Assembly (NCBI RefSeq): GCF_900096755.1
Contig: NZ_LT615227.1
Location: 1,620,169 to 1,684,168 of the forward strand
DNA length: 64,000 nt
Origin: Polynucleobacter necessarius
GTDB taxonomy: Bacteria > Pseudomonadota > Gammaproteobacteria > Burkholderiales > Burkholderiaceae
Reading direction: 5' to 3'
Of the stretch, positions 1 through 64,000 are shown piece after piece. Each line of letters opens with the position of its first letter. Within the stretch, counting starts at the first letter, position 1. A model generated the notes under the pieces. It worked only from the letters and a program-made list of their open reading frames with translations, made no database searches and was not told where the DNA came from. A program made the translations under genes and the position numbers.

Positions 1-267
1 CTAAAACAAGATCCAATTATTGATAGCGTTGCAGCAATTTCTGTTGGCATCTATCAAGGCACCCCTGTATTAGATTTAGACTATCCGGAAGACTCTTCTT
101 GCGATACCGATATGAATGTCGTTATGACTGGCAAAGGCGGCATCATTGAAGTTCAAGGAACAGCAGAAGGCGCAGCCTTCTCTAGAGCAGAACTGAATGC
201 CTTGATTGATCTTGCCGAACAAGGTATTCATGAATTGACCCAGTTACAAATTGACGCATTCAAATAA
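1..267 (+). CDS. rph: Ribonuclease PH, C-terminal part (gene cut by window edge)
   Basis: Reads open from base 1 in frame 1 to TAA at 265-267, giving about 88 residues. The string [20 protein letters not shown] followed by [12 protein letters not shown] and a C-terminal helix is the conserved end of RNase PH, the phosphate-dependent 3'-5' exoribonuclease that trims tRNA 3' ends. The start lies outside the window. It is followed 12 bases later by rdgB in the same direction, a common rph-rdgB-hemW order in beta-proteobacteria. No lesion is seen in the visible part. Confidence 0.93.
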
Positions 268-279
268 CCGATTCTATTG

Positions 280-870
280 ATGCAGAAAATTGTTCTCGCC
301 TCCAACAATGCTGGCAAGCTGAAGGAATTTCAGGCGCTTTTAGCCCCACTGAATTTTCAGGTCATCACGCAAGGTGAATTAGACATTCCGTCAGCCGAAG
401 AGCCTCATTTAACTTTTGTAGAAAATGCCTTAGCCAAAGCACGTCATGCTAGCTCTGCTAGTGGCTTGCCCGCTCTGGCAGATGACTCCGGTATCTGCGC
501 GCATGCCTTAGACGGAAAGCCAGGCGTGTTCTCTGCACGATTTGCAGGCGAGCCTGCAAACGATGGCGCAAATAATCAAAAGCTTGTTTCAGACTTAAAT
601 GGCCAAGCAGATCGGGGTGCGCATTATGTATGCGCCCTCGTCTTTGTAACTAGTGCAAATGATCCTGAGCCACTGATTGTGCAAACGCGCTGGCATGGGC
701 AAATCATTGCGGAGCCCAAAGGGTCGAATGGTTTTGGCTACGACCCGCACTTCTATATTCCTGAGTTCAATCTCACTGCAGCCCAACTGGATCCTGCGCA
801 AAAGAATCTCATTAGCCATCGCGGCCAAGCTTTGCGAGAGCTTATTGTGCAATTGAAGTCACGCACTTAA
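280..870 (+). CDS. rdgB: XTP/dITP pyrophosphatase (RdgB/HAM1 family)
   Basis: A 196-residue protein hydrolysing non-canonical purine nucleoside triphosphates (ITP, XTP, dITP) to monophosphates, which keeps inosine and xanthine out of nucleic acids. The N-terminal IVLASNNAGKLKEF is the substrate-binding SNNxxK motif. ADDSGI near residue 70 holds the metal-binding acidic residues, GxNGFGYDPHFY near 150 and SHRGQALREL at the end are family signatures. Length is normal. ATG 280 is preferred; a TTG three bases upstream is the only alternative. Lies between rph and hemW, probably one operon. Intact. Confidence 0.95.
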   Translation: MQKIVLASNNAGKLKEFQALLAPLNFQVITQGELDIPSAEEPHLTFVENALAKARHASSASGLPALADDSGICAHALDGKPGVFSARFAGEPANDGANNQKLVSDLNGQADRGAHYVCALVFVTSANDPEPLIVQTRWHGQIIAEPKGSNGFGYDPHFYIPEFNLTAAQLDPAQKNLISHRGQALRELIVQLKSRT

Positions 871-881
871 AGATTCTGATC

Positions 882-2069
882 GTGATTAACAGTAGCCCCA
901 ATACAGTCTCGCTCACCGCGTTGCCGCCACTGGCCCTGTACATTCACTTCCCATGGTGTGAAAAGAAGTGTCCATATTGTGATTTCAATTCTCATCAAAT
1001 TAAAGACGGAGTTGGTAAAGCGGGGTTTGATGAGCAGCGCTATATCAAAGCACTCATTACAGATTTAGAAACTGAGCTGCCCAATATTTGGGGTCGGCAT
1101 GTCCACAGTATTTTTATTGGCGGCGGTACACCAAGCCTACTTTCACCAGAGGGTATGGATGAATTACTTTCCGCCATTCGCGCCAGAGTGACTTTAGAGC
1201 CTGATGCTGAAATTACGATGGAGGCAAACCCAGGCTCTGTAGAGACAGACAAGCTTGCGGGCTTTGCAAAGGCAGGCATTAACCGAATCTCCTTGGGTAT
1301 TCAGAGCTTTCAAGATGAACAACTTAAGGCGCTGGGTCGTATCCATAATGGCGCCGAAGCAAAACGTGCGATTGATATTGCCTTAAAACACTTTAAGTCG
1401 GTGAATTTGGACTTGATGTACGGCTTACCCAATCAAACTCTTGAGGCCGCTAAAGCCGATATAGAAACTGCGCTCTCCTTCAATACTCCACACCTGTCTT
1501 TTTATAACCTCACACTAGAACCCAATACTTACTTTGCCAACTTCCCACCCAAGCTACCAAGTGATGATGAGATTGATGCCATCTTTGAGCAAAACTTAGC
1601 CTTACTTGAGAAAGCTGGGTACAAACGTTATGAAGTTTCAGCGTATGCCAAAAAAGATCAAGAGTGCAAACACAATCTCAACTACTGGCGCTTCGGAGAT
1701 TACATTGGCATTGGCGCAGGTGCGCATGGGAAGATTTCTTTCCCCGGAAAAATTACCCGCCAGGTGCGGGAGCGCCATCCAGAGAACTATATGCAGGCGA
1801 TGGAAACTCAAGGCAATGCCTTAATAGAATCCAAAGAAATAAACGCACAAGATCTCCCCTTTGAGTTCATGCTCAATACCTTGCGACTAACTGATGGTGT
1901 CGACACCCATACCTTTAGCGAGCGTACGGGCCTACCTTTAAACGTTATCAGCAAAGGGATTGCTGAAGCCAGTAAAAAGGGATTGCTGGATGAAAACCCC
2001 CTTAAATTAAAGGCAACTGATCAGGGTTTACGCTACCTCAATAATCTCCAAGAGATATTTCTCGGTTAA
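882..2069 (+). CDS. hemW: Radical SAM protein HemW (heme chaperone, HemN-like)
   Basis: A 395-residue radical SAM protein. YIHFPWCEKKCPYCDFNSH near residue 20 is the CxxxCxxC [4Fe-4S]/SAM motif in the form typical of HemW, followed by GGGTPSLL and the HemN C-terminal region. HemW was long annotated as oxygen-independent coproporphyrinogen III oxidase but is thought to insert heme into target proteins. The start is GTG at 882, 11 bases after the rdgB stop. Intact, normal length, last gene of the rph-rdgB-hemW run. Confidence 0.92.
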   Translation: MINSSPNTVSLTALPPLALYIHFPWCEKKCPYCDFNSHQIKDGVGKAGFDEQRYIKALITDLETELPNIWGRHVHSIFIGGGTPSLLSPEGMDELLSAIRARVTLEPDAEITMEANPGSVETDKLAGFAKAGINRISLGIQSFQDEQLKALGRIHNGAEAKRAIDIALKHFKSVNLDLMYGLPNQTLEAAKADIETALSFNTPHLSFYNLTLEPNTYFANFPPKLPSDDEIDAIFEQNLALLEKAGYKRYEVSAYAKKDQECKHNLNYWRFGDYIGIGAGAHGKISFPGKITRQVRERHPENYMQAMETQGNALIESKEINAQDLPFEFMLNTLRLTDGVDTHTFSERTGLPLNVISKGIAEASKKGLLDENPLKLKATDQGLRYLNNLQEIFLG

Positions 2070-2114
2070 AGTAAACCGCTTAATAAATATAACAATCCGC
2101 CTCGGAGACAATTC

Positions 2115-3111
2115 ATGATTCATCACGATTTAAAGAGCCTTATCCGCTCTCGCCTATTGGTTTGCATCGCCTTAGCAATGAGCACCTTAACATTTTCGCA
2201 AGCCGCTATTGCTCAAGCAAACTGGCCCGATAAACCGATCAAACTCATCGTTGGCGGCTCCGACGCTATTGCACGCGTCATTGCAATCAACCTCTCTCAA
2301 ATGTGGGGTCAACAAGTTGTTATTGATAATCGCGGCGGTGCAGCTGGAACGATTGCGGCTGATCTTGTAGCCAAATCTCCTGCCGATGGATACACGTTAG
2401 GCTTAGCTCACGTCAATGCAATGTCCATCCATTCCGGCCTTAGGACAAAAAATGTCCTATAACGCCAGCACGGACTTTACACCCATCGTTCTATTGGGAA
2501 TTACACCAAACATTCTGATTGCCAATGTCGATGCACCCGCTAAAAATGTAAAAGATCTCGTTGCCTACATGAAACAGAACCCAGGCAAGGTGACTTTTGG
2601 CTCAGCCGGCAATGGCAGCACACAACACCTGGCCTATGAACTCTTTATGCATATGGCTGGTACACAGGCTTTACATATCCCTTACAAAGGTAGCAGTCCC
2701 GTATTAGTAGATCTGATGGCCGGTCACATTAACTACACCTTTGAAACCATGGGTGCAGCAACGCCCCATATTCAAAGCGGCAAAGTTATTCCAATGGCAC
2801 AAACTCGTACAAAACGCTCACCAGCTTACCCGAACGTGCCAACCATGGAGCAATTGGGTTATGTTGGTTTTGAAGCTACCGCTTGGTACGGCTTGATGGG
2901 TCCCGCAAAATTAGATCCAAAAATAGTGGACAAAATTAACGCTGACGTAAATACCGTTCTACGTAAACCTGAAATCCAAGCCAAATTGGCCGAGGTTAGC
3001 GCAGAAGACGGTGGCGGCACACCGGCAGCCTTTAGTAAGTTCATCACCAAAGATCGCAATCAGTGGGCGAAGTTGGCGAAGGATGCAAAACTCCAGGTGG
3101 CCCTCAATTAA
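2115..3111 (+). pseudogene. Bug-family (TctC-like) periplasmic solute-binding protein, frameshifted
   Basis: Two overlapping reading frames together make one Bug/TTT-family receptor, normally about 325 residues. The first (2115-2462) has a signal peptide, WPDKPIKLIV, WGQQVVIDNRGGAAGTIAA and SPADGYTL. The second resumes near 2452 with YNASTDFTPI, the conserved mid-region and HIPYKGS. The break lies at a run of six A in GACAAAAAATG; removing one A restores the frame. Bug proteins usually read IVP(F/Y)xxGGxxD after the first strand, but here KLIV runs directly into GGSDAIARV, so an in-frame loss of about five or six residues in a ligand-binding loop is also likely. An A-run indel alone could be sequencing error; the loop loss suggests real decay. 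Confidence 0.8.
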
Positions 3112-3141
3112 TTACTGAGCAGTTAATTCGTTGCACACAAT

Positions 3142-3169
3142 AAAAAAGGACTTCTTCAAGTCCTTTTTT
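3142..3169. terminator. Bidirectional intrinsic terminator
   Basis: Perfect 12-bp stem AAAAAAGGACTT / AAGTCCTTTTTT with a CTTC loop. The A-run on one side and T-run on the other make it work on both strands. It sits between the convergent Bug gene and the alkylsulfatase pseudogene. Confidence 0.85.
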
Positions 3170-3212
3170 ATTTCTTTCTTAACCTTCTCAATCAACCTTC
3201 CTATTCAAGCCC

Positions 3213-5118
3213 TTACTCTCCAGCAGTAATTGCCAATTCTTGGGCAGTAAATGGATCTTGTGGTTTTGTATTGACCGGTTTTGGTATCTGCTTAGACTTA
3301 GTACCTGGCATTAACTCAAAGTCCGGCTTAAATACAGTGAGAGCACTCTTGAGTTGGTCAAAAGCTTTGCGATCACCATCAAACTTCGCCTTACCCTCAG
3401 CCTGCAATTGCTCAAAGGTTGTTTGACCGCCCATCACTCGCTCTAAATCACTGCGATGCCGAGTTATAGATAGCGTTGGATTCTTGGCTTGCTGACCTTT
3501 AATATTGGTCAACGCAGAATTGCTCATCTCCACAATAAACTTTTCACCGTTATCCGGGGTAGATAAATTAATTGTGAAGTTCATACCGGCAGCCTTCTTG
3601 CTATCCAAGCTGATTCCCAATGAATTGAGCCATAACTCCGTGTTCATCGCTTTAATCATGTCAGGGCCATTTGATTTTGGCGATGCGCCTGTTGGCATAC
3701 CGTGGCGTAGTTCATAGGCAGCACCCAAGAAGCTATTGCGCATACTGGGGCTTTCCTTTTGATAGCCAATTTGCTCAAAGATATCTGCCAGTAAGTCTTT
3801 AGCGGCAGTATTGTCAGGTTGTGCGTAAACCAGCTTATTCACAATCTCCATTGCTTCGCGATACTTACCTTGCCTGTAAAGCTCTCTGCCTTTGGCGAGA
3901 ATCTTTCCAGATCCACCCATCATCTCTACATATAAAGGGGCAGAATCTCTAGGCGATAGCGGCGCCAAGGTTGCAGGGTTTGCATCCCAATAGCCAAGAT
4001 AACGGTTAATGACGGCGCGACTGTTGTGCTCTTCTAAGCCGTGATAGCTATGAGCCGCCCATTGCTTCTTGAGACTGTCTGGTTGCTTATAGACGTTCTG
4101 AATCTCATTAATCGTGACGCCATTCATTGTTAGCCAAATGCAAAACTTCGTTGTGTAAATGTGCATAACTATCTCTTTGGGTGCGCATTACTTCCTGAAT
4201 GCGCTCATTACCCCAGCGTGGCCAGCTATGTGACGCAAACATAACTTCACTTTGTGTGCCATAACGATATAAAGCATTGTTGATGTTTTTAGACCAAGCG
4301 AGAGAGTCTCACACCAAGGCACCACGCAAGGTGTAGATATTGTGAATCGTCGCAGTAATGTTTTCAGCAGCCCAAAATGCTTTAAATTGCGGGAAATAGG
4401 TATTCATCTCCGCAGGCGCTTCTGTACCAGGCGTGTTCTGGAACTCCATCTCCACGCCATCGACGTTCATAGTGTCGTATGGCTGAGTAATATAAACGTT
4501 AGGCTCGATTAAGCCTAGATTACCGGCCGCTGTATTTTTACCAATTGACTGGTCAACGTGACCAAATGGGCTGCGGGGTAATAAGACGCCATATTGAAAA
4601 TACATGCGACGGGTCATGGCATTGCCAGCATATACATTCTCAGCCACGGCATGGTCCATAAAACCGATAGGCGCAATAACTTTGACTTTGCCACTTTTTA
4701 CATCCGCCTCATCCACTACGCCTCGCACACCACCGAAGTGATCCCCATGTGAATGTGAATACACCACTGCAACCACTGGTCGCTCGCCTAATTTTTCATT
4801 TACAAGCTCAAGTGCTGCGCGAGCAGTTTCTTTAGCAGTCAATGGATCAAATACGATCCATCCAGAATTCGTTTTGATAAAGCTAATATTGGCCAAGTCA
4901 AAGCCGCGAACTTGATAGATCTTTCCTGGCACCACTTCATAAAGGCCATAGCCCATATTCAGAATAGCCTGACGTTGCAACGAAGGATGCACGCTATCAA
5001 AATCTTTGCCCTGCATTGCGCCTGGATCAGCGATAACACCGCCCCCACCAGCAGCCATCAAAAGCCCAGAAGAAAGCAATGAAGCTGCCAATGCAATTTG
5101 AGTAAGCCTGATATTCAT
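3213..5118 (-). pseudogene. Class III alkyl sulfatase (SdsA1/BDS1-type), nonsense mutation plus 4-bp duplication
   Basis: Secreted metallo-beta-lactamase-fold alkylsulfatase that would cleave SDS-like sulfate esters. The N-terminal part (5118-4309) has a signal peptide and the zinc motif YSHSHGDHFGG. The middle contains the dimerisation/helical region (YREAMEIVNKL). The C-terminal SCP2-like domain follows (TELWLNSLGISLDSKKA). Two lesions: an in-frame TGA at 4309-4311, where RGALV is followed by DSLAWSKN in the same frame (family members have Arg here), and a tandem duplication at 4121-4128 (AATGAATG on the coding strand) that shifts the frame before [11 protein letters not shown]. Apart from these it is near full length. 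Neither lesion is a homopolymer artefact. Confidence 0.88.
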
Positions 5119-5222
5119 CTAAATATTCCTAAAAAAGTACTTAATACTTTGAATGATATGTTTGGATGCTTCAATGGCAATTAGCTTAAGAGCTAATAGA
5201 TAGTTGCAACTGTAGATTAAAA

Positions 5223-6666
5223 CTAGATTGCTTTAGACGCAACAGGAAGTTGGATGATGAATCTTGCACCAGTTGGCAGATTGGGTTCGTAATGAATCGT
5301 TCCACCATGGCGCATGACGATGTGCTTGCATAACCAAAGCCCTAATAAACCCATGCCCTTCTTCTGACTATCAGCTAAGAGTTCAAATAAATTGGCCTGA
5401 GCCTGCAAAGGAACACCGTCGCCATTATCAGCAATTCCACGCCGGACTCGGTGAAGCGCCCTTCAATCACAATTTCTTTGGCGGCCTGCTTAGAGCTTGC
5501 TAAGGCCTGAATAGCGTTATTGAGTAAATTCAATAGCACTTGTTGAATCTCGCTACGATTTGTTTGCACAACAAGGTTTGATGGAAGCAATTGCCTCACT
5601 TTTATTTGCTTTGAAACAATCTCCGGCCTTGCAATACTCAGCACGTCATTAATTAAAAGACTTAAATCGACGTTAGCACTTTCAATGCGCTCGTCTGCAA
5701 AAACAGATCTTAGGGTGCGAATAATATTAGCCGCGCGTTGATTGTCGACAAGCAAGGTATTTAAGACCTCTTCCTGGAGCTTAGGGTCCATCTGACCATC
5801 GGCTAATTTCTTTTGTAAAAACTGGATATTTAAGCTGCTCGCCCCCAAGGGCTGATTTAACTCATGGGCAATAGAAGCTGACAAAGCCCCGGTAGCCGCT
5901 GTCTTGTTGGCTTTTAACAATGAGTTGATGAGGTTTTCACGCTCTTGCAGTAGCGCCCTAATCTCTTGGTTCTCCGTTTTAGATTGAGCATTACTAACTG
6001 CTATACGCTCTGCCCAATAACCGCCGATGGCAATGTAGGGCAAAGCATTCTTGACCAGCTGCGTAATCGTAAAGAGAATCAATATCTGAGGGATTTGCTC
6101 TACTTCACGTATGGCCAGCGAGGAAATAATGAGAATTGCCAGACGCCCCATTGCAAAAAACAACTCTCCAGTGCTGGCGAATTGCAAATACAGCAATTGC
6201 CGCGATGGAGACTCTTTTCGTTTTGTCTTTAATTCAATAATTTACCAGGCATATAGGATGCTAGTAAGAATGCACATAAATGCAGTGCGAATTTCAAAAT
6301 TGGAATGAATACGTAACAATTCAAGAGTAATTGCAAAAAGGACTGCGGAAGCTATAAAAAAATAATGGTGATCTTCTTAGAGATCTCTCGATTTAGAGAC
6401 CTACAGAAGAGACCTTGCAAAATGGCGGCAATATAAAATAGCGAATTTGCAATAGTGAAATTAAATTCTGGTTTAGCAACGTCTGTAATAGTGACAATGC
6501 CCGCTCCAAAAATAATGAGCGCAAGAATGCTCGTTAACAGCGACCCCATCCAATAAGGGCTCGGCCTAACGGATCCCTGGGAGCGGTAATAGTGATAAAC
6601 ACCCAGGAACAAGCCCGCCTGAATAATGGCCAGAATGAAAAAGTACAGGGCGTTCAAGATCTTCAT
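5223..6666 (-). pseudogene. Membrane sensor histidine kinase, multiply disrupted
   Basis: The three pieces form one kinase. An N-terminal membrane region (6666 to about 6360, several hydrophobic segments) is followed by HisKA with SIAHELNQPLG and by HATPase_c with LLNLLNNAIQAL (N box) and a C-terminal HGGTIHYEP. Lesions in transcription order: a run of seven T at 6356-6362 shifts the frame; an in-frame TAA (6242-6244) follows ILYAW; near 5430 an indel breaks the DNGDG box, which can be read in another frame as ADNGDGVPLQAQ. The G2 box also reads GMGLLGLW with an extra Leu against the usual GxGLGLW. No response regulator is adjacent. It resembles the kinase at 41841 in domain layout. Confidence 0.82.
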
Positions 6667-6706
6667 GGCTATATCGTAACTCGACGGACATGATTAGCTA
6701 AAATTC

Positions 6707-7666
6707 ATGCCAATGCATTTTTATCTATCCCGACTTCTCTTTTCTTGCGCTGTGCTGATGGGCATCACCCTGGGAGAGGCTTATGCCCAATCTGCCCCCT
6801 ACAACGCGGCAAATAACTACCTTAAGAAAAGAGCGGATGCCTTTATGACGATTACAGGCTATTCGTTGACGCCTGATGTCACCACTGGATCGCTCTCTAT
6901 ACGCAATAACGGCGGCGATAACTCTGATTTGCAAATGATCTCTTTGGGTGGCGGTGACCGTATAAGCGCCAATTTCCCCCTTTACCTTGAGGGAACCATG
7001 ACAATCAATCGATACAATCCAAACTTTAGTGATGGCATTGGGAATAGCTCGGTTACCGTTCCCGTCCACTGGAACAGCATCACTGGTACGGGTGGTATCG
7101 GCTGGGACTTCCCTATTACCAATGAATTGCGTTTTAGACCTATTGCCAACGTGATGCTAGGTCACTTAGAGAGCGATATATCAATTGCCTCACGAGTGAT
7201 CCAAAATCGCACTGGCGTTGATATGCAATTTTTGAATGGTGGCCGCATGAACTCATATGGCCTTGGTGGTTCGGTCATGCTGGATTATGAAAACTACAAG
7301 CCTGATCAAGAAATTGATATTGAATTGCGCTACACCAATATTCCAGTGCAAACATTTGATTCATCTACAGCGGTTAAAGGATCCGCAGACTCTCAAAGTG
7401 CTGCAATCTGGGCTCGCAGTCGTGTTCCAACACCAATCACTCTTTTGGATCGGCCATTAAGAGCGGTGTTTGAATTAGCTCATACGGAATTTCTGGGGGA
7501 TCTCCGTGGTGCACTAGGCTTTAATTCACTCTCATCTGTCGGCACTGGCATTGAGTTGGATCGAAGTGCATCTGATCCGATATTTACTAGAATTCGCGTA
7601 GTGTTCCGCTACCAATTTGGTCAAAACGTACACGGCACCTCTATAGGTTTAGCCGCAAGCTTCTAA
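6707..7666 (+). CDS. Outer-membrane beta-barrel protein (solitary autotransporter-barrel type)
   Basis: A 319-residue protein with a clear signal peptide (LLFSCAVLMGITLGEAYAQ). The rest is alternating beta strands ending in a terminal Phe (SIGLAASF), the usual BAM recognition end. The pattern resembles the solitary outer-membrane autotransporter-like barrel family (Omp_AT), whose role is unknown; this match is by eye. Divergent from the broken kinase with only 40 bases between, so they share a promoter region. Intact although surrounded by pseudogenes. Confidence 0.68.
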   Translation: MPMHFYLSRLLFSCAVLMGITLGEAYAQSAPYNAANNYLKKRADAFMTITGYSLTPDVTTGSLSIRNNGGDNSDLQMISLGGGDRISANFPLYLEGTMTINRYNPNFSDGIGNSSVTVPVHWNSITGTGGIGWDFPITNELRFRPIANVMLGHLESDISIASRVIQNRTGVDMQFLNGGRMNSYGLGGSVMLDYENYKPDQEIDIELRYTNIPVQTFDSSTAVKGSADSQSAAIWARSRVPTPITLLDRPLRAVFELAHTEFLGDLRGALGFNSLSSVGTGIELDRSASDPIFTRIRVVFRYQFGQNVHGTSIGLAASF

Positions 7667-7671
7667 TAAAA

Positions 7672-7689
7672 AACCACCCGAAGGTGGTT
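7672..7689 (-). terminator. Intrinsic terminator for the minus-strand sulfatase operon
   Basis: Stem AACCACC / GGTGGTT with a four-base loop. On the minus strand it is followed by a T-run (A-run at 7666-7673 on plus). It lies just after the end of the formylglycine-generating enzyme gene. An almost identical hairpin ends the tRNA-Ser gene. Confidence 0.75.
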
Positions 7690-7701
7690 AGCAGAGCTTC
7701 A

Positions 7702-8821
7702 TCAGGCATAACCCATTTGCGGTAAGACGTCCTTTACCAAGCGAAATCCTAAATGCGACATTGGGCTATAAGGATCGGCGCCTCGCCGAGCGCTAGGACG
7801 ATAAGACTGGCAGTAGTCTTCATTACATAAGAACGAGCCTCCACGCACTACACGTTTAGGCACATTAGCTGGAGCGGAGCGCTAGAGTCACCTGGTCCTT
7901 TTGGATCATTAATAACGCTATTGCCGAATTCTTTAGCCTGCATTGCAAAATAATCCTTGCGATACCAATCAGCAACCCATTGCCATGCATTGCCAGTCAT
8001 ATCAAACAGGCCATACCCATTCTGAGGATAGGTTCCAACCGCACTTGTACCAATAGACCAGCCTTTGGACTCACTACCGGAAATGCCTGTTTTTTGACAT
8101 CCCAAATATTGGCTGGCAATTTACCATCTTGCTCTAACTGATCGCCCCACACATACGTCGCTTGATTCAATCCTCCGCGTCCTCCGCGCGCGGCAAATTC
8201 CCACTCAGCTTCAGTAGGTATACGCTTGCCCACCCACTTTGCATAAGCCAAGACATCTTCATAGCTCACCTGCACTACTGGGTGGTCACCCTTACCGTCG
8301 ATATTGCTTTGGGGGCCGGTCGGATGGCGCCAATTCGCGCCCGGAACATATGCCCACCACTGCGAGTAGTCATTGAGATTAACCTTCGCTTTGGTGCCAA
8401 CAAAAACCATTGCACCTGGAACAAAAACCGAGGCTGGCGGCTTAGGTGTACCAGGTGGCAACTGCACACGAATGGTTTCCCAATCCGGAACTTGCTCTGC
8501 CGTAGTTTTGTATTTAGTAGCTTTTACAAATTGTGCAAATTGGTCATTTGTGACATGGGTAGCGTCCATCCAAAATCCGGCCACCCTCACTTTATGCGTT
8601 GGTTTCTCATTGGCCTGCGCCTTCTGGTGATCGCTTCCCATCAGAAATTCACCGCCAGGAACCCAGGCCATGCCTTTAGGTCCATTTGCCCCATCGCCCA
8701 AGATTATTTGCGGAGCTGCCTGTTGAGGTTTTGCAGAAAATGTATTCCAGGCTAAATATGCACCAATTGTGATTGCCGCTAGTAAAGCTGCATACAGGAA
8801 ACGATAGTGAAATCTTTTCAT
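7702..8821 (-). pseudogene. Formylglycine-generating enzyme (sulfatase-modifying factor), two frameshifts
   Basis: A secreted or membrane-anchored FGE-family protein. An N-terminal hydrophobic segment is followed by WVPGGEFLMGSD, HKVRVAGFWMDATHVTNDQF, VSYEDVLAYAKWVGKRIPTEAEWE and GLFDMTGNAWQWVADWY. The C-terminal end (7702 to about 7865), in a third frame, reads RGGSFLCNEDYCQSYR then HLGFRLV. Its two Cys, five apart, match the active-site pair of FGE that converts sulfatase Cys to formylglycine. Lesions: a missing base near 8060 (KAG then IGTSAVG) and a 5-bp tandem duplication at 7871-7880 (GGAGCGGAGC on plus). The catalytic end therefore lies behind both breaks. ATG at 8821 is 4 bases after the stop of the upstream outer-membrane gene, so they are co-transcribed. 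Confidence 0.87.
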
Positions 8822-8825
8822 CAAA

Positions 8826-9741
8826 TCACTTTCCTAGAGGAATGCTGACAGTTGCAATAGTCGCATAGTCTTCGACCCGATTTTGAGCCCAGAACTCTTT
8901 ATAGGCCCGAACATTAATATAGGCCTGCTTGGCCCCAATATTAAACAGATATCCGATCTGTGGACCAACAGCAGACACGCGTGATTTAAAGGCGCCATCG
9001 TTATCTCCGCTGCCAGTATCTGCAGTTAATTGATAGTAAACATAACCCGCAATACCAACTTACCAGCTTTGAGATACAAATTGTGAAATAGACCAATCTA
9101 AGTGTGAGTCAATACCGTTTTTGTAATTGGTTTGATTGTTTTGCCAGTTATACGTCGCACCAAAGATGCCAGAAAACTCAAGGCCAGTGGTATTGTTTAA
9201 ATAGGTATATCCATCGCCGCATGCCCGATACCGATACTAGATAAACTCGTTGGGCTATAGGTGCCAACGGGAATATCGCCAGTGATATAGGTTTTGAAAT
9301 TGTTATTTCCCTTATTCCAGGTCAGGCTTGCTAGCGGATAAATATTGGTACTTCCGTTACTGGTATTCGAGCGATTCAATTGCGCATTTGGATTGGTAAC
9401 ACTAACTGATGCCGTTGTGGTGTTTGTACCAGGCCCCCAACCTAAACCAACATAAGGCTGGCCACCAAGCACCTTTTCCTCTGCGACATATCCAAGCTGA
9501 ATCAACATAAAAGATTCTCTTGCGCTCAATCCAGCATTCACACTTTGTCCGTGTTGGAATGTTTTGGATTTATCTGCGCTACCGCTATAGGAGTATGGCA
9601 TTGCCACCAGAGACCAGCCAGTAGCCATAGGAACGGCCGCCATACTGGCGTATTGGCCTGAGCCATTATCGGCAATAGCGATAGCATTACGAGAAAAAAG
9701 GACTCGAACAATACATGTTGAGTCCTTTTGGGTTTATTCAT
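8826..9741 (-). pseudogene. Outer-membrane transporter of the phenol-degradation MetA (SphA-like) family, disrupted
   Basis: Signal-peptide region at 9741-9680, then GWSLVAMPYSYSGSADKSKT and beta-strand repeats (GQPYVGLGWGPG, PLASLTWNKG) ending VSIPLGK. The style is that of Phenol_MetA_deg family barrels, often found beside degradation genes. Lesions: a frame change just after the signal peptide (near 9660), another near 9215 (GIGHAA continues as YTYLNNTTGLEF in another frame), and an in-frame TAA at about 9061 (SQSW then VGIAGYVYYQLT). It sits inside the sulfatase operon, so a role in taking up sulfated aromatic substrates is plausible but inferred. Confidence 0.72.
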
Positions 9742-9778
9742 TCTATTTAATTCGTGAATTCAATTGAGGATAAAACTT

Positions 9779-11311
9779 CTATTTTCCTAATGGCTGTGAA
9801 AAATTAGTCGCATTAGAAGGTGGCGGATTAGGGAATTTTTTAACAGACGCCAAATACTCCTGAACCACTTTAAAGATTGGCTCTGCAGTCCATCCGTAAT
9901 GGGTCATTTGTAGATCTTCGTGTGGATCCATTTCAATATTGTAGAACTTTGGATAGTACATCGGTGCAGCATTCGCATAGATACCGCCAACCATCTGTTG
10001 CCCAGTACCTGTTCGTGCCATGTCTTTGAAATAGTATCTCCACTGCTTCCAGCGCCCAGCCACTAAATCAGGACCAATAAAGGTAAGCAAAGATTCGCGA
10101 TTGCCTGCGGTACTTTTTCCATTCAGCACATCTATCTGATTAACTCCATCAATGGCGCGATCTGACGGCAGCTTTGCACCCAGAATATTGGCAAAGGTCG
10201 GCATAAAGCCCATGGTTGAGAACATGGCATACGAAGTGCTTCCTGGTGCTATATGACCAGGCCAACGAATAATGCAGAAGGTACACGAACAGCACCCTCA
10301 GTAGGCTCACCGAGATCGCCGCGAAACGGACCGTTCGATCCCATGTCTGGCGCGCCCAAGCCCAGACGATCCCAATTCATAAAGTATTGGCCGGTGCCAC
10401 CATTGTCAGACGCAAATACAAGAATAGTGTTGTCCTCTATATTCATTTCTTTGAGGGCATCCATTACCTGTCCAACGTGATAATCGCCTTCCATCATCTT
10501 GTCTCCATACTGACCAATGCGAGACTTTCCAGCAAACTGCTTTGATGGGAGGTTCGGTGAATGCCCCATTGAAAATGGGAGATAAAGGAAGAATGGTTTG
10601 CCAGCTGCATTTTGCTGCTTCATGAATGCAATCGACTTATCAGTGAGCTCATTGTCAATTTCTGCACGCACTGCCAGCCATGGTGTATGGCTTCACATGT
10701 TCTAGCAGTCCATTTCCCTTTTGCTGATTTATCCACGGACCTTTGTCATAAAGAACTTTCTCAGGAGCATTTCCAAACGAGTGTGTTTGCATTGCCATTT
10801 GCACATATGCAGCAGAATCCCAAGAGGTATCTGGAGGGATTCCATAGTACTGATCAAAGCCATGAGCACCTGGCAGGCTTTGAGGCGCACCTCCAAGATG
10901 CCACTTACCAAAGATAGCTGTCGCATAACCTGCATCCTTAAATAGCTGGCCCATTGTGTAGGCCTTACTAGAAAGAGTGTTGAGCGTCCCGGGCTCAGCA
11001 ACGAGTGACAAACCATTGCGAATCGAGTATTGCCCAGTCATCAATGCAGCGCGTGATGGTGTGCAAGCAGGCTCAACCAAATATTGAGTGAGTCGCAATC
11101 CACTTTTAGCCAATTCATCTGCACGTGGTGTAGGCGCACCTCGTAACTCACCGCCTCCATAAGAACCCAGATCCCCATATCCAACGTTATCCGCCAATAT
11201 GAATACAACATTTGGTTTCTTTTGATTTGGGGTTGAAGTAGATTGGGCGAATGCAGCCGGCACAACCATCGTGGCAGACAAAACTCCAATAAGAATGCGT
11301 TTAAATAGCAT
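9779..11311 (-). pseudogene. Type I arylsulfatase, two frameshifts
   Basis: A secreted sulfatase in three frames. The first holds a signal peptide (MLFKRILIGVLSATMVVPAAFA), PNVVFILADNVGYGDLGSYG (metal-binding Asp residues), EPACTPSRAALMTGQ (CxPSR, whose Cys would become formylglycine) and GKWHLGG. The second has LYLPFSMGHSPN and LVFASDNGG. The third, from about 10225, carries the C-terminal domain. Breaks are near 10665 and 10245. ATG 11311 is preferred because GAAGAGA precedes it; an ATG at 11341 overlaps the stop of the upstream sulfatase gene and would indicate coupling. The enzyme needs the FGE encoded downstream in the same operon, itself broken. Confidence 0.88.
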
Positions 11312-11333
11312 TGCTGTTCTCTTCACTTTAAAT

Positions 11334-12163
11334 TCAATCATTAATTAGAGATGCCTGCTTTTTAGGGTAGTCCTTAAAGTCCTCACCTACTTTGATATTG
11401 GGGTACTCTTTAATACTCTTCTCATAGCCATCAATCCATTTGAAATTCATGGCATAAACCCAACCTAGAGTCAGATCCGTGTACATAAGATTGTTATCTT
11501 CATGCGGATCGCTACTCAAGTCATAAATCATCGGAATCTGCGGCTTCACATAAGGCTTACCAATTGACTCAGGAGATTCTGCGTAGCGGAAGATCGTTTT
11601 ATAGATTTTCCACTTAATCGACATCAACTCACCATCAATACCAAAGAATGGATATAAATCGCGGCCAGTCGTTTTACTCTTACCTAACATGAAATTCGAA
11701 GCATCCACGCCATCGATCGGTCTATCCTTTGGCACCAAATTGGATGAGCCGACCATGCCAGCGATTGTTGGCATCCAATCCACTGCAGCAAACATTTCCT
11801 CAGTAACGACGCCAGATGGAACATGACCCGGCCAACGAATCATTGCAGGCACGCGCATACTTCCTTCAAACGGCGTGCTGAAAAAATTACCGCGAAATGG
11901 CCCATTAGTCGCCCCACCAACTTGAGGACTTGCACCGCCGCCAGCATTATCACTACTGAAAATGAAGATGGTGTTGTCTTCAACACCAGCATCCTTTACC
12001 GCCTGCATTACCTGTCCAACGCGATAATCCATCTCTGCAACTAAATCCGCAAAGAGACCGCCGCGAGCGGTAGACACTTTAAAGAAAAGTTTGGATTAGC
12101 CATTGGCAGCTCATGCATAAATGAAATGGACAATATTCCAATCAGGATTTTCTTCAAGAACAT
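11334..12163 (-). pseudogene. Second arylsulfatase, N-terminal catalytic part deleted
   Basis: First gene of the operon. ATG at 12163, with GGAG six bases upstream, opens a signal-peptide-like start (MFLKKILIGILSISF). This runs directly into MHELPMANPNF, which corresponds to the middle of a sulfatase. The segment with the metal-binding Asp and the CxPSR formylglycine site (roughly 150-200 residues) is missing. After a further frame change near 12075 the rest is readable: LVAEMDYRVGQVMQAVKDAG, FIFSSDNAGGG, and a C-terminal domain ending KKQASLIND. The gene cannot encode an active sulfatase. It is a paralogue of the neighbouring gene at 9779-11311. Confidence 0.85.
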
Positions 12164-12288
12164 CGCCATCTCCACTTTGTAATGTTTTTATACTCAGCCC
12201 GCACCGCTTATCTGCAAGCTGCTTTGAGGCGCTTGATTTGCCTAAGCTAAGAAATCATACTGCAATCAATAACGATAACCAATAAAAA

Positions 12289-12306
12289 AACCACCCGCAG
12301 GTGGTT
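12289..12306 (-). terminator. Intrinsic terminator after tRNA-Ser
   Basis: Stem AACCACC / GGTGGTT with loop CGCA. On the minus strand the stem is followed by seven T. It lies 10 bases after the CCA end of the tRNA. Confidence 0.8.
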
Positions 12307-12315
12307 AGTAGAATT

Positions 12316-12405
12316 TGGCGGAAGAGGTGAGATTCGAACTCACGGAGGACTTTCATCCTCGCCAGTTTTCAAGACTGGTGCATTCAACCGCTCTGCCACT
12401 CTTCC
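12316..12405 (-). tRNA. tRNA-Ser (anticodon UGA)
   Basis: A 90-base class II tRNA on the minus strand. The 5' GGAAGAG pairs with CTCTTCC before the encoded GCCA end. The anticodon loop is CTTGAAA with anticodon TGA. The long variable arm GCGAGGATGAAAGTCCTCC, typical of serine tRNAs, and the T loop TTCGAAT are present. No base that would break the cloverleaf is seen. Confidence 0.95.
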
Positions 12406-12423
12406 ATTTCCACTCTTCCATTT
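12396..12423. repeat. 14-bp perfect tandem duplication at the tRNA-Ser 5' end
   Basis: CCACTCTTCCATTT occurs at 12396-12409 and again directly at 12410-12423. The first copy includes the first ten bases of the tRNA; the second lies in its leader. It has the form of a replication-slippage duplication. Confidence 0.9.
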
Positions 12424-12452
12424 CTTGAATCCGATTCGATTCAAGCCCTAGA

Positions 12453-13588
12453 TTATAAAGAACTTTTGATTTGACCTTCTAAATACCTGGCTATGGCCAA
12501 GCTAGAAGTAAGCTCAGGGGACTCAAAGCCATATAGATTAAAGAGTCCATGCAAACCGTGTTCTTTGGGGGTGTCAAAACAGAAGTCTCCGGCCGGGGCA
12601 TTGGGGGACGATTTTGGCCCTGACCCCTGAATAATCAGGTTGTAATGAGCCGTCTTTGAGGTCTGGCCAATAGCGCCTGACTGCCTCATAAAAGCCTTCT
12701 CCCCGCTTTGGATCGACTGTGTAGTCAATCTGCCCTTCCGTCTCGATATCGAGCCACTCTACGTCGGGACCAAACTTGGCCTGCCCTCCCATGTCCAATG
12801 TGAGGTGAACGCCTAGCCCGCCAGGCTCTGGGATCGGATAAATCAAATGTTTGAAGGGTGACTTACCAGACAGAGAGAAATAGTTTCCTTTTGCAAAATA
12901 GGCTTTCGGAATTCGACCCTTTTCTAAGCCCCCAATTTTTTGAGCCACTGCAGGCGCACTCATACCTGCGCAATTAATCAGCAGCGTGGTTTGAATCTTC
13001 ATACCATCGGGCCCGCCGATCTCTAGCTCAAATCCACCTTCTGCATTTGCGCCAATAGGCTTGGCGCTTAATAAAGGAGATTGATAAGCAATCATGCCGC
13101 CTGCATCTTCAAAGCCACCCAGTAGTGACAACATGTAACCATGACTATCCACAATACCGGTTGAGGATGACAGAATCGCTGCGCAGCACTGTAGATTAGG
13201 TTCAAGCGCCCTTGCCTCATCACCCGAAATCATTTTGATCTCAGGCACTCCATTGTTTTGCGCCTTATAACAGAATGGCTTGCAGATCATCCATTTGAGT
13301 GGCATCACTAGCCACAATCAGTTTTCCATATGGTTGAGTAGCTACCTGGTGGCTACGGCAATATTCATAAAGGAGTCGATTGCCTGCGACACAGAGCTTG
13401 GCTTTGAGGGAGTCTTTGGGGTAATAAATACCCGCATGAATCACTTCGCTGTTTCGGGCGCTACTAATTGTGCCAAAGGCATTCTCACGCTCTAGCAAGA
13501 TGGTTTCTCGACCCTGAAGCGCCATTTCGCGAGCGACAGCAAGCCCCACCACTCCGGCCCCAATCACTACACAGTCAATTTGCTCCAT
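12453..13588 (-). pseudogene. lhgO: FAD-dependent L-2-hydroxyglutarate oxidase-like protein, two 1-base insertions
   Basis: DAO-family flavoprotein. The first frame (13588 to about 13270) has [18 protein letters not shown] (GxGxxG FAD site), [16 protein letters not shown] and [14 protein letters not shown], strongly like LhgO/L2HGDH. It continues in a second frame with [33 protein letters not shown] and PDYSGVRAK. A third frame ends with PNAPAGDFCF, EHGLHGLFNLYGFESPELTSSLAIA. An extra T near 13268 and an extra C in a C5 run near 12610 account for both breaks; removing them restores a protein of about 377 residues. Because both lesions are single bases, sequencing error is possible. The product would oxidise L-2-hydroxyglutarate to 2-oxoglutarate. 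Confidence 0.8.
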
Positions 13589-13721
13589 GAATTTGTCTCA
13601 CTTATTTACCCACTATTGTCCAATTTTTATGGGTTTTTCATTCCTTGCCTGGAATATGCCGAAATCCTATCATTTTCAGTGTTTTAGGGGTTTTTCCAGC
13701 CCTTCTTGATAAAATCTAGAA

Positions 13722-15224
13722 ATGTCTTCTAGACCCATGCAATCCCCAGACAATTTGCCCAATAGCGCGCATACAGCTGTAGACGTAGTGCTGGACACTG
13801 CCTATCAAAATATCAATGACGCGCAGTGGAGCGATTTGTTTGCTGCCGCCAGAAAATCCAAGCTAGAAGAATTCATTGCCGACATGTTTGCCGGCAAGCA
13901 CATCAATTTAAGCGAAGATCGCCCGGCTCTGCACTCTGCGCTACGCAATCTTTCTAAAGCACCAGTTTTGCTCGACGGTAAAGATGTCATGCCTGCGGTA
14001 ACCAAAGTCTGGCAGCGCATTGAAGCGCTCTGTAATAAATGGGTTGGCGTTACCGATGTCATTCATATTGGTATCGGCGGCTCTGATTTCGGACTACGCC
14101 TGGCTATCGAAGCTTTGGCACACGTTCCCGAGATTGAAAGCCGCGGTATGCAGATGCATTTTCTTGCCAATATTGATACTGCTGAATTAGCGCGCATCCT
14201 AGATCGTGCACAACCCAATAGCACCCGTGCCATCATTGTTTCTAAGTCGTTCACCACCCTAGAAACCGCCATGAATGCCAAGGCGGTCGTTGCCTGGCTT
14301 AAAAACAGTGGCTGCACCCAAGGTCAGATTGCGCGCTCTTTGTTTGCAGTGACAGCGAACGTTCCTGCCGCCAAAGAGTTTGGCGTTGAAGAGGATAACA
14401 TCTTCCCATTCTGGGATTGGGTGGGTGGCCGTTATTCTGTATGGTCTGCAGTTGGCCTACCAATTGCTTTGCAATATGGCTTTAAAACTTTTGAAGATTT
14501 CCTAGCCGGCGCTCATGCCATGGATTTGCATTTTAAAAATGCCCCGCTTGAGCAAAACCTGCCGGTGATCATGGCGCTTGCCCTACTGCACCAACAAGAA
14601 AAACGTGGCATCAAAGCTTATGCAGCCATTCCGTATGCGGATGCCTTAGATTGGTTTCCAAAGTGGCTGCAGCAGCTGGATATGGAAAGTAACGGCAAGA
14701 GCGTTGGTCGGGATGGTAAGCCAGTTAAGCATTCTTCACCAGTGGTATTTGGTAGCGCAGGAAGTAATGCGCAGCATTCTTATTTTCAGCTTTTCCACCA
14801 AGGCCCTGAAGTCATCCCCATTGACTTTATTGCTGTGCGCAAACCGATGAGTGATCGGCCTGAGGCCATGGCTCATCATCACATCCTGCTTTCCAATTGC
14901 CTGGCTCAAGCACAGGCTTTGGCACACGGCAAGTCAGCCGCCAACCCAAATGATGTTTACCCAGGTAATCGCCCAAGCAATCTCTTGTTCTTGCCTGAAC
15001 TCAATGCGTTCTACCTCGGCGCCCTCTTAGCGCTATATGAAAATCGTGCAGCCACTCTTGGTGCACTGTGGAATATCAACAGTTTTGATCAACCCGGTGT
15101 TGAATACGGCAAAGTACTCGCTAAGCCGATTGAAAAAGCCTTAGTAGGCGGCTCAGATCAAATTAGCCCAACAGATAGCATCGACGCAGTTACAGCGGCC
15201 CGCATTAATTTCTTAAATTCTTAG
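13722..15224 (+). CDS. pgi: Glucose-6-phosphate isomerase
   Basis: A 500-residue phosphoglucose isomerase interconverting glucose 6-phosphate and fructose 6-phosphate. Signatures: DVIHIGIGGSDFGLRLAIEA, IIVSKSFTTLETAMNA (phosphate-binding SxTxxT), FWDWVGGRYSVWSAVGLP, and near residue 340 MESNGKSVGRDG. HHILLSNCLAQAQAL carries the catalytic His region. Slightly shorter than the enterobacterial enzyme but complete. The next gene, a phosphohexomutase, starts 13 bases after its stop, so the two form a sugar-phosphate operon. Intact. Confidence 0.95.
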   Translation: MSSRPMQSPDNLPNSAHTAVDVVLDTAYQNINDAQWSDLFAAARKSKLEEFIADMFAGKHINLSEDRPALHSALRNLSKAPVLLDGKDVMPAVTKVWQRIEALCNKWVGVTDVIHIGIGGSDFGLRLAIEALAHVPEIESRGMQMHFLANIDTAELARILDRAQPNSTRAIIVSKSFTTLETAMNAKAVVAWLKNSGCTQGQIARSLFAVTANVPAAKEFGVEEDNIFPFWDWVGGRYSVWSAVGLPIALQYGFKTFEDFLAGAHAMDLHFKNAPLEQNLPVIMALALLHQQEKRGIKAYAAIPYADALDWFPKWLQQLDMESNGKSVGRDGKPVKHSSPVVFGSAGSNAQHSYFQLFHQGPEVIPIDFIAVRKPMSDRPEAMAHHHILLSNCLAQAQALAHGKSAANPNDVYPGNRPSNLLFLPELNAFYLGALLALYENRAATLGALWNINSFDQPGVEYGKVLAKPIEKALVGGSDQISPTDSIDAVTAARINFLNS

Positions 15225-15237
15225 TTAGAAGGTTTTC

Positions 15238-16623
15238 ATGCAACTGTCTCCATCTATTTTTAAAGCCTATGACATTCGCGGCATCATCGATGAGACGCTA
15301 GATCCTTCTATTGCCAAGTTGATTGGCCAAGCATTTGGCACTGAAATGCGCGAGCTTGGCGAAACTGAGATTGTCATTGGTCGCGATGGACGTTTGTCAG
15401 GCCCCAGCCTGATTGAAGCCTTAACTGAAGGCTTACTCTCTACAGGCATTAATGTTATTGACTTAGGCATGGTTGCGACCCCTATGGTGTACTTTGGCGC
15501 GAACCAAGTACTTGATGGCAAGAAGCCTAAGTCAGGAATCATGATTACTGGTAGCCACAATCCGCCAAACTACAACGGCTTCAAAATGGTTTTGGGTGGC
15601 GCAGCAATCTACGGCGATCAGATTCAGGCTTTACGTCAGCGCATTGAAGCCAAGAAATTTGCCACAGGTCAAGGTAGCCGCTCTACTTTTGACATCTTCC
15701 CGATGTATCTCAAGCATATTGTGGGAGACGTGAAGTTAGCTCGCCCTATGAAAATTGCTGTCGATTGCGGTAATGGTGTTGGCGGTGCATTTGCGGGTCA
15801 ACTCTTTAGAGCCTTAGGTTGCGAAGTACAGGAACTATTCTGCGAGGTTGATGGCCATTTTCCGAATCACCATCCAGATCCAGCCCATATTGAGAACCTG
15901 CAAGATCTCATCAAGAACCTACAGACTACCGATAATGAATTAGGCCTTGCTTTTGATGGTGATGCCGACCGTTTAGGCGTAGTCACTAAAGATGGTCAAG
16001 TGATTTTTCCTGATCGTCAAATGATGTTGTTTGCAAAAGATGTTCTCTCCAGAAATCCAGGCGGTCAGATTATTTATGACGTCAAGTGCACCCGCAATCT
16101 CACTACCTATGTAAAACAACACGGCGGTGAACCGTTAATGTGGAAAACGGGTCACTCTTTAGTTAAAGCAAAGCTCAAAGAAACTGGCGCTCCTTTGGCC
16201 GGTGAAATGTCAGGCCATATCTTCTTTAAAGACCGCTGGTTTGGATTTGATGACGGCCTTTATACCGGCGCTCGTTTATTAGAGATCCTCTCCAAAGAGA
16301 AAGATCCCAATCAAACGCTCAATGATTTACCAAATGCGATCTGCACCCCTGAATTACAACTAGCCTGCGCTGAAGGTGAGCCTTTTGCTTTGCTAGAAAC
16401 CATCAAAGCCAACGCCAAGTTCCCCACTTCTGAATCGATCAACACAATTGATGGTGTACGCGTGGAATATGCCGATGGTTTTGGTTTGGCTAGACCATCC
16501 AATACAACTCCTGTAGTGGTCATGCGTTTTGAGGCTGATAGTGAAGCAGCGATTGCTCGTATTCAAGCAGAATTTAAAGCTGTATTGTTGGCTGCTAAGC
16601 CTGGTGCAAAGTTGCCGTTTTAA
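15238..16623 (+). CDS. Phosphomannomutase/phosphoglucomutase (AlgC/ManB type)
   Basis: A 461-residue alpha-D-phosphohexomutase. FKAYDIRGI is near the N-terminus. GIMITGSHNPPNYNGFKMV contains the phosphoserine loop (Ser of TGSHNP). LAFDGDADRLGVV is the metal-binding DxDxD loop. GEMSGHIFFKDRWFGFDDG is the sugar-specificity loop. It interconverts hexose 6- and 1-phosphates to feed cell-envelope sugar synthesis; substrate choice (mannose or glucose) cannot be read from sequence alone. Follows pgi closely and is followed by a strong terminator. Intact. Confidence 0.93.
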   Translation: MQLSPSIFKAYDIRGIIDETLDPSIAKLIGQAFGTEMRELGETEIVIGRDGRLSGPSLIEALTEGLLSTGINVIDLGMVATPMVYFGANQVLDGKKPKSGIMITGSHNPPNYNGFKMVLGGAAIYGDQIQALRQRIEAKKFATGQGSRSTFDIFPMYLKHIVGDVKLARPMKIAVDCGNGVGGAFAGQLFRALGCEVQELFCEVDGHFPNHHPDPAHIENLQDLIKNLQTTDNELGLAFDGDADRLGVVTKDGQVIFPDRQMMLFAKDVLSRNPGGQIIYDVKCTRNLTTYVKQHGGEPLMWKTGHSLVKAKLKETGAPLAGEMSGHIFFKDRWFGFDDGLYTGARLLEILSKEKDPNQTLNDLPNAICTPELQLACAEGEPFALLETIKANAKFPTSESINTIDGVRVEYADGFGLARPSNTTPVVVMRFEADSEAAIARIQAEFKAVLLAAKPGAKLPF

Positions 16624-16667
16624 ATCTTCTTAATCTAACGATGAAGGTTCGATCTGAGAGCCTCTAA

Positions 16668-16698
16668 ATGCCCCTCTTTTTATTGAGGGGCATTTTTT
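16668..16698 (+). terminator. Intrinsic terminator of the pgi operon
   Basis: Stem ATGCCCCTC / GAGGGGCAT with an eight-base loop followed by TTTTT. It lies between the phosphohexomutase stop and the convergent end of the tpsA gene. Confidence 0.9.
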
Positions 16699-19600
16699 AT
16701 TTCTTAGTTGTCACCGCAATTCATATCACCGTTGGAATCAACGGTACATACTGCATCCACGCCATCCTTGCTAACCAATGCATTTGCAGCAACCGATCTG
16801 CTACGCACAATCTCAGCCCTTACAGGAGCGCTGACAGAGACGGCTGCTATGAGGGCGCGCTCATTCGCCGTCATTTGCACTTGATCTGCGTGGAAGTCTA
16901 TTACTTCCCTGAGTGAACCAGCATCCACAATTGAAGGTGTAAATGCAATGGATGGAGACGCTTGGTATGGCGCCTGATATGTCTCAGGAGCAACATACCC
17001 AAGAGCATTAGCCAAGGTTGGCGCAGACCATTGATTGGAAGCGCTACCGGTATTTGAATTATTTGCATAGTTGCTTGATCCATAGATAGCTAATGATGCA
17101 GAGTTACCGTTGTAAAGATTGAGCTGCACCTCACCGTTGCTTGTGTGGGTTGGCAGAATGAAGTTAACTGCCTGTGCAGCCACTGGATCCCAGACTGAGA
17201 ATGTAACAACGCCACCGCTTGTAGCAGCAGAAGCCGTCATACTTGCCGCGCCGTAGATTTGACTTGAATAAGTAGCTGCACCACCAACAATGCTGATGCT
17301 GCCAACATACTGACTATTGCTACTTGCAGGCACGGCGCTGTGGTTTATGGCTGTTTGGCTGTTCACGCTATAGAGTGGTGCAATAGCACCCACAGGCTCA
17401 CCATACACAATGGCTGGCGGGCTGGATGCAGCCGAGGCAATTGAAGGTGCAATCGCAGCTACCAGTAAAGTATGCGTATTCACTATGACATCATTTACGG
17501 AACCATTAAAGACAACGCTAGGGTATTCAGAAATCAAGGTTCTGATGTACATTGGGTTTGTATTGAGGTAATCAATCGAGCTCACTAAGGCGCCGCGCTG
17601 GTATTCAAAATACTCACGATAGCCGTTAAACAAGAAACCGAGTGTCCTTGGTTTATTCAAATAAGTAGCATCACCAATGAATATGTTGCCAGTATATGTT
17701 TGTGATGTTGCAGTAAGGATATCTGCCAACACATATATCGATCTACCTGTAATCTCGATGGAATTAAGGCGTGCAATTAAGCCAATGCTGTCGCCCAATG
17801 TAACGGTCGTGGTACCTGCATCAACTAATAACGATTGCGTCTTAGAGGCTGCCCGTCAACAGTGCCCAGCAAGCTGATATTGGCATTTTGGGTAGTTAGG
17901 CTAATAGTATTTGCGCCTGCCATGGAGGCGTTTAAACCAGCCGCAGTTGTAGCAAGCCTTAAGTCACCATAAGACTGAGTGCCTGTAGTGGTGATGCTAC
18001 TCAAGAGGGTCATAGAGCCCGTCGCATTAACGGCAACTAATGTCACGCCGCCGCTAGCCGTACCAAATAGACCGCCGTTGGACTGGATATTGCCCGCAGC
18101 AATCGCATTATTTGACCCTGCAATTAACGTTGCACCTGAGTTGATGGTTGTGCCACCGGTAAATGAATTGTTTCCAGATAGGGTTACCGCACCGGTATTC
18201 ATAATCGTGACACTACCAACACCACTAATTGGCATTGCTAGAGTTGCAGCGCTTGGCAGGTTAATCGCAAGATTGCCGTTATCTTCAACTGCAGATGTGA
18301 TGGGCATACCTACCGCCGCATCGTAAACAACATTTTTCCCGACTGGGATGATGACATTTGCTACGTTAGGCGTCCCTACGCCAACCAAACCAACTGGTGA
18401 TTGCGTTGGTACCGCGCCAACTATAGAAGTACCGGTAGTTGTCCAGCTCGCAGGATTAGACCAATTGCCTCCATTAGGGCCTGTATCGGTAACTGAATTG
18501 AGTTGCGTGATCTCACCGTTCGCGGGTCCATTACCACCGGCTCCAGCAACATAAACAGCACCACCAGATACAACGTAGTTGGAGGCACTGGCACCAGCAC
18601 CTGAGAAAGTAATGCCAACTGTATAACCCAAATTAGCACCTACGTTCTGAGTGCTGAAGGTACCCGTAGCCAAGGCACTCACATTATCGCCATTGAAAAA
18701 TGCTCCAGGACTTGTCGTTAAGGCCAAACCAGTCATATATACAGAACCGTCATATGGTTTAGTAGTGCCGGTAATGCCAAGATCATTGAAGCTCAATACT
18801 TTAGGCGTTACATTAATCAAACCTAATACAGCAAGGCCATTGCCAAAATTAGCACCATTCAAACTGAGGCTATCAATCGCGACGCTATTTGCAGTTAGGA
18901 CAGCCTTATTCACAATGAGATTTCCAGGTGTATACGTAATGTCGTAGTTACCTGCAAAACCACCCGATCCTACTGTTGAGCCTGCAGGATTGCTAATGAG
19001 AAGATTGCCGGCATAGCCCGTTGGATTAGCATTAATCAGTCCAGAAACTACTTGGCTATTGCCCCCCCGCTTGGCCTGTTTGTGAGGCATTACTCAAAAT
19101 GACGGCGGTTGATACATAGTCACCATTTACTAGGCCTGTAGCCGTAAGGGCTGATTGTTGGGACAGCACCAATGGGGATCCATAGGTTGTAGTTTGATTA
19201 CTTGCAGCAATTATTAAGTTTGCCTTCGTAATGCTGAGCACATCATCTGGAGCAGTAATGATGTAATTAGGATTGCTTGTAGCGGTTGCTGTAATTGGGT
19301 AGTTAGCTACGGGAGATGCTGAACCAGCCGTTCCATTAAAGGAGCGCGCTGTTGTTGTTAAAGATACCGGCGTGGAATCGCCATTGACCAATCCTTGACC
19401 AGCAATTGAATACGTAAGCACGGGTAAGGTGGATGCACCGTATACCATCGTTTTATTATCAATTGCAATTGTCAAAGCCCTAGGCGTAATAGTAATCTGT
19501 CCGGCCACATAACTAATGGTGTAATTGCCCAGACCCACTCCGGTAGCAGAACTTAGTGTTATTGCATAAGCCAAACCGTTATTTACTGATGCTGTAACAA

Positions 19601-20029
19601 GACCTCCTGTGCTACTGAGGTTGACGGAATTTACTACATCTCCATTCAACAAGCCAGAGCTTGTATAGCCGACAACAGCGGAAGCCACTACCCCACCGCT
19701 GTTATAAGTAACGCTATTAGTACTTGTAGCAAGATTGCCGTAGACCTTGCTATCGTTTGCAGCAGTAATAACAAGTGGTGCAGGCGTAATCGTGACGTTC
19801 GCTGGAACATAACTAGCAATAGTGTAGTTTCCACTTGCCGCTACGTTTCCTTGACTAATGACATAGCTTGATCCGACATTAGCGGTATTGGAGGCGTTTG
19901 TGGTGAGGCTACCGGCTAAGGTGGCAGATGTATCACCCCCAACTAAACCACTACTATAGGGTATAGGCCAAACTTGGAACTGCGGAACCGTAAACCATGG
20001 AAGCAGCTGTAGCACGCACAGTTAACGGC

Positions 20030-21080
20030 GCTGGCGAAATGGTCACGCTGCCAAAAGTTGGGTTGATTACGGTGTAGTTGGAAGCTAAACCTGTACCGTT
20101 CGCCAAAACGAGATTGTTCAGACTTTGCAGAGCCGCAGATCCCACATTCGGGTTGGTTAAAACGGCTCCACCAGAAACAACCCCAAGAGTTTGACCCAAA
20201 ATACCTGTAATAGTTAAACCAGATGCAGCCACTGCGGTGGAAGCGTCATAAACTTTTGCCGCTGAGATTGTGATTGACGCTGGAGTCACCGTAATATTGG
20301 CTGGCACACAGTTGGTCAATGCGTAGTCGCCGGAAACCGCCAAAGTTCCGCGGCTAATTAGGTAATTTGAACCTACATTAGAAGAGCTTGTCGCTGTTGT
20401 GATGAGGCCACCACTGAAGTTTGCGGACGCATCACCGTTTACTAAGCCTGTATAGGTGTAGACCAAGCTTGGAGCGCTAGATCCATACACCATGGATGCT
20501 GCAGTAGCGCTTACTGTAATTGGCGCCGGCGTAACTGTCATTGCGCCATCAATATAAGTAATACTGTAGTTTGCAAGTCCACTTCCTAAAGCTGCACCTG
20601 GGGTAATGGTGTATGTGTTACCACCATTGACGCCAGCACTTGCTTGGCCACCGGAACTACTCAAAGTAACTGAGCCAATAGCATCGGCGGTTCCAGTAAT
20701 GAGGCCTGAGACAACGTAGCCAGAAGATGCTGTAGAAGACCCTAAGATATTGTAGGTAACATTTACTGGTCGTAGTGGAGCTGCCGTATGCCTTACTATC
20801 GTTAGGGGCTGTAATCATTAATGGCGCCGGTGTAATTGTGACGCTTCCGAAGATTGGATTAAGCAAGGTGTAATTGGATGCCAATCCAGTGCCGTTAGCC
20901 AACACCAAATTACTAAAGCTTTGTAGCGCAGCAGCACCAACGTTTGGATTTGTCAAAATTGCGCTTCCAGAACTAGCACCAAGGGTTTGGCCAGCAACAC
21001 CCACAATAACTAGACCAGATGCATTTACAGAAGTATTGCCGTCATAAACCTTAGATGCTGTCACCGTGATAGGCGCCGGC
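20030..21080 (-). repeat. Second internal duplication, period about 790 bases
   Basis: The coding strand at about 21080-20820 and 20290-20030 encodes nearly the same module. VYDxxTxVxASGLxIxGxxGQTLG is followed by LTNPNVG, AALQS, then NLVLANGTGLASNYT and FGSVTI. The NLVLANGTGLASNYT string is identical in both copies, which suggests a more recent event than most of the array. Confidence 0.82.
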
Positions 21081-24000
21081 GTAATATTGGCATGCTGACT
21101 CAGGGTTAAACCACTAATTGTGTAATTGGTATTGCTTAGCGTCAGGCTGCTGTTATCAAATGCAGCTGCAATATTGTTTCCTACGTTAGCCTGAGTAAAG
21201 ACAGCAGATGGGGTGCCGCTTACTGTGACCGAGTCGCCCAAAATAACGCCGATTAAGGTTGGCGTTCCGGAGAATGTGGCTGCCGTAGTTGCGTCATAGA
21301 CTTTGTTATTAGCGCTGATGCCACTCACGGTTAATGGAGCTGGCGTGATAACACCGTTGGCACCCGTAACCGCCCCACTAAAGGCATAGTTAGCTGCATC
21401 GGCACCACTTATAGCTAGACTATTGATGGTGTAGGACAAGCCAGTACCTGCATTAGCAGCGCCATAAACTCCTGACCCAATCAGACTAATTAAATCGCCT
21501 GATTTTGCATTACTTGCAATGAGAGCCGTGCCAGTAATTGCATTGGTTGCGTCATACACCTTCGAAGGAGCTGAATTTGCGACGTTTAAAGCCAATGGAG
21601 TAATTGAGATAGTTCCAGCTAGGCTCACCACTGGATAGCTAGTGGCATAGTTTGTGGAATACCCAGCATTAGTAACAACTGCTGTCGATGGCGTGAAGGT
21701 GTAATTGCCAACCTTTAAGAATCCACCCGCACTACTGTTTGCAGCAGTAAAGCTTGGAGGTGTCACGGTTAAGGTGTAGTTACCTTGGGCACTGCCAACT
21801 TTATCGTCCACAGCAATCCAAGTGTTAGCGGAAGCTCCTGGAGTAACGGCGAGATTTACGATGAATGGGGCCGAGCAGTCACTTCCAATCGTGCAATAGG
21901 ATGCGGTCACTGGGATAGAAGCGGCAATATTACCCGCAGTCGAAGTGCCATATGCAGTAGAGGTATTGGTCACCGTCAACAGCAACTGACCTTGAGCAAT
22001 GATCGTAAAGGTAGAAGTTACGGGGGTAATCGTGTAATTAGCTGCAGTAGCGCTTGGGGTCAAGGTATAGGTAGCGCCTGCAGTATTACCTGCGGGGCGT
22101 GTCACCACCGGATTAATCAGTACGTTAGGAGTATCACTACCCTTAAGACCTGACAAAGTATAGGTAAAGACAGGATCAGCCTGTCCAATAAACTTCGCTG
22201 CCGCATTGGCAGACATTGTTAGGGTTGCTGGTGTAATAACCCCATTACCGCTTATAGAAAGTGGTAATGAATAGCTTGATAAGTTTGTACTACCAGTAGC
22301 GATATAGTTCGAGTTACTCAATGTTGTCGCTACCGTAGTAGCACCAGCTACGTCCGCACTGTTATAAATTGCGCTAGTTTGATTAATATATGCACCCTAC
22401 CCTGTGGCAAATCCACTCAAAACATAACTTCCAGCGCTTCCACTACTACCCGCAGTTAAGTTAGCAGTATTTGCGGCGTCATAAACCTTGGTTTGATTGG
22501 CGATTGATACCGTAATTGGGGCCGGCGTAATAGATACGCTGCCGGTACTCGCTGGCAAAACATAGTTGATTGCTAAACCACCATTTGTACCGTTGGCAAT
22601 TTGCAAACCGGATGTAGTAAGACTGCTTACACCGAGAACATTGGCACTATTAGCTGTTGCTGAGCCAGTCAGGACAACCGTTTGAGTACCAATGCCAGTA
22701 CTTGATGAGATGGCGCTACCTGCAAAGGCTGTTGTGCCGTCATAAACCTTGGTTGCGGAAATTGCGAGCGTGATCGGAGTAATGACATAGGCATTATTAG
22801 CCGCATTTGCAAAAGTAATTGTGTAGTTGGAGTTACTACTGCTACCTGCAAGGCTATAGCTAGCGGCATTCTGAACATTAGCGTTAACAGCACCTCCAAA
22901 ACTCATGCTGCCTGTTAAAGCTACAGGAACATTGACTACTGAATCTGAGTTTTTGTATCCAGACACTGTGTAGTTGATAATCGTTTGAGAATACGCCGCA
23001 TTATCTAAAGCACTACTGTTATAGGCCGTTGAAACAGCGTTTGGTGCAATAGTAAGGGTGGCTTGCCCTACGGTTAAGCTGCCTGGCACATAGGTAATGG
23101 CGTAGTTTGACAAGCCAGTGCCAACCGCAGCACTAGGAATAATGCCGGCACTATAGGTTCCCGCATTGGTAATTGCTGAAACTGTATTAGCGGAAGCATA
23201 GGACAAGGTGACTGAGCTAATGGCATCGCCGGCCGCCAAACCACTAGTTGTATATGCTGCTGTTCCCAATGCATAAGCAGTACCGTAGGCAGCATTGCTT
23301 ACGTCATTGGCAGTAATTGTTAAGGCTTTCGCATCAATCGTTGCTGTATTTTGCGTACTTCCTGATGTGCTGTTGTAGGCTTGAGTAATAGCGTAATTGC
23401 TTATAACTGCAGTACCGTTGCCGATGGTGATGGCTTTTACATAATTGCTGCCATTAGCTGCTACGGTAGCGTTATTAAAGACGGCACTGCTGATAGCGGT
23501 AATCGTTTCACCATTTACAAGACCTGTCACGGCGAAGGAAGTCGGAGTAACCGTCACACTAGCGCCATATGTGGCAGTAACTACTACACCTAATGGTGCT
23601 GGCGTGATGTTGGCAGTTAAGCCAGTCGGTTGAGTTAAGGTGTAGTTGCTAGCAGCTGAACCACTAAGAGTATCTGCTGCAGTGACCGCCAAGTTATTGC
23701 CTACGTTTGCCTGGCTAAATGTACCAGTCTGTGTCAGGGTAAGATTGGCGCTATCGGTACTCACTACACCGTTTAATGTGCCGCCACTAAAGCTTGCTGT
23801 ATTAGTACCGTCATAGGTTTTATTTGCCACGGTAGCGCCGCTGATTGTTAGGGCCGCTTTAGTAATGACGCCGTTTGTGCCAGTCACGCTAGCTGGGAAT
23901 GAATAGTTTGCTGCATCAGCACCACCAAGAACAATAGCGCCGATGGTGTATGACAAGTTAGTACCAGCATTAGCGCTTGCATATGTACCAGACCCAGTGA

Positions 24001-25045
24001 TTGTCAGTTGATCGGCGGCCACAGCATTGCTTGCAGTCAAGGTCTTACCAGTAATCGCAGCGCTAGCGTCGTAGACCTTGGTTTGTGTTGGTGCATTAAT
24101 ACTCAACGCCAATGGAGTAATTGAAATCGTGCCTGGCACGACGAGTACTGGATAACCAGTCGCATAGTTTGCAGAGAAACCAGGATTGGTCACTACGGTG
24201 GTTGATGGAGTAAATATGTATAGCTGCCTACGTTTAAGTAGCCACCAGAACTACTATTGGCCGCAGTCAATGTTGGCGGTGTAATAGTCAGCGTGTAGTT
24301 GCCTTGAGTAGCGCCTGGCTTGGCATCCGTTGCAACCCATGTATTTACTGATGAGCCAGCCACCATGTTCAAGGTAATGATAGATGGCAGATAGAGAGCA
24401 ATCTGCGCCAATCGTGCAATAGGATGCTGACACAGTTGCGGCAGAAGCAATATTGGCGGCTGTTAATGTGCCATACGCTCTTGATGCATTGGCAACGGTT
24501 ATGAGTAGCTGACCTTGTGCCATGATCGTAAAGCTAGCTGTCACCGGGACAATGGTGTAGTTTGCCGCTGTTGCGCTAGGGGTTAATGTATAAGTAGCGC
24601 CCGCAACCTCACCCGCAGCCCGAGTAACGCTTGCATTACTTAATACGCTCGAGGTATCCGCACCCTTGAGCCCAGATAGTGAGTAGGTAAAACTCGGGTC
24701 AGACTGTCCATCGAATTTTGCTGAAGCATTGGCCGTCATCGTCAAGGTAGCTGGAGTGATTACCCCAGTAGCACTTACAGATGTTGGGTAATGCATAGTT
24801 AGATAGATTCGTATTACCAGTAGCAATAAAGTTGCTAGGGCTTAGTGAAGCTGTGACTGCTGTTGCGCTAGCAACGTTTGCGCTGTTATAGGTGGCATTG
24901 GCTTGATTAATATATGCGCCCTGCCCACTAACAAATCCAGTGAGAGTGTAACTACCAGCATTGCCACTAGTTCCAGCTGTTAAGCTAGCGGCATTGGTGC
25001 CGTCATATTCTTTAGTTTGAGATGCAATAGAAACCGTAATTGGTG
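21070..25045 (-). repeat. Large internal duplication: two copies with a period of about 2.52 kb
   Basis: Copy 1 spans about 25045-23600 and copy 2 about 22525-21070. Matching landmarks in the same order: AGSYTLTGFVSGQGAYINQ with AGSYVLSGFATG-stop-GAYINQ; GVITPATLTM in both; TYTLTPSATAANYTI in both; SYCTIGADCS with SYCTIGSDCS; PGTISITPLAL with AGTISITPLAL; GADAANY in both. Landmark spacing is constant (about 2,520 bases), so the block was duplicated as one unit and then diverged. Confidence 0.8.
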
Positions 25046-28000
25046 CGGGTGTAATGTTGGCGGTAAATCCAGTTGGCTGAGTAAGCGTGTAGTTACCAGC
25101 TGCATTGTTGGTGAGTGCATCGGCAATAGTTACTGCAAGACCTGTACCTGCATTGGACTGACTGAAGCTTGCAGCCTCAGTTAACCCAACCGCATCCCCA
25201 GAAATAACCCCAACTAAGCTGCCTCCAGAAATTACGGCAGCTGATGTCGTGCCGTCATAAACCTTATTCGCAATCGAAGTTCCAGTCACCGTAAGTGCTT
25301 TAGGCGTGATATTTGCTGTAATGCCACTAGGTTGAGTCAAGGCGTAATTGCCCGCAGCGGTTCCAGTAATACTGTCATTCATGACAATAGCGATGGCATT
25401 ACCTGCGTTAGCGGAGCTGAAAGTGGCTGATTTCGTGAATGTCACATTAGCTGCATCAGCGGCCACTAGACCAACTAAGGTACCGGTTGTAGCAACCGCA
25501 GCAGTAGTTGCATCGTAGACTTTATTGCTAACAGTAATTCCGCTCACCGTTAACGATTTAGGCGTAATGCTAGCGCTGAGACCTGTTGGCTGAATAATGG
25601 AGTAATTGGTGGCTGATGCGCCGCTTAACGTGTCGACAGCAGTAACAGCAATTGAATTACCCACTGCGCTTTGAGCAAAGCTACCTGCCTGAGTGAGACT
25701 TACGACATCAGAACCAATTACACCAACCAACGAACCACCGGTAATCGTTGCAGCCGTCGTGCCATCATAGACTTTATCGGCAACAACTGAGCCGCTACCT
25801 ACAGTTAGCGCTTTTGCTGTAATGGTAGCAATGTTTTTAATGTTGCCAGCAGTCGCGTTGTAGGCAGAATTAATACTGTAGTTGATGAGTGATGCGGTAC
25901 CACCGCTGCTCACAATCGAGGTCACGTAGTTGCTGCCGTTATTGGCTACGTTCGCATTGCTTACTGTGGCGCTGGAGTAACGATAGCTGTGATGCCGCTT
26001 GGCTGAACCAAGATGTAGTTTGCAGCCGATGCCCCAGTAATTGTGTCACTAATGATTACAGAGGCGGTATTGCTAACATTAGCGCTAACCAGAACCGCTG
26101 ACTGAACAAGCGTAACTTTACCGATATCAGCAGCCAACAAACCTACAAGCGAGCCGTTAGTGATCGTAATTGTGGTTGTGCCGTCATATACCTTAGTAGT
26201 TGCAACCGTACCTGTAACTGTTAATACCCTCTGACTTGCAGCCGCCAAAGTTGCAATATTTTGGCCGATGCCTGAGGTAGCGCTATAGGCCGGAGCAAAT
26301 GCATAGTTTGTCGCTAATGCGGTACCACCAGAAATCACCATGGCAGTCACAAAGTTACTGCCATTACTGCTAATACTTGAGCTGCTAACGGTCACACTGC
26401 TCAGACCGGTAATCGTTTGACCGTTAATCAAACCATTAATGGTGAATGAAATCGGGGTAATGTTATTAGTGCCGTTAGCTACACCTACAACCTGAATACC
26501 CAGCATTGCAGGGGTGATATTTGCAGTGATTCCAGTTGGCTGTACTAAGCGATAGTTACTTGCTGCCACACCAGTAATCGAGTCATTCACAATAATAATG
26601 ATGCCGTTACTGACGTTTGGTGAAGAGAAGCTGCCGGCCTGCACCAGGTTGACCTTACCAATATCGCCTGTAACCAGACCTATTAATCCGCCGCCAGTCA
26701 ACGATGCATATGTGGTGCCATCATAGGTTTTGTGTGCAACTGTTCCATCACTCACGGTTAAGGTTTTAGGTGTAATTGCCGCAGTTACCCCGGTAGGCTG
26801 AACTAGAGTGTAGTTACCGGCAGATAAACCAGAAATACTGTCACTAACAATGACTGAAACTGCTGAACCCACATTGACACTATTAAACGCCCCCGCCTGC
26901 TTTAGACTTACAACATCACCACCAACCACACCGGCTAAAGTACCGCCCCATACGTTTACACTGCTTGTCCCGTCATAAACCTTAGAATCTGCAAGAGTTC
27001 CGGTAACAGTAAGCGTCTTAGCTGATAACGTCACACTATTGAGGCTAGTGCCTGCTGTATTACTAGCCGCAGAAGTAAAGGCGTAATTTCTGGCAAGCGC
27101 TGTGCCGCCGCTAATCACGATTGAACGCACAAAATTACCTGCATTACCGGCGACATTGATGTTTGAAACGGTAGCACTAGAAATTCCAGTGATAGTTTCA
27201 CCATTGACCAAGCCAGTCAACGTAAATGAAGTCGGGGTAACAGTGGTTGAACCGCTGTATAAAGCAGCTAACGTGATACCTAATGGCGCTGGTGTGATAT
27301 TGGCAATTACACCATTAGGTTGAGTCAATACATAGTTTGCGCTTGAACTACCGCTGATACTATCGGTAATAGTGACCGCAATACCGGTTCCTGCATTTGC
27401 AGTAGTGCTACCGGCCTTAGTTAAAGTCACATTCGCTGCATCAGCACTCAGAACACCTACTAGGCTGCCACCGGTAACTGTAGCGACTGTTGAGCCGTCA
27501 TAAACCTTGTTTGCAACAGTAGTGCCAGTAACCGTTAGCACTTTTGGCGTGATATTTGCAGTCACATTAGCTGGTTGAGTCAGAATGTAATTGGATGCTG
27601 CGGGCCCACTCAAGCTATCGTTTATGGTTACCGTAATTGCATTACCAGCCTTACTTTGCGTAAAAGTGCCAGACTGAGTCAAATCTACGTTTGCTACATC
27701 TGCAGCAATAACGCCAACTAGCGTTCCACCAGAAATTGTTGCCGTGTTCGAACCATCATAAATTTTATTTGCCGCAACTACCGTACCGCTTAACAGTAAG
27801 TACCTTTTGTGCAATATTGGCAGTGATTCCTGTTGGCTGAGTTAATACATAGTTACCGCTTGCTGATCCTGAAATGCTATCAACCATTGCTAATGGCTAC
27901 ATTATTTGCTGCATTAGCAGAGACAAAAGTAGCGCTCTGAGCAAGGGTGACGTTAGCAATATCACTTACTGCAACACCAACCAATGAGCCGCCACTGACT

Positions 28001-31000
28001 GTCGCACTCTTCGTACCATCATAGATCTTAGGTGCGATAGTGATGCCAGTGACTGTTAATACTTTTGGAGTCAGCGTGACGGTATTTTGAGTATTGCTGC
28101 CGACAGTGCTATAGGCGGCAGTGATGGAATAGTTGCTAATTGATGCAGTACCACTGCCGATGGTGATTGCCGTAACATAGTTACTATTATTAGCCGCCAC
28201 ATTAATTGCATTAATCGTTGCCGAGTTAATGCCGCTAATAGTTTGACTGTTTACCAAGCCTGTCACCACAAAAGAAGTCGGCGTAACTGTTGTGGTGCCA
28301 CTATAAATTGCATTAATAGTCACGCCTAAGGGTGCGGGTGTGATGCTAACTATATTAGTAGCAGCAGATTGAGTAGCATTAACGGGTAATCCACTAGCTA
28401 AGGTGTTGTTATAGCCTGCATTAATTAAATAATTTAGCGATGAGAAAGTATTGGTAACGGTTGCAGGAGTATTTCCAGCGATGCCTGTCACATAAGTGCC
28501 AACGCCATTGGCACTTGATGCGCTTACTGTGACATTCGTAATCTTGTCCCAAGATGCCAAGCCTGTAGTTGTAATCGTGGCATTAGCGCTAGTAAATGTG
28601 CTAGTGCCGTTATATACACCTGACACTGATATACCCAATATTGCTGGAGTGACCGTATAGGTATGGCCTGCAGGCGTCACATTGACTATCGAACCGTCTG
28701 TAGACGATATGCTGGCAGCTGTCAGTAGCGTGGCAGATTGCACGGCATTGGCATTTGTACCATTGGCTGAAGTAGTTCCGCCTACTGTTGGGCTAAATAC
28801 CAACGCAGACTTAATGTAAGCCAAAGATACAGTTGGCAACCCAAAGGTTGCCGTAATTGCGCCTGTATAACTAATGGTTGAATTCGCCTGCAACCAAGCA
28901 TTGGCAGAGGAAGAGTTATAACCCGTGCCATATACAGCTGAGTAATCAGCATTTAAAGTGGCATTTACTGTAACGGTATTAGAAATCTTTTGACGATAAC
29001 TAATATAGTTCCCGCTAATGTAGCCGCTCGGTTTTACGGGTGTACCGCCAACAATCCCGTAAGCTAGATTCTTAGTTACATCTGCATTGGCACTAGTAAT
29101 CCCTAAAGCGGTTGCAATTGCATCGCCTGTAGCGCTGCCAGGTAGCGCCATCGATACAGCAATCACACCGCCACCGCTATTGGATAAAGTGCCAACCGCT
29201 GTTACGTTGCCGCCACTAGTTGTGCCAGCGGCAATGCCTCTACCAGCAATAATGGTAATTCCATTAATACCCGTATTTCTGACGCCAGTCAGATTTACGT
29301 TGCCGTAGGCATTTACTGTTACACCACTGGTAGAACCAGTGTTTTCAATTTGTGCACCAGCATTAATGCTGCCACCCGCACCATCAGCCATCAAATAAAC
29401 GCCTGCGCCACCTGTAATCGTTGCTGAAGACGCTGTATAAATTCCGGTGGCTGTACTGAGCGTAGAGGTACCCGTCATCCTCACCAGCCCAGCCGTCGTG
29501 CTACTTGCAGTCACAATGCTAGCCGCAGTGCTTCCATAGATACCGTAGGTAGTAGTAGACATACCCGTTAAGGTAATAGCATCGCCCGTTGATTTAATTG
29601 CAGCGGCATAATTAATGCCAGATGCGCCACTTGATAGACCTTTGATGTTGATATTTCCAATGGCATAGATTGCGCCAGAAATAGTTGCTCCAGCTGAGGC
29701 CGTTGCTAAGGTGGATGCGTTTCCTGTAACAACGTATCCGCTGGCAGGTGTGCAAGCACTTGTTGCACAACCGAAGCTGTTATCTATCAATACATAGCCG
29801 GGTAACGGTATTGCGCTTGTACCAATTGCACTCGTTGCAATAGCAGAGCCTGCCGATTTGGCAATAAAGTTAATAACAGTGCTGGCACTAGAAGTAAAAG
29901 ATAAGGTTCCGCTAGTGATGTCCGAGGATTTATTGCCGCCAGTTGTGTCATAAATAACATTGGCAACTGGAGCACCCGTATTGGCCACCAACGCAATCGC
30001 ACCGGTTTGATTGATTTTGCCGTTACTAATAAAGGTAATGCTTGAGCCCACTGCATTACCAGTAATAGCTCCAGCCTGATAAATGCCAGTATCTGTAGCA
30101 TTCAAATTACTGCCGCCTGCAACAAGCGTCAAAGTATTCAGATACGCCGCATAAGATCCACCAACTTCCGAGCCATAGATAGTGATCGATTTAGCGCTAA
30201 TACTATTGTTTGGTCCGAGAACAATTCCGCTACCTGTTGTAGTCGATATTCCCGTAATATTAATAGCCCCATTATTGGCAGTGATTAAGGCAGTTAACCA
30301 ATTGGTGCCATCATAATTCGTGACTGACCAAGCATTTGTAGCCGTACCAGCAACATTAATATTGCCTGTGCTAGATATTAAATTTGAGCCTATCAGCACC
30401 GCCCTACCGCCTGCACTAACACCATTAATAGTGATGTTGCTAGCGGCATAGATAGGATTACCTGCCGTTACTGTAATTGCGTGACTCGACGTGACTAAGG
30501 TTGCCCAATTGGCTAGACTGCTATTCAAATAACCGCTGTATGGAGTACAGCCTGTGGTTGCGCAACCATACGTATTATCAAGAATCACATAACCAGGCAA
30601 ATTGATTGAAGCCGATCCAATTGTTCCTGGATTCAGAATTGCGCCTGAGGCTAGCTGAATATAGTTAATTGCAGAAGTTGATCCTGCAGGAATAGTTAAA
30701 GACCCTGCTGTAATGGTAGAGGCATTCAAGTTAATTGCCCCACCATTTAAGCCATCAGTATTCGAGGTGATTAATACAGCGGCGCCAGTAGTGGTGATAT
30801 TGCTTGAAACTTTAATTGTGTCGCTAGCATACAAGCTAACTACGCCAGTAGATCCAGTAGCTCCAGTGGTATTTAGGGCATTGCTGATGACAATATTTCC
30901 ACCGTAGATGGTGATTGGGCCTGCTACATTGGCAGCGGTTGAAACCGTAATGTTTGCCGCATTGCCCGACTTGCCCAGTGTCAATGCGCTCAACTTAGTT

Positions 31001-34000
31001 ACCGCGCTGAGAGACTCGTCAAATGTATAGGCGCTAGTGAAGCTTGTGCCATTAGGTTTAATAACTAAGCTACCAGGGCCTGCAAAGCTACTTGAAGTTA
31101 AGCTTGGTGCGTCATTCTGGAATATCAATGTACCGGCAGAAATCGTGGTTGCGCCTGTATAGGCATTCGTTGCTGTCAGAATTAAATCGCCAGCTCCAGA
31201 TTTTGTGTAACCAAAATTTGTTCCAGAAATTGCGCCAGAAATGGTGAGTTGCGTACCAGCTACATTCACCGTGCTATTGGCACCCAGGGCAACCGTGCCA
31301 CCTAAGCTAGAAGTTCCTGTACTGACCAATAATGTTCCGCCATTGAGCGTAGTCGCCTCAGCACCCACGCTTATATTTTGAAGGTCTAGCGTTGCGCCGC
31401 TGGCCACTGTTACTCCACCAGCAGTTGCCCCCAAGCCTGTTGCATGAACGACGGCCAAAATACCAGCGCTCACTGTAGTTGCACCTGTATTAGCTCCCTA
31501 CAAAATCATGGTGCCGACGCCCTGCTTAATTAAGCCGGTATCTGTATAGAGATGGTTGGCTTATACAAAATGCCGCTTACTGTCAAAGTAACGCCACTGG
31601 CAACATCAAAAATAGTCCCACTAGTTTGACTTAACAGAACCCCAATTGCGCTGATTGTTGAGTTCGCGGTCACGGTAACTTTACCGTCTAGGTTGTAAGT
31701 TCCGCACGCAAGCGCACAACCACCAGATACTAAGGATGTATTCCCATAAGCCAAGGTGCCACCATTTAGGGTAATCGTACCCATGTGGTAGCTATAACTT
31801 GAAGATGCGTTAGTTGTGAGGACTCCCCCTTGATCAATAATTAGATTGGAGCTTACTGAAGAACCTAAGAAAGCGTTATCGGCTGTCGTGGTCAACGTAA
31901 TGGTGCCGCCATTTTTAATGCGCACTGTTTGTGTATTACCTAATCCAGTTTTAGCGCCATTTGATCCGCCAGACATGATTACTGGTTGGGAGACGTTCAC
32001 CACACCTGTAAATGCTTGATCACCACTAATCGTGACTGCATTGGTACCAGTACTATTGAAATTGATAGCGCCGGTCGTACCACCAGCCGCAAGATTGGTA
32101 AATGTTTGCGCTGCAGAGCTATACCAATTAAATGCAGCTCCAGATGAAACAGTCAAGGCCTGAGCGTAACTTGCGCTTGCACCTAAAGTTGCAGAGCTAT
32201 TATCTTGCGCACCAATTTGCAAGGTACCTGAGCTGACAGTCGTTGTACTACCGTATGTATTGGCTGCAGTCAGAATGACTGTGCCGGTATTTGAAGTTGG
32301 GCTATTAATCGCTAATGCCCCACTTGCGCCGCTGAGAATGCCAGACAGGGTAAATGTATATGTCGATGGCGCATTAATTGTTGCCGCACCACTCATGGAA
32401 ATGGGGTTGCTCAACGTTAACAAATCAGCATTTGCTTGCAAAATCGTAGAAGCGGCCATAGTTAATGGCTTGGAAGTGCTACCCAAAGCAGAAGAGTTAC
32501 CCACTTTGAGCGTACCGCTATTCAAAGTAATGCTGGTATTGACGGTATTTGCTTGACTCAATACAAATACACCACCAGAACCAGCCAGCGTTAAGGTGTT
32601 GACGCTAATTGGCTTAGTTTGAGTGAGGGTTGCAGTTTCAGTAATCGATAAGCTGCCACCAGTAAATCCATCAACACCAGACAAGGAGCCAATCTCAAGA
32701 TTCGATGCAGTTTGATAACTTAAGCTGCCTGTACCAATACTGCCGGCGAGCACGCTAATTACAGAGTTTGCCCCTGTGAGCGAATAGCTTTGATTTGCAG
32801 TTCCCAACAATAAGCCATATGCCGTCATCACACCGCTGATATACGGGGCTTTAGCGTACAAGTTAATTTGACCAGTTGTTGTATTAGCTGCAATTGCTCC
32901 GGTCCAGTAGACACCGTAAGTTGCAGCGAAAGCTGAATTCGCAGAATCAGCGACTGCACATATTGGCACAGGAATATTTGGCGTTCCGCCAGACATGGTA
33001 CCGGCAGCATTAATTAAATAACCACTACCTGTTGATGCCGAAGTCATCTTAGAGCCCTGGAAAGTCACTGAGCCATTGCTAGCTGATACGCCTATCGCAT
33101 TTGAGTAAATTCCGTAATCGGTAGTTGTGGCGCTCGAGGTATAGCCAGACAAAATCACATTTCCATTGCTTGAGGTGACTGGGCCAATACCGTAGTAAAT
33201 GCCATAACCTGTTAATGCGTAGCCAATCATATTCACATCTGTTTTAGCCGTAACCGAACCAGACCAAGCATCTTGATAAATTCCATATTTATTGCCTGCG
33301 CCTGAAATGGTTACTGAGCCCAGTGTGGCGGTAATCGCCATACGAATATAGGTAGCGGGCTGAGCAATGCAATTACTTAAGCCGTTCATGACGATATTTC
33401 CTGTATCAGAAATAACGCCACCACCCGAAGCGTTTGCCGCTGTTAAATAAAGGGCTATGCCTGGCATATTTACCGCATTCAGCGTCACATTGCCTTTGGC
33501 TTGCAATAAATCTGAACCGCTGTAAAGGGTAATACCCCCAGCATAATCAGATAATCCTGTGTTGTAGACGTAATATTGACTTGCATAACCAGTAATACTT
33601 AAGGCGCCGTTATAACTGCGAATCACTTGTGAACTACCCCAAAGAATCACGCCATGACCTTGCTGACTAGCTGTATTCAAACCTGCAGCTGCACCATTGG
33701 CGTAAATATTGATATCACCGTAGGCAATGATCTTGGTGCTATCCGCATCCATGCGCAAAGCTGCGCCGGCAATATTATTGGCGCCAGAAGTAGAATTAAT
33801 TGTTATGCTGCCCCCCGCTGTTGGCGCGGTGGTACTGTTGCCCGCGACTAAACCGCCGCCGTAAATATACATACCATGGCCCGCCAACGCCGTTGCGGTG
33901 ATGGCAATATTACCGGTTGTTGATTGCGTAAAGCGGCTGTCGTATTGGTAGAACGCCCATTGCGCACCAGTATTCGAGGCATTAATGGTGATATCACCAA

Positions 34001-37000
34001 CAGCTTTTGTGGTGCCCGCACCAGCCAATTTAACGCCATGGTATCCACCCGTGGCACTGCCCGTAATCGATATCGCGTTATTAGCAAAGAGCGAGCCTGC
34101 AGCCATTTCCAAACCTTGCTGGGTGCGTCCAGTCGCACTAATCGTAATAGAACCGCCGGTCGTTGGAACGGCTGCAAGGGATGTATCGGTCGTACTAGTG
34201 CTTGCCACGATGCTACCGCTCAAATACATTCCGTAGTCACCAACTGCAGTGATTGAAATATTGCCAGCAGTAGATTGCATAACACGGCTAGCACTGAAAT
34301 CCAACCCCCATTGCCCACCGCTGGTGGAACTATTGATGGTGACGTTACCAACCGCTTTAAATGTGCCCGTACCGTAAACATACGCACCTTGAAATGCTCC
34401 GGCACCACGAGCGGTGATACTCATCGCACCGAATGAAACCAGCGAGCCAGTATTCATCTGAAGACCATATTGGCTGGCGCCCGTTGCATTAATTGTGAGC
34501 GTACCGCCATCAGTTGGCGTGGTGGTTGTTGGCGTAGTCGCAGCACTGCTTGCTGCTATACCGCCAGTAGTATTTGTATATAAACCTCCAGATGTGCCGC
34601 TAGAGGTAATTAAAATATTTCCACCCGTTGATTGAATCAACGCATCGTTGTACATAGTTAGACCCCAGTTCCCCAAGGTAGCGCTGATATTGATATCAGA
34701 CGCAGAACGAATCTTAGCCCCCGTACCTTCCAGGATAAAGGCGTGATCACCGGTTCCTGTTGCGGTAATTGAAATTGCGCCATACGCTATCAATGATCCC
34801 GCATTGATATCCAACCCCTTGCCCGAGTTACCGGTAGCATTAATGGTTATCGTGCCACCCGCTGAAGGAGTTACGGTGTTATTACCCGCAACAAGACTGC
34901 CTGTTAAATAGAATCCAAAAGTACCCACCGCCGTTACAGAAATATTGCCACTCGTCGTCTGCAGCAGTCTATTGTCCCGAATATAAACGCCGTAATTGCG
35001 GTTTGCGTTCTGACCATTGAAGTAATATCACCTGCTACAGAAATACTGCCTGTTCCGTATATTTCAACGCCATAGCGTGATGATCCGCCTGTGCCATTCA
35101 TCGTCAGGGCACCCTTGATGTAATAGACGAAGTACCCTCTAATCGAACGCCGTCATATGAAGTGGTGGAATTTGTCGTTCCGACGATCGAGATCAAACCA
35201 GTACCCGCAACGATATTACTGTCCGCGATATACGGACGGCATTATAAGCACCCGTTGCAATGCCATTAAGGGTAATAGTTCCCGCACCCGAAGTTACTAG
35301 TGTATTTCCACTATTAAATACTTGGATTCCATCTCCATTGGTGCTTGATGTTGTATTCCCTAAGTCATACATTGCGATATTGCCACCGCCCGCATTAATC
35401 GAGCCACCAGTAGAAACCCAAACCCCCACTGCATTTGTGTTGCTATTTGCGTATCCGGCGATACATGAATATGAGGTAGCACATCCAGAAGTTGTGTCGT
35501 TCGTGCCGCCGCGAGTGGTGATATTCCCGCCATAGCTTGAGATTGCCGCAGTTAACTTATAGCCTCCTGCTCCGGTATTGTCGGTATTAGAGTAAAAATT
35601 AGTTGTAAGAGATTTACCTGCAGACCCTGAAATGGCGGCGCTAACAATAATGTCGCGGGATGCCATTAACGTGAGAGTATTTGCATCGGTGTTATTGGTA
35701 ATTGCACCGCTAATCGTGATGTCTTTATCCGCTGCGACTGACTTGAGTGTAGTTGTCCCACTCAAGCTACTTGCATTTACTGTTAGCGACACGCTCGTAT
35801 TTAAGATTGCCGCTGCATTAGTCAGAGTGAGAGAAGAAATACTATTGCTGGCATTAGTTGCATTAAGAGAAATACCGCTTGCCGTTAGCGTGTATGAACT
35901 TCCCGCTATAGCCCCACTTAAAGTAAGAGCACCAGCGCCCCCAATCGTGGTATTGGCAGAAAGAGTCAAGGCATTACTTATAGTGTTTCCTGAAGTATTG
36001 GCATACAAGGAGCCGCCATTTAGAGTCACCGTTCCGGATGACAAATTTGTACCGCTACTTCCACCAGTTGCAGTCGACAAGGTTCCTGCATTTACGCTTG
36101 TACCACCAGTGTATGTATTTGCGCCACCAAATACGATTGTGCCGGTATTCGTTGCATCGCCAACCGCTAAAGCCCCTGTGCCTGCGCCGCTAATAATTCC
36201 ATTGAACGTCGCGGTAACCCCCGATGTAGCTGCAATTTGATTGCTTCCCAAACTTAGAGTTACTGAATTGGTCAAGGCATTGCCATCACCATTGGCGAGA
36301 AGGGTTCCACCGGCAATGGTTACCGCCCCGGTAGAAAGATTTGCTCCTGTAGTGCCACCGGTAGCGATTGACAAAGTTCCAGATGAAACGGTTATACCGC
36401 CACTAAAAGTATTTAGGCCACTTAGCGTAAGTTTATTTGTGCCTTTTTTAGTAACCGTTCCTGAGCCACTTATTATTCCGGAATAAGTCAGTGTCGAGTC
36501 TTGATTGAAAGCAAGTTGTGTGTTATCAACTATTCCACCGGTATTGCTAATTCGTCCGGCTGAATTTAACTCCAAAGAACCAGCGCTAATTGTGGTGGCG
36601 CCTGTATATGTGCTTACCCCAGTTAAGGAGAGTGATCCACCGCCAGATTTAGTAACAGTTGAAGTAGATCCAGAAATAATTCCACCGTAAGTATCATTAC
36701 CCGAGAGGTTTAGCGTTAAAGTCTGTCCGTCAGCAATCGCAATGCTACCCACTCCAGTTAAAGTTGACGCCAATATCGAAATGCCGCCAGCGCCTGTAGT
36801 AGTCAATGATCCTGATAAAGCAATTGCACCGCCATAAATATTGATAGCCCCTGCTGAACTTACACTTGAATTAATATTAATGTTGGTGATGTTGCCTGTA
36901 TTACCAAACTTAAACCCTGACATGGTGTGATTAAAGTTGTATGTAAACCAACTGCTATATGGCGCATAAAGGAACGATGTGCTGGTTGATTGAATTGTTA

Positions 37001-40000
37001 CTATCCCCGAGGTATCAAACTTAGGGCTGCCACCGGCCCAAGAGTAAGAATCTGAATTAATGGTGATGCCGCCTGGAGCGGTAAGAATAGGTGTGACCCC
37101 AGCAGAGGTGTATAAATTGGCGCCGCTACCATTATTAATCGTAATAGTAGAAGATGCACCACTAGTAGTGAGATTTGCGCCTAAATAAATTCCCGAGCCA
37201 ATGAGAGAGATAGAACCAGCTACAGAGACGTTGCTACCTATAGTAATGTTAGAGGTGTTACCGGTTTTACCAAATGTAAGCCCTCCTTCATTCCCACTGA
37301 AACTTAAATTTGATAATGTTTGTGCGCTACTAAAAGATGTTCCGTATGGCTGAATAGTTAACGAACCAGTTGTGTTGATTGCCGAGCCAGCCCCAAATGA
37401 GAAGTAGTCTGTCGTTAAGGTGACGTTTGCAGAAGAAGAGGTGACGCTTGAAGTCACGCCATTAATTGTTACCGCCGAATAACTACCCAACTTGATTGTC
37501 CCGCTATTTGTAAGGCCACTGTTACCACCAGCACCCGTTAAATTAATTGGTCCATTTTTGGAGAGAATATAGGCGGTGCCGTTTGAGGCACCGGTAAAAA
37601 TTATCTGCCCACCAGCCGCAGTTGTATTGTTTCCAATGACTTCAATACCGCCGCCAGTTGTTGCGGTTGACTGAATCAGATAGCTACCGCTTCTCAAGGC
37701 AATAATGCCGCCGGAATATCCAGATTATGGGCTAGCATTTGACGTATAGCCTCGAACAATAACGTCACCACCACTACTGAGAAGGTTTATAGAGGCGCCA
37801 TTTAAGCCATCAGTTCCGCCCATTGCTCCAAACTGAACGCCAGCTTTATCATTAGTAAACCCATTCCATGCAAAGTTATCAGGAATACCGTCGTTTGCAA
37901 CGCCGCCATATGCACCATTATCAAAGCCGCCGGCTAAAACGATCTATCTTGCCACCTCTTGTGGAAATATTTACACCAGCCGCAAGATAAATCCATCCAC
38001 CGGTACCATTACCACCCTTTTGCTGCATGTCAGACCAAAGGATCACATCGAGCGCGCCGTTAGTTGATGTGATATTTCCATAAATCGAAATGGAACTATC
38101 GGCCTTAAGAGTTAGTCTTCTAGGGCCTGCGCCTGTATAAGCGATGGCGTTGTATACCGTAACCGCAGTCACCATAACCGTCGTGACCACCCCAATAAGT
38201 GCTAGTACTAATGCTAACGTTGCTGCTATTTAAATCACTAGCAATACGGCCTGCCGCCCCTCCATAGATTAAATAGTTGTACGGGTCGAGCAACCAATTA
38301 CCAGCACTTCCATCAGCCGCTCTTGTATCAACAAATACATTGTCAGTATTAAGGGTGCCTGCAGATGTTTCTACATTACCGCCGCGACCATTGATTGCGC
38401 CACCTTTTGCGTAGATTGAGCCGTGCACCTCTGTGCGCGAGTTGTGATTCTTGATATCACTCCACAAAACAACCTTACCGCCATCGCCATTGATCAATGC
38501 GCTTGCATCAATCACTGCACCTTGGTTCATCGTGACTATAGTTGATTGATATACGCCATTGCTGCCTTGCCAATCTCCGCCGATAAGCACAGTTCCACCA
38601 CCAGTGTTGCCTGTTGAACTGATATTTGAATTGTTTTCTAGAGTGATGTTATTGGCGGTGATGAGTATGTTGCCGCCTTGTGTGGCGCCGATGGATTCGA
38701 GTGCGCCAGAGATGTTGGAACTGCCATTATTTGCGGAGGTTGTGATGCTTCCGCCACGACCAGTAGAGCCGTTCGTTTGAATGAGTGCGTTTTGTGTGTT
38801 GAGGTTGCCAGCATTGCTGACGATGGTGATGGAGCCACCATCAGTTAAACCATTGGCGCTGATCTGCGCTTGGTTGATTTGAATATCTTGATTTGATGTG
38901 AGCGTAATCGTGCCGCCCGGACCCGTACTTCCGTTGGTTTGCACTACTGCTGCGTTATCAATTGTTAATGTGTTTGCTGTAACAGCAAAAGAACCGCCCT
39001 GCCCATCATTACTGCTATTGGCTGCAACTGTTCCCGCTAAATAAACATCAGTACCGTTAATAGCAATTACGCCGCCGGGGCCGTTGTTACCGTTAGCCTG
39101 GATCAGTGATCCACTTTGGGCGTTAAATTGCTGTGCTGATAAGGTGATATGGCCGCCAGTTGTGCCATTAGCCAAAATTTGGGCGGAGCTATAGATAGTT
39201 AAATCATTCGCCGCGATCAAACCAATGACATTGCTCTGATTATTTTGGTTATTTTGTGCGCTTGCATTTGCGTCATTGGCGGCAGTTGTTGAGTAAACAA
39301 TATCCAATGCACTAGTTGCATTGTTTTGTGCCGTTAAGAACGTTGGCAAATCTTCTTTGCGAATGACGTTGCCGTTATACGTTACTGATGCGTTTGGTGT
39401 ACTGGTGCTTGGTGTTGTTGTTGAACCAGCATTGAGTACACCGCTCACATATAAAGCTTGTGCCAACAAACTGATTGCAGAGCTTAGTGGTGAACTGCTA
39501 TTACTTGCATAAGTATTGATTGTGCCATTCGCATAAATGGTTTGCGCTTGCACGGTAACTTGATTAGCAGTGATGCTGGTACCAACGTTCAAGTAAGCAA
39601 TTGAACTATTGATGATCACACTTAAATTTTGTCCGCTGATGTTTGCATTGAGATTAAAAATTCCAGGAGAAGTTAATGTCAATGTTGTTGGCGTGAGACC
39701 TTGCTTGAGAATGTTTGCACCACTTGCAATGGTGAGTGCCCCACTACCCGCTTGCGTACAGCCGCCAAGGCTTGGACAGACATTGCCATTCACTGCAATA
39801 TTCACGTTGTTGTTTGCAAGTGCAAGTGAAATCACATTCGCTGCAGATGCATCAATGATGAGATCAATTGGATCTAAGAACCACAAACCAGATTTACCTT
39901 TTGCAGCGCTAGTATCTACTTTGAGTTTTGGTGCTACGTTAACTTGCCCTTTAGAACTTGTCTCAACAAATCCACCGTTACCACCGAGTACGCCACCAAT

Positions 40001-41840
40001 TGCTTTAAGTGTTCCAGCAACCGTCGTTTTAACTTGTGACCAAATTGCAATCGATCCCGCGTTACCGTTTTGTGTTGCGGAGACATCAATCACTGCGCCT
40101 GCTTTTACAGTCACTGTGTTTGCCATTTGTTTTGTGTTTGCTGCTTTTGTTGCATTGCTTGCAACGACTGCTTGATTTTGTTCTGCGGTATTAGCTGACG
40201 GTGCTTGTGCATTTTCTTGTGTGCCGCCAGAAACTGCTGTTGCAGCCAGACCTACGTTAACTTGACCGCCACCTGCTGTGCCGGTAGCGCTAGTAGTCGA
40301 TTTTTTGGTGATCTTGATGTGTCATTTGCTACCAAGTTCACTTGACCGCCTGCTTTACCCTCTGCCGTGGTGTTTGCTTCTACGGTGCCGGCCTGGGTGA
40401 CGGTATTGGCCACCAATTCAATGACGCCGCCGTTATTTACGGCTGAAGAAGCTGAAATACGGCCAGTATTCTTGACTACGGAGCTCATAAGCTGGTTAGC
40501 AGCCCCGGCAGCCAGGACAATTAAGCCGCCATCAGTCTCAACAACCCGTTTATTAGTAATTAAGGCCTTGTAGGCCGCTTTATCTACGCTAACCCCCCAC
40601 CAGAGTGCGATTTCCCTGGAAATTAAGGGTAATACGCTCGCCGGCAGCCATGACTACAGTGCCCTGGCCCATGGTGGCTAGGACGTAGCCCTGGTTTTGG
40701 ACCTCTGGAGCCAATAAAGCGATGTAGCCGTCGGCCACATTAGTGGAAATAGTGCCCTTATTGACGATTTTGCCGGTTCCATTGCCCTGATAGGTCGATT
40801 TGCCGTCCATGAAGTCCTTATCGGCAATATTCATGGTGGAAGCAACCACCCCAGCAGCGTTTACTACGGCACCCCTGCCAAAAGTGACGCCATTTTCATT
40901 TACCAGGATGACTTGGCCGTTGGCGCGCATCGCTCCGTTGATAACAGATGCGCTAGGACCGGTTACGCGATTGAGTGTGACTGCATTCGCGTTCGGTTGA
41001 TTGAAATTAACCTGCGCGTTTTTGCCAACGTTAAAACTATCCCAGTTAATCACTGCACGTTGTGACGTCTGATTGACATTCATCGTTGCAGCAGTCGCAG
41101 ATTGTGTTTGTGAAATTGTTGCGTTACCTGCAACAACTTTGCCACCAGTTGGAAGTGCATTTACCGCAACTTGGGAAAATGCATTTGGCATCTGGAAAGC
41201 CAAAATTAAAGCTACCGAAATGCTCTTCGCTAAGGTGGTTTTTTTGAACGCGCTTTTGAGCGAATTTTGAATCGCTTTTTTGCTCAAAATTTGTTGAATA
41301 TTCTGTGCGCATTTTTTGCACAATTCAACACAATTTTTTATGGTGATTTTTTGGAATGTTGTTGCGCTGAAATTTTGCTGTAATTGAATTGAGAATTTCT
41401 TTGCAAAAATTTCTACCTTGCTAAATACATTTTTTGTATTAACAAAAATGATCTTACGTAATACGCTTGCATCTACTGTATTGATCGCTGCGCGCAGCAG
41501 TTCGCAGCGCTTGCACAAGGCAGCGCTTAGGGTAGCGAGTTTTGCGGTAACAACTTGGATCACTTCGATGTCTTTTGGTTCTAGTACGCGTTTACAGAGG
41601 AATATTCCATGCGCGATTGTAGAAATTTGAGGGTTTTTTCATAATGCACTTAGGTACATAAATGGGCTAAATACACCCCCTGTTTTTGGCCGGAAATGGG
41701 CTATTTTTCGTATAGTGAATTTTTAGCGGGAATCAGGTCGTTTTTGGTGGTTAAACTGAACCCCATTAGCCGAGTTCCAAAACCCTCCAAAAAAAGTCCA
41801 ATTTAGTTCTAATTTTTATCAATAGGTCCATTTAAAAAGC

Positions 41841-43285
41841 ATGCATCCAATCAATTCTTTAGCGATCACATACCTGCTTTTTACACTCGTATCTAGCGGC
41901 ATTATTTACGGTGCATTTAGAAAAAATTTAGGCAATTCTGCCAAGTATTTTTTGATTGCAGAACTCTTTATGGCGATCACTTCTGTGATCATTTTTATGC
42001 AAAATCATTCGCCTGATTGGTATCGGAGTGAAACTCTTGCAGCTGGAAATTTCTTCTCCATTGGCTCCGAAATTGCAGTGCTTTTTAGCGTCCGATCTTT
42101 GGCCAAAAATGTCACCGTTCGACGCTATATTTTTTCGCTTTTTGCACTACTCATTTACGTATTTTTAATTGAAGTGATTCGCCATTACTTCGGTTCAAAA
42201 ATCATCATTCTCATTCACAACACTGTGATTGCGAGCATCTCAATTTCGATTTTTATTACGTGTAAATTTAAGAGTGACGCATCACTTGCGAACAATCGTT
42301 TCATCAAATCATTTCGCTTTTTTGAAATGGGTTTAATCATTTTTTCTGTAGTGCGCGGCATAGGATATTTTGCAACCACAGTGATCGTTCCAAGAGACAA
42401 TCCAAGCGCATTAGTGATCATCATGTTTACGCTTTATGTCACCATGAGCGTATTCCGTTACATGTCTTATATTGGTCTTCGAATTACCTGGGTTGACCCC
42501 AAAAATTGGTCAATAAATCCACTGAATCGGGACCTTGCTAAAGCCGTTGAGGAAAAAGACCATCTTTTAAGAGGGTTAATCGCCTCCAACCGGGTCATTG
42601 GCATTAGTGCACTGGCTAGCTCCCTCGCCCACCAATTAAGCCAGCCTTTAACCGCGATTTCTTTGCAGGCTGACCGGCTCTAGACGCGAGCTCGCTAAAA
42701 CGTCCGATAACCCGGTTTTAATGAATTCCCTAGACGAAATCAGCACCCAATCCGGTAAGCTGGCTGAATTGGTTAAAAACCTGCGCCAACTCTTTAGCTC
42801 TCGTAACTATGAGTTTCATTCCTTTAGCCTGCATAAAGCCTGTCATGAAATCCTGGATATTGTGGAGCCCACCCTCCAGTCCAAGAGAATCACCCTCACC
42901 CAGCGTATTGATACCGACCCCATGGTGCATGGTGATGCCATTCAGATTCAGCAGGTATTGATTAACGTCTTTAATAATGCAATTGACGCCATTGCTACCG
43001 ACCCCGAAGGTCTTAATGGCCCTCGAGAGATAGTGCTGAGCATTGGCCAAAACGAACAGAATGCCGTTTTGCGGATTGAAGATAGTGGAACTGGTATTGA
43101 GCCATCCCTGCTACCCTCGATTTTTGAGCTCTATAAGACCACCAAGCAAGGCGGCCTTGGCGTTGGTCTCTTGGCTTAGCAAGACCATCATGGAACGCCA
43201 CCATGGCAGCATTACAGCGGTCAATGGATCAAGCGGCGCCGTATTTGAGATTCAGATCCCTTTGGCTAAAGCCATCAGCGAATAA
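41841..43285 (+). pseudogene. Membrane sensor histidine kinase of the TPS-linked two-component system, two 1-base insertions
   Basis: N-terminal half (41841-42683) has about seven hydrophobic segments. Then LAHQLSQPLTAISLQ (HisKA His), QQVLINVFNNAIDAI (N box), LRIEDSGTGI (G1 box) and GGLGVGL (G2 box), ending IPLAKAISE at 43285. An extra T near 42680 (CTCTAGA; without it RLRRELAKTSD reads through) and an extra T near 43173 (GGTCTCTTGG; without it GLWLSKTIMERHHG reads through) break it. The residue after the phospho-His is Gln where most kinases have Glu (AHEL), so phosphotransfer ability is uncertain even if restored. Divergent from tpsA, 11 bases upstream of the response regulator. Confidence 0.85.
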
Positions 43286-43296
43286 ACTACTGATTC

Positions 43297-43944
43297 ATGA
43301 AAAATTCTAGAATCATTATTGTTGAAGACGAATTGGCAGTCCGCCAAGGCTTAACGGATTGGCTGTCGCAGGAACACGAAGTCTCGGGCTTTGAATCAGC
43401 AGAAGCTTTTTTAGATGCCTTAAATGACTTTGAATTTGAGGATGGTCTGCCCACCTGCATTTTGTTGGATTTTCAGATGCCAGGCATGACTGAGGTTGAA
43501 CTGCAGTCCAACCTCAAAATGATGAATGTGCAGTGCCCCATCATCTTTATGAGTGGCAATGCTCAGCAAAGCGATGTGATTGATGCTTGGCGTGGTGGCG
43601 CTATTGATTTCCTGCTTAAGCCGTTTACAGGCGCACAGGTTGATCAATTATTAGAAAAGCTCTTTGCCAAAGCCGAGCAGATTGCTAGCGTCCAAGAGTC
43701 TGTCGTTCAAGAAAAATCATTGATTCAGATTCCGATTAGCCAACGCGAAGCAGAAGTTCTTGCCTTGCTTGGTAAAGGACATCGTCAAGCAGAAGTATCA
43801 GAAATGCTAGGCATTACCTTGCGCACTGTGAAGATGCATCGCGCTAGCCTGAAGAACAAATTAGGGCTCAATACGATCGTAGAGTTAACTCGCTACTACG
43901 ACGAACACATGCCTTCTATTCAATTTATTGCCAAAGGCAACTAA
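43297..43944 (+). CDS. Response regulator, FixJ/NarL type (receiver plus LuxR HTH)
   Basis: 215 residues. Receiver domain: IIIVEDE (acidic pocket), ILLDFQMPGM with the phospho-acceptor Asp near residue 53, IFMSGNA (conserved Ser) and LLKPF (Lys). A C-terminal LuxR-type helix-turn-helix follows (ISQREAEVLALLGKGHRQAEVSEMLGITLRTVKMHRASLKNKLG). Co-transcribed with the kinase 11 bases upstream, and lying between tpsA and tpsB, so it probably controls the adhesin genes; that target is inferred from position. Intact, although its kinase is broken. Confidence 0.9.
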   Translation: MKNSRIIIVEDELAVRQGLTDWLSQEHEVSGFESAEAFLDALNDFEFEDGLPTCILLDFQMPGMTEVELQSNLKMMNVQCPIIFMSGNAQQSDVIDAWRGGAIDFLLKPFTGAQVDQLLEKLFAKAEQIASVQESVVQEKSLIQIPISQREAEVLALLGKGHRQAEVSEMLGITLRTVKMHRASLKNKLGLNTIVELTRYYDEHMPSIQFIAKGN

Positions 43945-43952
43945 GCCTTTGG
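43931..43952 (+). terminator. Hairpin at the end of the response-regulator gene
   Basis: Stem CCAAAGGC / GCCTTTGG around the stop codon, followed by TCTTTTG. The T-run is short, so efficiency is uncertain. It lies between the convergent regulator and tpsB genes. Confidence 0.55.
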
Positions 43953-43971
43953 TCTTTTGATATCACTTCTT

Positions 43972-45732
43972 TTAGAAGTTGTAGCTGCCAGTAATCCAGC
44001 CTCTTGGCTGAGTCGTGGTACCGTCGGTATTCACAGGTTGGCCGTAGAAGTTATATAACGGGTTTTGGCCGATCTTCCAGGCAACCATAGCTCCGAGGTT
44101 CCAACCCTCGTAATCCCACTTCACACCCAAACCTCCACCCATGAGTGAGTAGGTATTGTTGGCGTTTGTCTGACCTTGCCAGCCTGGGTACATAAATTTG
44201 TACTGCTGCACTACACCGGCGTCAAAGAAGGCGGATATGTTCAATTTAGGCTGTAACTCGTGACGCACTTCTACAGTGAAGAGTCCGCCTTGTGAGCCGC
44301 CTGATTGCGCTACTGGGTAGGCACGCACACCACATGGGCCACCAAGGTAAAACTGCTCAGCTGAGTTCAAGTTGGTTGAAGCGAATTGGCCTGACAACGC
44401 TGTGTATAGGGTTGTTGAGCCATCCTCAACCAACTGTTGATTGCGATTACCAGAAAAGGTGAGTTTGCTAAAGTTTGATGGCGTAATCAACTGATACACC
44501 ACAGGATTGGAGTCTGGCACTGGATACATGCTGTAGTTTGAAATGCTGGTACCCAAGATATCTAGGTGGCCCAATACCGCAGTAACCGATCCGCTATTGA
44601 CCGCACCATAACCAAAGCCATCCACAAAGTTTCCAGACATACCCGCTGAAACGTTGTTGATGTTGTAAGCACTAATAATCGTTGAATTAGAAATCGTGTT
44701 TCTATTGTTGTAGCTCTTTACGTCATAGTTTAATGAGCCGTTTAAGTTGGCGCCCTGACTACGAATCAAGGGATACGCAGCGCTTAGGCCGGTTGTCCAT
44801 GCATCGCCAGCACCACCGGTTGAGGCGTAGTTGCTGACGTTCTTATATTGCAAATAAGTGCCGGCCAAACCCAGTCTTAAGCCATTCTCAGAGCCTGGCA
44901 CCGAGATTGCGCCTTGCACGTACTGTGAACCTTCAGAGAAGATGCCATTGACTGAAGCGGAGTCACCGATTCCCAAGGGACCATTTAAGTTCAGGGCAAA
45001 TACACCTTGGTTGGCACCAGTAGTACGGCTTCCGTAGTTATTTGCCTCTACTCTGCCCTGCACTAAGTTTGGCTGCGTTAACTGAACGCGTACATTCGTT
45101 TCGCCATCCTTATCGCCTGGCTCTAACTGACTAGAAACCATAACACCTGGAGTTTCATTCAGAATCACAATAGCGCGCTCAAGATTGTCCATATTGAGTG
45201 GATCGCCCTGAGGGTTGGCGTAAGTAATGTACTCGGCAGCGCGCTCTTTGCTAAAACGTGTTGGTCCTTGTGGATTTTCAACAACAACTTTTCCTAGCTT
45301 GGCTTCGGTAACTAAAATCTTCACAACGCCATCAGCGATTTTTTGCGGAGGCAAAATAGCTTGGACTGTGTAGCCCTTGCTGCGATATAAATTCTGAATC
45401 GCATCACACGCTCTTTGTAAATCATCAAAACTAACAGGCACTCCAACCCATGAGCGAATGGCTAACTGCACTTCTGCCTCTGGAAGAATCTTGACGCCTT
45501 CAATGGCAAATGACTTCACTGTGAAGCGCAACTCACCTTCTTTGGGTTGCGTAGGCTGAATAGGGGCTGCCTTGCCGGGCTCTAGCAATGCTAGCGGTGA
45601 AGGCAAAGGAAGCTGTTGCTCCAAGCCCTGCTGCAACGCACCTGCGTCTACCTGGGCAGTTGAAAAAACACCTATTGCCGCTAGAGCGAATAAGGATTTA
45701 TGAAATTGCGTGAATGGTGTGCCGTGTTTCAA
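43972..45732 (-). CDS. TpsB outer-membrane transporter (ShlB/FhaC/HecB family)
   Basis: 586 residues. Signal peptide (LFALAAIGVFSTAQVDA), a proline-rich linker, then POTRA domains with FTVKSFAIEGVKILPEAEV and QRACDAIQNLYRSKGYTVQA, followed by a 16-strand-type barrel. GGPCGVRAYPVAQSGGSQGG is the loop-6 motif (VRGY-type) that is diagnostic of the Omp85/TpsB family. It ends SYNF with the terminal Phe. TpsB proteins export one partner TpsA across the outer membrane; the partner is the giant gene ending at 41563. Intact, full length, no lesion seen, in contrast to its substrate gene. Confidence 0.93.
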   Translation of the reverse strand: MKHGTPFTQFHKSLFALAAIGVFSTAQVDAGALQQGLEQQLPLPSPLALLEPGKAAPIQPTQPKEGELRFTVKSFAIEGVKILPEAEVQLAIRSWVGVPVSFDDLQRACDAIQNLYRSKGYTVQAILPPQKIADGVVKILVTEAKLGKVVVENPQGPTRFSKERAAEYITYANPQGDPLNMDNLERAIVILNETPGVMVSSQLEPGDKDGETNVRVQLTQPNLVQGRVEANNYGSRTTGANQGVFALNLNGPLGIGDSASVNGIFSEGSQYVQGAISVPGSENGLRLGLAGTYLQYKNVSNYASTGGAGDAWTTGLSAAYPLIRSQGANLNGSLNYDVKSYNNRNTISNSTIISAYNINNVSAGMSGNFVDGFGYGAVNSGSVTAVLGHLDILGTSISNYSMYPVPDSNPVVYQLITPSNFSKLTFSGNRNQQLVEDGSTTLYTALSGQFASTNLNSAEQFYLGGPCGVRAYPVAQSGGSQGGLFTVEVRHELQPKLNISAFFDAGVVQQYKFMYPGWQGQTNANNTYSLMGGGLGVKWDYEGWNLGAMVAWKIGQNPLYNFYGQPVNTDGTTTQPRGWITGSYNF

Positions 45733-45833
45733 AATGAATGGTCCAGTAAAAAGCTACATTGCGTTAAATCAAGCTAAGCGCTTGCTTGATAAATAATGCA
45801 TAAATTATATTACGAATTAGGGTGGCTCCCATC

Positions 45834-45859
45834 ATTAGCCTGAGAGATTAGCCTGAGAG
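45834..45859. repeat. 13-bp tandem repeat upstream of nadA
   Basis: ATTAGCCTGAGAG occurs twice in tandem (45834-45846, 45847-45859), bounded by CATTAG and CTAATG, so the whole block is also a loose inverted repeat. It lies 68 bases before the nadA ATG and could be an operator or a slippage duplication. No known regulator site is recognised. Confidence 0.6.
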
Positions 45860-45926
45860 CTAATGCTGAATAGTTCAGAGTTAGGGAGTTTCAGGTGAAA
45901 ATAGCCTCTCTCGTTTAAGATTTCTT

Positions 45927-47054
45927 ATGAATTCAACTGTCAGCACCCCGATTGCCTTTGACTACCCACAGCAAGATGCTGCCGGGGTAACTTGCACCGC
46001 CCAAGCTTGGGCTAAAGTTCCGCCCCACCTTGCCGCCCCTGAAAAAGCCGCTGTGATTGCTCGCATCAAACAGTTATTAGTTGAAAAAGATGCGGCTTTG
46101 GTTGCCCACTACTACGTGGATGGTGATATTCAAGATTTAGCGCTAGAGACTGGTGGCTATGTTGCCGACTCATTAGAAATGGCTCGCTTTGGCAAAAATC
46201 ATCCTGCCAAGAATTTAATTGTTGCTGGTGTTCGCTTTATGGGCGAATCTGCCAAGATCCTTAGCCCTGAGAAGCGCGTCTTCATGCCAGATTTAGACGC
46301 CACTTGTTCTTTAGATTTAGGCTGCGACGCTGCTGACTTTGCCAAATTTCGTGCGGCACATCCTGATCGTGTGGTTGTGGTCTATGCCAACGCTAGCGCC
46401 GCAGTCAAAGCACAGGCCGACTGGATGGTTACAAGCTCTTGCGCTTTGGCAATCGTTCATCAACTTAAAGTTGAGGGTAAACAAATACTGTGGGCACCCG
46501 ATCGCCACTTAGGCAGATACATTCAGGGGCAAACTGGCGCAGATATGTTGCTATGGAATGGTGCCTGCATCGTTCATGATGAATTTAAAGCTGTCGAACT
46601 CGAAATGCTCAAGGCAGCACACCCTAATGCCATGATTTTGGTTCGCCCAGAATCTCCGCAGGCCGTAGTAGATCTCGCTGATGTGGTCGGCTCTACTTCC
46701 GCCATGATTAAAGCGGTTGTCGAAGGTAGCGCCACTGAATATATTGTGGCTACTGATAACGGCATCTTGCATCGCATGCGCCAATTAGCACCCAATAAGA
46801 AATTGATTGAAGCCCCTACCGCCGGCAATAGCGCAACCTGCAAAAGCTGTGCGCACTGCCCTTGGATGGCCATGAATGGCTTGCAAGGAATCTTGGATTG
46901 TTTAGAAAATGCTTCTGGCGAAATCTTGATTGACGAGCCGATTCGCGTGGAAGCCTTGGGTTGCATTGAGCGCATGCTCGACTTCACTAAAAACCATCCC
47001 GATCTTTTGGCTAAAGCCCAGCATGGCTTTGTGAAAAATATTGGCGCCGCTTAG
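45927..47054 (+). CDS. nadA: Quinolinate synthase A
   Basis: 375 residues. It condenses iminoaspartate with dihydroxyacetone phosphate to quinolinate in de novo NAD synthesis, using an oxygen-labile [4Fe-4S] cluster. Motifs: [43 protein letters not shown], and near the C-terminus [17 protein letters not shown], which supplies a cluster Cys. Length and motifs are normal for the longer form common in proteobacteria. First gene of nadA-nadC, with nadB convergent. Intact. Confidence 0.95.
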
Positions 47055-47084
47055 TTTTTTAATTCTTTTTTGTGACTGATCTTC

Positions 47085-47929
47085 ATGTTTGAATACAACG
47101 AATCACTAGAGCAAGCTCGCCAACGCAATATTCATGATGCCCTCATGGAAGATATTGGTACTGGTGACTGGACTGCAAAGCTCGTGCCCAGCAAATCTGT
47201 GAAGGCGCAACTCATCGTTCGCCAAGAAGCCGTTTTGTGTGGTGTGGATTGGTTTGAAGGTACGCTGAAAAAATTAGACCCTAATGCAAAAGTGAGCTCG
47301 AACTACATTGAAGGCGACCTCATGAAGCCTGATACCAAGGTTTGCGATATTGAAGCAGACTCTCAAGCCCTACTCTCTGCAGAGCGTACTTGCATTAACT
47401 TTTTGCAAACACTCTCATGGACCGCCAGCATGTGGATGCCATTGCCGGTGCCAGCCCTAATCCCAAAGGTTGCGCCGTTCTTGATACCCGCAAGACTATT
47501 CCAGGGTTACGTCAGGCCCAGAAATACGCAGTGCGTGTTGGCAGTGGTCAAAACCAACGCCTGGCTTTGTGGCACGGCATCTTAATTAAAGAAAATCACA
47601 TTGCAGCAGCAGGCAGTGTCACAGCAGCACTCAAGAATGCACAAGCACTCAATGCTGGGGTGGATATTCAGATTGAAGTAGAAAACTTTGCTGAACTAGA
47701 AGAAGCCTTGGCTGCTGGCGCTAAAAGCATCTTGATCGATAACTTCAATACCGATCAAATGAAAAAAGCGGTTGCTCTAACCGGCGGACGTGCATTACTA
47801 GAAGCTTCCGGAGGCATCAACCTGGATCAAATGCGCGCTATTGCTGCTACCGGCGTTGATCGCATCTCACTGGGTAAGTTAACCAAGGATGTCAATGCAG
47901 TGGATTTTTCAATGAGAATCCTGGGGTAA
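47085..47929 (+). pseudogene. nadC: Quinolinate phosphoribosyltransferase, frameshifting deletion
   Basis: Nicotinate-nucleotide pyrophosphorylase turns quinolinate and PRPP into nicotinate mononucleotide. The 5' part encodes DIGTGDWTAKLVP, AVLCGVDWFE and LSAERTCINFLQTLS. The 3' part, in another frame, encodes RQHVDAIAGA, VLDTRKTIPGLRQAQKYAVR, GILIKENHIAAAGSV, EVENFAELEEAL and ISLGKLTKDVNAVDFS. At the junction (about 47415) family members have LSxTAT(S)xVRxHVDA; here LS is followed directly by the DRQHVDA frame, so about a dozen bases have been lost. This is a deletion rather than a homopolymer slip. It lies 30 bases after nadA. If real, de novo NAD synthesis is blocked after quinolinate. Confidence 0.85.
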
Positions 47930-47932
47930 TAC

Positions 47933-49589
47933 TTAAGTTTCTTTGGTGCTTTCGACACCTTCTGCTTGAGGCGTCAAAATAGTTGGGTAAGAAACGGCCC
48001 AAGTTCCAGGGTAATCGCGGCTGTAATGCAGACCCCGGCTCTCTCTTCGCATGAGTACGAAGCGTGCGATTAACTCGGCACATTCAAGCAGATTGCGTAG
48101 CTCGATTAGATCTCGGGTGACCTTAAAGTTAGCGTAATACTCTTGCACTTCATATCTGAGCAACTTGATTCTGTGTAGCGCGCGTTCTAAGCGGCGATTG
48201 GTTCTCACAATGCCTACATAGTTCCACATCAACGAGCGTAATTCATCCCAGTTATGCACAATCACCACCTGCTCATCCGCATCTTCAACCTGACTCTCAT
48301 CCCACAAAGGCAGATTTGGCATTACTGGAGTTTTTAATGATGAGATATCCTCTGCCGCGGCTTTACCAATCACGACACACTCTAGAAGCGAGTTGCTTGC
48401 CAATCGGTTAGCACCATGCAGGCCGGTATAAGTTGCCTCGCCTACTGCGTATAAACCTGGTAAATCGGTTCTACCCTTTAGGTCAGTTACGACGCCACCA
48501 CAGGTGTAGTGAGCAGCTGGAACGACCGGAATTGGCTCCTTAGTAATATCCAATCCCAGACTTAAGCAGCGTGCGTAGATCATCGGGAAATGTTCTTTGA
48601 TAAATGCTTCGCCTAAATGGGTTGCATCTAGATGTACGTAATCTAGGCCATGCTTCTTCATTTCAAAGTCGATGGCACGGGCAACGATATCGCGTGGCGC
48701 TAGCTCATTACGATCATCGTGGTCAGGCATAAAGCGTGTGCCATTAGGCAACTTTAATAATCCACCTTCACCTCGCATTGCCTCAGTAATCAGGAAAGTA
48801 CGATCACTGGGGTGGTACAGGCAAGTTGGATGAAACTGAATAAATTCCATATTGCCTACACGACAGCCTGCGCGCCACGCCATGGCAATGCCGTCGCCTG
48901 TAGCGGTATCAGGGTTACTTGTGTAGCGATAAACCTTACCAACGCCGCCAGTAGCCAATACTACGGACTTCGCCTGAATAGTTTCGACACGGTTGTTTTT
49001 GATGTCTAAGGCATACACACCATAACAACGATTTGGTTTAGTGCGCTGTGTTTTGGCATCTAACTGACGATTCGTAATGAGATCCAGAGCAATCCAGTAC
49101 TCCAGAATCTGAATATTTTTATGCGCTCTTGCTTTATCTAGCAAGGCTTCATGAATGGCTTTACCGGTTGCATCAGCAGCGTGTGCAATACGACGATGAC
49201 TATGTCCGCCTTCGCGAGTTAAATGCAAACCCATCGGTCCAGACTTATCTTCGGTAAAAGGGACGCCCTGCTCTACTAGCCAACGAATAGCATCAGCACT
49301 TTCTTCAGCGATGTAACGCGCGGTTGATTCCACGACGAGGCCTGCACCGGCATCTAAAGTATCAGCAACGTGTGAGTCAATGCTGTCATGCTCTTTATCG
49401 ACTACGCCAACGATGCCACCTTGAGCCCATGCTGTAGCCGCTTCACCTAAACCGCGTTTGGCCATCAAGATCACTGGCTGTGTGTCGGGCCATATGCAGA
49501 GCTACGGTTAAGCCAGCAAGACCCGCCCCAATAATAAGGACTGGTAGCTCAGCTTGAGCTTGGGATGGAGATGGTTTGGAACTGGCCAT
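47933..49589 (-). pseudogene. nadB: L-aspartate oxidase, 1-base insertion near the 5' end
   Basis: FAD enzyme oxidising aspartate to iminoaspartate, the substrate of NadA. From ATG 49589 the first frame encodes LPVLIIGAGLAGLTVALHMA (GxGxxG FAD site). It is then lost at GGCCCGAC near 49487; removing one C gives HMADTQPVILMAKRGLGEAATAWAQGGI, and the rest is open to 47933. The body has GLVVESTARYIAEES, HxHRRIAHAADATGKAI, ATGGVGKVYRYTSNPDTATGDG, PAAHYTCGGVVTDLKGRTDLPGLYAVGE and TGLHGANRLASNSLLEC. Convergent with nadC, with 3 bases between stops. A single C insertion in a C run could be a sequencing error, unlike the nadC deletion. Confidence 0.88.
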
Positions 49590-49631
49590 AGAGGGTTCAT
49601 TCTAAAGGGCAATTGAATTGTCGGGGTAAAT

Positions 49632-49663
49632 GCAAAAAGGCCCCTGGTAAGGAGCCTTTTTGC
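49632..49663 (-). terminator. Intrinsic terminator of the formate dehydrogenase operon
   Basis: Stem GCAAAAAGGCCCC / GGAGCCTTTTTGC with one mismatch and loop TGGTAA. The T-run falls on the correct side for minus-strand transcription ending after fdsA. Confidence 0.82.
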
Positions 49664-49690
49664 CTAAATTTTACTTAAGTCATCCGATAA

Positions 49691-52598
49691 CTAGGAGGTA
49701 ATAGCCGCCTTATTCATCTTGGGATCATTGGTGCCGTAACCCATGTACTTGGATGCATGACCACCCTTTGCTAGCTTGACCGCACAGTACTTAAATTCAG
49801 GGATCTTGCCAAATGGATCTAGTGCTGGATTCGTGATTAAGTTAGCTGCGGCCTCGAAGTATGCAAACGGAATAACTCCTCGTGGCGTGCCGTCATCCCT
49901 TCTCACGTGGATACCAACTTCGCCGCGACGAGATTGCACAGTAATGACATCACCAGCAGAAACACCTAACTGTGGGTCATATCTTCACCATTCATAGAGA
50001 CGGTTGCCATTGGTTTAATCGCGTCAAGCACAGTCGCACGGCGCGTCATACTGCCGGTATGCCAATGCTCTAGCTGACGACCTGTAATCAACACAAATGG
50101 GTACTCAGTATCGGGACGCTCATTTGCCGGAATGATGTCAGCAGGAACTAGTTTCACTTTTCCATCAGTAGTTGCAAATTTTTCATCAAATACGATCGGA
50201 CGACCTGGATCTTCGAGCGACAGACATGGATAGGTCACGCTAGATTCTTTTTCTAAGCGCTCCCAAGTAATGCCATTGATGGCAGCATGCATGGCTTGAC
50301 GCATTTCGTCATATACCTGCGCCACACCAGCATCAGGGCCTTGGTAATTCCAATTCAGGCCCATACGCTTGGTGATCTCCTGAATGATCCAAAGATCTGG
50401 CTTCGCATCGCCCGGGGGATTAATTGCCCTCTTACCCATTTGGACCATGCGGTCTGTATTGCTTGCCGTACCAACCTTCTCAGGCCATGCGCTTGCTGGT
50501 AATACAACGTCTGCGAGCAATGCGGTTTCAGTCATTCAGTCATAAAGATATCTTGCACAACCAAGTGCTCTAAAGATGCAAGCGCATGACGTGCATGATT
50601 CAAATCAGGGTCACTCATCGCAGGATTTTCACCCTCGACATACATGCCGCAAATCTTATCGGGATCACTATCGGGCGCAGTGATCTTATGCATGATCTCA
50701 ACCACGGTGTAGCCAGGCTTTTTGTCTAACGGTGTATCCCAGAACTTTTCAAACCATGCGTGGGCTTCTGGATTATCAACACGCTGGTAGTTCGGGAACA
50801 TCATCGGAATCAATCCGGCATCACTAGCACCCTGCACGTTGTTTTGACCGCGCAATGGATGCAAGCCTGAACCAGGCTTACCGATTTGGCCTGTAATACT
50901 GACCAAGGCAATTAAGCAACGCGCATTGTCAGTACCATGTACGTGTTGGCTGACACCCATGCCCCACAAAATCATCGCTGACTTGGTGGTTGCAAACTCT
51001 CTAGCCACTTCACGCAAGGTCTCTGACGGAATACCGCAGATTGGTGCCATTGCTTCAGGGCTATAGCCTTTGATATTTTCTTTTAAAGCTTCAAAATTGC
51101 GCACACGATTTTGAATGAAGTCTTTATCAGCCAAACCTTCTTCAATGATCGTGTAGATCATGGCGTTCAGCATTGCCACGTCAGTATCTGGCTTGAACTG
51201 CATCGTGCGCCAAGCATGCTTACTAATGTCTGTTTTACGAGGATCGCAAAGTACGATCTTGGCTCCGCGTTTAGCGGCATTCTTAAACCAGGTGGCTGCC
51301 ACGGGGTGGTTAGCCGTTGGATTAGAACCAATCAACATAATTAAGCTCGAATGCTCAACGTCATTCACTTGATTACTTACTGCACCAGAGCCTACGCCCT
51401 CCAATAACGCTGCTACTGAGGATGCATGGCAAAGACGGGTGCAATGGTCAACGTTATTGCTACCAAATCCAGTACGAACCAGTTTTTGGAATAAATACGC
51501 TTCTTCGTTACTGCCTTTTGCAGAACCAAAACCTGCCAAGACCTTAAGGCCATGTTGATCTTTGAGTTTCTTGAGGCCGCCACCAGCAAAATCGAGCGCC
51601 TCTTCCCAAGTTGCTTCACGGAAGATCTCTGACCAGTCCTGATCTTTTTCTAATAAAGACTCGTCTTTAGGTACTCCTGGTTTGCGAATGAGTGGTTTCG
51701 TTAAGCGCTGTGGGTTATGGATGCAATCCATACCAAAGCGACCCTTTACCTTTACACAAAGACGATTGTGGTTGGCTGGGCCATCACGACCTTCAACGCT
51801 AACAATTTTTTCATCTTTGACGTTATAGGTGATCTGACAACCTACACCGCAGAATGGACAAACTGAATCAACCTTGCGATCAACTGTTTGGGAACCAATC
51901 AATCCCTTAGGCATCAATGCGCCGGTTGGGCATGCTTGTACACATTCGCCACAAGCTACGCAAGTACTGTCACCCATTGGGTCATTCAGGTCAAAAACGA
52001 TTTCGCTGTGGGCGCCGCGCATTGCGTAGCCGATCACATCATTGACCTGCTCTTCACGGCAAGCGCGTACACAACGATTACATTGAATACAGGCATCCAG
52101 ATTTACTGCCATCGCCGGATGGGAGATATCGCTAGCAACTTTTTCACGGCGCAAGGCCTTGAGTTCTGGACGAACACTAACGTCCATACGCGCTGCCCAA
52201 GTGCTCAGCTCGCCATGTTGATTTTTTTGCTCTTCTTCTTTGCTATCGCCAACCCATTTAAAGCCTTGGTCTGGCATATCGGGCAGCAACATCTCGAGCA
52301 CAAGCTTTTGACTCTTTAATGCACGCTCGCTATTGGCCTTCACATCCATGCCTGGAGTAGCGCTTCTGCAGCAACTCGGAGCTAATGTACGCTCACCATT
52401 AATTTCAACTACGCATGCGCGGCAATTACCGTCTGGGCGATAGCCGTCTTTAAAGCAGAGATGCGGAATATCAATACCGTGACGTTTAGCAGCCTTCAGA
52501 ATTGTTTCTCCTTCATAGGAAACAATCGTTTTGCCGTCTAGCAGCTTGAACTCTACGGTTTGGAGTTCAAGTTCTTTTGGATTAGTTGGTGCGTTCAT
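49691..52598 (-). pseudogene. fdsA: NAD-linked formate dehydrogenase alpha subunit, 8-bp duplication and 1-base deletion
   Basis: Molybdopterin subunit that oxidises formate to CO2. N-terminus: a [2Fe-2S] ferredoxin-type domain (CFKDGYRPDGNCRACVVEING), a His/Cys region, then two [4Fe-4S] sites (CIQCNRCVRAC, CVACGECVQACPTG) and the catalytic-domain cluster CPFCGVGC. The molybdopterin body follows (WGMGVSQHVHGTDNARCL, GLHPLRGQNNVQGASD). The reading frame breaks at a perfect tandem duplication TCAGTCAT (50528-50535 and 50536-50543), after FMTE and before [11 protein letters not shown]. It breaks again near 49972, where a base is missing before [19 protein letters not shown]. The C-terminal molydop-binding domain ends at 49691. 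No delta subunit or fdhD-type gene follows. Confidence 0.88.
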
Positions 52599-52632
52599 AT
52601 TTGTCTCGTTCTTCCCTTTTTATATAGGCCTC

Positions 52633-54279
52633 TTATGCCACTTCCTGCGGGAAATATTTATGAATACAACGAATTGGGTTTGGTGCTGCTTGACCAAGAC
52701 CACAGATAGAAGCATCTACCATCACGGTAGCTAAATCCTCCAAAGTCTCTTGATCCCAAGATTTGGCTTGCATTAATTGCGCGGCTTTACCGGTTCCAAC
52801 ACGACATGGTGTGCACTGGCCACAACTCTCATGCTCAAAGAAGTGCATGACGTTTAATGCCATATCGCGCGCTTTATCTTTGTCACTAAACACCATCACG
52901 GCAGCAGATCCAATAAAGCAACCATAGGGCTGCAAGGTATCGAAGTCGAGAGGAATGCTATTCATAGTGGCTGGCAAGATACCGCCTGATGCGCCACCAG
53001 GTAGATAGCCGTAGAACTTGTGACCATCTTGCATGCCGCCACAATATTCATCAATCAATTCTTGTATGGTGATGCCAGCCGGAGCCAATTTCACGCCAGG
53101 CTGTTTCACACGTCCGCTGACGCTAAAGCTACGCAGTCCTTTACGATCATGGCGACCGAACGAACTAAACCACTCTGGTCCACGCTGCACAATATCGCGC
53201 ACCCAATAAAGGGTCTCAAAGTTGTACTCTAAAGTTGGGCGACCAATTTTGGCCAGTTCTTTTTCTAGCAACTCACGGCAACCGTGATATTCATCACGCA
53301 AGTAGATGTAGCAAGCATCAATACCTACTACATTGGCTGCAATTAACAAACCTTCTAAGAAGCGATGTGGATCGCGCTCAAGATAAGTACGGTCTTTAAA
53401 TGTGCCTGGCTCACCTTCGTCAATATTGACAGCCATGAGCTTAGGAGCCGCTTGATCTTTCACAATACGCCATTTACGACCCGCCGGAAATCCTGCGCCA
53501 CCTAAACCACGCAAGCCAGAATTTTCCATGGCTTTGATAATGCTCTCAGCATCTTTCTTACCTTCATGAATTTCTTTTGCCAAGGCATAACCACCCTGTG
53601 CACGATAGGATTCATAACCAACATAGTCAGGAGAAAGCGCTTGATTCCCACCCTGTGGTGAAACACCCTTCTCTGCCAATACCGCTGGTTCAAAGCTGGC
53701 ATTGTCTTTTGCCATAGGCTGAGTGGTCAGCTTGTTCTTAACGGCTGCTTGCACCTTATCAGTGGTAGCAAAGAGCACTGGGTACTGATGTACCACGGCC
53801 ACAGGCGCTTGTTCACAACGGCCTACGCATGGGGCAGCAATCACTTTGACATTCGGATTACCGAGAATGGCTGGTAACTTCGCGAGTAAGTTTTGTGCAC
53901 CGGCTAATTCACATGCGATGCCATCACATACACGCACAGTGATATCAGCTACAGGATCATTACCGCGCACCACTTCAAAGTGGTGATAGAAAGTAGCAAC
54001 TTCATACATTTCTGCCATTGGCAGATTCATTTCTTTTGCTAATGCAACTAAATGACGATCATGCAATGCACGATATTCATCATTGAGCTTATGTAAATTT
54101 TCAATTAACAAACCACGACGATGCGGTGCATCACCAATTAATTGACGCACCTCTGCAAGAGAAGCGTCATCTACTTGACGACCTTTTAACTTGCTCTTGC
54201 GTCGAATGGTTTCCCTCAAATCATCTGCGGTGGCAACAGCCACTGCCTTGATTTCTCCAGAAGGCTTTGGGTGATTCAT
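52633..54279 (-). CDS. fdsB: Formate dehydrogenase gamma-beta fusion (NuoE-NuoF type) with missing FMN/NADH-binding segment
   Basis: 548 residues in one open frame. N-terminal NuoE-like domain (residues about 20-170): MYEVATFYHHF, VCDGIACELAG and APCVGRCEQAP, four Cys for a [2Fe-2S] site. Then NuoF-like: GLRGLGGAGFPAGRKW (FMN/NADH site), IDEGEPGTFKDR, DEYHGCRELLEKEL, and at the end HESCGQCTPCRVGTG with C of the [4Fe-4S] site. After ELAKI family proteins carry a stretch of some 50 residues with GAGAYICGEE and the PPYP-type loop before GRPTLEHNFETL. Here AKI joins GRPTLEYNFETL directly (about 53250), an in-frame deletion of the core flavin/NADH loop. The gene is therefore open but very probably inactive. 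It is 35 bases upstream of fdsA, same operon. Confidence 0.85.
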   Translation of the reverse strand: MNHPKPSGEIKAVAVATADDLRETIRRKSKLKGRQVDDASLAEVRQLIGDAPHRRGLLIENLHKLNDEYRALHDRHLVALAKEMNLPMAEMYEVATFYHHFEVVRGNDPVADITVRVCDGIACELAGAQNLLAKLPAILGNPNVKVIAAPCVGRCEQAPVAVVHQYPVLFATTDKVQAAVKNKLTTQPMAKDNASFEPAVLAEKGVSPQGGNQALSPDYVGYESYRAQGGYALAKEIHEGKKDAESIIKAMENSGLRGLGGAGFPAGRKWRIVKDQAAPKLMAVNIDEGEPGTFKDRTYLERDPHRFLEGLLIAANVVGIDACYIYLRDEYHGCRELLEKELAKIGRPTLEYNFETLYWVRDIVQRGPEWFSSFGRHDRKGLRSFSVSGRVKQPGVKLAPAGITIQELIDEYCGGMQDGHKFYGYLPGGASGGILPATMNSIPLDFDTLQPYGCFIGSAAVMVFSDKDKARDMALNVMHFFEHESCGQCTPCRVGTGKAAQLMQAKSWDQETLEDLATVMVDASICGLGQAAPNPIRCIHKYFPQEVA

Positions 54280-54427
54280 AGTCTTTAGTCTCTAATTGTT
54301 CTTTTTCTAATACTTTTTCAAGGCGAGTCAACGACTTACCTCATCGCCGTAAGGCGATTTCAATACTGATTTTGGTGTATTTCCCCCCTCAAGTCCTTGA
54401 CGGCGCTCAAGGGAATAAAACCAGGGT

Positions 54428-54667
54428 TTACCCTAGTTTAGAGGAGTGATGGGGACGGCTTGTCGCCAGGCCAGGAGGTAAGGAGTAGTCGAGCTTACGT
54501 TCGTACACTCGCGCCTTGTAGCAGTCGTTGTAGCCAGGACTGCCGATTTGCCATCCGATTGAGGTGCAAGCGTCTTGCGCTGCAGACTCAATAGAGCCAC
54601 AGCCAGAAAGGGTTAGCGTAGCAAGAGCCGTTGCAGCTAAGAGGAGGCGTAATTTTGTTGAATTCAT
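54428..54667 (-). CDS. Small lipoprotein of unknown function
   Basis: About 79 residues. ATG 54667 begins MNSTKLRLLLAATALATLTL followed by SGCGS, a signal peptide with a clear lipobox, so the Cys would be lipidated. The mature part has two more Cys (DACTSIG, YNDCYKARVYERKL), possibly a disulfide. It ends in a Pro/Ser/His-rich tail. A longer upstream start exists but would place charged residues before the signal. Lies 11 bases downstream of the DUF748 gene stop and may be co-transcribed. Function not recognised. Confidence 0.7.
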   Translation of the reverse strand: MNSTKLRLLLAATALATLTLSGCGSIESAAQDACTSIGWQIGSPGYNDCYKARVYERKLDYSLPPGLATSRPHHSSKLG

Positions 54668-54677
54668 AGGCTCAAGT

Positions 54678-57137
54678 CTACTTGATTCTGACCTCAACAT
54701 CGAGAGGAATCCCCTCTTTTCCAGCCTCTGCCGTCTTCACATCACCAACTTGAATACGCTCTTTGAGAGCGGGATTTGCCTTCAACATCAGCTCATAAGC
54801 TAACTTAGCGCGATTGGTCGCCAATTCTTTTAACTCGGCATCGCTTATAACTATCCCAGCGATTAATTCGTTATGCAATTGCTCGTTACGAGCCTCGCCT
54901 TCTGGAAGCGTTAACAAGCGCTGCCCTAACTTGATGCGGCCGATATATTGAGCGTATGCCGTTTTTAATCCAGACTGAATGCGTGGATCAGTCAAGCTTG
55001 GTACTGGCACAGGCTCTCCCAGTGATAACTTAAACCCAGCATCTTTCAGAATGGCAGTGTCTGCTTTTGCTCTCGCAAGCGCTTGCTTGTCTTGCACAGG
55101 ATCATAAGTGCCAAAAATTTCTAAACTGGAATTCGTACGCTTAGATAAGTACTCACCAAACTTTTCAAGACGCTCTTGGTCAACTGGCAAATAGACTACC
55201 GCGCCTGGAACTGCATTTACGCCCTCTTCACCGCCCATGCCCAATACAGCTACTAAGGCCCTAAACGGTGCAGCAGCCACATTGGTAAGCACATTACTAA
55301 TGGCCTGCCATACCAATCCGCTGGCGCTAAATTCTGGGGAGTCGACATTGCCTGCAATGCGAATCGTGACATCGATCGTGTCATCCGAATCCTCTAATAA
55401 TGCAATCGCTAATCCCAGTGGTAATTTTTTACCCTGGAAGTCTACGACCTCATCACCTAACTGCACCCGCTTAATGATGATTTGATTGCTACCGTTTAAT
55501 TGGCCATCTTTTGCGCGGTAGTTCAAGTTCAGATTGAGATTGCCGCCAGTGATTTGATGGCCCGCATAAGTCATCACAGCAGGATTAAAGGTAGTAAGCG
55601 GTAAATTCCGAAAGCTCATCAAGATATCGTGATTACGACGTGGGTCATCGAAAGAGGCTTGACCTTTTGCGCGCATACTTCCGGAGCCCGCCACTACACC
55701 ATCCATCGCAATAGAAGTAAAGCGTCCAGGTACGTTGCTGGCACCCAAGAATGTGGCATTGAACTTTTTAATGTCGACTTTAAAGTTTGGTCGCATCGCC
55801 AAATCCGTGAAGTAGACCTCGCCATTTTTGAGGTTGACCGTATGAATGTCCAAATTAAATGTATCTTTGCTTACTTGCGTAGCGGGAACCTTTGCAGGCT
55901 CTGCCTGAGGGCTTTCTGAATTCACCTCAGCCGTTTTTGTTACCTGTGGTTTTGAGAATAAGCGGCGGAAATTCGATAAACCCTGATCATTAATTTCAAA
56001 ACGCAAATTCGGATGATCCAAGATCACTTCATCAATTGCGAGTGCAGTCGACTTAATGCCGGAATTTTTACTGCTCTTATATTCAAGCTGACGAATATCC
56101 GCGTTATCCCAAGTAATCAGAGGTGTTTTTTCACCCTTCTCGATGACAGATAAATTAGTTAACTGCGCATCACCAGAAATTACCTCGGCTTCTCCGCCCA
56201 ACTTGACTGCAAGATCTGCATTCAACACTCCGCTGTTACCAACTAATTCTTTATTCGCTGGCAACAAGGCAATCAATGGCGCTGTGGAGATATTGACAAT
56301 CTTGACCTTACCCTCTAGGGCTTTCGATGCAGTGTTCAAATCCCAGTGAGAGCGAATATCGCCACCATCTAACTGGAGGTCCAGCTGAAGCCCCAGACGA
56401 TTGGGGCTTGGATTATCTAGCCCGCCACCAATTACCACCTTATTAAAGGCGATCGTCTTGTTCATGCCAGGGATGAGTAATTGCAAGGAGCCCAGATTGA
56501 AGTCATACTGCCCTCGTACACCGGAAACCACGCCATTTTGGTCATAGTTTGCTACATCGAGCAACTTGATAGAAAACGGTTTGAGATCCTCCTTTAACTT
56601 TGAAGAATCATCTATCAAACTCAGAGATCCCGCCTTTACCAAAAACTCATCTACCGAAATCTTGATGGGCTTTTTCTCTGTCTGAGGATCTTTTGGCGGA
56701 AGGTTTTTTTCTACCGCATGAATAAACTCTTGCCAATTCCATTGGGCTGCTTGCTTGCTCTGCTGTCTTGTTGCCGCGCGCTTCTCAACCAAGATCTTTG
56801 GCTCATCTAGCAAGATCTCATCAAAGCCCACTTCGCCCACTAGTAACTTGGTCCACTTTAGGGTGATCGCTAGCTTCTTAAACTCCAACAGCTTTGCGCT
56901 GCCGCCTTTAGCAATATGAAAACCATCGAGCTCTATATGTAAGCGCAATGGGGAGAGGCTTAAGCCTTGATAAGCAATGTCATAACCTAGCTTGTCGCCA
57001 TACTCAGCAACCGATTTCTTAATCAGCCCAGGGACAAATGCGTGGCTACCCGCCCAAAAAAGAGCCAGCATAACCATTACCGCGCCCACTAATCGCAGGC
57101 CCCATTTTTTTACTCGAGTGTTATTCAGAGAAATCAT
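54678..57137 (-). CDS. DUF748/AsmA-like inner-membrane-anchored periplasmic protein
   Basis: 819 residues. An N-terminal membrane anchor (LVGAVMVMLALFWAGSHAFV) precedes VPGLIKKSVAEYGDKLGYDI and repeated beta-rich AsmA-like segments (LDGFHIAKGG, FDEILLDEPKILVEKR). The C-terminal part shows QLGDEVVDFQGKKLPLGLAI, VDVTIRIAGNVDSPEFS and LPVDQERLEKFGEYL, typical of DUF748. Members are relatives of AsmA/TamB, thought to bridge the periplasm and affect outer-membrane lipids; the exact function is unknown. Full length, no lesion. Confidence 0.82.
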   Translation of the reverse strand: MISLNNTRVKKWGLRLVGAVMVMLALFWAGSHAFVPGLIKKSVAEYGDKLGYDIAYQGLSLSPLRLHIELDGFHIAKGGSAKLLEFKKLAITLKWTKLLVGEVGFDEILLDEPKILVEKRAATRQQSKQAAQWNWQEFIHAVEKNLPPKDPQTEKKPIKISVDEFLVKAGSLSLIDDSSKLKEDLKPFSIKLLDVANYDQNGVVSGVRGQYDFNLGSLQLLIPGMNKTIAFNKVVIGGGLDNPSPNRLGLQLDLQLDGGDIRSHWDLNTASKALEGKVKIVNISTAPLIALLPANKELVGNSGVLNADLAVKLGGEAEVISGDAQLTNLSVIEKGEKTPLITWDNADIRQLEYKSSKNSGIKSTALAIDEVILDHPNLRFEINDQGLSNFRRLFSKPQVTKTAEVNSESPQAEPAKVPATQVSKDTFNLDIHTVNLKNGEVYFTDLAMRPNFKVDIKKFNATFLGASNVPGRFTSIAMDGVVAGSGSMRAKGQASFDDPRRNHDILMSFRNLPLTTFNPAVMTYAGHQITGGNLNLNLNYRAKDGQLNGSNQIIIKRVQLGDEVVDFQGKKLPLGLAIALLEDSDDTIDVTIRIAGNVDSPEFSASGLVWQAISNVLTNVAAAPFRALVAVLGMGGEEGVNAVPGAVVYLPVDQERLEKFGEYLSKRTNSSLEIFGTYDPVQDKQALARAKADTAILKDAGFKLSLGEPVPVPSLTDPRIQSGLKTAYAQYIGRIKLGQRLLTLPEGEARNEQLHNELIAGIVISDAELKELATNRAKLAYELMLKANPALKERIQVGDVKTAEAGKEGIPLDVEVRIK

Positions 57138-57189
57138 CTACCGCCATTAAGGAATCAAAGAGCTTGTTTTATAAGCCGTCGGCTTAGGG

Positions 57190-57496
57190 TTAGGGAGCCG
57201 GTGGAAATCCCACCTTTTGCGCCCACATATTATTAAAGACATGAATCACTGGCTTCTCATACACGCCAGCTTTTGTGAAAGGCTCATCCTTCAACCAAGC
57301 ATCTAGGTCTGCCCTACTGGGAAAATCCATTGCCAGAAGGCTACCGACGGTTGTCTTGCCGTCCTCAGAAGTCAACGGGTCCAGCAAATGCCATACGATC
57401 TGCCAACTTCGCCAAATAGGCGCGATGCTCAGGGCGCACCTGAACGCGCGGGTCTGCGGTGCCCGGCTTATCCATTAACAAAATTGCAAAAATCAT
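57190..57496 (-). pseudogene. YciI-like protein, 1-base insertion
   Basis: Starts at ATG 57496 behind AGGAG and reads MIFAILLMDKPGTADPRVQV, RPEHRAYLAKLADRMAFAGP, then hits a stop. The continuation LTSEDGKTTVGSLLAMDFPS, RADLDAWLKDEPFTKAGVYE and FNNMWAQKVGFPPAP is in another frame. Removing one C from the CCC in GGACCCGTTG (near 57375) restores a protein of about 101 residues, the normal YciI length. YciI-like proteins are small ferredoxin-fold proteins of poorly known function. A single C insertion could be sequencing error. Confidence 0.82.
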
Positions 57497-57594
57497 TGTT
57501 GTCTCCTAATGTCATTGTGAAGTTGCTACCCTCAACTGCCCGTTCTTATGAGGCACGATTTAGATATTAAGGTAAAACCAGTTTCCCAAAAGAA

Positions 57595-57616
57595 AAAACC
57601 GCCCGTAGGCGGTTTT
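57595..57616 (-). terminator. Intrinsic terminator of the phasin gene
   Basis: Stem AAAACCGCC / GGCGGTTTT with loop CGTA. On the minus strand it is followed by a run of T. It lies 22 bases after the phasin stop. Confidence 0.85.
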
Positions 57617-57637
57617 CAATAAAGCGGTTAAAACGAA

Positions 57638-58186
57638 TTAAGCAGCTTTACGTGTCTTAGCAGCTGGCTTAGCAACAGCGTATTGACCTTGAATGTTTGC
57701 CATTGCAGCGTCAACACTCTTCTCAAAGTTAGCAAATGCGTCAGTTGCAGTTGCACGAACTTGGTCGAACTGTTGGAGTGAAGATTCGAATGCAGTTTTG
57801 AATGCAGATACAAATGCCTCAGAACCAGCAGGAGCTGTTTTAGTAGCTTCTTTAACGAACTTAACTAAGTCGTCACGTGCGTCGTCGATTGAAGCATCGA
57901 TAACTTGAGCAACTTCTTTATTGCCATTGCGAACAACTTTGTTCACTTTAGCTTGGTAAGCAGCAGCGTACTTAGCAGCTTCTTGAGCAACTTCAGGCTG
58001 AGCCAATTTAGTTAATTGCTGTGGATCCTTGATTGCCAACAATTGTGTGCTTGCATCTTGTGCAGCAGCTTGGTTGATTTCTGCCAACTCTTGCGCGCTT
58101 TCAACAGCAACTTGTGCCAAGTGTTTTGCGTTTTCAACTGCTTGAGCTTGAGCGATCTGGTCGTTTAATTGTGCTTGAACCCACAT
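57638..58186 (-). CDS. Phasin-family protein, 5' end probably altered
   Basis: 182 residues, mostly amphipathic helix and Ala/Gln-rich, with a Lys/Arg-rich end (AKPAAKTRKAA) typical of PHA granule-associated phasins. Phasins coat polyhydroxyalkanoate granules. HLAQVAVESAQELAEINQAA and FVSAFKTAFESSLQQFDQVR fit the family. The usual N-terminal lead-in (MxxxPEQ-like) is missing: the only in-frame ATG (58186, MWVQAQLND) has no ribosome-binding site. An upstream ATG (58206, MTHELFS) reads in a different frame across a T6 run; one extra T would join it to FMWVQAQ. So the start was either frameshifted or replaced when the neighbouring element inserted. Confidence 0.75.
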   Translation of the reverse strand: MWVQAQLNDQIAQAQAVENAKHLAQVAVESAQELAEINQAAAQDASTQLLAIKDPQQLTKLAQPEVAQEAAKYAAAYQAKVNKVVRNGNKEVAQVIDASIDDARDDLVKFVKEATKTAPAGSEAFVSAFKTAFESSLQQFDQVRATATDAFANFEKSVDAAMANIQGQYAVAKPAAKTRKAA

Positions 58187-58201
58187 GAAAAAAGTTCGTG
58201 T

Positions 58202-58217
58202 GTCATAAGTGGTGAAT
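58202..58217. repeat. 16-bp direct repeat, copy 1 (possible attachment-site core)
   Basis: GTCATAAGTGGTGAAT, identical to 60302-60317. Copy 1 lies between the phasin 5' end and the integrase gene. On the minus strand it contains the ATG that could start the phasin. The repeat pair brackets the integrase and two small ORFs. Confidence 0.6.
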
Positions 58218-58329
58218 TCCCAAGACTTATCCCTTATCCATATCCGTAGATTTGAATCCAGGGTAGTCCAACTCGTTATAAGAGCGAAGTTTGGTAACTA
58301 CCTTTGGTAACCAACTTATGGAGAATTCA

Positions 58330-59547
58330 ATGGCCACTAACTTAACATTCAAGTATGTAGAGAATTTAAAAGTCCAGGGTAGATACACTGACGCCTTAGT
58401 AAAAGGGCTTCATATATGGGTTAAGCCAAATTTAAAGAAATACTGGATCTTCAGATTTGCTAACAATGGCAAGCAGCACAATATCAGCCTGGGAGCCTAC
58501 CCGAAGGTTTCAATATCGGAAGCACGAATAAAGGCTCAAAGCGCTCGAGATGAATTTGACCGAGGATCCAACCCCCTAACCCAACGCAAAACGGCAAAAG
58601 CAGCAGCTTTTGCAATTCAAGCGCGAGGCTGCAAAACCTTTCGAGAATTCTCTCTAGAGTGCCTTGATAAAAAGAAATTGGAGTAGTCACAAACCCTAAA
58701 CACGCCAAGCAATGGCTTGTATACGCTTGAAGAATTCGCATTCCCGGTTATTGGAGACTTGCCAGTAGATCAAGTAAATATGGAGCACATTTTGTCCATC
58801 CTTTCGCCAATCTGGGCCAGCAGGACGGAAACTGCCTCGCGATTAAGGGGGCGACTGGAGTGGATATTGGCAGTAGCCACCACTTTGCGCCTAAGGGAAG
58901 GCTCAAATCCGGCTACCTGGCGAGGCCATTTGCAGACCATCCTCCCAGCGCCTAAAAAGATAACCAAGACCAAGCATTTCAAAGCGCTCTCTTACAGAAA
59001 GATCCCAGCCCTACTCCTGCAACTTCAAGATCTCTGTACTGTGGGCTCTCTAGCCTTGGAGTTTACAATTTTGAATGCGTCGCGCTCCGGGGAGGTCTTT
59101 GGTGGCCTGCGGTCGGAGGTTGATGGTGAAATTTGGACAATCCCAGGTAAACGCATGAAGGCCAAAAAAGAGCATAGAGTCCCGCTATGCTCAAGATCCC
59201 TTGAGATATTAAAGATTGCGTCTGCCATGGATCCTGACAGCAAATATCTATTCTCACGCAAGGGCAAACCTCTCTCTGGTATGGCAATGACGATGATTAT
59301 GAGACGCTTAAAACTAGATGCTACGGTCCATGGTTTTCGCTCCACCTTTCGTGACTGGGCAGCTGAAGAAACAAGCCACGCGTCCGAGGTTATCGAAATG
59401 GCCTTAGCTCATGCGATCCGCAATAAGGTAGAGGCCGCATACCGCCGTAAAGATTTACTTGAAAAAAGACGTGCCCTACTCTTAGACTGGGAGACATATT
59501 GCACAAGCACAGCGGCAAATAACGTCGTTGAACTTAAAGTCGCCTAG
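58330..59547 (+). pseudogene. P4-type tyrosine integrase with in-frame stop and paired indels
   Basis: Start ATG 58330 with GGAG seven bases upstream. The N-terminal arm-binding domain (DUF4102-like) reads LTFKYVENLK, LHIWVKPNLKKYWIFRF and ISLGAYPKVSISEAR. The catalytic C-terminal domain has NASRSGEVFGGL (first Arg), HGFRSTFRDWAAE (HxxR) and HAIRNKVEAAYRR (His and nucleophile Tyr). Between them an in-frame TAG at 58684-58686 follows KKKLE. The expected TNPKHAKQWL reads in the +1 frame for about 12 codons before the original frame resumes at YTLEEFAFPVIG, so two offsetting indels are present. Such enzymes integrate genomic islands and satellites. This one is probably inactive. Confidence 0.88.
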
Positions 59548-59556
59548 GAGAGCATC

Positions 59557-59862
59557 ATGAAAAGCATACGTATTCCAGCAAATTTGGAGGCCGCAAAGCG
59601 TGCTAATAAAATTATTCAGTCAAAAATTGATCAGTTAGATGCCGAAAGCGCCACACGAAAAAAGCCCTCACTACGCCAAGAATTACAAAAAGAACGTCTG
59701 CAGGGGCTTTTGGTCGCATCAATGCTCAACCAATCTGAGATGGATAAATTTGGAAATCTTCTGAGGCCGGAGGAATTTGACGGTAAAGCATCAGATCTTG
59801 CAAAGCACTTTAACAACCTAAGCAAAGAAGAATTAGTAGAGCGCCTCGCCCACTCACTCTGA
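59557..59862 (+). CDS. Hypothetical protein, first half of a possibly split gene
   Basis: 101 residues, starting at ATG 59557 with AGGAGA seven bases upstream and 9 bases after the integrase stop. It is charged and helical (KRANKIIQSKIDQLDAESAT, RLQGLLVASMLNQSEM). Immediately after its stop another frame reads ELELEIERGYAGVSNRALDQ and continues into the next ORF without an ATG, so the two may be one gene of about 245 residues broken by one base near 59860. Function not recognised. Confidence 0.55.
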   Translation: MKSIRIPANLEAAKRANKIIQSKIDQLDAESATRKKPSLRQELQKERLQGLLVASMLNQSEMDKFGNLLRPEEFDGKASDLAKHFNNLSKEELVERLAHSL

Positions 59863-60292
59863 ATTAGAGTTAGAAATTGAGCGCGGCTACGCTGGAGTAT
59901 CCAATCGAGCGCTAGATCAGTTTGAGCACATCTTGGATGGCGATGAGTACAGAAAAAATAAGGCTAACGACAACCGCCAGGAAGAACGAAATAAGAACTT
60001 CACTGCAGATAATGAGTATCTCGCAAAGACGCTAAATAATTTAAAGAAAAGAAAATACCCGAATCCGCTTATCTGGGATGATTTTGAAATTTTTCAACGT
60101 GATGTGCATCTCGGTAAGCCAGAGCCGGACTATAAACAAGAAGTGCGAGTTGTAGGCGAGGCCAAAGATCTCGCAGATGAAGAGCTTGAGATCCACAAGG
60201 AAATTACAAGAGAAGATAATCTGGGCTGGTCAAAATCTAGACTTAGAGAGTTTTTCACTGAGAAAACTGGACTCACACCAAATCCCAAATAA
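59863..60292 (+). pseudogene. Hypothetical protein, second half (no good start codon)
   Basis: Open frame reading SELELEIERGYAGVSNRALD, then DGDEYRKNKANDNRQEERNK and a C-terminal end LREFFTEKTGLTPNPK. The only in-frame start is TTG 59933 with no ribosome-binding site, while coding-like sequence extends upstream of it, overlapping the previous gene's stop. This fits a frameshifted continuation. Highly charged; no recognised domain. Confidence 0.5.
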
Positions 60293-60301
60293 TTATTTTG
60301 C

Positions 60302-60317
60302 GTCATAAGTGGTGAAT
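60302..60317. repeat. 16-bp direct repeat, copy 2
   Basis: GTCATAAGTGGTGAAT, identical to 58202-58217 and 2.1 kb from it, 9 bases after the previous ORF stop. Flanks differ from those of copy 1, so identity is confined to this 16-mer. Confidence 0.6.
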
Positions 60318-60341
60318 GGATTAGTACCACCCTAAAGAACA

Positions 60342-60387
60342 AACTCCAATTAAGCCCAGCCAGACATGGTTGGATTTAATTGGAGTT
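60342..60387. promoter_or_regulatory. 12-bp perfect inverted repeat upstream of the AlpA-like gene
   Basis: AACTCCAATTAA (60342-60353) and TTAATTGGAGTT (60376-60387), separated by 22 bases, 18 bases before the alpA-like ATG. No T-run follows, so it is not a typical terminator. Candidate operator or element control site. Confidence 0.6.
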
Positions 60388-60405
60388 AACTTTAGGAGCG
60401 CTCAA

Positions 60406-60589
60406 ATGGGCAATTTTATACAGCTGTTACGCATGGCTGAAGTGTCAAAAAAAACCACATTGGCTAAAAATAGCAACTGGCGAATTCATACCCCCTACAC
60501 GTATCGGTGGCATCTGCGTGTGGAGAGAGTCTGATGTAGATGATTGGATTGAAAGCCAATTTACCAAATCTCATAAGGAGGCGGTATGA
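60406..60589 (+). pseudogene. AlpA-like excisionase/transcriptional regulator, frameshift in an A8 run
   Basis: ATG 60406 behind AGGAG reads MGNFIQLLRMAEVSKK, the usual LLRMxEVxxxT opening of AlpA-type MerR-like HTH proteins. After AAAAAAAA (60437-60444) the C-terminal part is in another frame: HWLKIATGEFIPPTRIGGIC, VWRESDVDDWIESQF, matching the family's xxxWxExDVxxWI end. With one A fewer the gene gives about 60 residues. AlpA proteins activate integrase or excision genes in P4-like elements. Its stop overlaps the next gene's ATG (ATGA). Confidence 0.75.
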
Positions 60590-61207
60590 GCGGGCAAACC
60601 ATGAAGCAACAAGAAGCTATTAATCCGCCTAGTGAATCTGAAGCAACAATTACAAAAAACACTTCTTCACTTCTTAAGTAGTCTTAGGTTGCCTGACACC
60701 TACAGCGCTACAGGCGGGATTACACAGCCGCTTAAGCCTACATACGGAAAATTGAATAAGCACAGGCTTTGCAGGGTCCATCCTGATGTCGAATATAAAT
60801 TCCGATGCTTGCTAGTTGATGATAAAGAAAATGGTGAAACGTATTTAGCCGCCCCTAATATGGCTGGTCACCTAGGCAGTCTTGCAACTGCAAAGACAAT
60901 AAGACTAGCTGTTGATAATTCAGGCATTCCGAAGTTAATTGGCGAGCCTGATATTGATCTATCAGGAAGAAGAAATCTTTGGCAATCCTCATATAAAGAT
61001 GCAATCGATCAAGCCGAAAATAATTGGGTGCGGGTTGAGGCAAACATGAAGGCTGGTCAGTATGAAATTACCAAATCAAGCAACGATCTTGGCGACCCCA
61101 AATGGCCAAACCAGTCAATGGAGGAATTGATCAATGATGCATTTTCTGGCCGCATTATTGACTCACCCGACCATCCATATATTCGTCAAATTCAAGGGAG
61201 AATTTAA
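60586..61207 (+). pseudogene. Hypothetical element protein, frameshifted near its start
   Basis: ATG 60586 overlaps the alpA-like stop and follows AAGGAGG, a strong ribosome-binding site. It reads MSGQTMKQQEAINPPSESEA then stops near 60681. The rest of the protein is in the +1 frame: LRLPDTYSATGGITQPLKPT, HPDVEYKFRCLLVDDKENGE, AAPNMAGHLGSLATAKTIRL, ending at 61207. A run of six A near 60653 is the likely break. About 205 residues if restored. No domain recognised. Its stop overlaps the polymerase ATG (TAATG), so it is translationally coupled to the polymerase and may work with it. Confidence 0.6.
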
Positions 61208-62951
61208 TGATTCTCCAAAACTTTTTACCGAGTGATTGCATCACACTTGACTTTGAATTCCGCCCCCTCGGGGGCCAGGAAGGCAATCCGCCAGAGGTAA
61301 TTTGTATGGTGGCCCATGAAATCGGGACGGGAAAATACCACCGCATCTTCCAAGAGGAACTTTATCAACTAAGGACGCCACCTTTTCTGGTTGATAAAAC
61401 GGTGGTTATTGTTGCCTATTTTGCTAGCGCTGAAATGTCGTGCTTCGCGGCCTTAGGGTGGCCTATGCCTGAGAATGTTTTGGATCTCTACACGCTGAAT
61501 TTCGAAATAGGACAAACGGATTTTCATATTTACCAGGTGGTCGCTCACTGCTAGGTGCTATGAAGTTTTTTGGGATAGATTCAATTGCACCAGAGCATAA
61601 AGAAGATATGCGCGCCCTCGCGCTTAGAGGTGCGCCATACAACCATTTTGAACGGTCATCATTATTGGACTATTGTCAGTCTGACGTGGATGCCCTGTTA
61701 CCTCTTTTAAAGGCAATGTTGCCGGAAATTGACCAGCCACGTGCACTACTTAGAGGGCGGTACAACATTACCGTAGCCACAATGGAAACCCACTGGCACA
61801 CCTATTGACACTGAGACTTATGCCGATCTGTGCCATTTCTAGGACAAAATTAAATGTGACCTTATTTTAGAGGTTGATGCAAATTATGGCGTCTACCAGG
61901 ATGGCGTGTTTAAAAGTGACTTGTTTGAGAAGTATCTTGAGCTAGCAAATATTCCATGGCCCAGGACCGCAACAGGGAAACTTAAACTTGACGAAGACAC
62001 CTTTAAGGATATGTCTAGGGCGCACCCTAGCCTGCTGCCATTACGTAATTTGCGAGACTGTTTGGCAAAGTTGAGATTGAATGATTTATATGTGGGTAGT
62101 GACGGGCGGAACCGTTGCATGTTGTCACAATTTTCATCGATCACTGGGCGTAACCAACCATCAACAACTAAGTTTGTTTTTGGCTTATCAAAATGGCTAA
62201 GAGGTTTGATCCAACCAAGTCCAGGCATGGCTATTGCATATATTGATTGGTCGCAACAGGAATTTGGTATTGCAGCCGCCTTGTCGCAAGACAAAAATAT
62301 GCTTGCAGCTTACTTATCCGGAGATCCATATCTTGCTTTCGCCAAACAAGCTGGAGCGGTTCCACAAAATGCAACTAAACACAGCCACCCAAACGAACGC
62401 AACCAATACAAACAATGCGTCCTAGCAACCCAATATGGCATGGGAGCAGAGTCTTTAGCAGGCAGGCTAGGAACCTCCAGAATTACGGGCAAAACAGCTC
62501 TTAGATATGCACAAAAGGGTCTACAGGACGTTCTGGGACTGGTCAGACAATCTTTATAACGCGACAGTTGCATTTAACCAAGCAACTACTTTGTTTGGTT
62601 GGCAACTAAATGTTCAACCAAATCTTAACCCTCGCAGCCAACGCAGCAGAAATGCTAAGACTCGCATGCGTATTGATGCATGAAAAAGGTATCAATATTT
62701 GCGCACCCGTGCATGATGCATTGTTAATCGAGGCGCCTGAAGACCAAATTGATGAGGCAGTTTTGGTAGCCCAGGGCTGCATGGAAGACGCAAGTGCCAT
62801 TTTGCTTGGTGGATTCAAACTAGCCAGTGATGCAAAGATAATCCGAAGCCCTGACAGGTTTCACGAAGACTCCGGCCAGATTTTCTGGGACCGCGTCATG
62901 AATATCCTTGACCGCATCAAAAGCAATGAAAACCTTAACGCAAGGTGTTAG
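61207..62951 (+). pseudogene. Family-A DNA polymerase with 3'-5' exonuclease-like domain, element-borne, multiply broken
   Basis: N-terminal exonuclease-like domain: ITLDFEFRPLGG (DxE) and LLDYCQSDVDALLPL (YxxxD). Polymerase domain: METTGTPIDTETYADL, IAYIDWSQQEFGIAAALS (motif A, DxxxxE), NQYKQCVLATQYGMG (motif B, KxxxxxxxYG) and CAPVHDALLIEAPED (motif C, HD). Lesions: a missing base near 61530; an extra C near 61788 (GAAACCCACTGG); in-frame TAG near 61842 (LCHF then DKIKCD, where Trp is usual); an extra base near 62512; and a deletion near 62635, where NPRSQR is followed in another frame by ANAAEMLRLACVLM and the LRNFPMQ-like stretch is missing. About 580 codons. The family occurs on Burkholderiales genomic elements; a replication role is inferred. 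Confidence 0.82.
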
Positions 62952-62965
62952 AACTTTTAACACCT
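62943..62965. other. 8-bp inverted repeat after the polymerase gene
   Basis: AGGTGTTA / TAACACCT with a seven-base loop, overlapping the polymerase stop. It could be a weak terminator or operator; no T-run follows. Confidence 0.5.
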
Positions 62966-63002
62966 GTCCAATCTTATATATATCTATTCAGAAAGAATAA
63001 CT

Positions 63003-63413
63003 ATGGCCACATACATACATACATACATACATACATACATACATACATACATACAAACCAAATCATTTTCACTCAGAGATATTGATCTTGATAAAGAATT
63101 AGGCATTTGTATGCCCAATAAACCAAACCCATTACCTAAAAGGCAGCCCGGGTTATTCATCAAGGGACCAATTCCATTGGATTGGCTAAAGAAGGTGAAT
63201 AATCTTGGTGGATCTACAGAACTGGTTGCCGTCATGCTTTGGTTTTATGCCGGTATTGCTTGCTCCAAAACAATCAAGCTAGATTCAAAAATTGATGATG
63301 TGACTGGTCTTACCCGTCAAACACGCCAAGGTATTTTGAAAAGACTAGAGTGGCACGGGCTAATCAAGCTATTTCCACAACGTGGTGGATACCCGAGAGT
63401 CACCATACTATGA
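63003..63413 (+). CDS. Hypothetical winged-helix-like protein with 5' ACAT repeat (candidate phase-variable gene)
   Basis: 136 residues from ATG 63003. The ACAT repeat begins four bases after the start codon and encodes TYIH repeated, followed by QTKSFSLRDIDLDKELG. The body reads PLDWLKKVNNLGGSTELVAV, MLWFYAGIACSKTIKLDSKI, DDVTGLTRQTRQGILKRLEW and HGLIKLFPQRGGYPRVTIL. The end resembles a winged-helix DNA-binding fold by eye. A change of one 4-base unit would shift the frame and switch expression off; the present 11 units leave it open. Function unknown; it belongs to the same element as the polymerase. Confidence 0.65.
   Translation: MATYIHTYIHTYIHTYIQTKSFSLRDIDLDKELGICMPNKPNPLPKRQPGLFIKGPIPLDWLKKVNNLGGSTELVAVMLWFYAGIACSKTIKLDSKIDDVTGLTRQTRQGILKRLEWHGLIKLFPQRGGYPRVTIL
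63009..63054. repeat. Tetranucleotide microsatellite (ACAT) x 11.5
   Basis: Eleven perfect ACAT units plus AC, uninterrupted, at the 5' end of a coding sequence. This is the arrangement of slipped-strand contingency loci known in Haemophilus and Neisseria. No other repeat of this kind is seen in the window. Confidence 0.95.
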
Positions 63414-63489
63414 GTCTTTGCATGGGTCTCAAGGAAATTGATTTTAATTGCCTTAAAGACCCCTCAAATATAGTGCAGAGGGGTGTCAA

Positions 63490-63888
63490 ATGCCGTTACC
63501 CAGCGTAAGCATGCATGGCGCCAAATTGTGCGGATGCAGATCAGGATGCAGATCAAAAAGAACTCGGCTTCCCTGCAACAACCCCGCTGCGTTTGGGACT
63601 AAAGCATGTAGGATGCATGGAGCTCACAAAAGTAGAAATGTTATACGAGGTGCGGACCATCCTCGGTATAAGAATGGCGAAAGAACAAAGCGGTCAGAAG
63701 AAAACCATAGAAAGTCATCAATCATATTGCTGACATTGCGAGATATAGGTGACCACATAAATCTATTTAATGGCGAATATATAAGGGGTCGGGAACCCGC
63801 TGGTTATGTGAAATACGATATGAATGATCCGGAACAGCTCGCCCTCGCAATCCTTGCAACCCTTCGCGACCATGAAGGTGACAAGTAG
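63490..63888 (+). CDS. Small phage/element protein with Cys-rich CRMHG motif
   Basis: 132 residues from ATG 63490. The Cys-rich start (LCGCRSGCRSKRTRLPCNNP, then TKACRMHGAHKS) and RGADHPRYKNGERTKRSEEN match a small protein type common in prophages and islands (PCxxPA, RCRMHGG, HPxYKNG). Four or more Cys and two His suggest zinc binding. The C-terminal part is LALAILATLRDHEGDK. Function unknown. Reads in one intact frame. Confidence 0.65.
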   Translation: MPLPSVSMHGAKLCGCRSGCRSKRTRLPCNNPAAFGTKACRMHGAHKSRNVIRGADHPRYKNGERTKRSEENHRKSSIILLTLRDIGDHINLFNGEYIRGREPAGYVKYDMNDPEQLALAILATLRDHEGDK

Positions 63889-63942
63889 ATACCAGTTAAA
63901 TTGACATTATTTGCAAAAAGATCCAATCGTTTGAGCAAATTA

Positions 63943-64000
63943 ATGTGTAAGGGTGACCTGGATGGGGCCCATTCTAAAAATGGGGGGTGCCGGGTGGGTG
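63943..64000 (+). CDS. Start of a possible gene running off the window
   Basis: ATG 63943 reads MCKGDLDGAHSKNGGCRVG to the edge. The GGCRVG end recalls the GGARPGAGRP opening of some phage small-terminase and related proteins, but too little is visible to name it. A TTG at 63931 is an alternative start. No strong ribosome-binding site. Confidence 0.3.
   Translation, partial: MCKGDLDGAHSKNGGCRVG

Follow-up and report, generated by a model that had tools for sequence, protein, structure and literature searches.

Genuine gene decay with insertion-led inactivation in a reduced Polynucleobacter chromosome

We analysed a 64,000-nucleotide stretch of bacterial chromosome, hereafter the window. Polynucleobacter records were among the best named matches. 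This confirms the genus, which a first, sequence-only reading had given as Polynucleobacter-like. The closest comparison is a sister genome, G081. It is approximately 95% identical to the window (approximately 5% divergence), has the same gene order in every part compared and contains single open frames at the places broken in the window. Lesions were called one by one against this genome. With so close and collinear a sister, itself mostly intact, single inactivating mutations can be read in a genome still in mid-decay; older symbionts seldom permit that. The genome containing the window is 1,705,691 bp (1.71 Mb) long, compared with 1.92 Mb in G081, which supports the earlier description of a shrinking genome.

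Damage is extensive among the sulfatase genes and their neighbours. A TctC-type receptor gene (2115..3111, forward strand; PF03401; a 336-aa single ORF in G081) has a frame lesion near 2429 and a 15-bp in-frame loss. The alkylsulfatase gene (3213..5118, reverse strand; PF14863, PF14864; 702-aa ORF in G081) is intact in genomes G078 and G132. Here it is broken by a 4-bp tandem duplication (4121-4128), a nonsense codon (4309-4311) and a 207-bp in-frame loss. Four more genes on the reverse strand are also broken. They encode a sensor histidine kinase (5226..6666; PF02518, PF00512; 481-aa ORF in G081) with two frame lesions and a nonsense codon at 6242-6244; an FGE-sulfatase (PF03781) type protein (7720..8824; 371-aa ORF in G081) with a 5-bp tandem duplication (7871-7880) and a 4-bp loss; a protein with no assigned name (8829..9741; 320-aa ORF in G081) with losses of 34 and 13 bp and a nonsense codon at about 9061-9062; and a sulfatase (9779..11320; PF00884; 512-aa ORF in G081) with 4-bp and 2-bp tandem duplications and a divergent 5' end that is not cleanly readable. 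A second sulfatase (11334..12077, reverse strand) is a C-terminal remnant with no G081 counterpart at this place. Further along, an FAD-dependent oxidoreductase (DAO) gene (12456..13588, reverse strand) carries two frame lesions. It is intact in G081, G078, G132 and G091 and also broken in G050 and G034. A 480-aa gene with no assigned name (41841..43282, forward strand) is broken by two 1-bp insertions.

Between 16704 and 41563, on the reverse strand, 14 consecutive ORF pieces form one giant two-partner-secretion exoprotein gene. In blastp searches with the 14 pieces, its N-terminus resembled a 6668-aa giant of G081 and its C-terminus a 9629-aa giant of the same genome. Piece 40589-41563 matches NCBIfam adhes_NPXG. 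The in-frame stop at 22397 was confirmed and shares its frame with the piece that follows.

The window also contains a phage-type integrase gene (58291..59547, forward strand) with a confirmed in-frame TAG at 58684. This is the first gene of an approximately 11 kb stretch absent from G081. A broken gene for a phage-like family A DNA polymerase (61207..62951, forward strand) has PF00476 on two pieces, and its best phage match is 37% identical. The stop near 61842, previously taken for a single nonsense change, belongs to a group of six located from 61552 to 61840. Hence, the stretch is out of frame. No intact reference for the polymerase or the second sulfatase was found at the corresponding place in G081.

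In the locus for NAD synthesis and formate dehydrogenase, nadA (45927..47054), on the forward strand, is intact, and nadC (47085..47929), on the same strand, is broken by a 13-bp loss at codon 113. On the reverse strand, nadB (47936..49589) has a 1-bp frame lesion at codon 34. This single insertion, in a short C run, is weaker than any other lesion, and it leaves a 513-aa ORF downstream. Also on the reverse strand are fdsA (49700..52598; formate dehydrogenase alpha), broken by an 8-bp tandem duplication (50528-50543) and a 2-bp duplication near 49974, and fdsB (52633..54279), with a 156-bp in-frame loss. The internal deletions in nadC and fdsB were confirmed against G081, as were the 4-, 5- and 8-bp duplications and the stops beginning at 4309, 6242 and about 9061. 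We found no second nadC copy in the genome, and the sole other match to nadB is a 36% paralogue.

In total, 16 damaged genes were counted in the window. Ten come from the 24 window genes no longer than 2500 aa, and each of these ten carries a nonsense codon or a clean frame lesion. The six others are nadB, fdsB, the giant exoprotein gene, the integrase, the polymerase and what is left of the second sulfatase. A 100-aa ORF (57181-57508), broken by a looser rule only, was left out. The broad decay described at first sight therefore stands, but not its figure of about twenty genes, because 14 apparently broken pieces are one giant gene and a 14-bp repeat adjoins a tRNA gene that is intact. That repeat (12396-12423) was confirmed and has no equivalent in G081. 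It sits on the 5' end of tRNA-Ser(TGA) (12316..12423, reverse strand), which ARAGORN still calls at 12316-12405, and was rejected as a gene lesion. Genes previously named as clean (rdgB, hemW, pgi, the phosphohexomutase gene, nadA, tpsB and the DUF748 gene) are all open by comparison with G081. So are the response regulator gene, the 6707-7666 gene and the phasin gene.

We extended the comparison to a sample covering 30% of the genome and 353 orthologues shared with G081. A strict rule, which requires a nonsense codon or a clean frame lesion, marks 59/353 as broken, about one in six. By the looser rule the figure is 97/353, about one in four, giving a range of 17-27%; 38 of these 97 genes have no clean lesion. 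With third-party references from G078, 18/54 genes are broken in the window's genome and 1/54 in G081. Lesions cluster by gene: 287 genes have none compared with 270 expected, and the maximum in 5000 simulations was 281. Broken genes elsewhere in the sample include gltB, thiC, thiD, thiO and a RelA/SpoT gene; the search for extra copies covered nadC and nadB. The genes annotated were hand-picked rather than random. Outside the window they comprise 10 from a sample of 20 loosely broken genes, 6 of which the strict rule counts as broken too. Annotation likewise covered 10 from a sample of 20 intact genes and 20 from another 40 that are strictly broken.

Bacterial pseudogenes usually show a deletion bias. 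Here, insertions account for 53 of the 76 clean frame-breaking indels. Of the 76, 32 are tandem duplications of at least 2 bp, 23 are 1-bp indels and 6 are single-base changes within runs at least four long. Short tandem duplications are the most frequent inactivating indels, followed by deletions. Between genes, where there is no coding selection, 18 tandem-copy indels leave this genome the longer and 5 the sister; for 1-bp indels the counts are even (10 here to 11 in the sister). We dropped one further argument, that of 30 indels in unbroken genes 27 have lengths divisible by three. It is circular because "unbroken" was defined by having no frame lesions.

Substitutions were compared in 55 genes. 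Non-synonymous (N) changes number 228 on the window's branch and 88 on that of G081; synonymous (S) changes number 969 and 1023. The replacement-to-silent ratio is thus 2.7 times the sister's (pooled odds ratio 2.7). N/S is 0.227 in intact and 0.249 in broken genes on the window's branch, compared with 0.079 and 0.097 on the sister's. Purifying selection is therefore weaker on the window's branch, intact genes included, consistent with the relaxed selection proposed earlier. The prediction that N/S would be higher in broken than in intact genes failed (p = 0.55). Hence, either the genes broke recently or selection is relaxed throughout. The 16S gene is 98.9-99.5% identical to those of six relatives (98.9% to G036). 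It has 8 private substitutions, compared with 0 in G081 and 0 in G067.

The same modules are broken in three other small genomes of the genus. Genes nadA, nadB, fdsA and fdsB are damaged in G033, G050 and G034, and nadC in the first two of these; the lesion sites differ from those here. Nucleotide alignments of these three genomes with G081 were noisy in the badly decayed fdsA, fdsB and nadB, and lesion counts from them were not used. A nadC match occurs in 172/186 genomes of the genus, a figure not used as a count; among the matches listed, those in G000 (the window's genome), G033, G050 and others are split or repeated. All five genes are whole in G038, G067, G064, G078, G132 and G091. Three of these genomes are small (G038, 1.67 Mb; G067, 1.71 Mb; G064, 1.77 Mb; 40 kb of each tested) yet keep their nad and fds genes whole, so genome size alone was rejected as the cause. 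NAPRTase- and PnuC-family (NAD-salvage) matches were absent from 8/8 genomes searched. NTT-type nucleotide import (PF03219) had no match here or in any control genome, which makes that result uninformative.

Could sequencing or assembly error make intact genes look broken? The assembly's platform is not given, and 23/76 clean frame-breaking indels, like that in nadB, are of 1 bp. However, few are changes in homopolymer runs and far more are tandem duplications. Lesions also cluster by gene, and the replacement changes (166 transitions, 62 transversions) are unlike random base errors; a homopolymer or assembly artefact was rejected on these three grounds. Weaker selection, 16S acceleration and damage to the same modules in three other assemblies argue likewise, leaving error a highly improbable account. 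The decay is real, as first claimed, and the G078 references agree. The organism is a freshwater Polynucleobacter with truly decaying genes, as in relatives confined to ciliates.

Two further accounts accept the decay and do without a host. Free-living streamlining has in its favour that G038, G067 and G064 are small without such decay. However, in the 40 kb tested of each, those genomes keep the nad and fds genes intact, G067 lacks private 16S changes, and streamlining predicts neither many young pseudogenes nor weaker selection. The few pseudogenes and strong selection of streamlined free-living genomes were not found here, and we consider this account very unlikely. A recent bottleneck or laboratory passage of a free-living strain would fit the similar N/S of broken and intact genes, by which many breaks may be young. 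Yet passage would not yield 8 private 16S changes, approximately 5% divergence and an N/S excess along the whole branch, and this is the least credible account.

Very probably, the window is from a Polynucleobacter chromosome in early to middle reductive decay of the type seen in P. necessarius, an endosymbiont of Euplotes. Excerpts of PMC11253213, the source of the PnecC label, give these endosymbionts 1.7-1.8 Mb genomes with more pseudogenes, and excerpts of PMC5632650 give 269 pseudogenes, about 18%. The genome described here shares the genus, a high 16S identity to relatives and a 1.7 Mb size with the symbionts in these accounts. It also has 17-27% of sampled genes broken, a raised non-synonymous rate and losses paralleled in several genomes. 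The broken NAD, thiamine and glutamate genes, with two NAD-salvage families not found, suggest host dependence. Parallel decay in three genomes and the match to published Euplotes symbionts point the same way, so we infer what was earlier held only possible. Confinement to a host would lower effective population size, and drift may then fix slightly harmful mutations. Host-supplied NAD, thiamine and nitrogen compounds would remove selection on the matching genes. Four small genomes have damaged NAD synthesis, with lesion sites that differ among them, and this gives the claim of host supply a concrete and testable form.

Some features count against an endosymbiont of this type: the intact nadA and nadE, the single-base nadB lesion, the integrase-bearing stretch and perhaps a full sulfite reductase frame. 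PMC11253213, in part, reports loss of nitrate and sulfate assimilation in Polynucleobacter symbionts. NIR_SIR, the sole family searched, has an open 590-aa frame here and frames of 179-280 aa in G033 and G050. The excerpted PMC5632650 describes P. necessarius, perhaps one strain only, as without mobile elements, unlike the genome here with its broken integrase.

The decay itself is of a known kind. SOPE, a nascent insect symbiont, is likewise rich in pseudogenes and under relaxed selection in its intact genes, according to the parts of PMC3914690 concerned. It differs in its expanded IS elements and rearranged genome; here, the sister's gene order is kept where compared and short tandem duplications are the commonest gene-breakers. 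Salmonella pseudogenes, as excerpted from PMC2916853, share short indels and nonsense changes as main lesions. Insertion produced 17% of the 346 pseudogenes there, compared with 53/76 indels here, a contrast that is not like for like since ours is per lesion and indels only.

The new detail is insertion-led indel inactivation, opposite to the usual deletion bias. Among titles and abstract openings, we found nothing on point that traces pseudogenes, in endosymbionts or other bacteria, to tandem duplications, although this does not prove absence. Tentatively, and with more doubt than confidence, the lineage may have its own mutation process favouring short (2-14 bp) tandem duplications, with genes lost mainly by insertion. 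Perhaps a repair function was lost on host entry. A spectrum led by insertions would limit the general rule that deletion is the main route to pseudogenes in bacteria.

G000, the genome holding the window (C1:1620169-1684168), is a single contig of 1,705,691 bp (completeness 99.98). In a search of 186 genomes of the genus, its pgi and phosphohexomutase genes shared 94% DNA identity with genome G081 (1,921,418 bp), compared with 80% for the next genome. Among the records most similar in pgi, those with names are Polynucleobacter, including P. necessarius isolate PPGSP2; the rest are metagenome bins. Where overlapping stretches were compared, gene order in G000 and G081 is the same around the circle. 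Identity across the window, excluding a giant gene, is mostly 91–97%.

Gene pieces in the window correspond to single ORFs in G081. The sequence-only reading proposed widespread, genuine gene decay in a reduced genome. This observation is partly confirmed: it is borne out in the main, with corrections and with a weak lesion in nadB. Its interpretation is supported. Gene-by-gene alignment with G081 recovered tandem duplications of 4, 5 and 8 bp and nonsense codons at 4309, 6242 and 9062. Predicted internal deletions in nadC and fdsB proved, in the same alignments, to be losses of 13 bp and 156 bp (in-frame), respectively. Two further stops, at 22397 and 58684, are confirmed as well. A 14-bp repeat is real but is not a gene lesion; it lies at one end of a tRNA-Ser gene, which is still recognised. 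The stop near 61842 exists but is one of six within an out-of-frame stretch. Many genes are damaged, though we count 16 rather than about twenty: what lies in fragments from 16704 to 41563 is a single giant gene. The damage affects sulfatases, a sulfatase-modifying-type gene, a sensor kinase, a TctC receptor, an oxidoreductase, NAD synthesis, formate dehydrogenase and a giant surface protein.

The last of these is a TPS exoprotein remnant (16704–41563) in 14 pieces. G081 has two adjacent giant TPS exoprotein ORFs, of 9629 and 6668 aa, and the remnant is a chimera of the two. Its two leading pieces correspond to the beginning of the 6668-aa gene (97% over 323 residues and 76% over 629). The final nine align with residues 5103–9628 of the 9629-aa gene (82–99%), and the three middle pieces match neither G081 giant well. 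In the simplest reading, a deletion would have fused two repeat-rich paralogues, followed by decay into 14 pieces. Alternatively, the two giants could have arisen by duplication in G081. The tpsB gene, likely encoding the partner transporter of the exoprotein, is open in the window.

Decay extends beyond the window. Sampled stretches of G081 held 873 ORFs of at least 100 aa; 453 matched in 504 kb of G000 and 353 were scorable, leaving out ORFs above 2500 aa, below 80% identity, less than half covered or cut by an edge. Against this reference, 97 of 353 orthologues are broken by a loose rule and 59 by a strict rule (clean frame lesion or nonsense codon). The 38 loosely broken genes with no clean lesion may reflect divergence. 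With a third genome, G078, as reference, 54 of 297 genes were scorable in both G000 and G081. Of these, 36 were intact in both, 17 were broken in G000 alone, one in both and none in G081 alone. Strictly broken genes outside the window, from sampled annotation, include glutamate synthase, thiC, a thiD-type gene, thiO, pilQ, RNase R, soxC, livM with an adjoining periplasmic binding protein, and an RND pump. Also in this class is a frame-broken RelA/SpoT-family gene (counterpart of G081 L013:5842-8232), located immediately upstream of the window. Sampled intact genes include metG, purF, argJ, aroK and ccoN. This loss pattern is what would be expected if the cell lived in stable, nutrient-rich surroundings.

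The damage looks real rather than a sequencing or assembly error, with support from the mutation spectrum, lesion clustering, substitutions, 16S rRNA and other assemblies. Loosely broken genes contain 76 clean frame-breaking indels. Of these, 23 are of 1 bp, six of them in runs of four or more; the others are 32 tandem duplications of at least 2 bp, three other insertions and 18 deletions of at least 2 bp. Lesions are clustered: 287 of the 353 genes have none, compared with 270 expected and a maximum of 281 in 5000 random placements. An outgroup was available for 55 of the genes (18 broken, 37 intact). For these, the ratio of replacement to silent changes (N/S) was 0.227 in intact and 0.249 in broken genes on the G000 branch, and 0.079 and 0.097, respectively, on the G081 branch. 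N/S in these 55 genes was not higher in broken than in intact ones (p = 0.55). Therefore, the test shows weak selection branch-wide, not an effect stronger in broken genes. Replacement changes on the G000 branch comprise 166 transitions versus 62 transversions. Private 16S substitutions, in seven genomes, number eight in G000, seven in G050 and in G036, three in G034, one in G078 and none in G081 or G067; a 16S match was not found in G033. The seven to eight in each of G000, G050 and G036, compared with none or one in G081, G067 and G078, point to rapid rRNA evolution in several lineages. This includes G036, although most genes tested there are intact.

In other assemblies of the genus, nadA, nadB, fdsA and fdsB are broken or largely gone in G033 (1.55 Mb), G050 (1.66 Mb) and G034 (1.70 Mb), as is nadC in G033 and G050. 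Damage sites in this region differ from those of G000. All five genes are whole in G038, G067, G064, G078, G132 and G091. In G036, fdsB is interrupted, as is the FAD-dependent oxidoreductase gene (12456–13588 in the window, minus strand). G000 looks like an earlier stage of decay than G033 and G050, because it retains its nad and fds genes in better condition and its sulfite reductase has a full frame (short frames in the other two).

Repeated NAD damage is one part worth following. Four genomes each carry damage in two or more of the genes nadA, nadB and nadC, through different lesions. In the window nadA is whole, and nadB and nadC are broken; no second copy of either was found in G000. In nadB the lesion is a single base in a short run of C, followed by a 513-aa ORF, whereas nadC is interrupted between two ORFs (166 and 170 aa) that overlap. 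Judged from these frames, a split nadB or nadC enzyme could possibly still work. The nadE frame of G000 is full (541 aa). Internal stops are called in nadE of G034 (C1:1071656-1073269) and G050 (C1:24476-26083), where the last NAD step may also be failing. Searches for NAPRTase-family and PnuC-family proteins, in which E. coli served as one of the positive controls for both, found neither in any of eight genomes, including G081 and other intact ones. We infer that cells with this damage import a late NAD precursor or NAD.

This kind of genome decay is already known. A 2024 review describes Euplotes symbionts of Polynucleobacter as 1.7–1.8 Mb, with more pseudogenes and fewer coding bases; it gives them independent origins and names drift as the driving force (PMC11253213). 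Another source counts 269 pseudogenes (about 18%) in P. necessarius and reports that mobile elements are absent (PMC5632650). The window fits decay of the Euplotes-endosymbiont kind.

The unusual feature is that insertions lead, and this spectrum is also worth following. Short insertions are well known to copy adjoining sequence. Clean indels in loosely broken genes comprise 67 insertions and 35 deletions, with 1749 bp lost versus 193 bp gained; 45 of 49 insertions of at least 2 bp are exact tandem copies. The unfiltered list (170 insertions, 118 deletions) contains alignment noise. In Salmonella, one report attributes 17% of 346 pseudogenes to insertion (PMC2916853), but that count is per pseudogene, nonsense included, and ours is per indel, so the two are not like for like. 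Intergenic DNA provided a control free of coding selection. Here, tandem-copy indels were longer in G000 in 18 cases and in G081 in five (p = 0.011); equivalent counts were 10 and 11 for 1-bp indels, and two and six for non-repeat indels. Tandem-copy counts were 14 versus 0 in unbroken genes, 38 versus 2 in strictly broken genes, 3 versus 0 in giant genes and 9 versus 0 in unscored ORFs. Against the 1-bp control, the tandem excess gave p = 0.06 for intergenic DNA alone and p = 0.008 with unbroken genes added. These data suggest a duplication bias specific to the G000 lineage. Weaker selection accounts for part of the excess.

At 58.2 kb the window departs from G081, and similarity returns 5.5 kb beyond the window end. 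Hence, about 11 kb was either gained in G000 or lost in G081. The stretch opens with a broken phage-type integrase (TAG at 58684) and includes a broken, phage-like family A DNA polymerase (best phage match 37% identical). No adjoining tRNA was called in the window. Elsewhere, G000 C1:960001-980000, with three N and just three orthologues scored, has a G+C content of 41.5% compared with 45–47% in other sampled stretches, and is possibly a genomic island.
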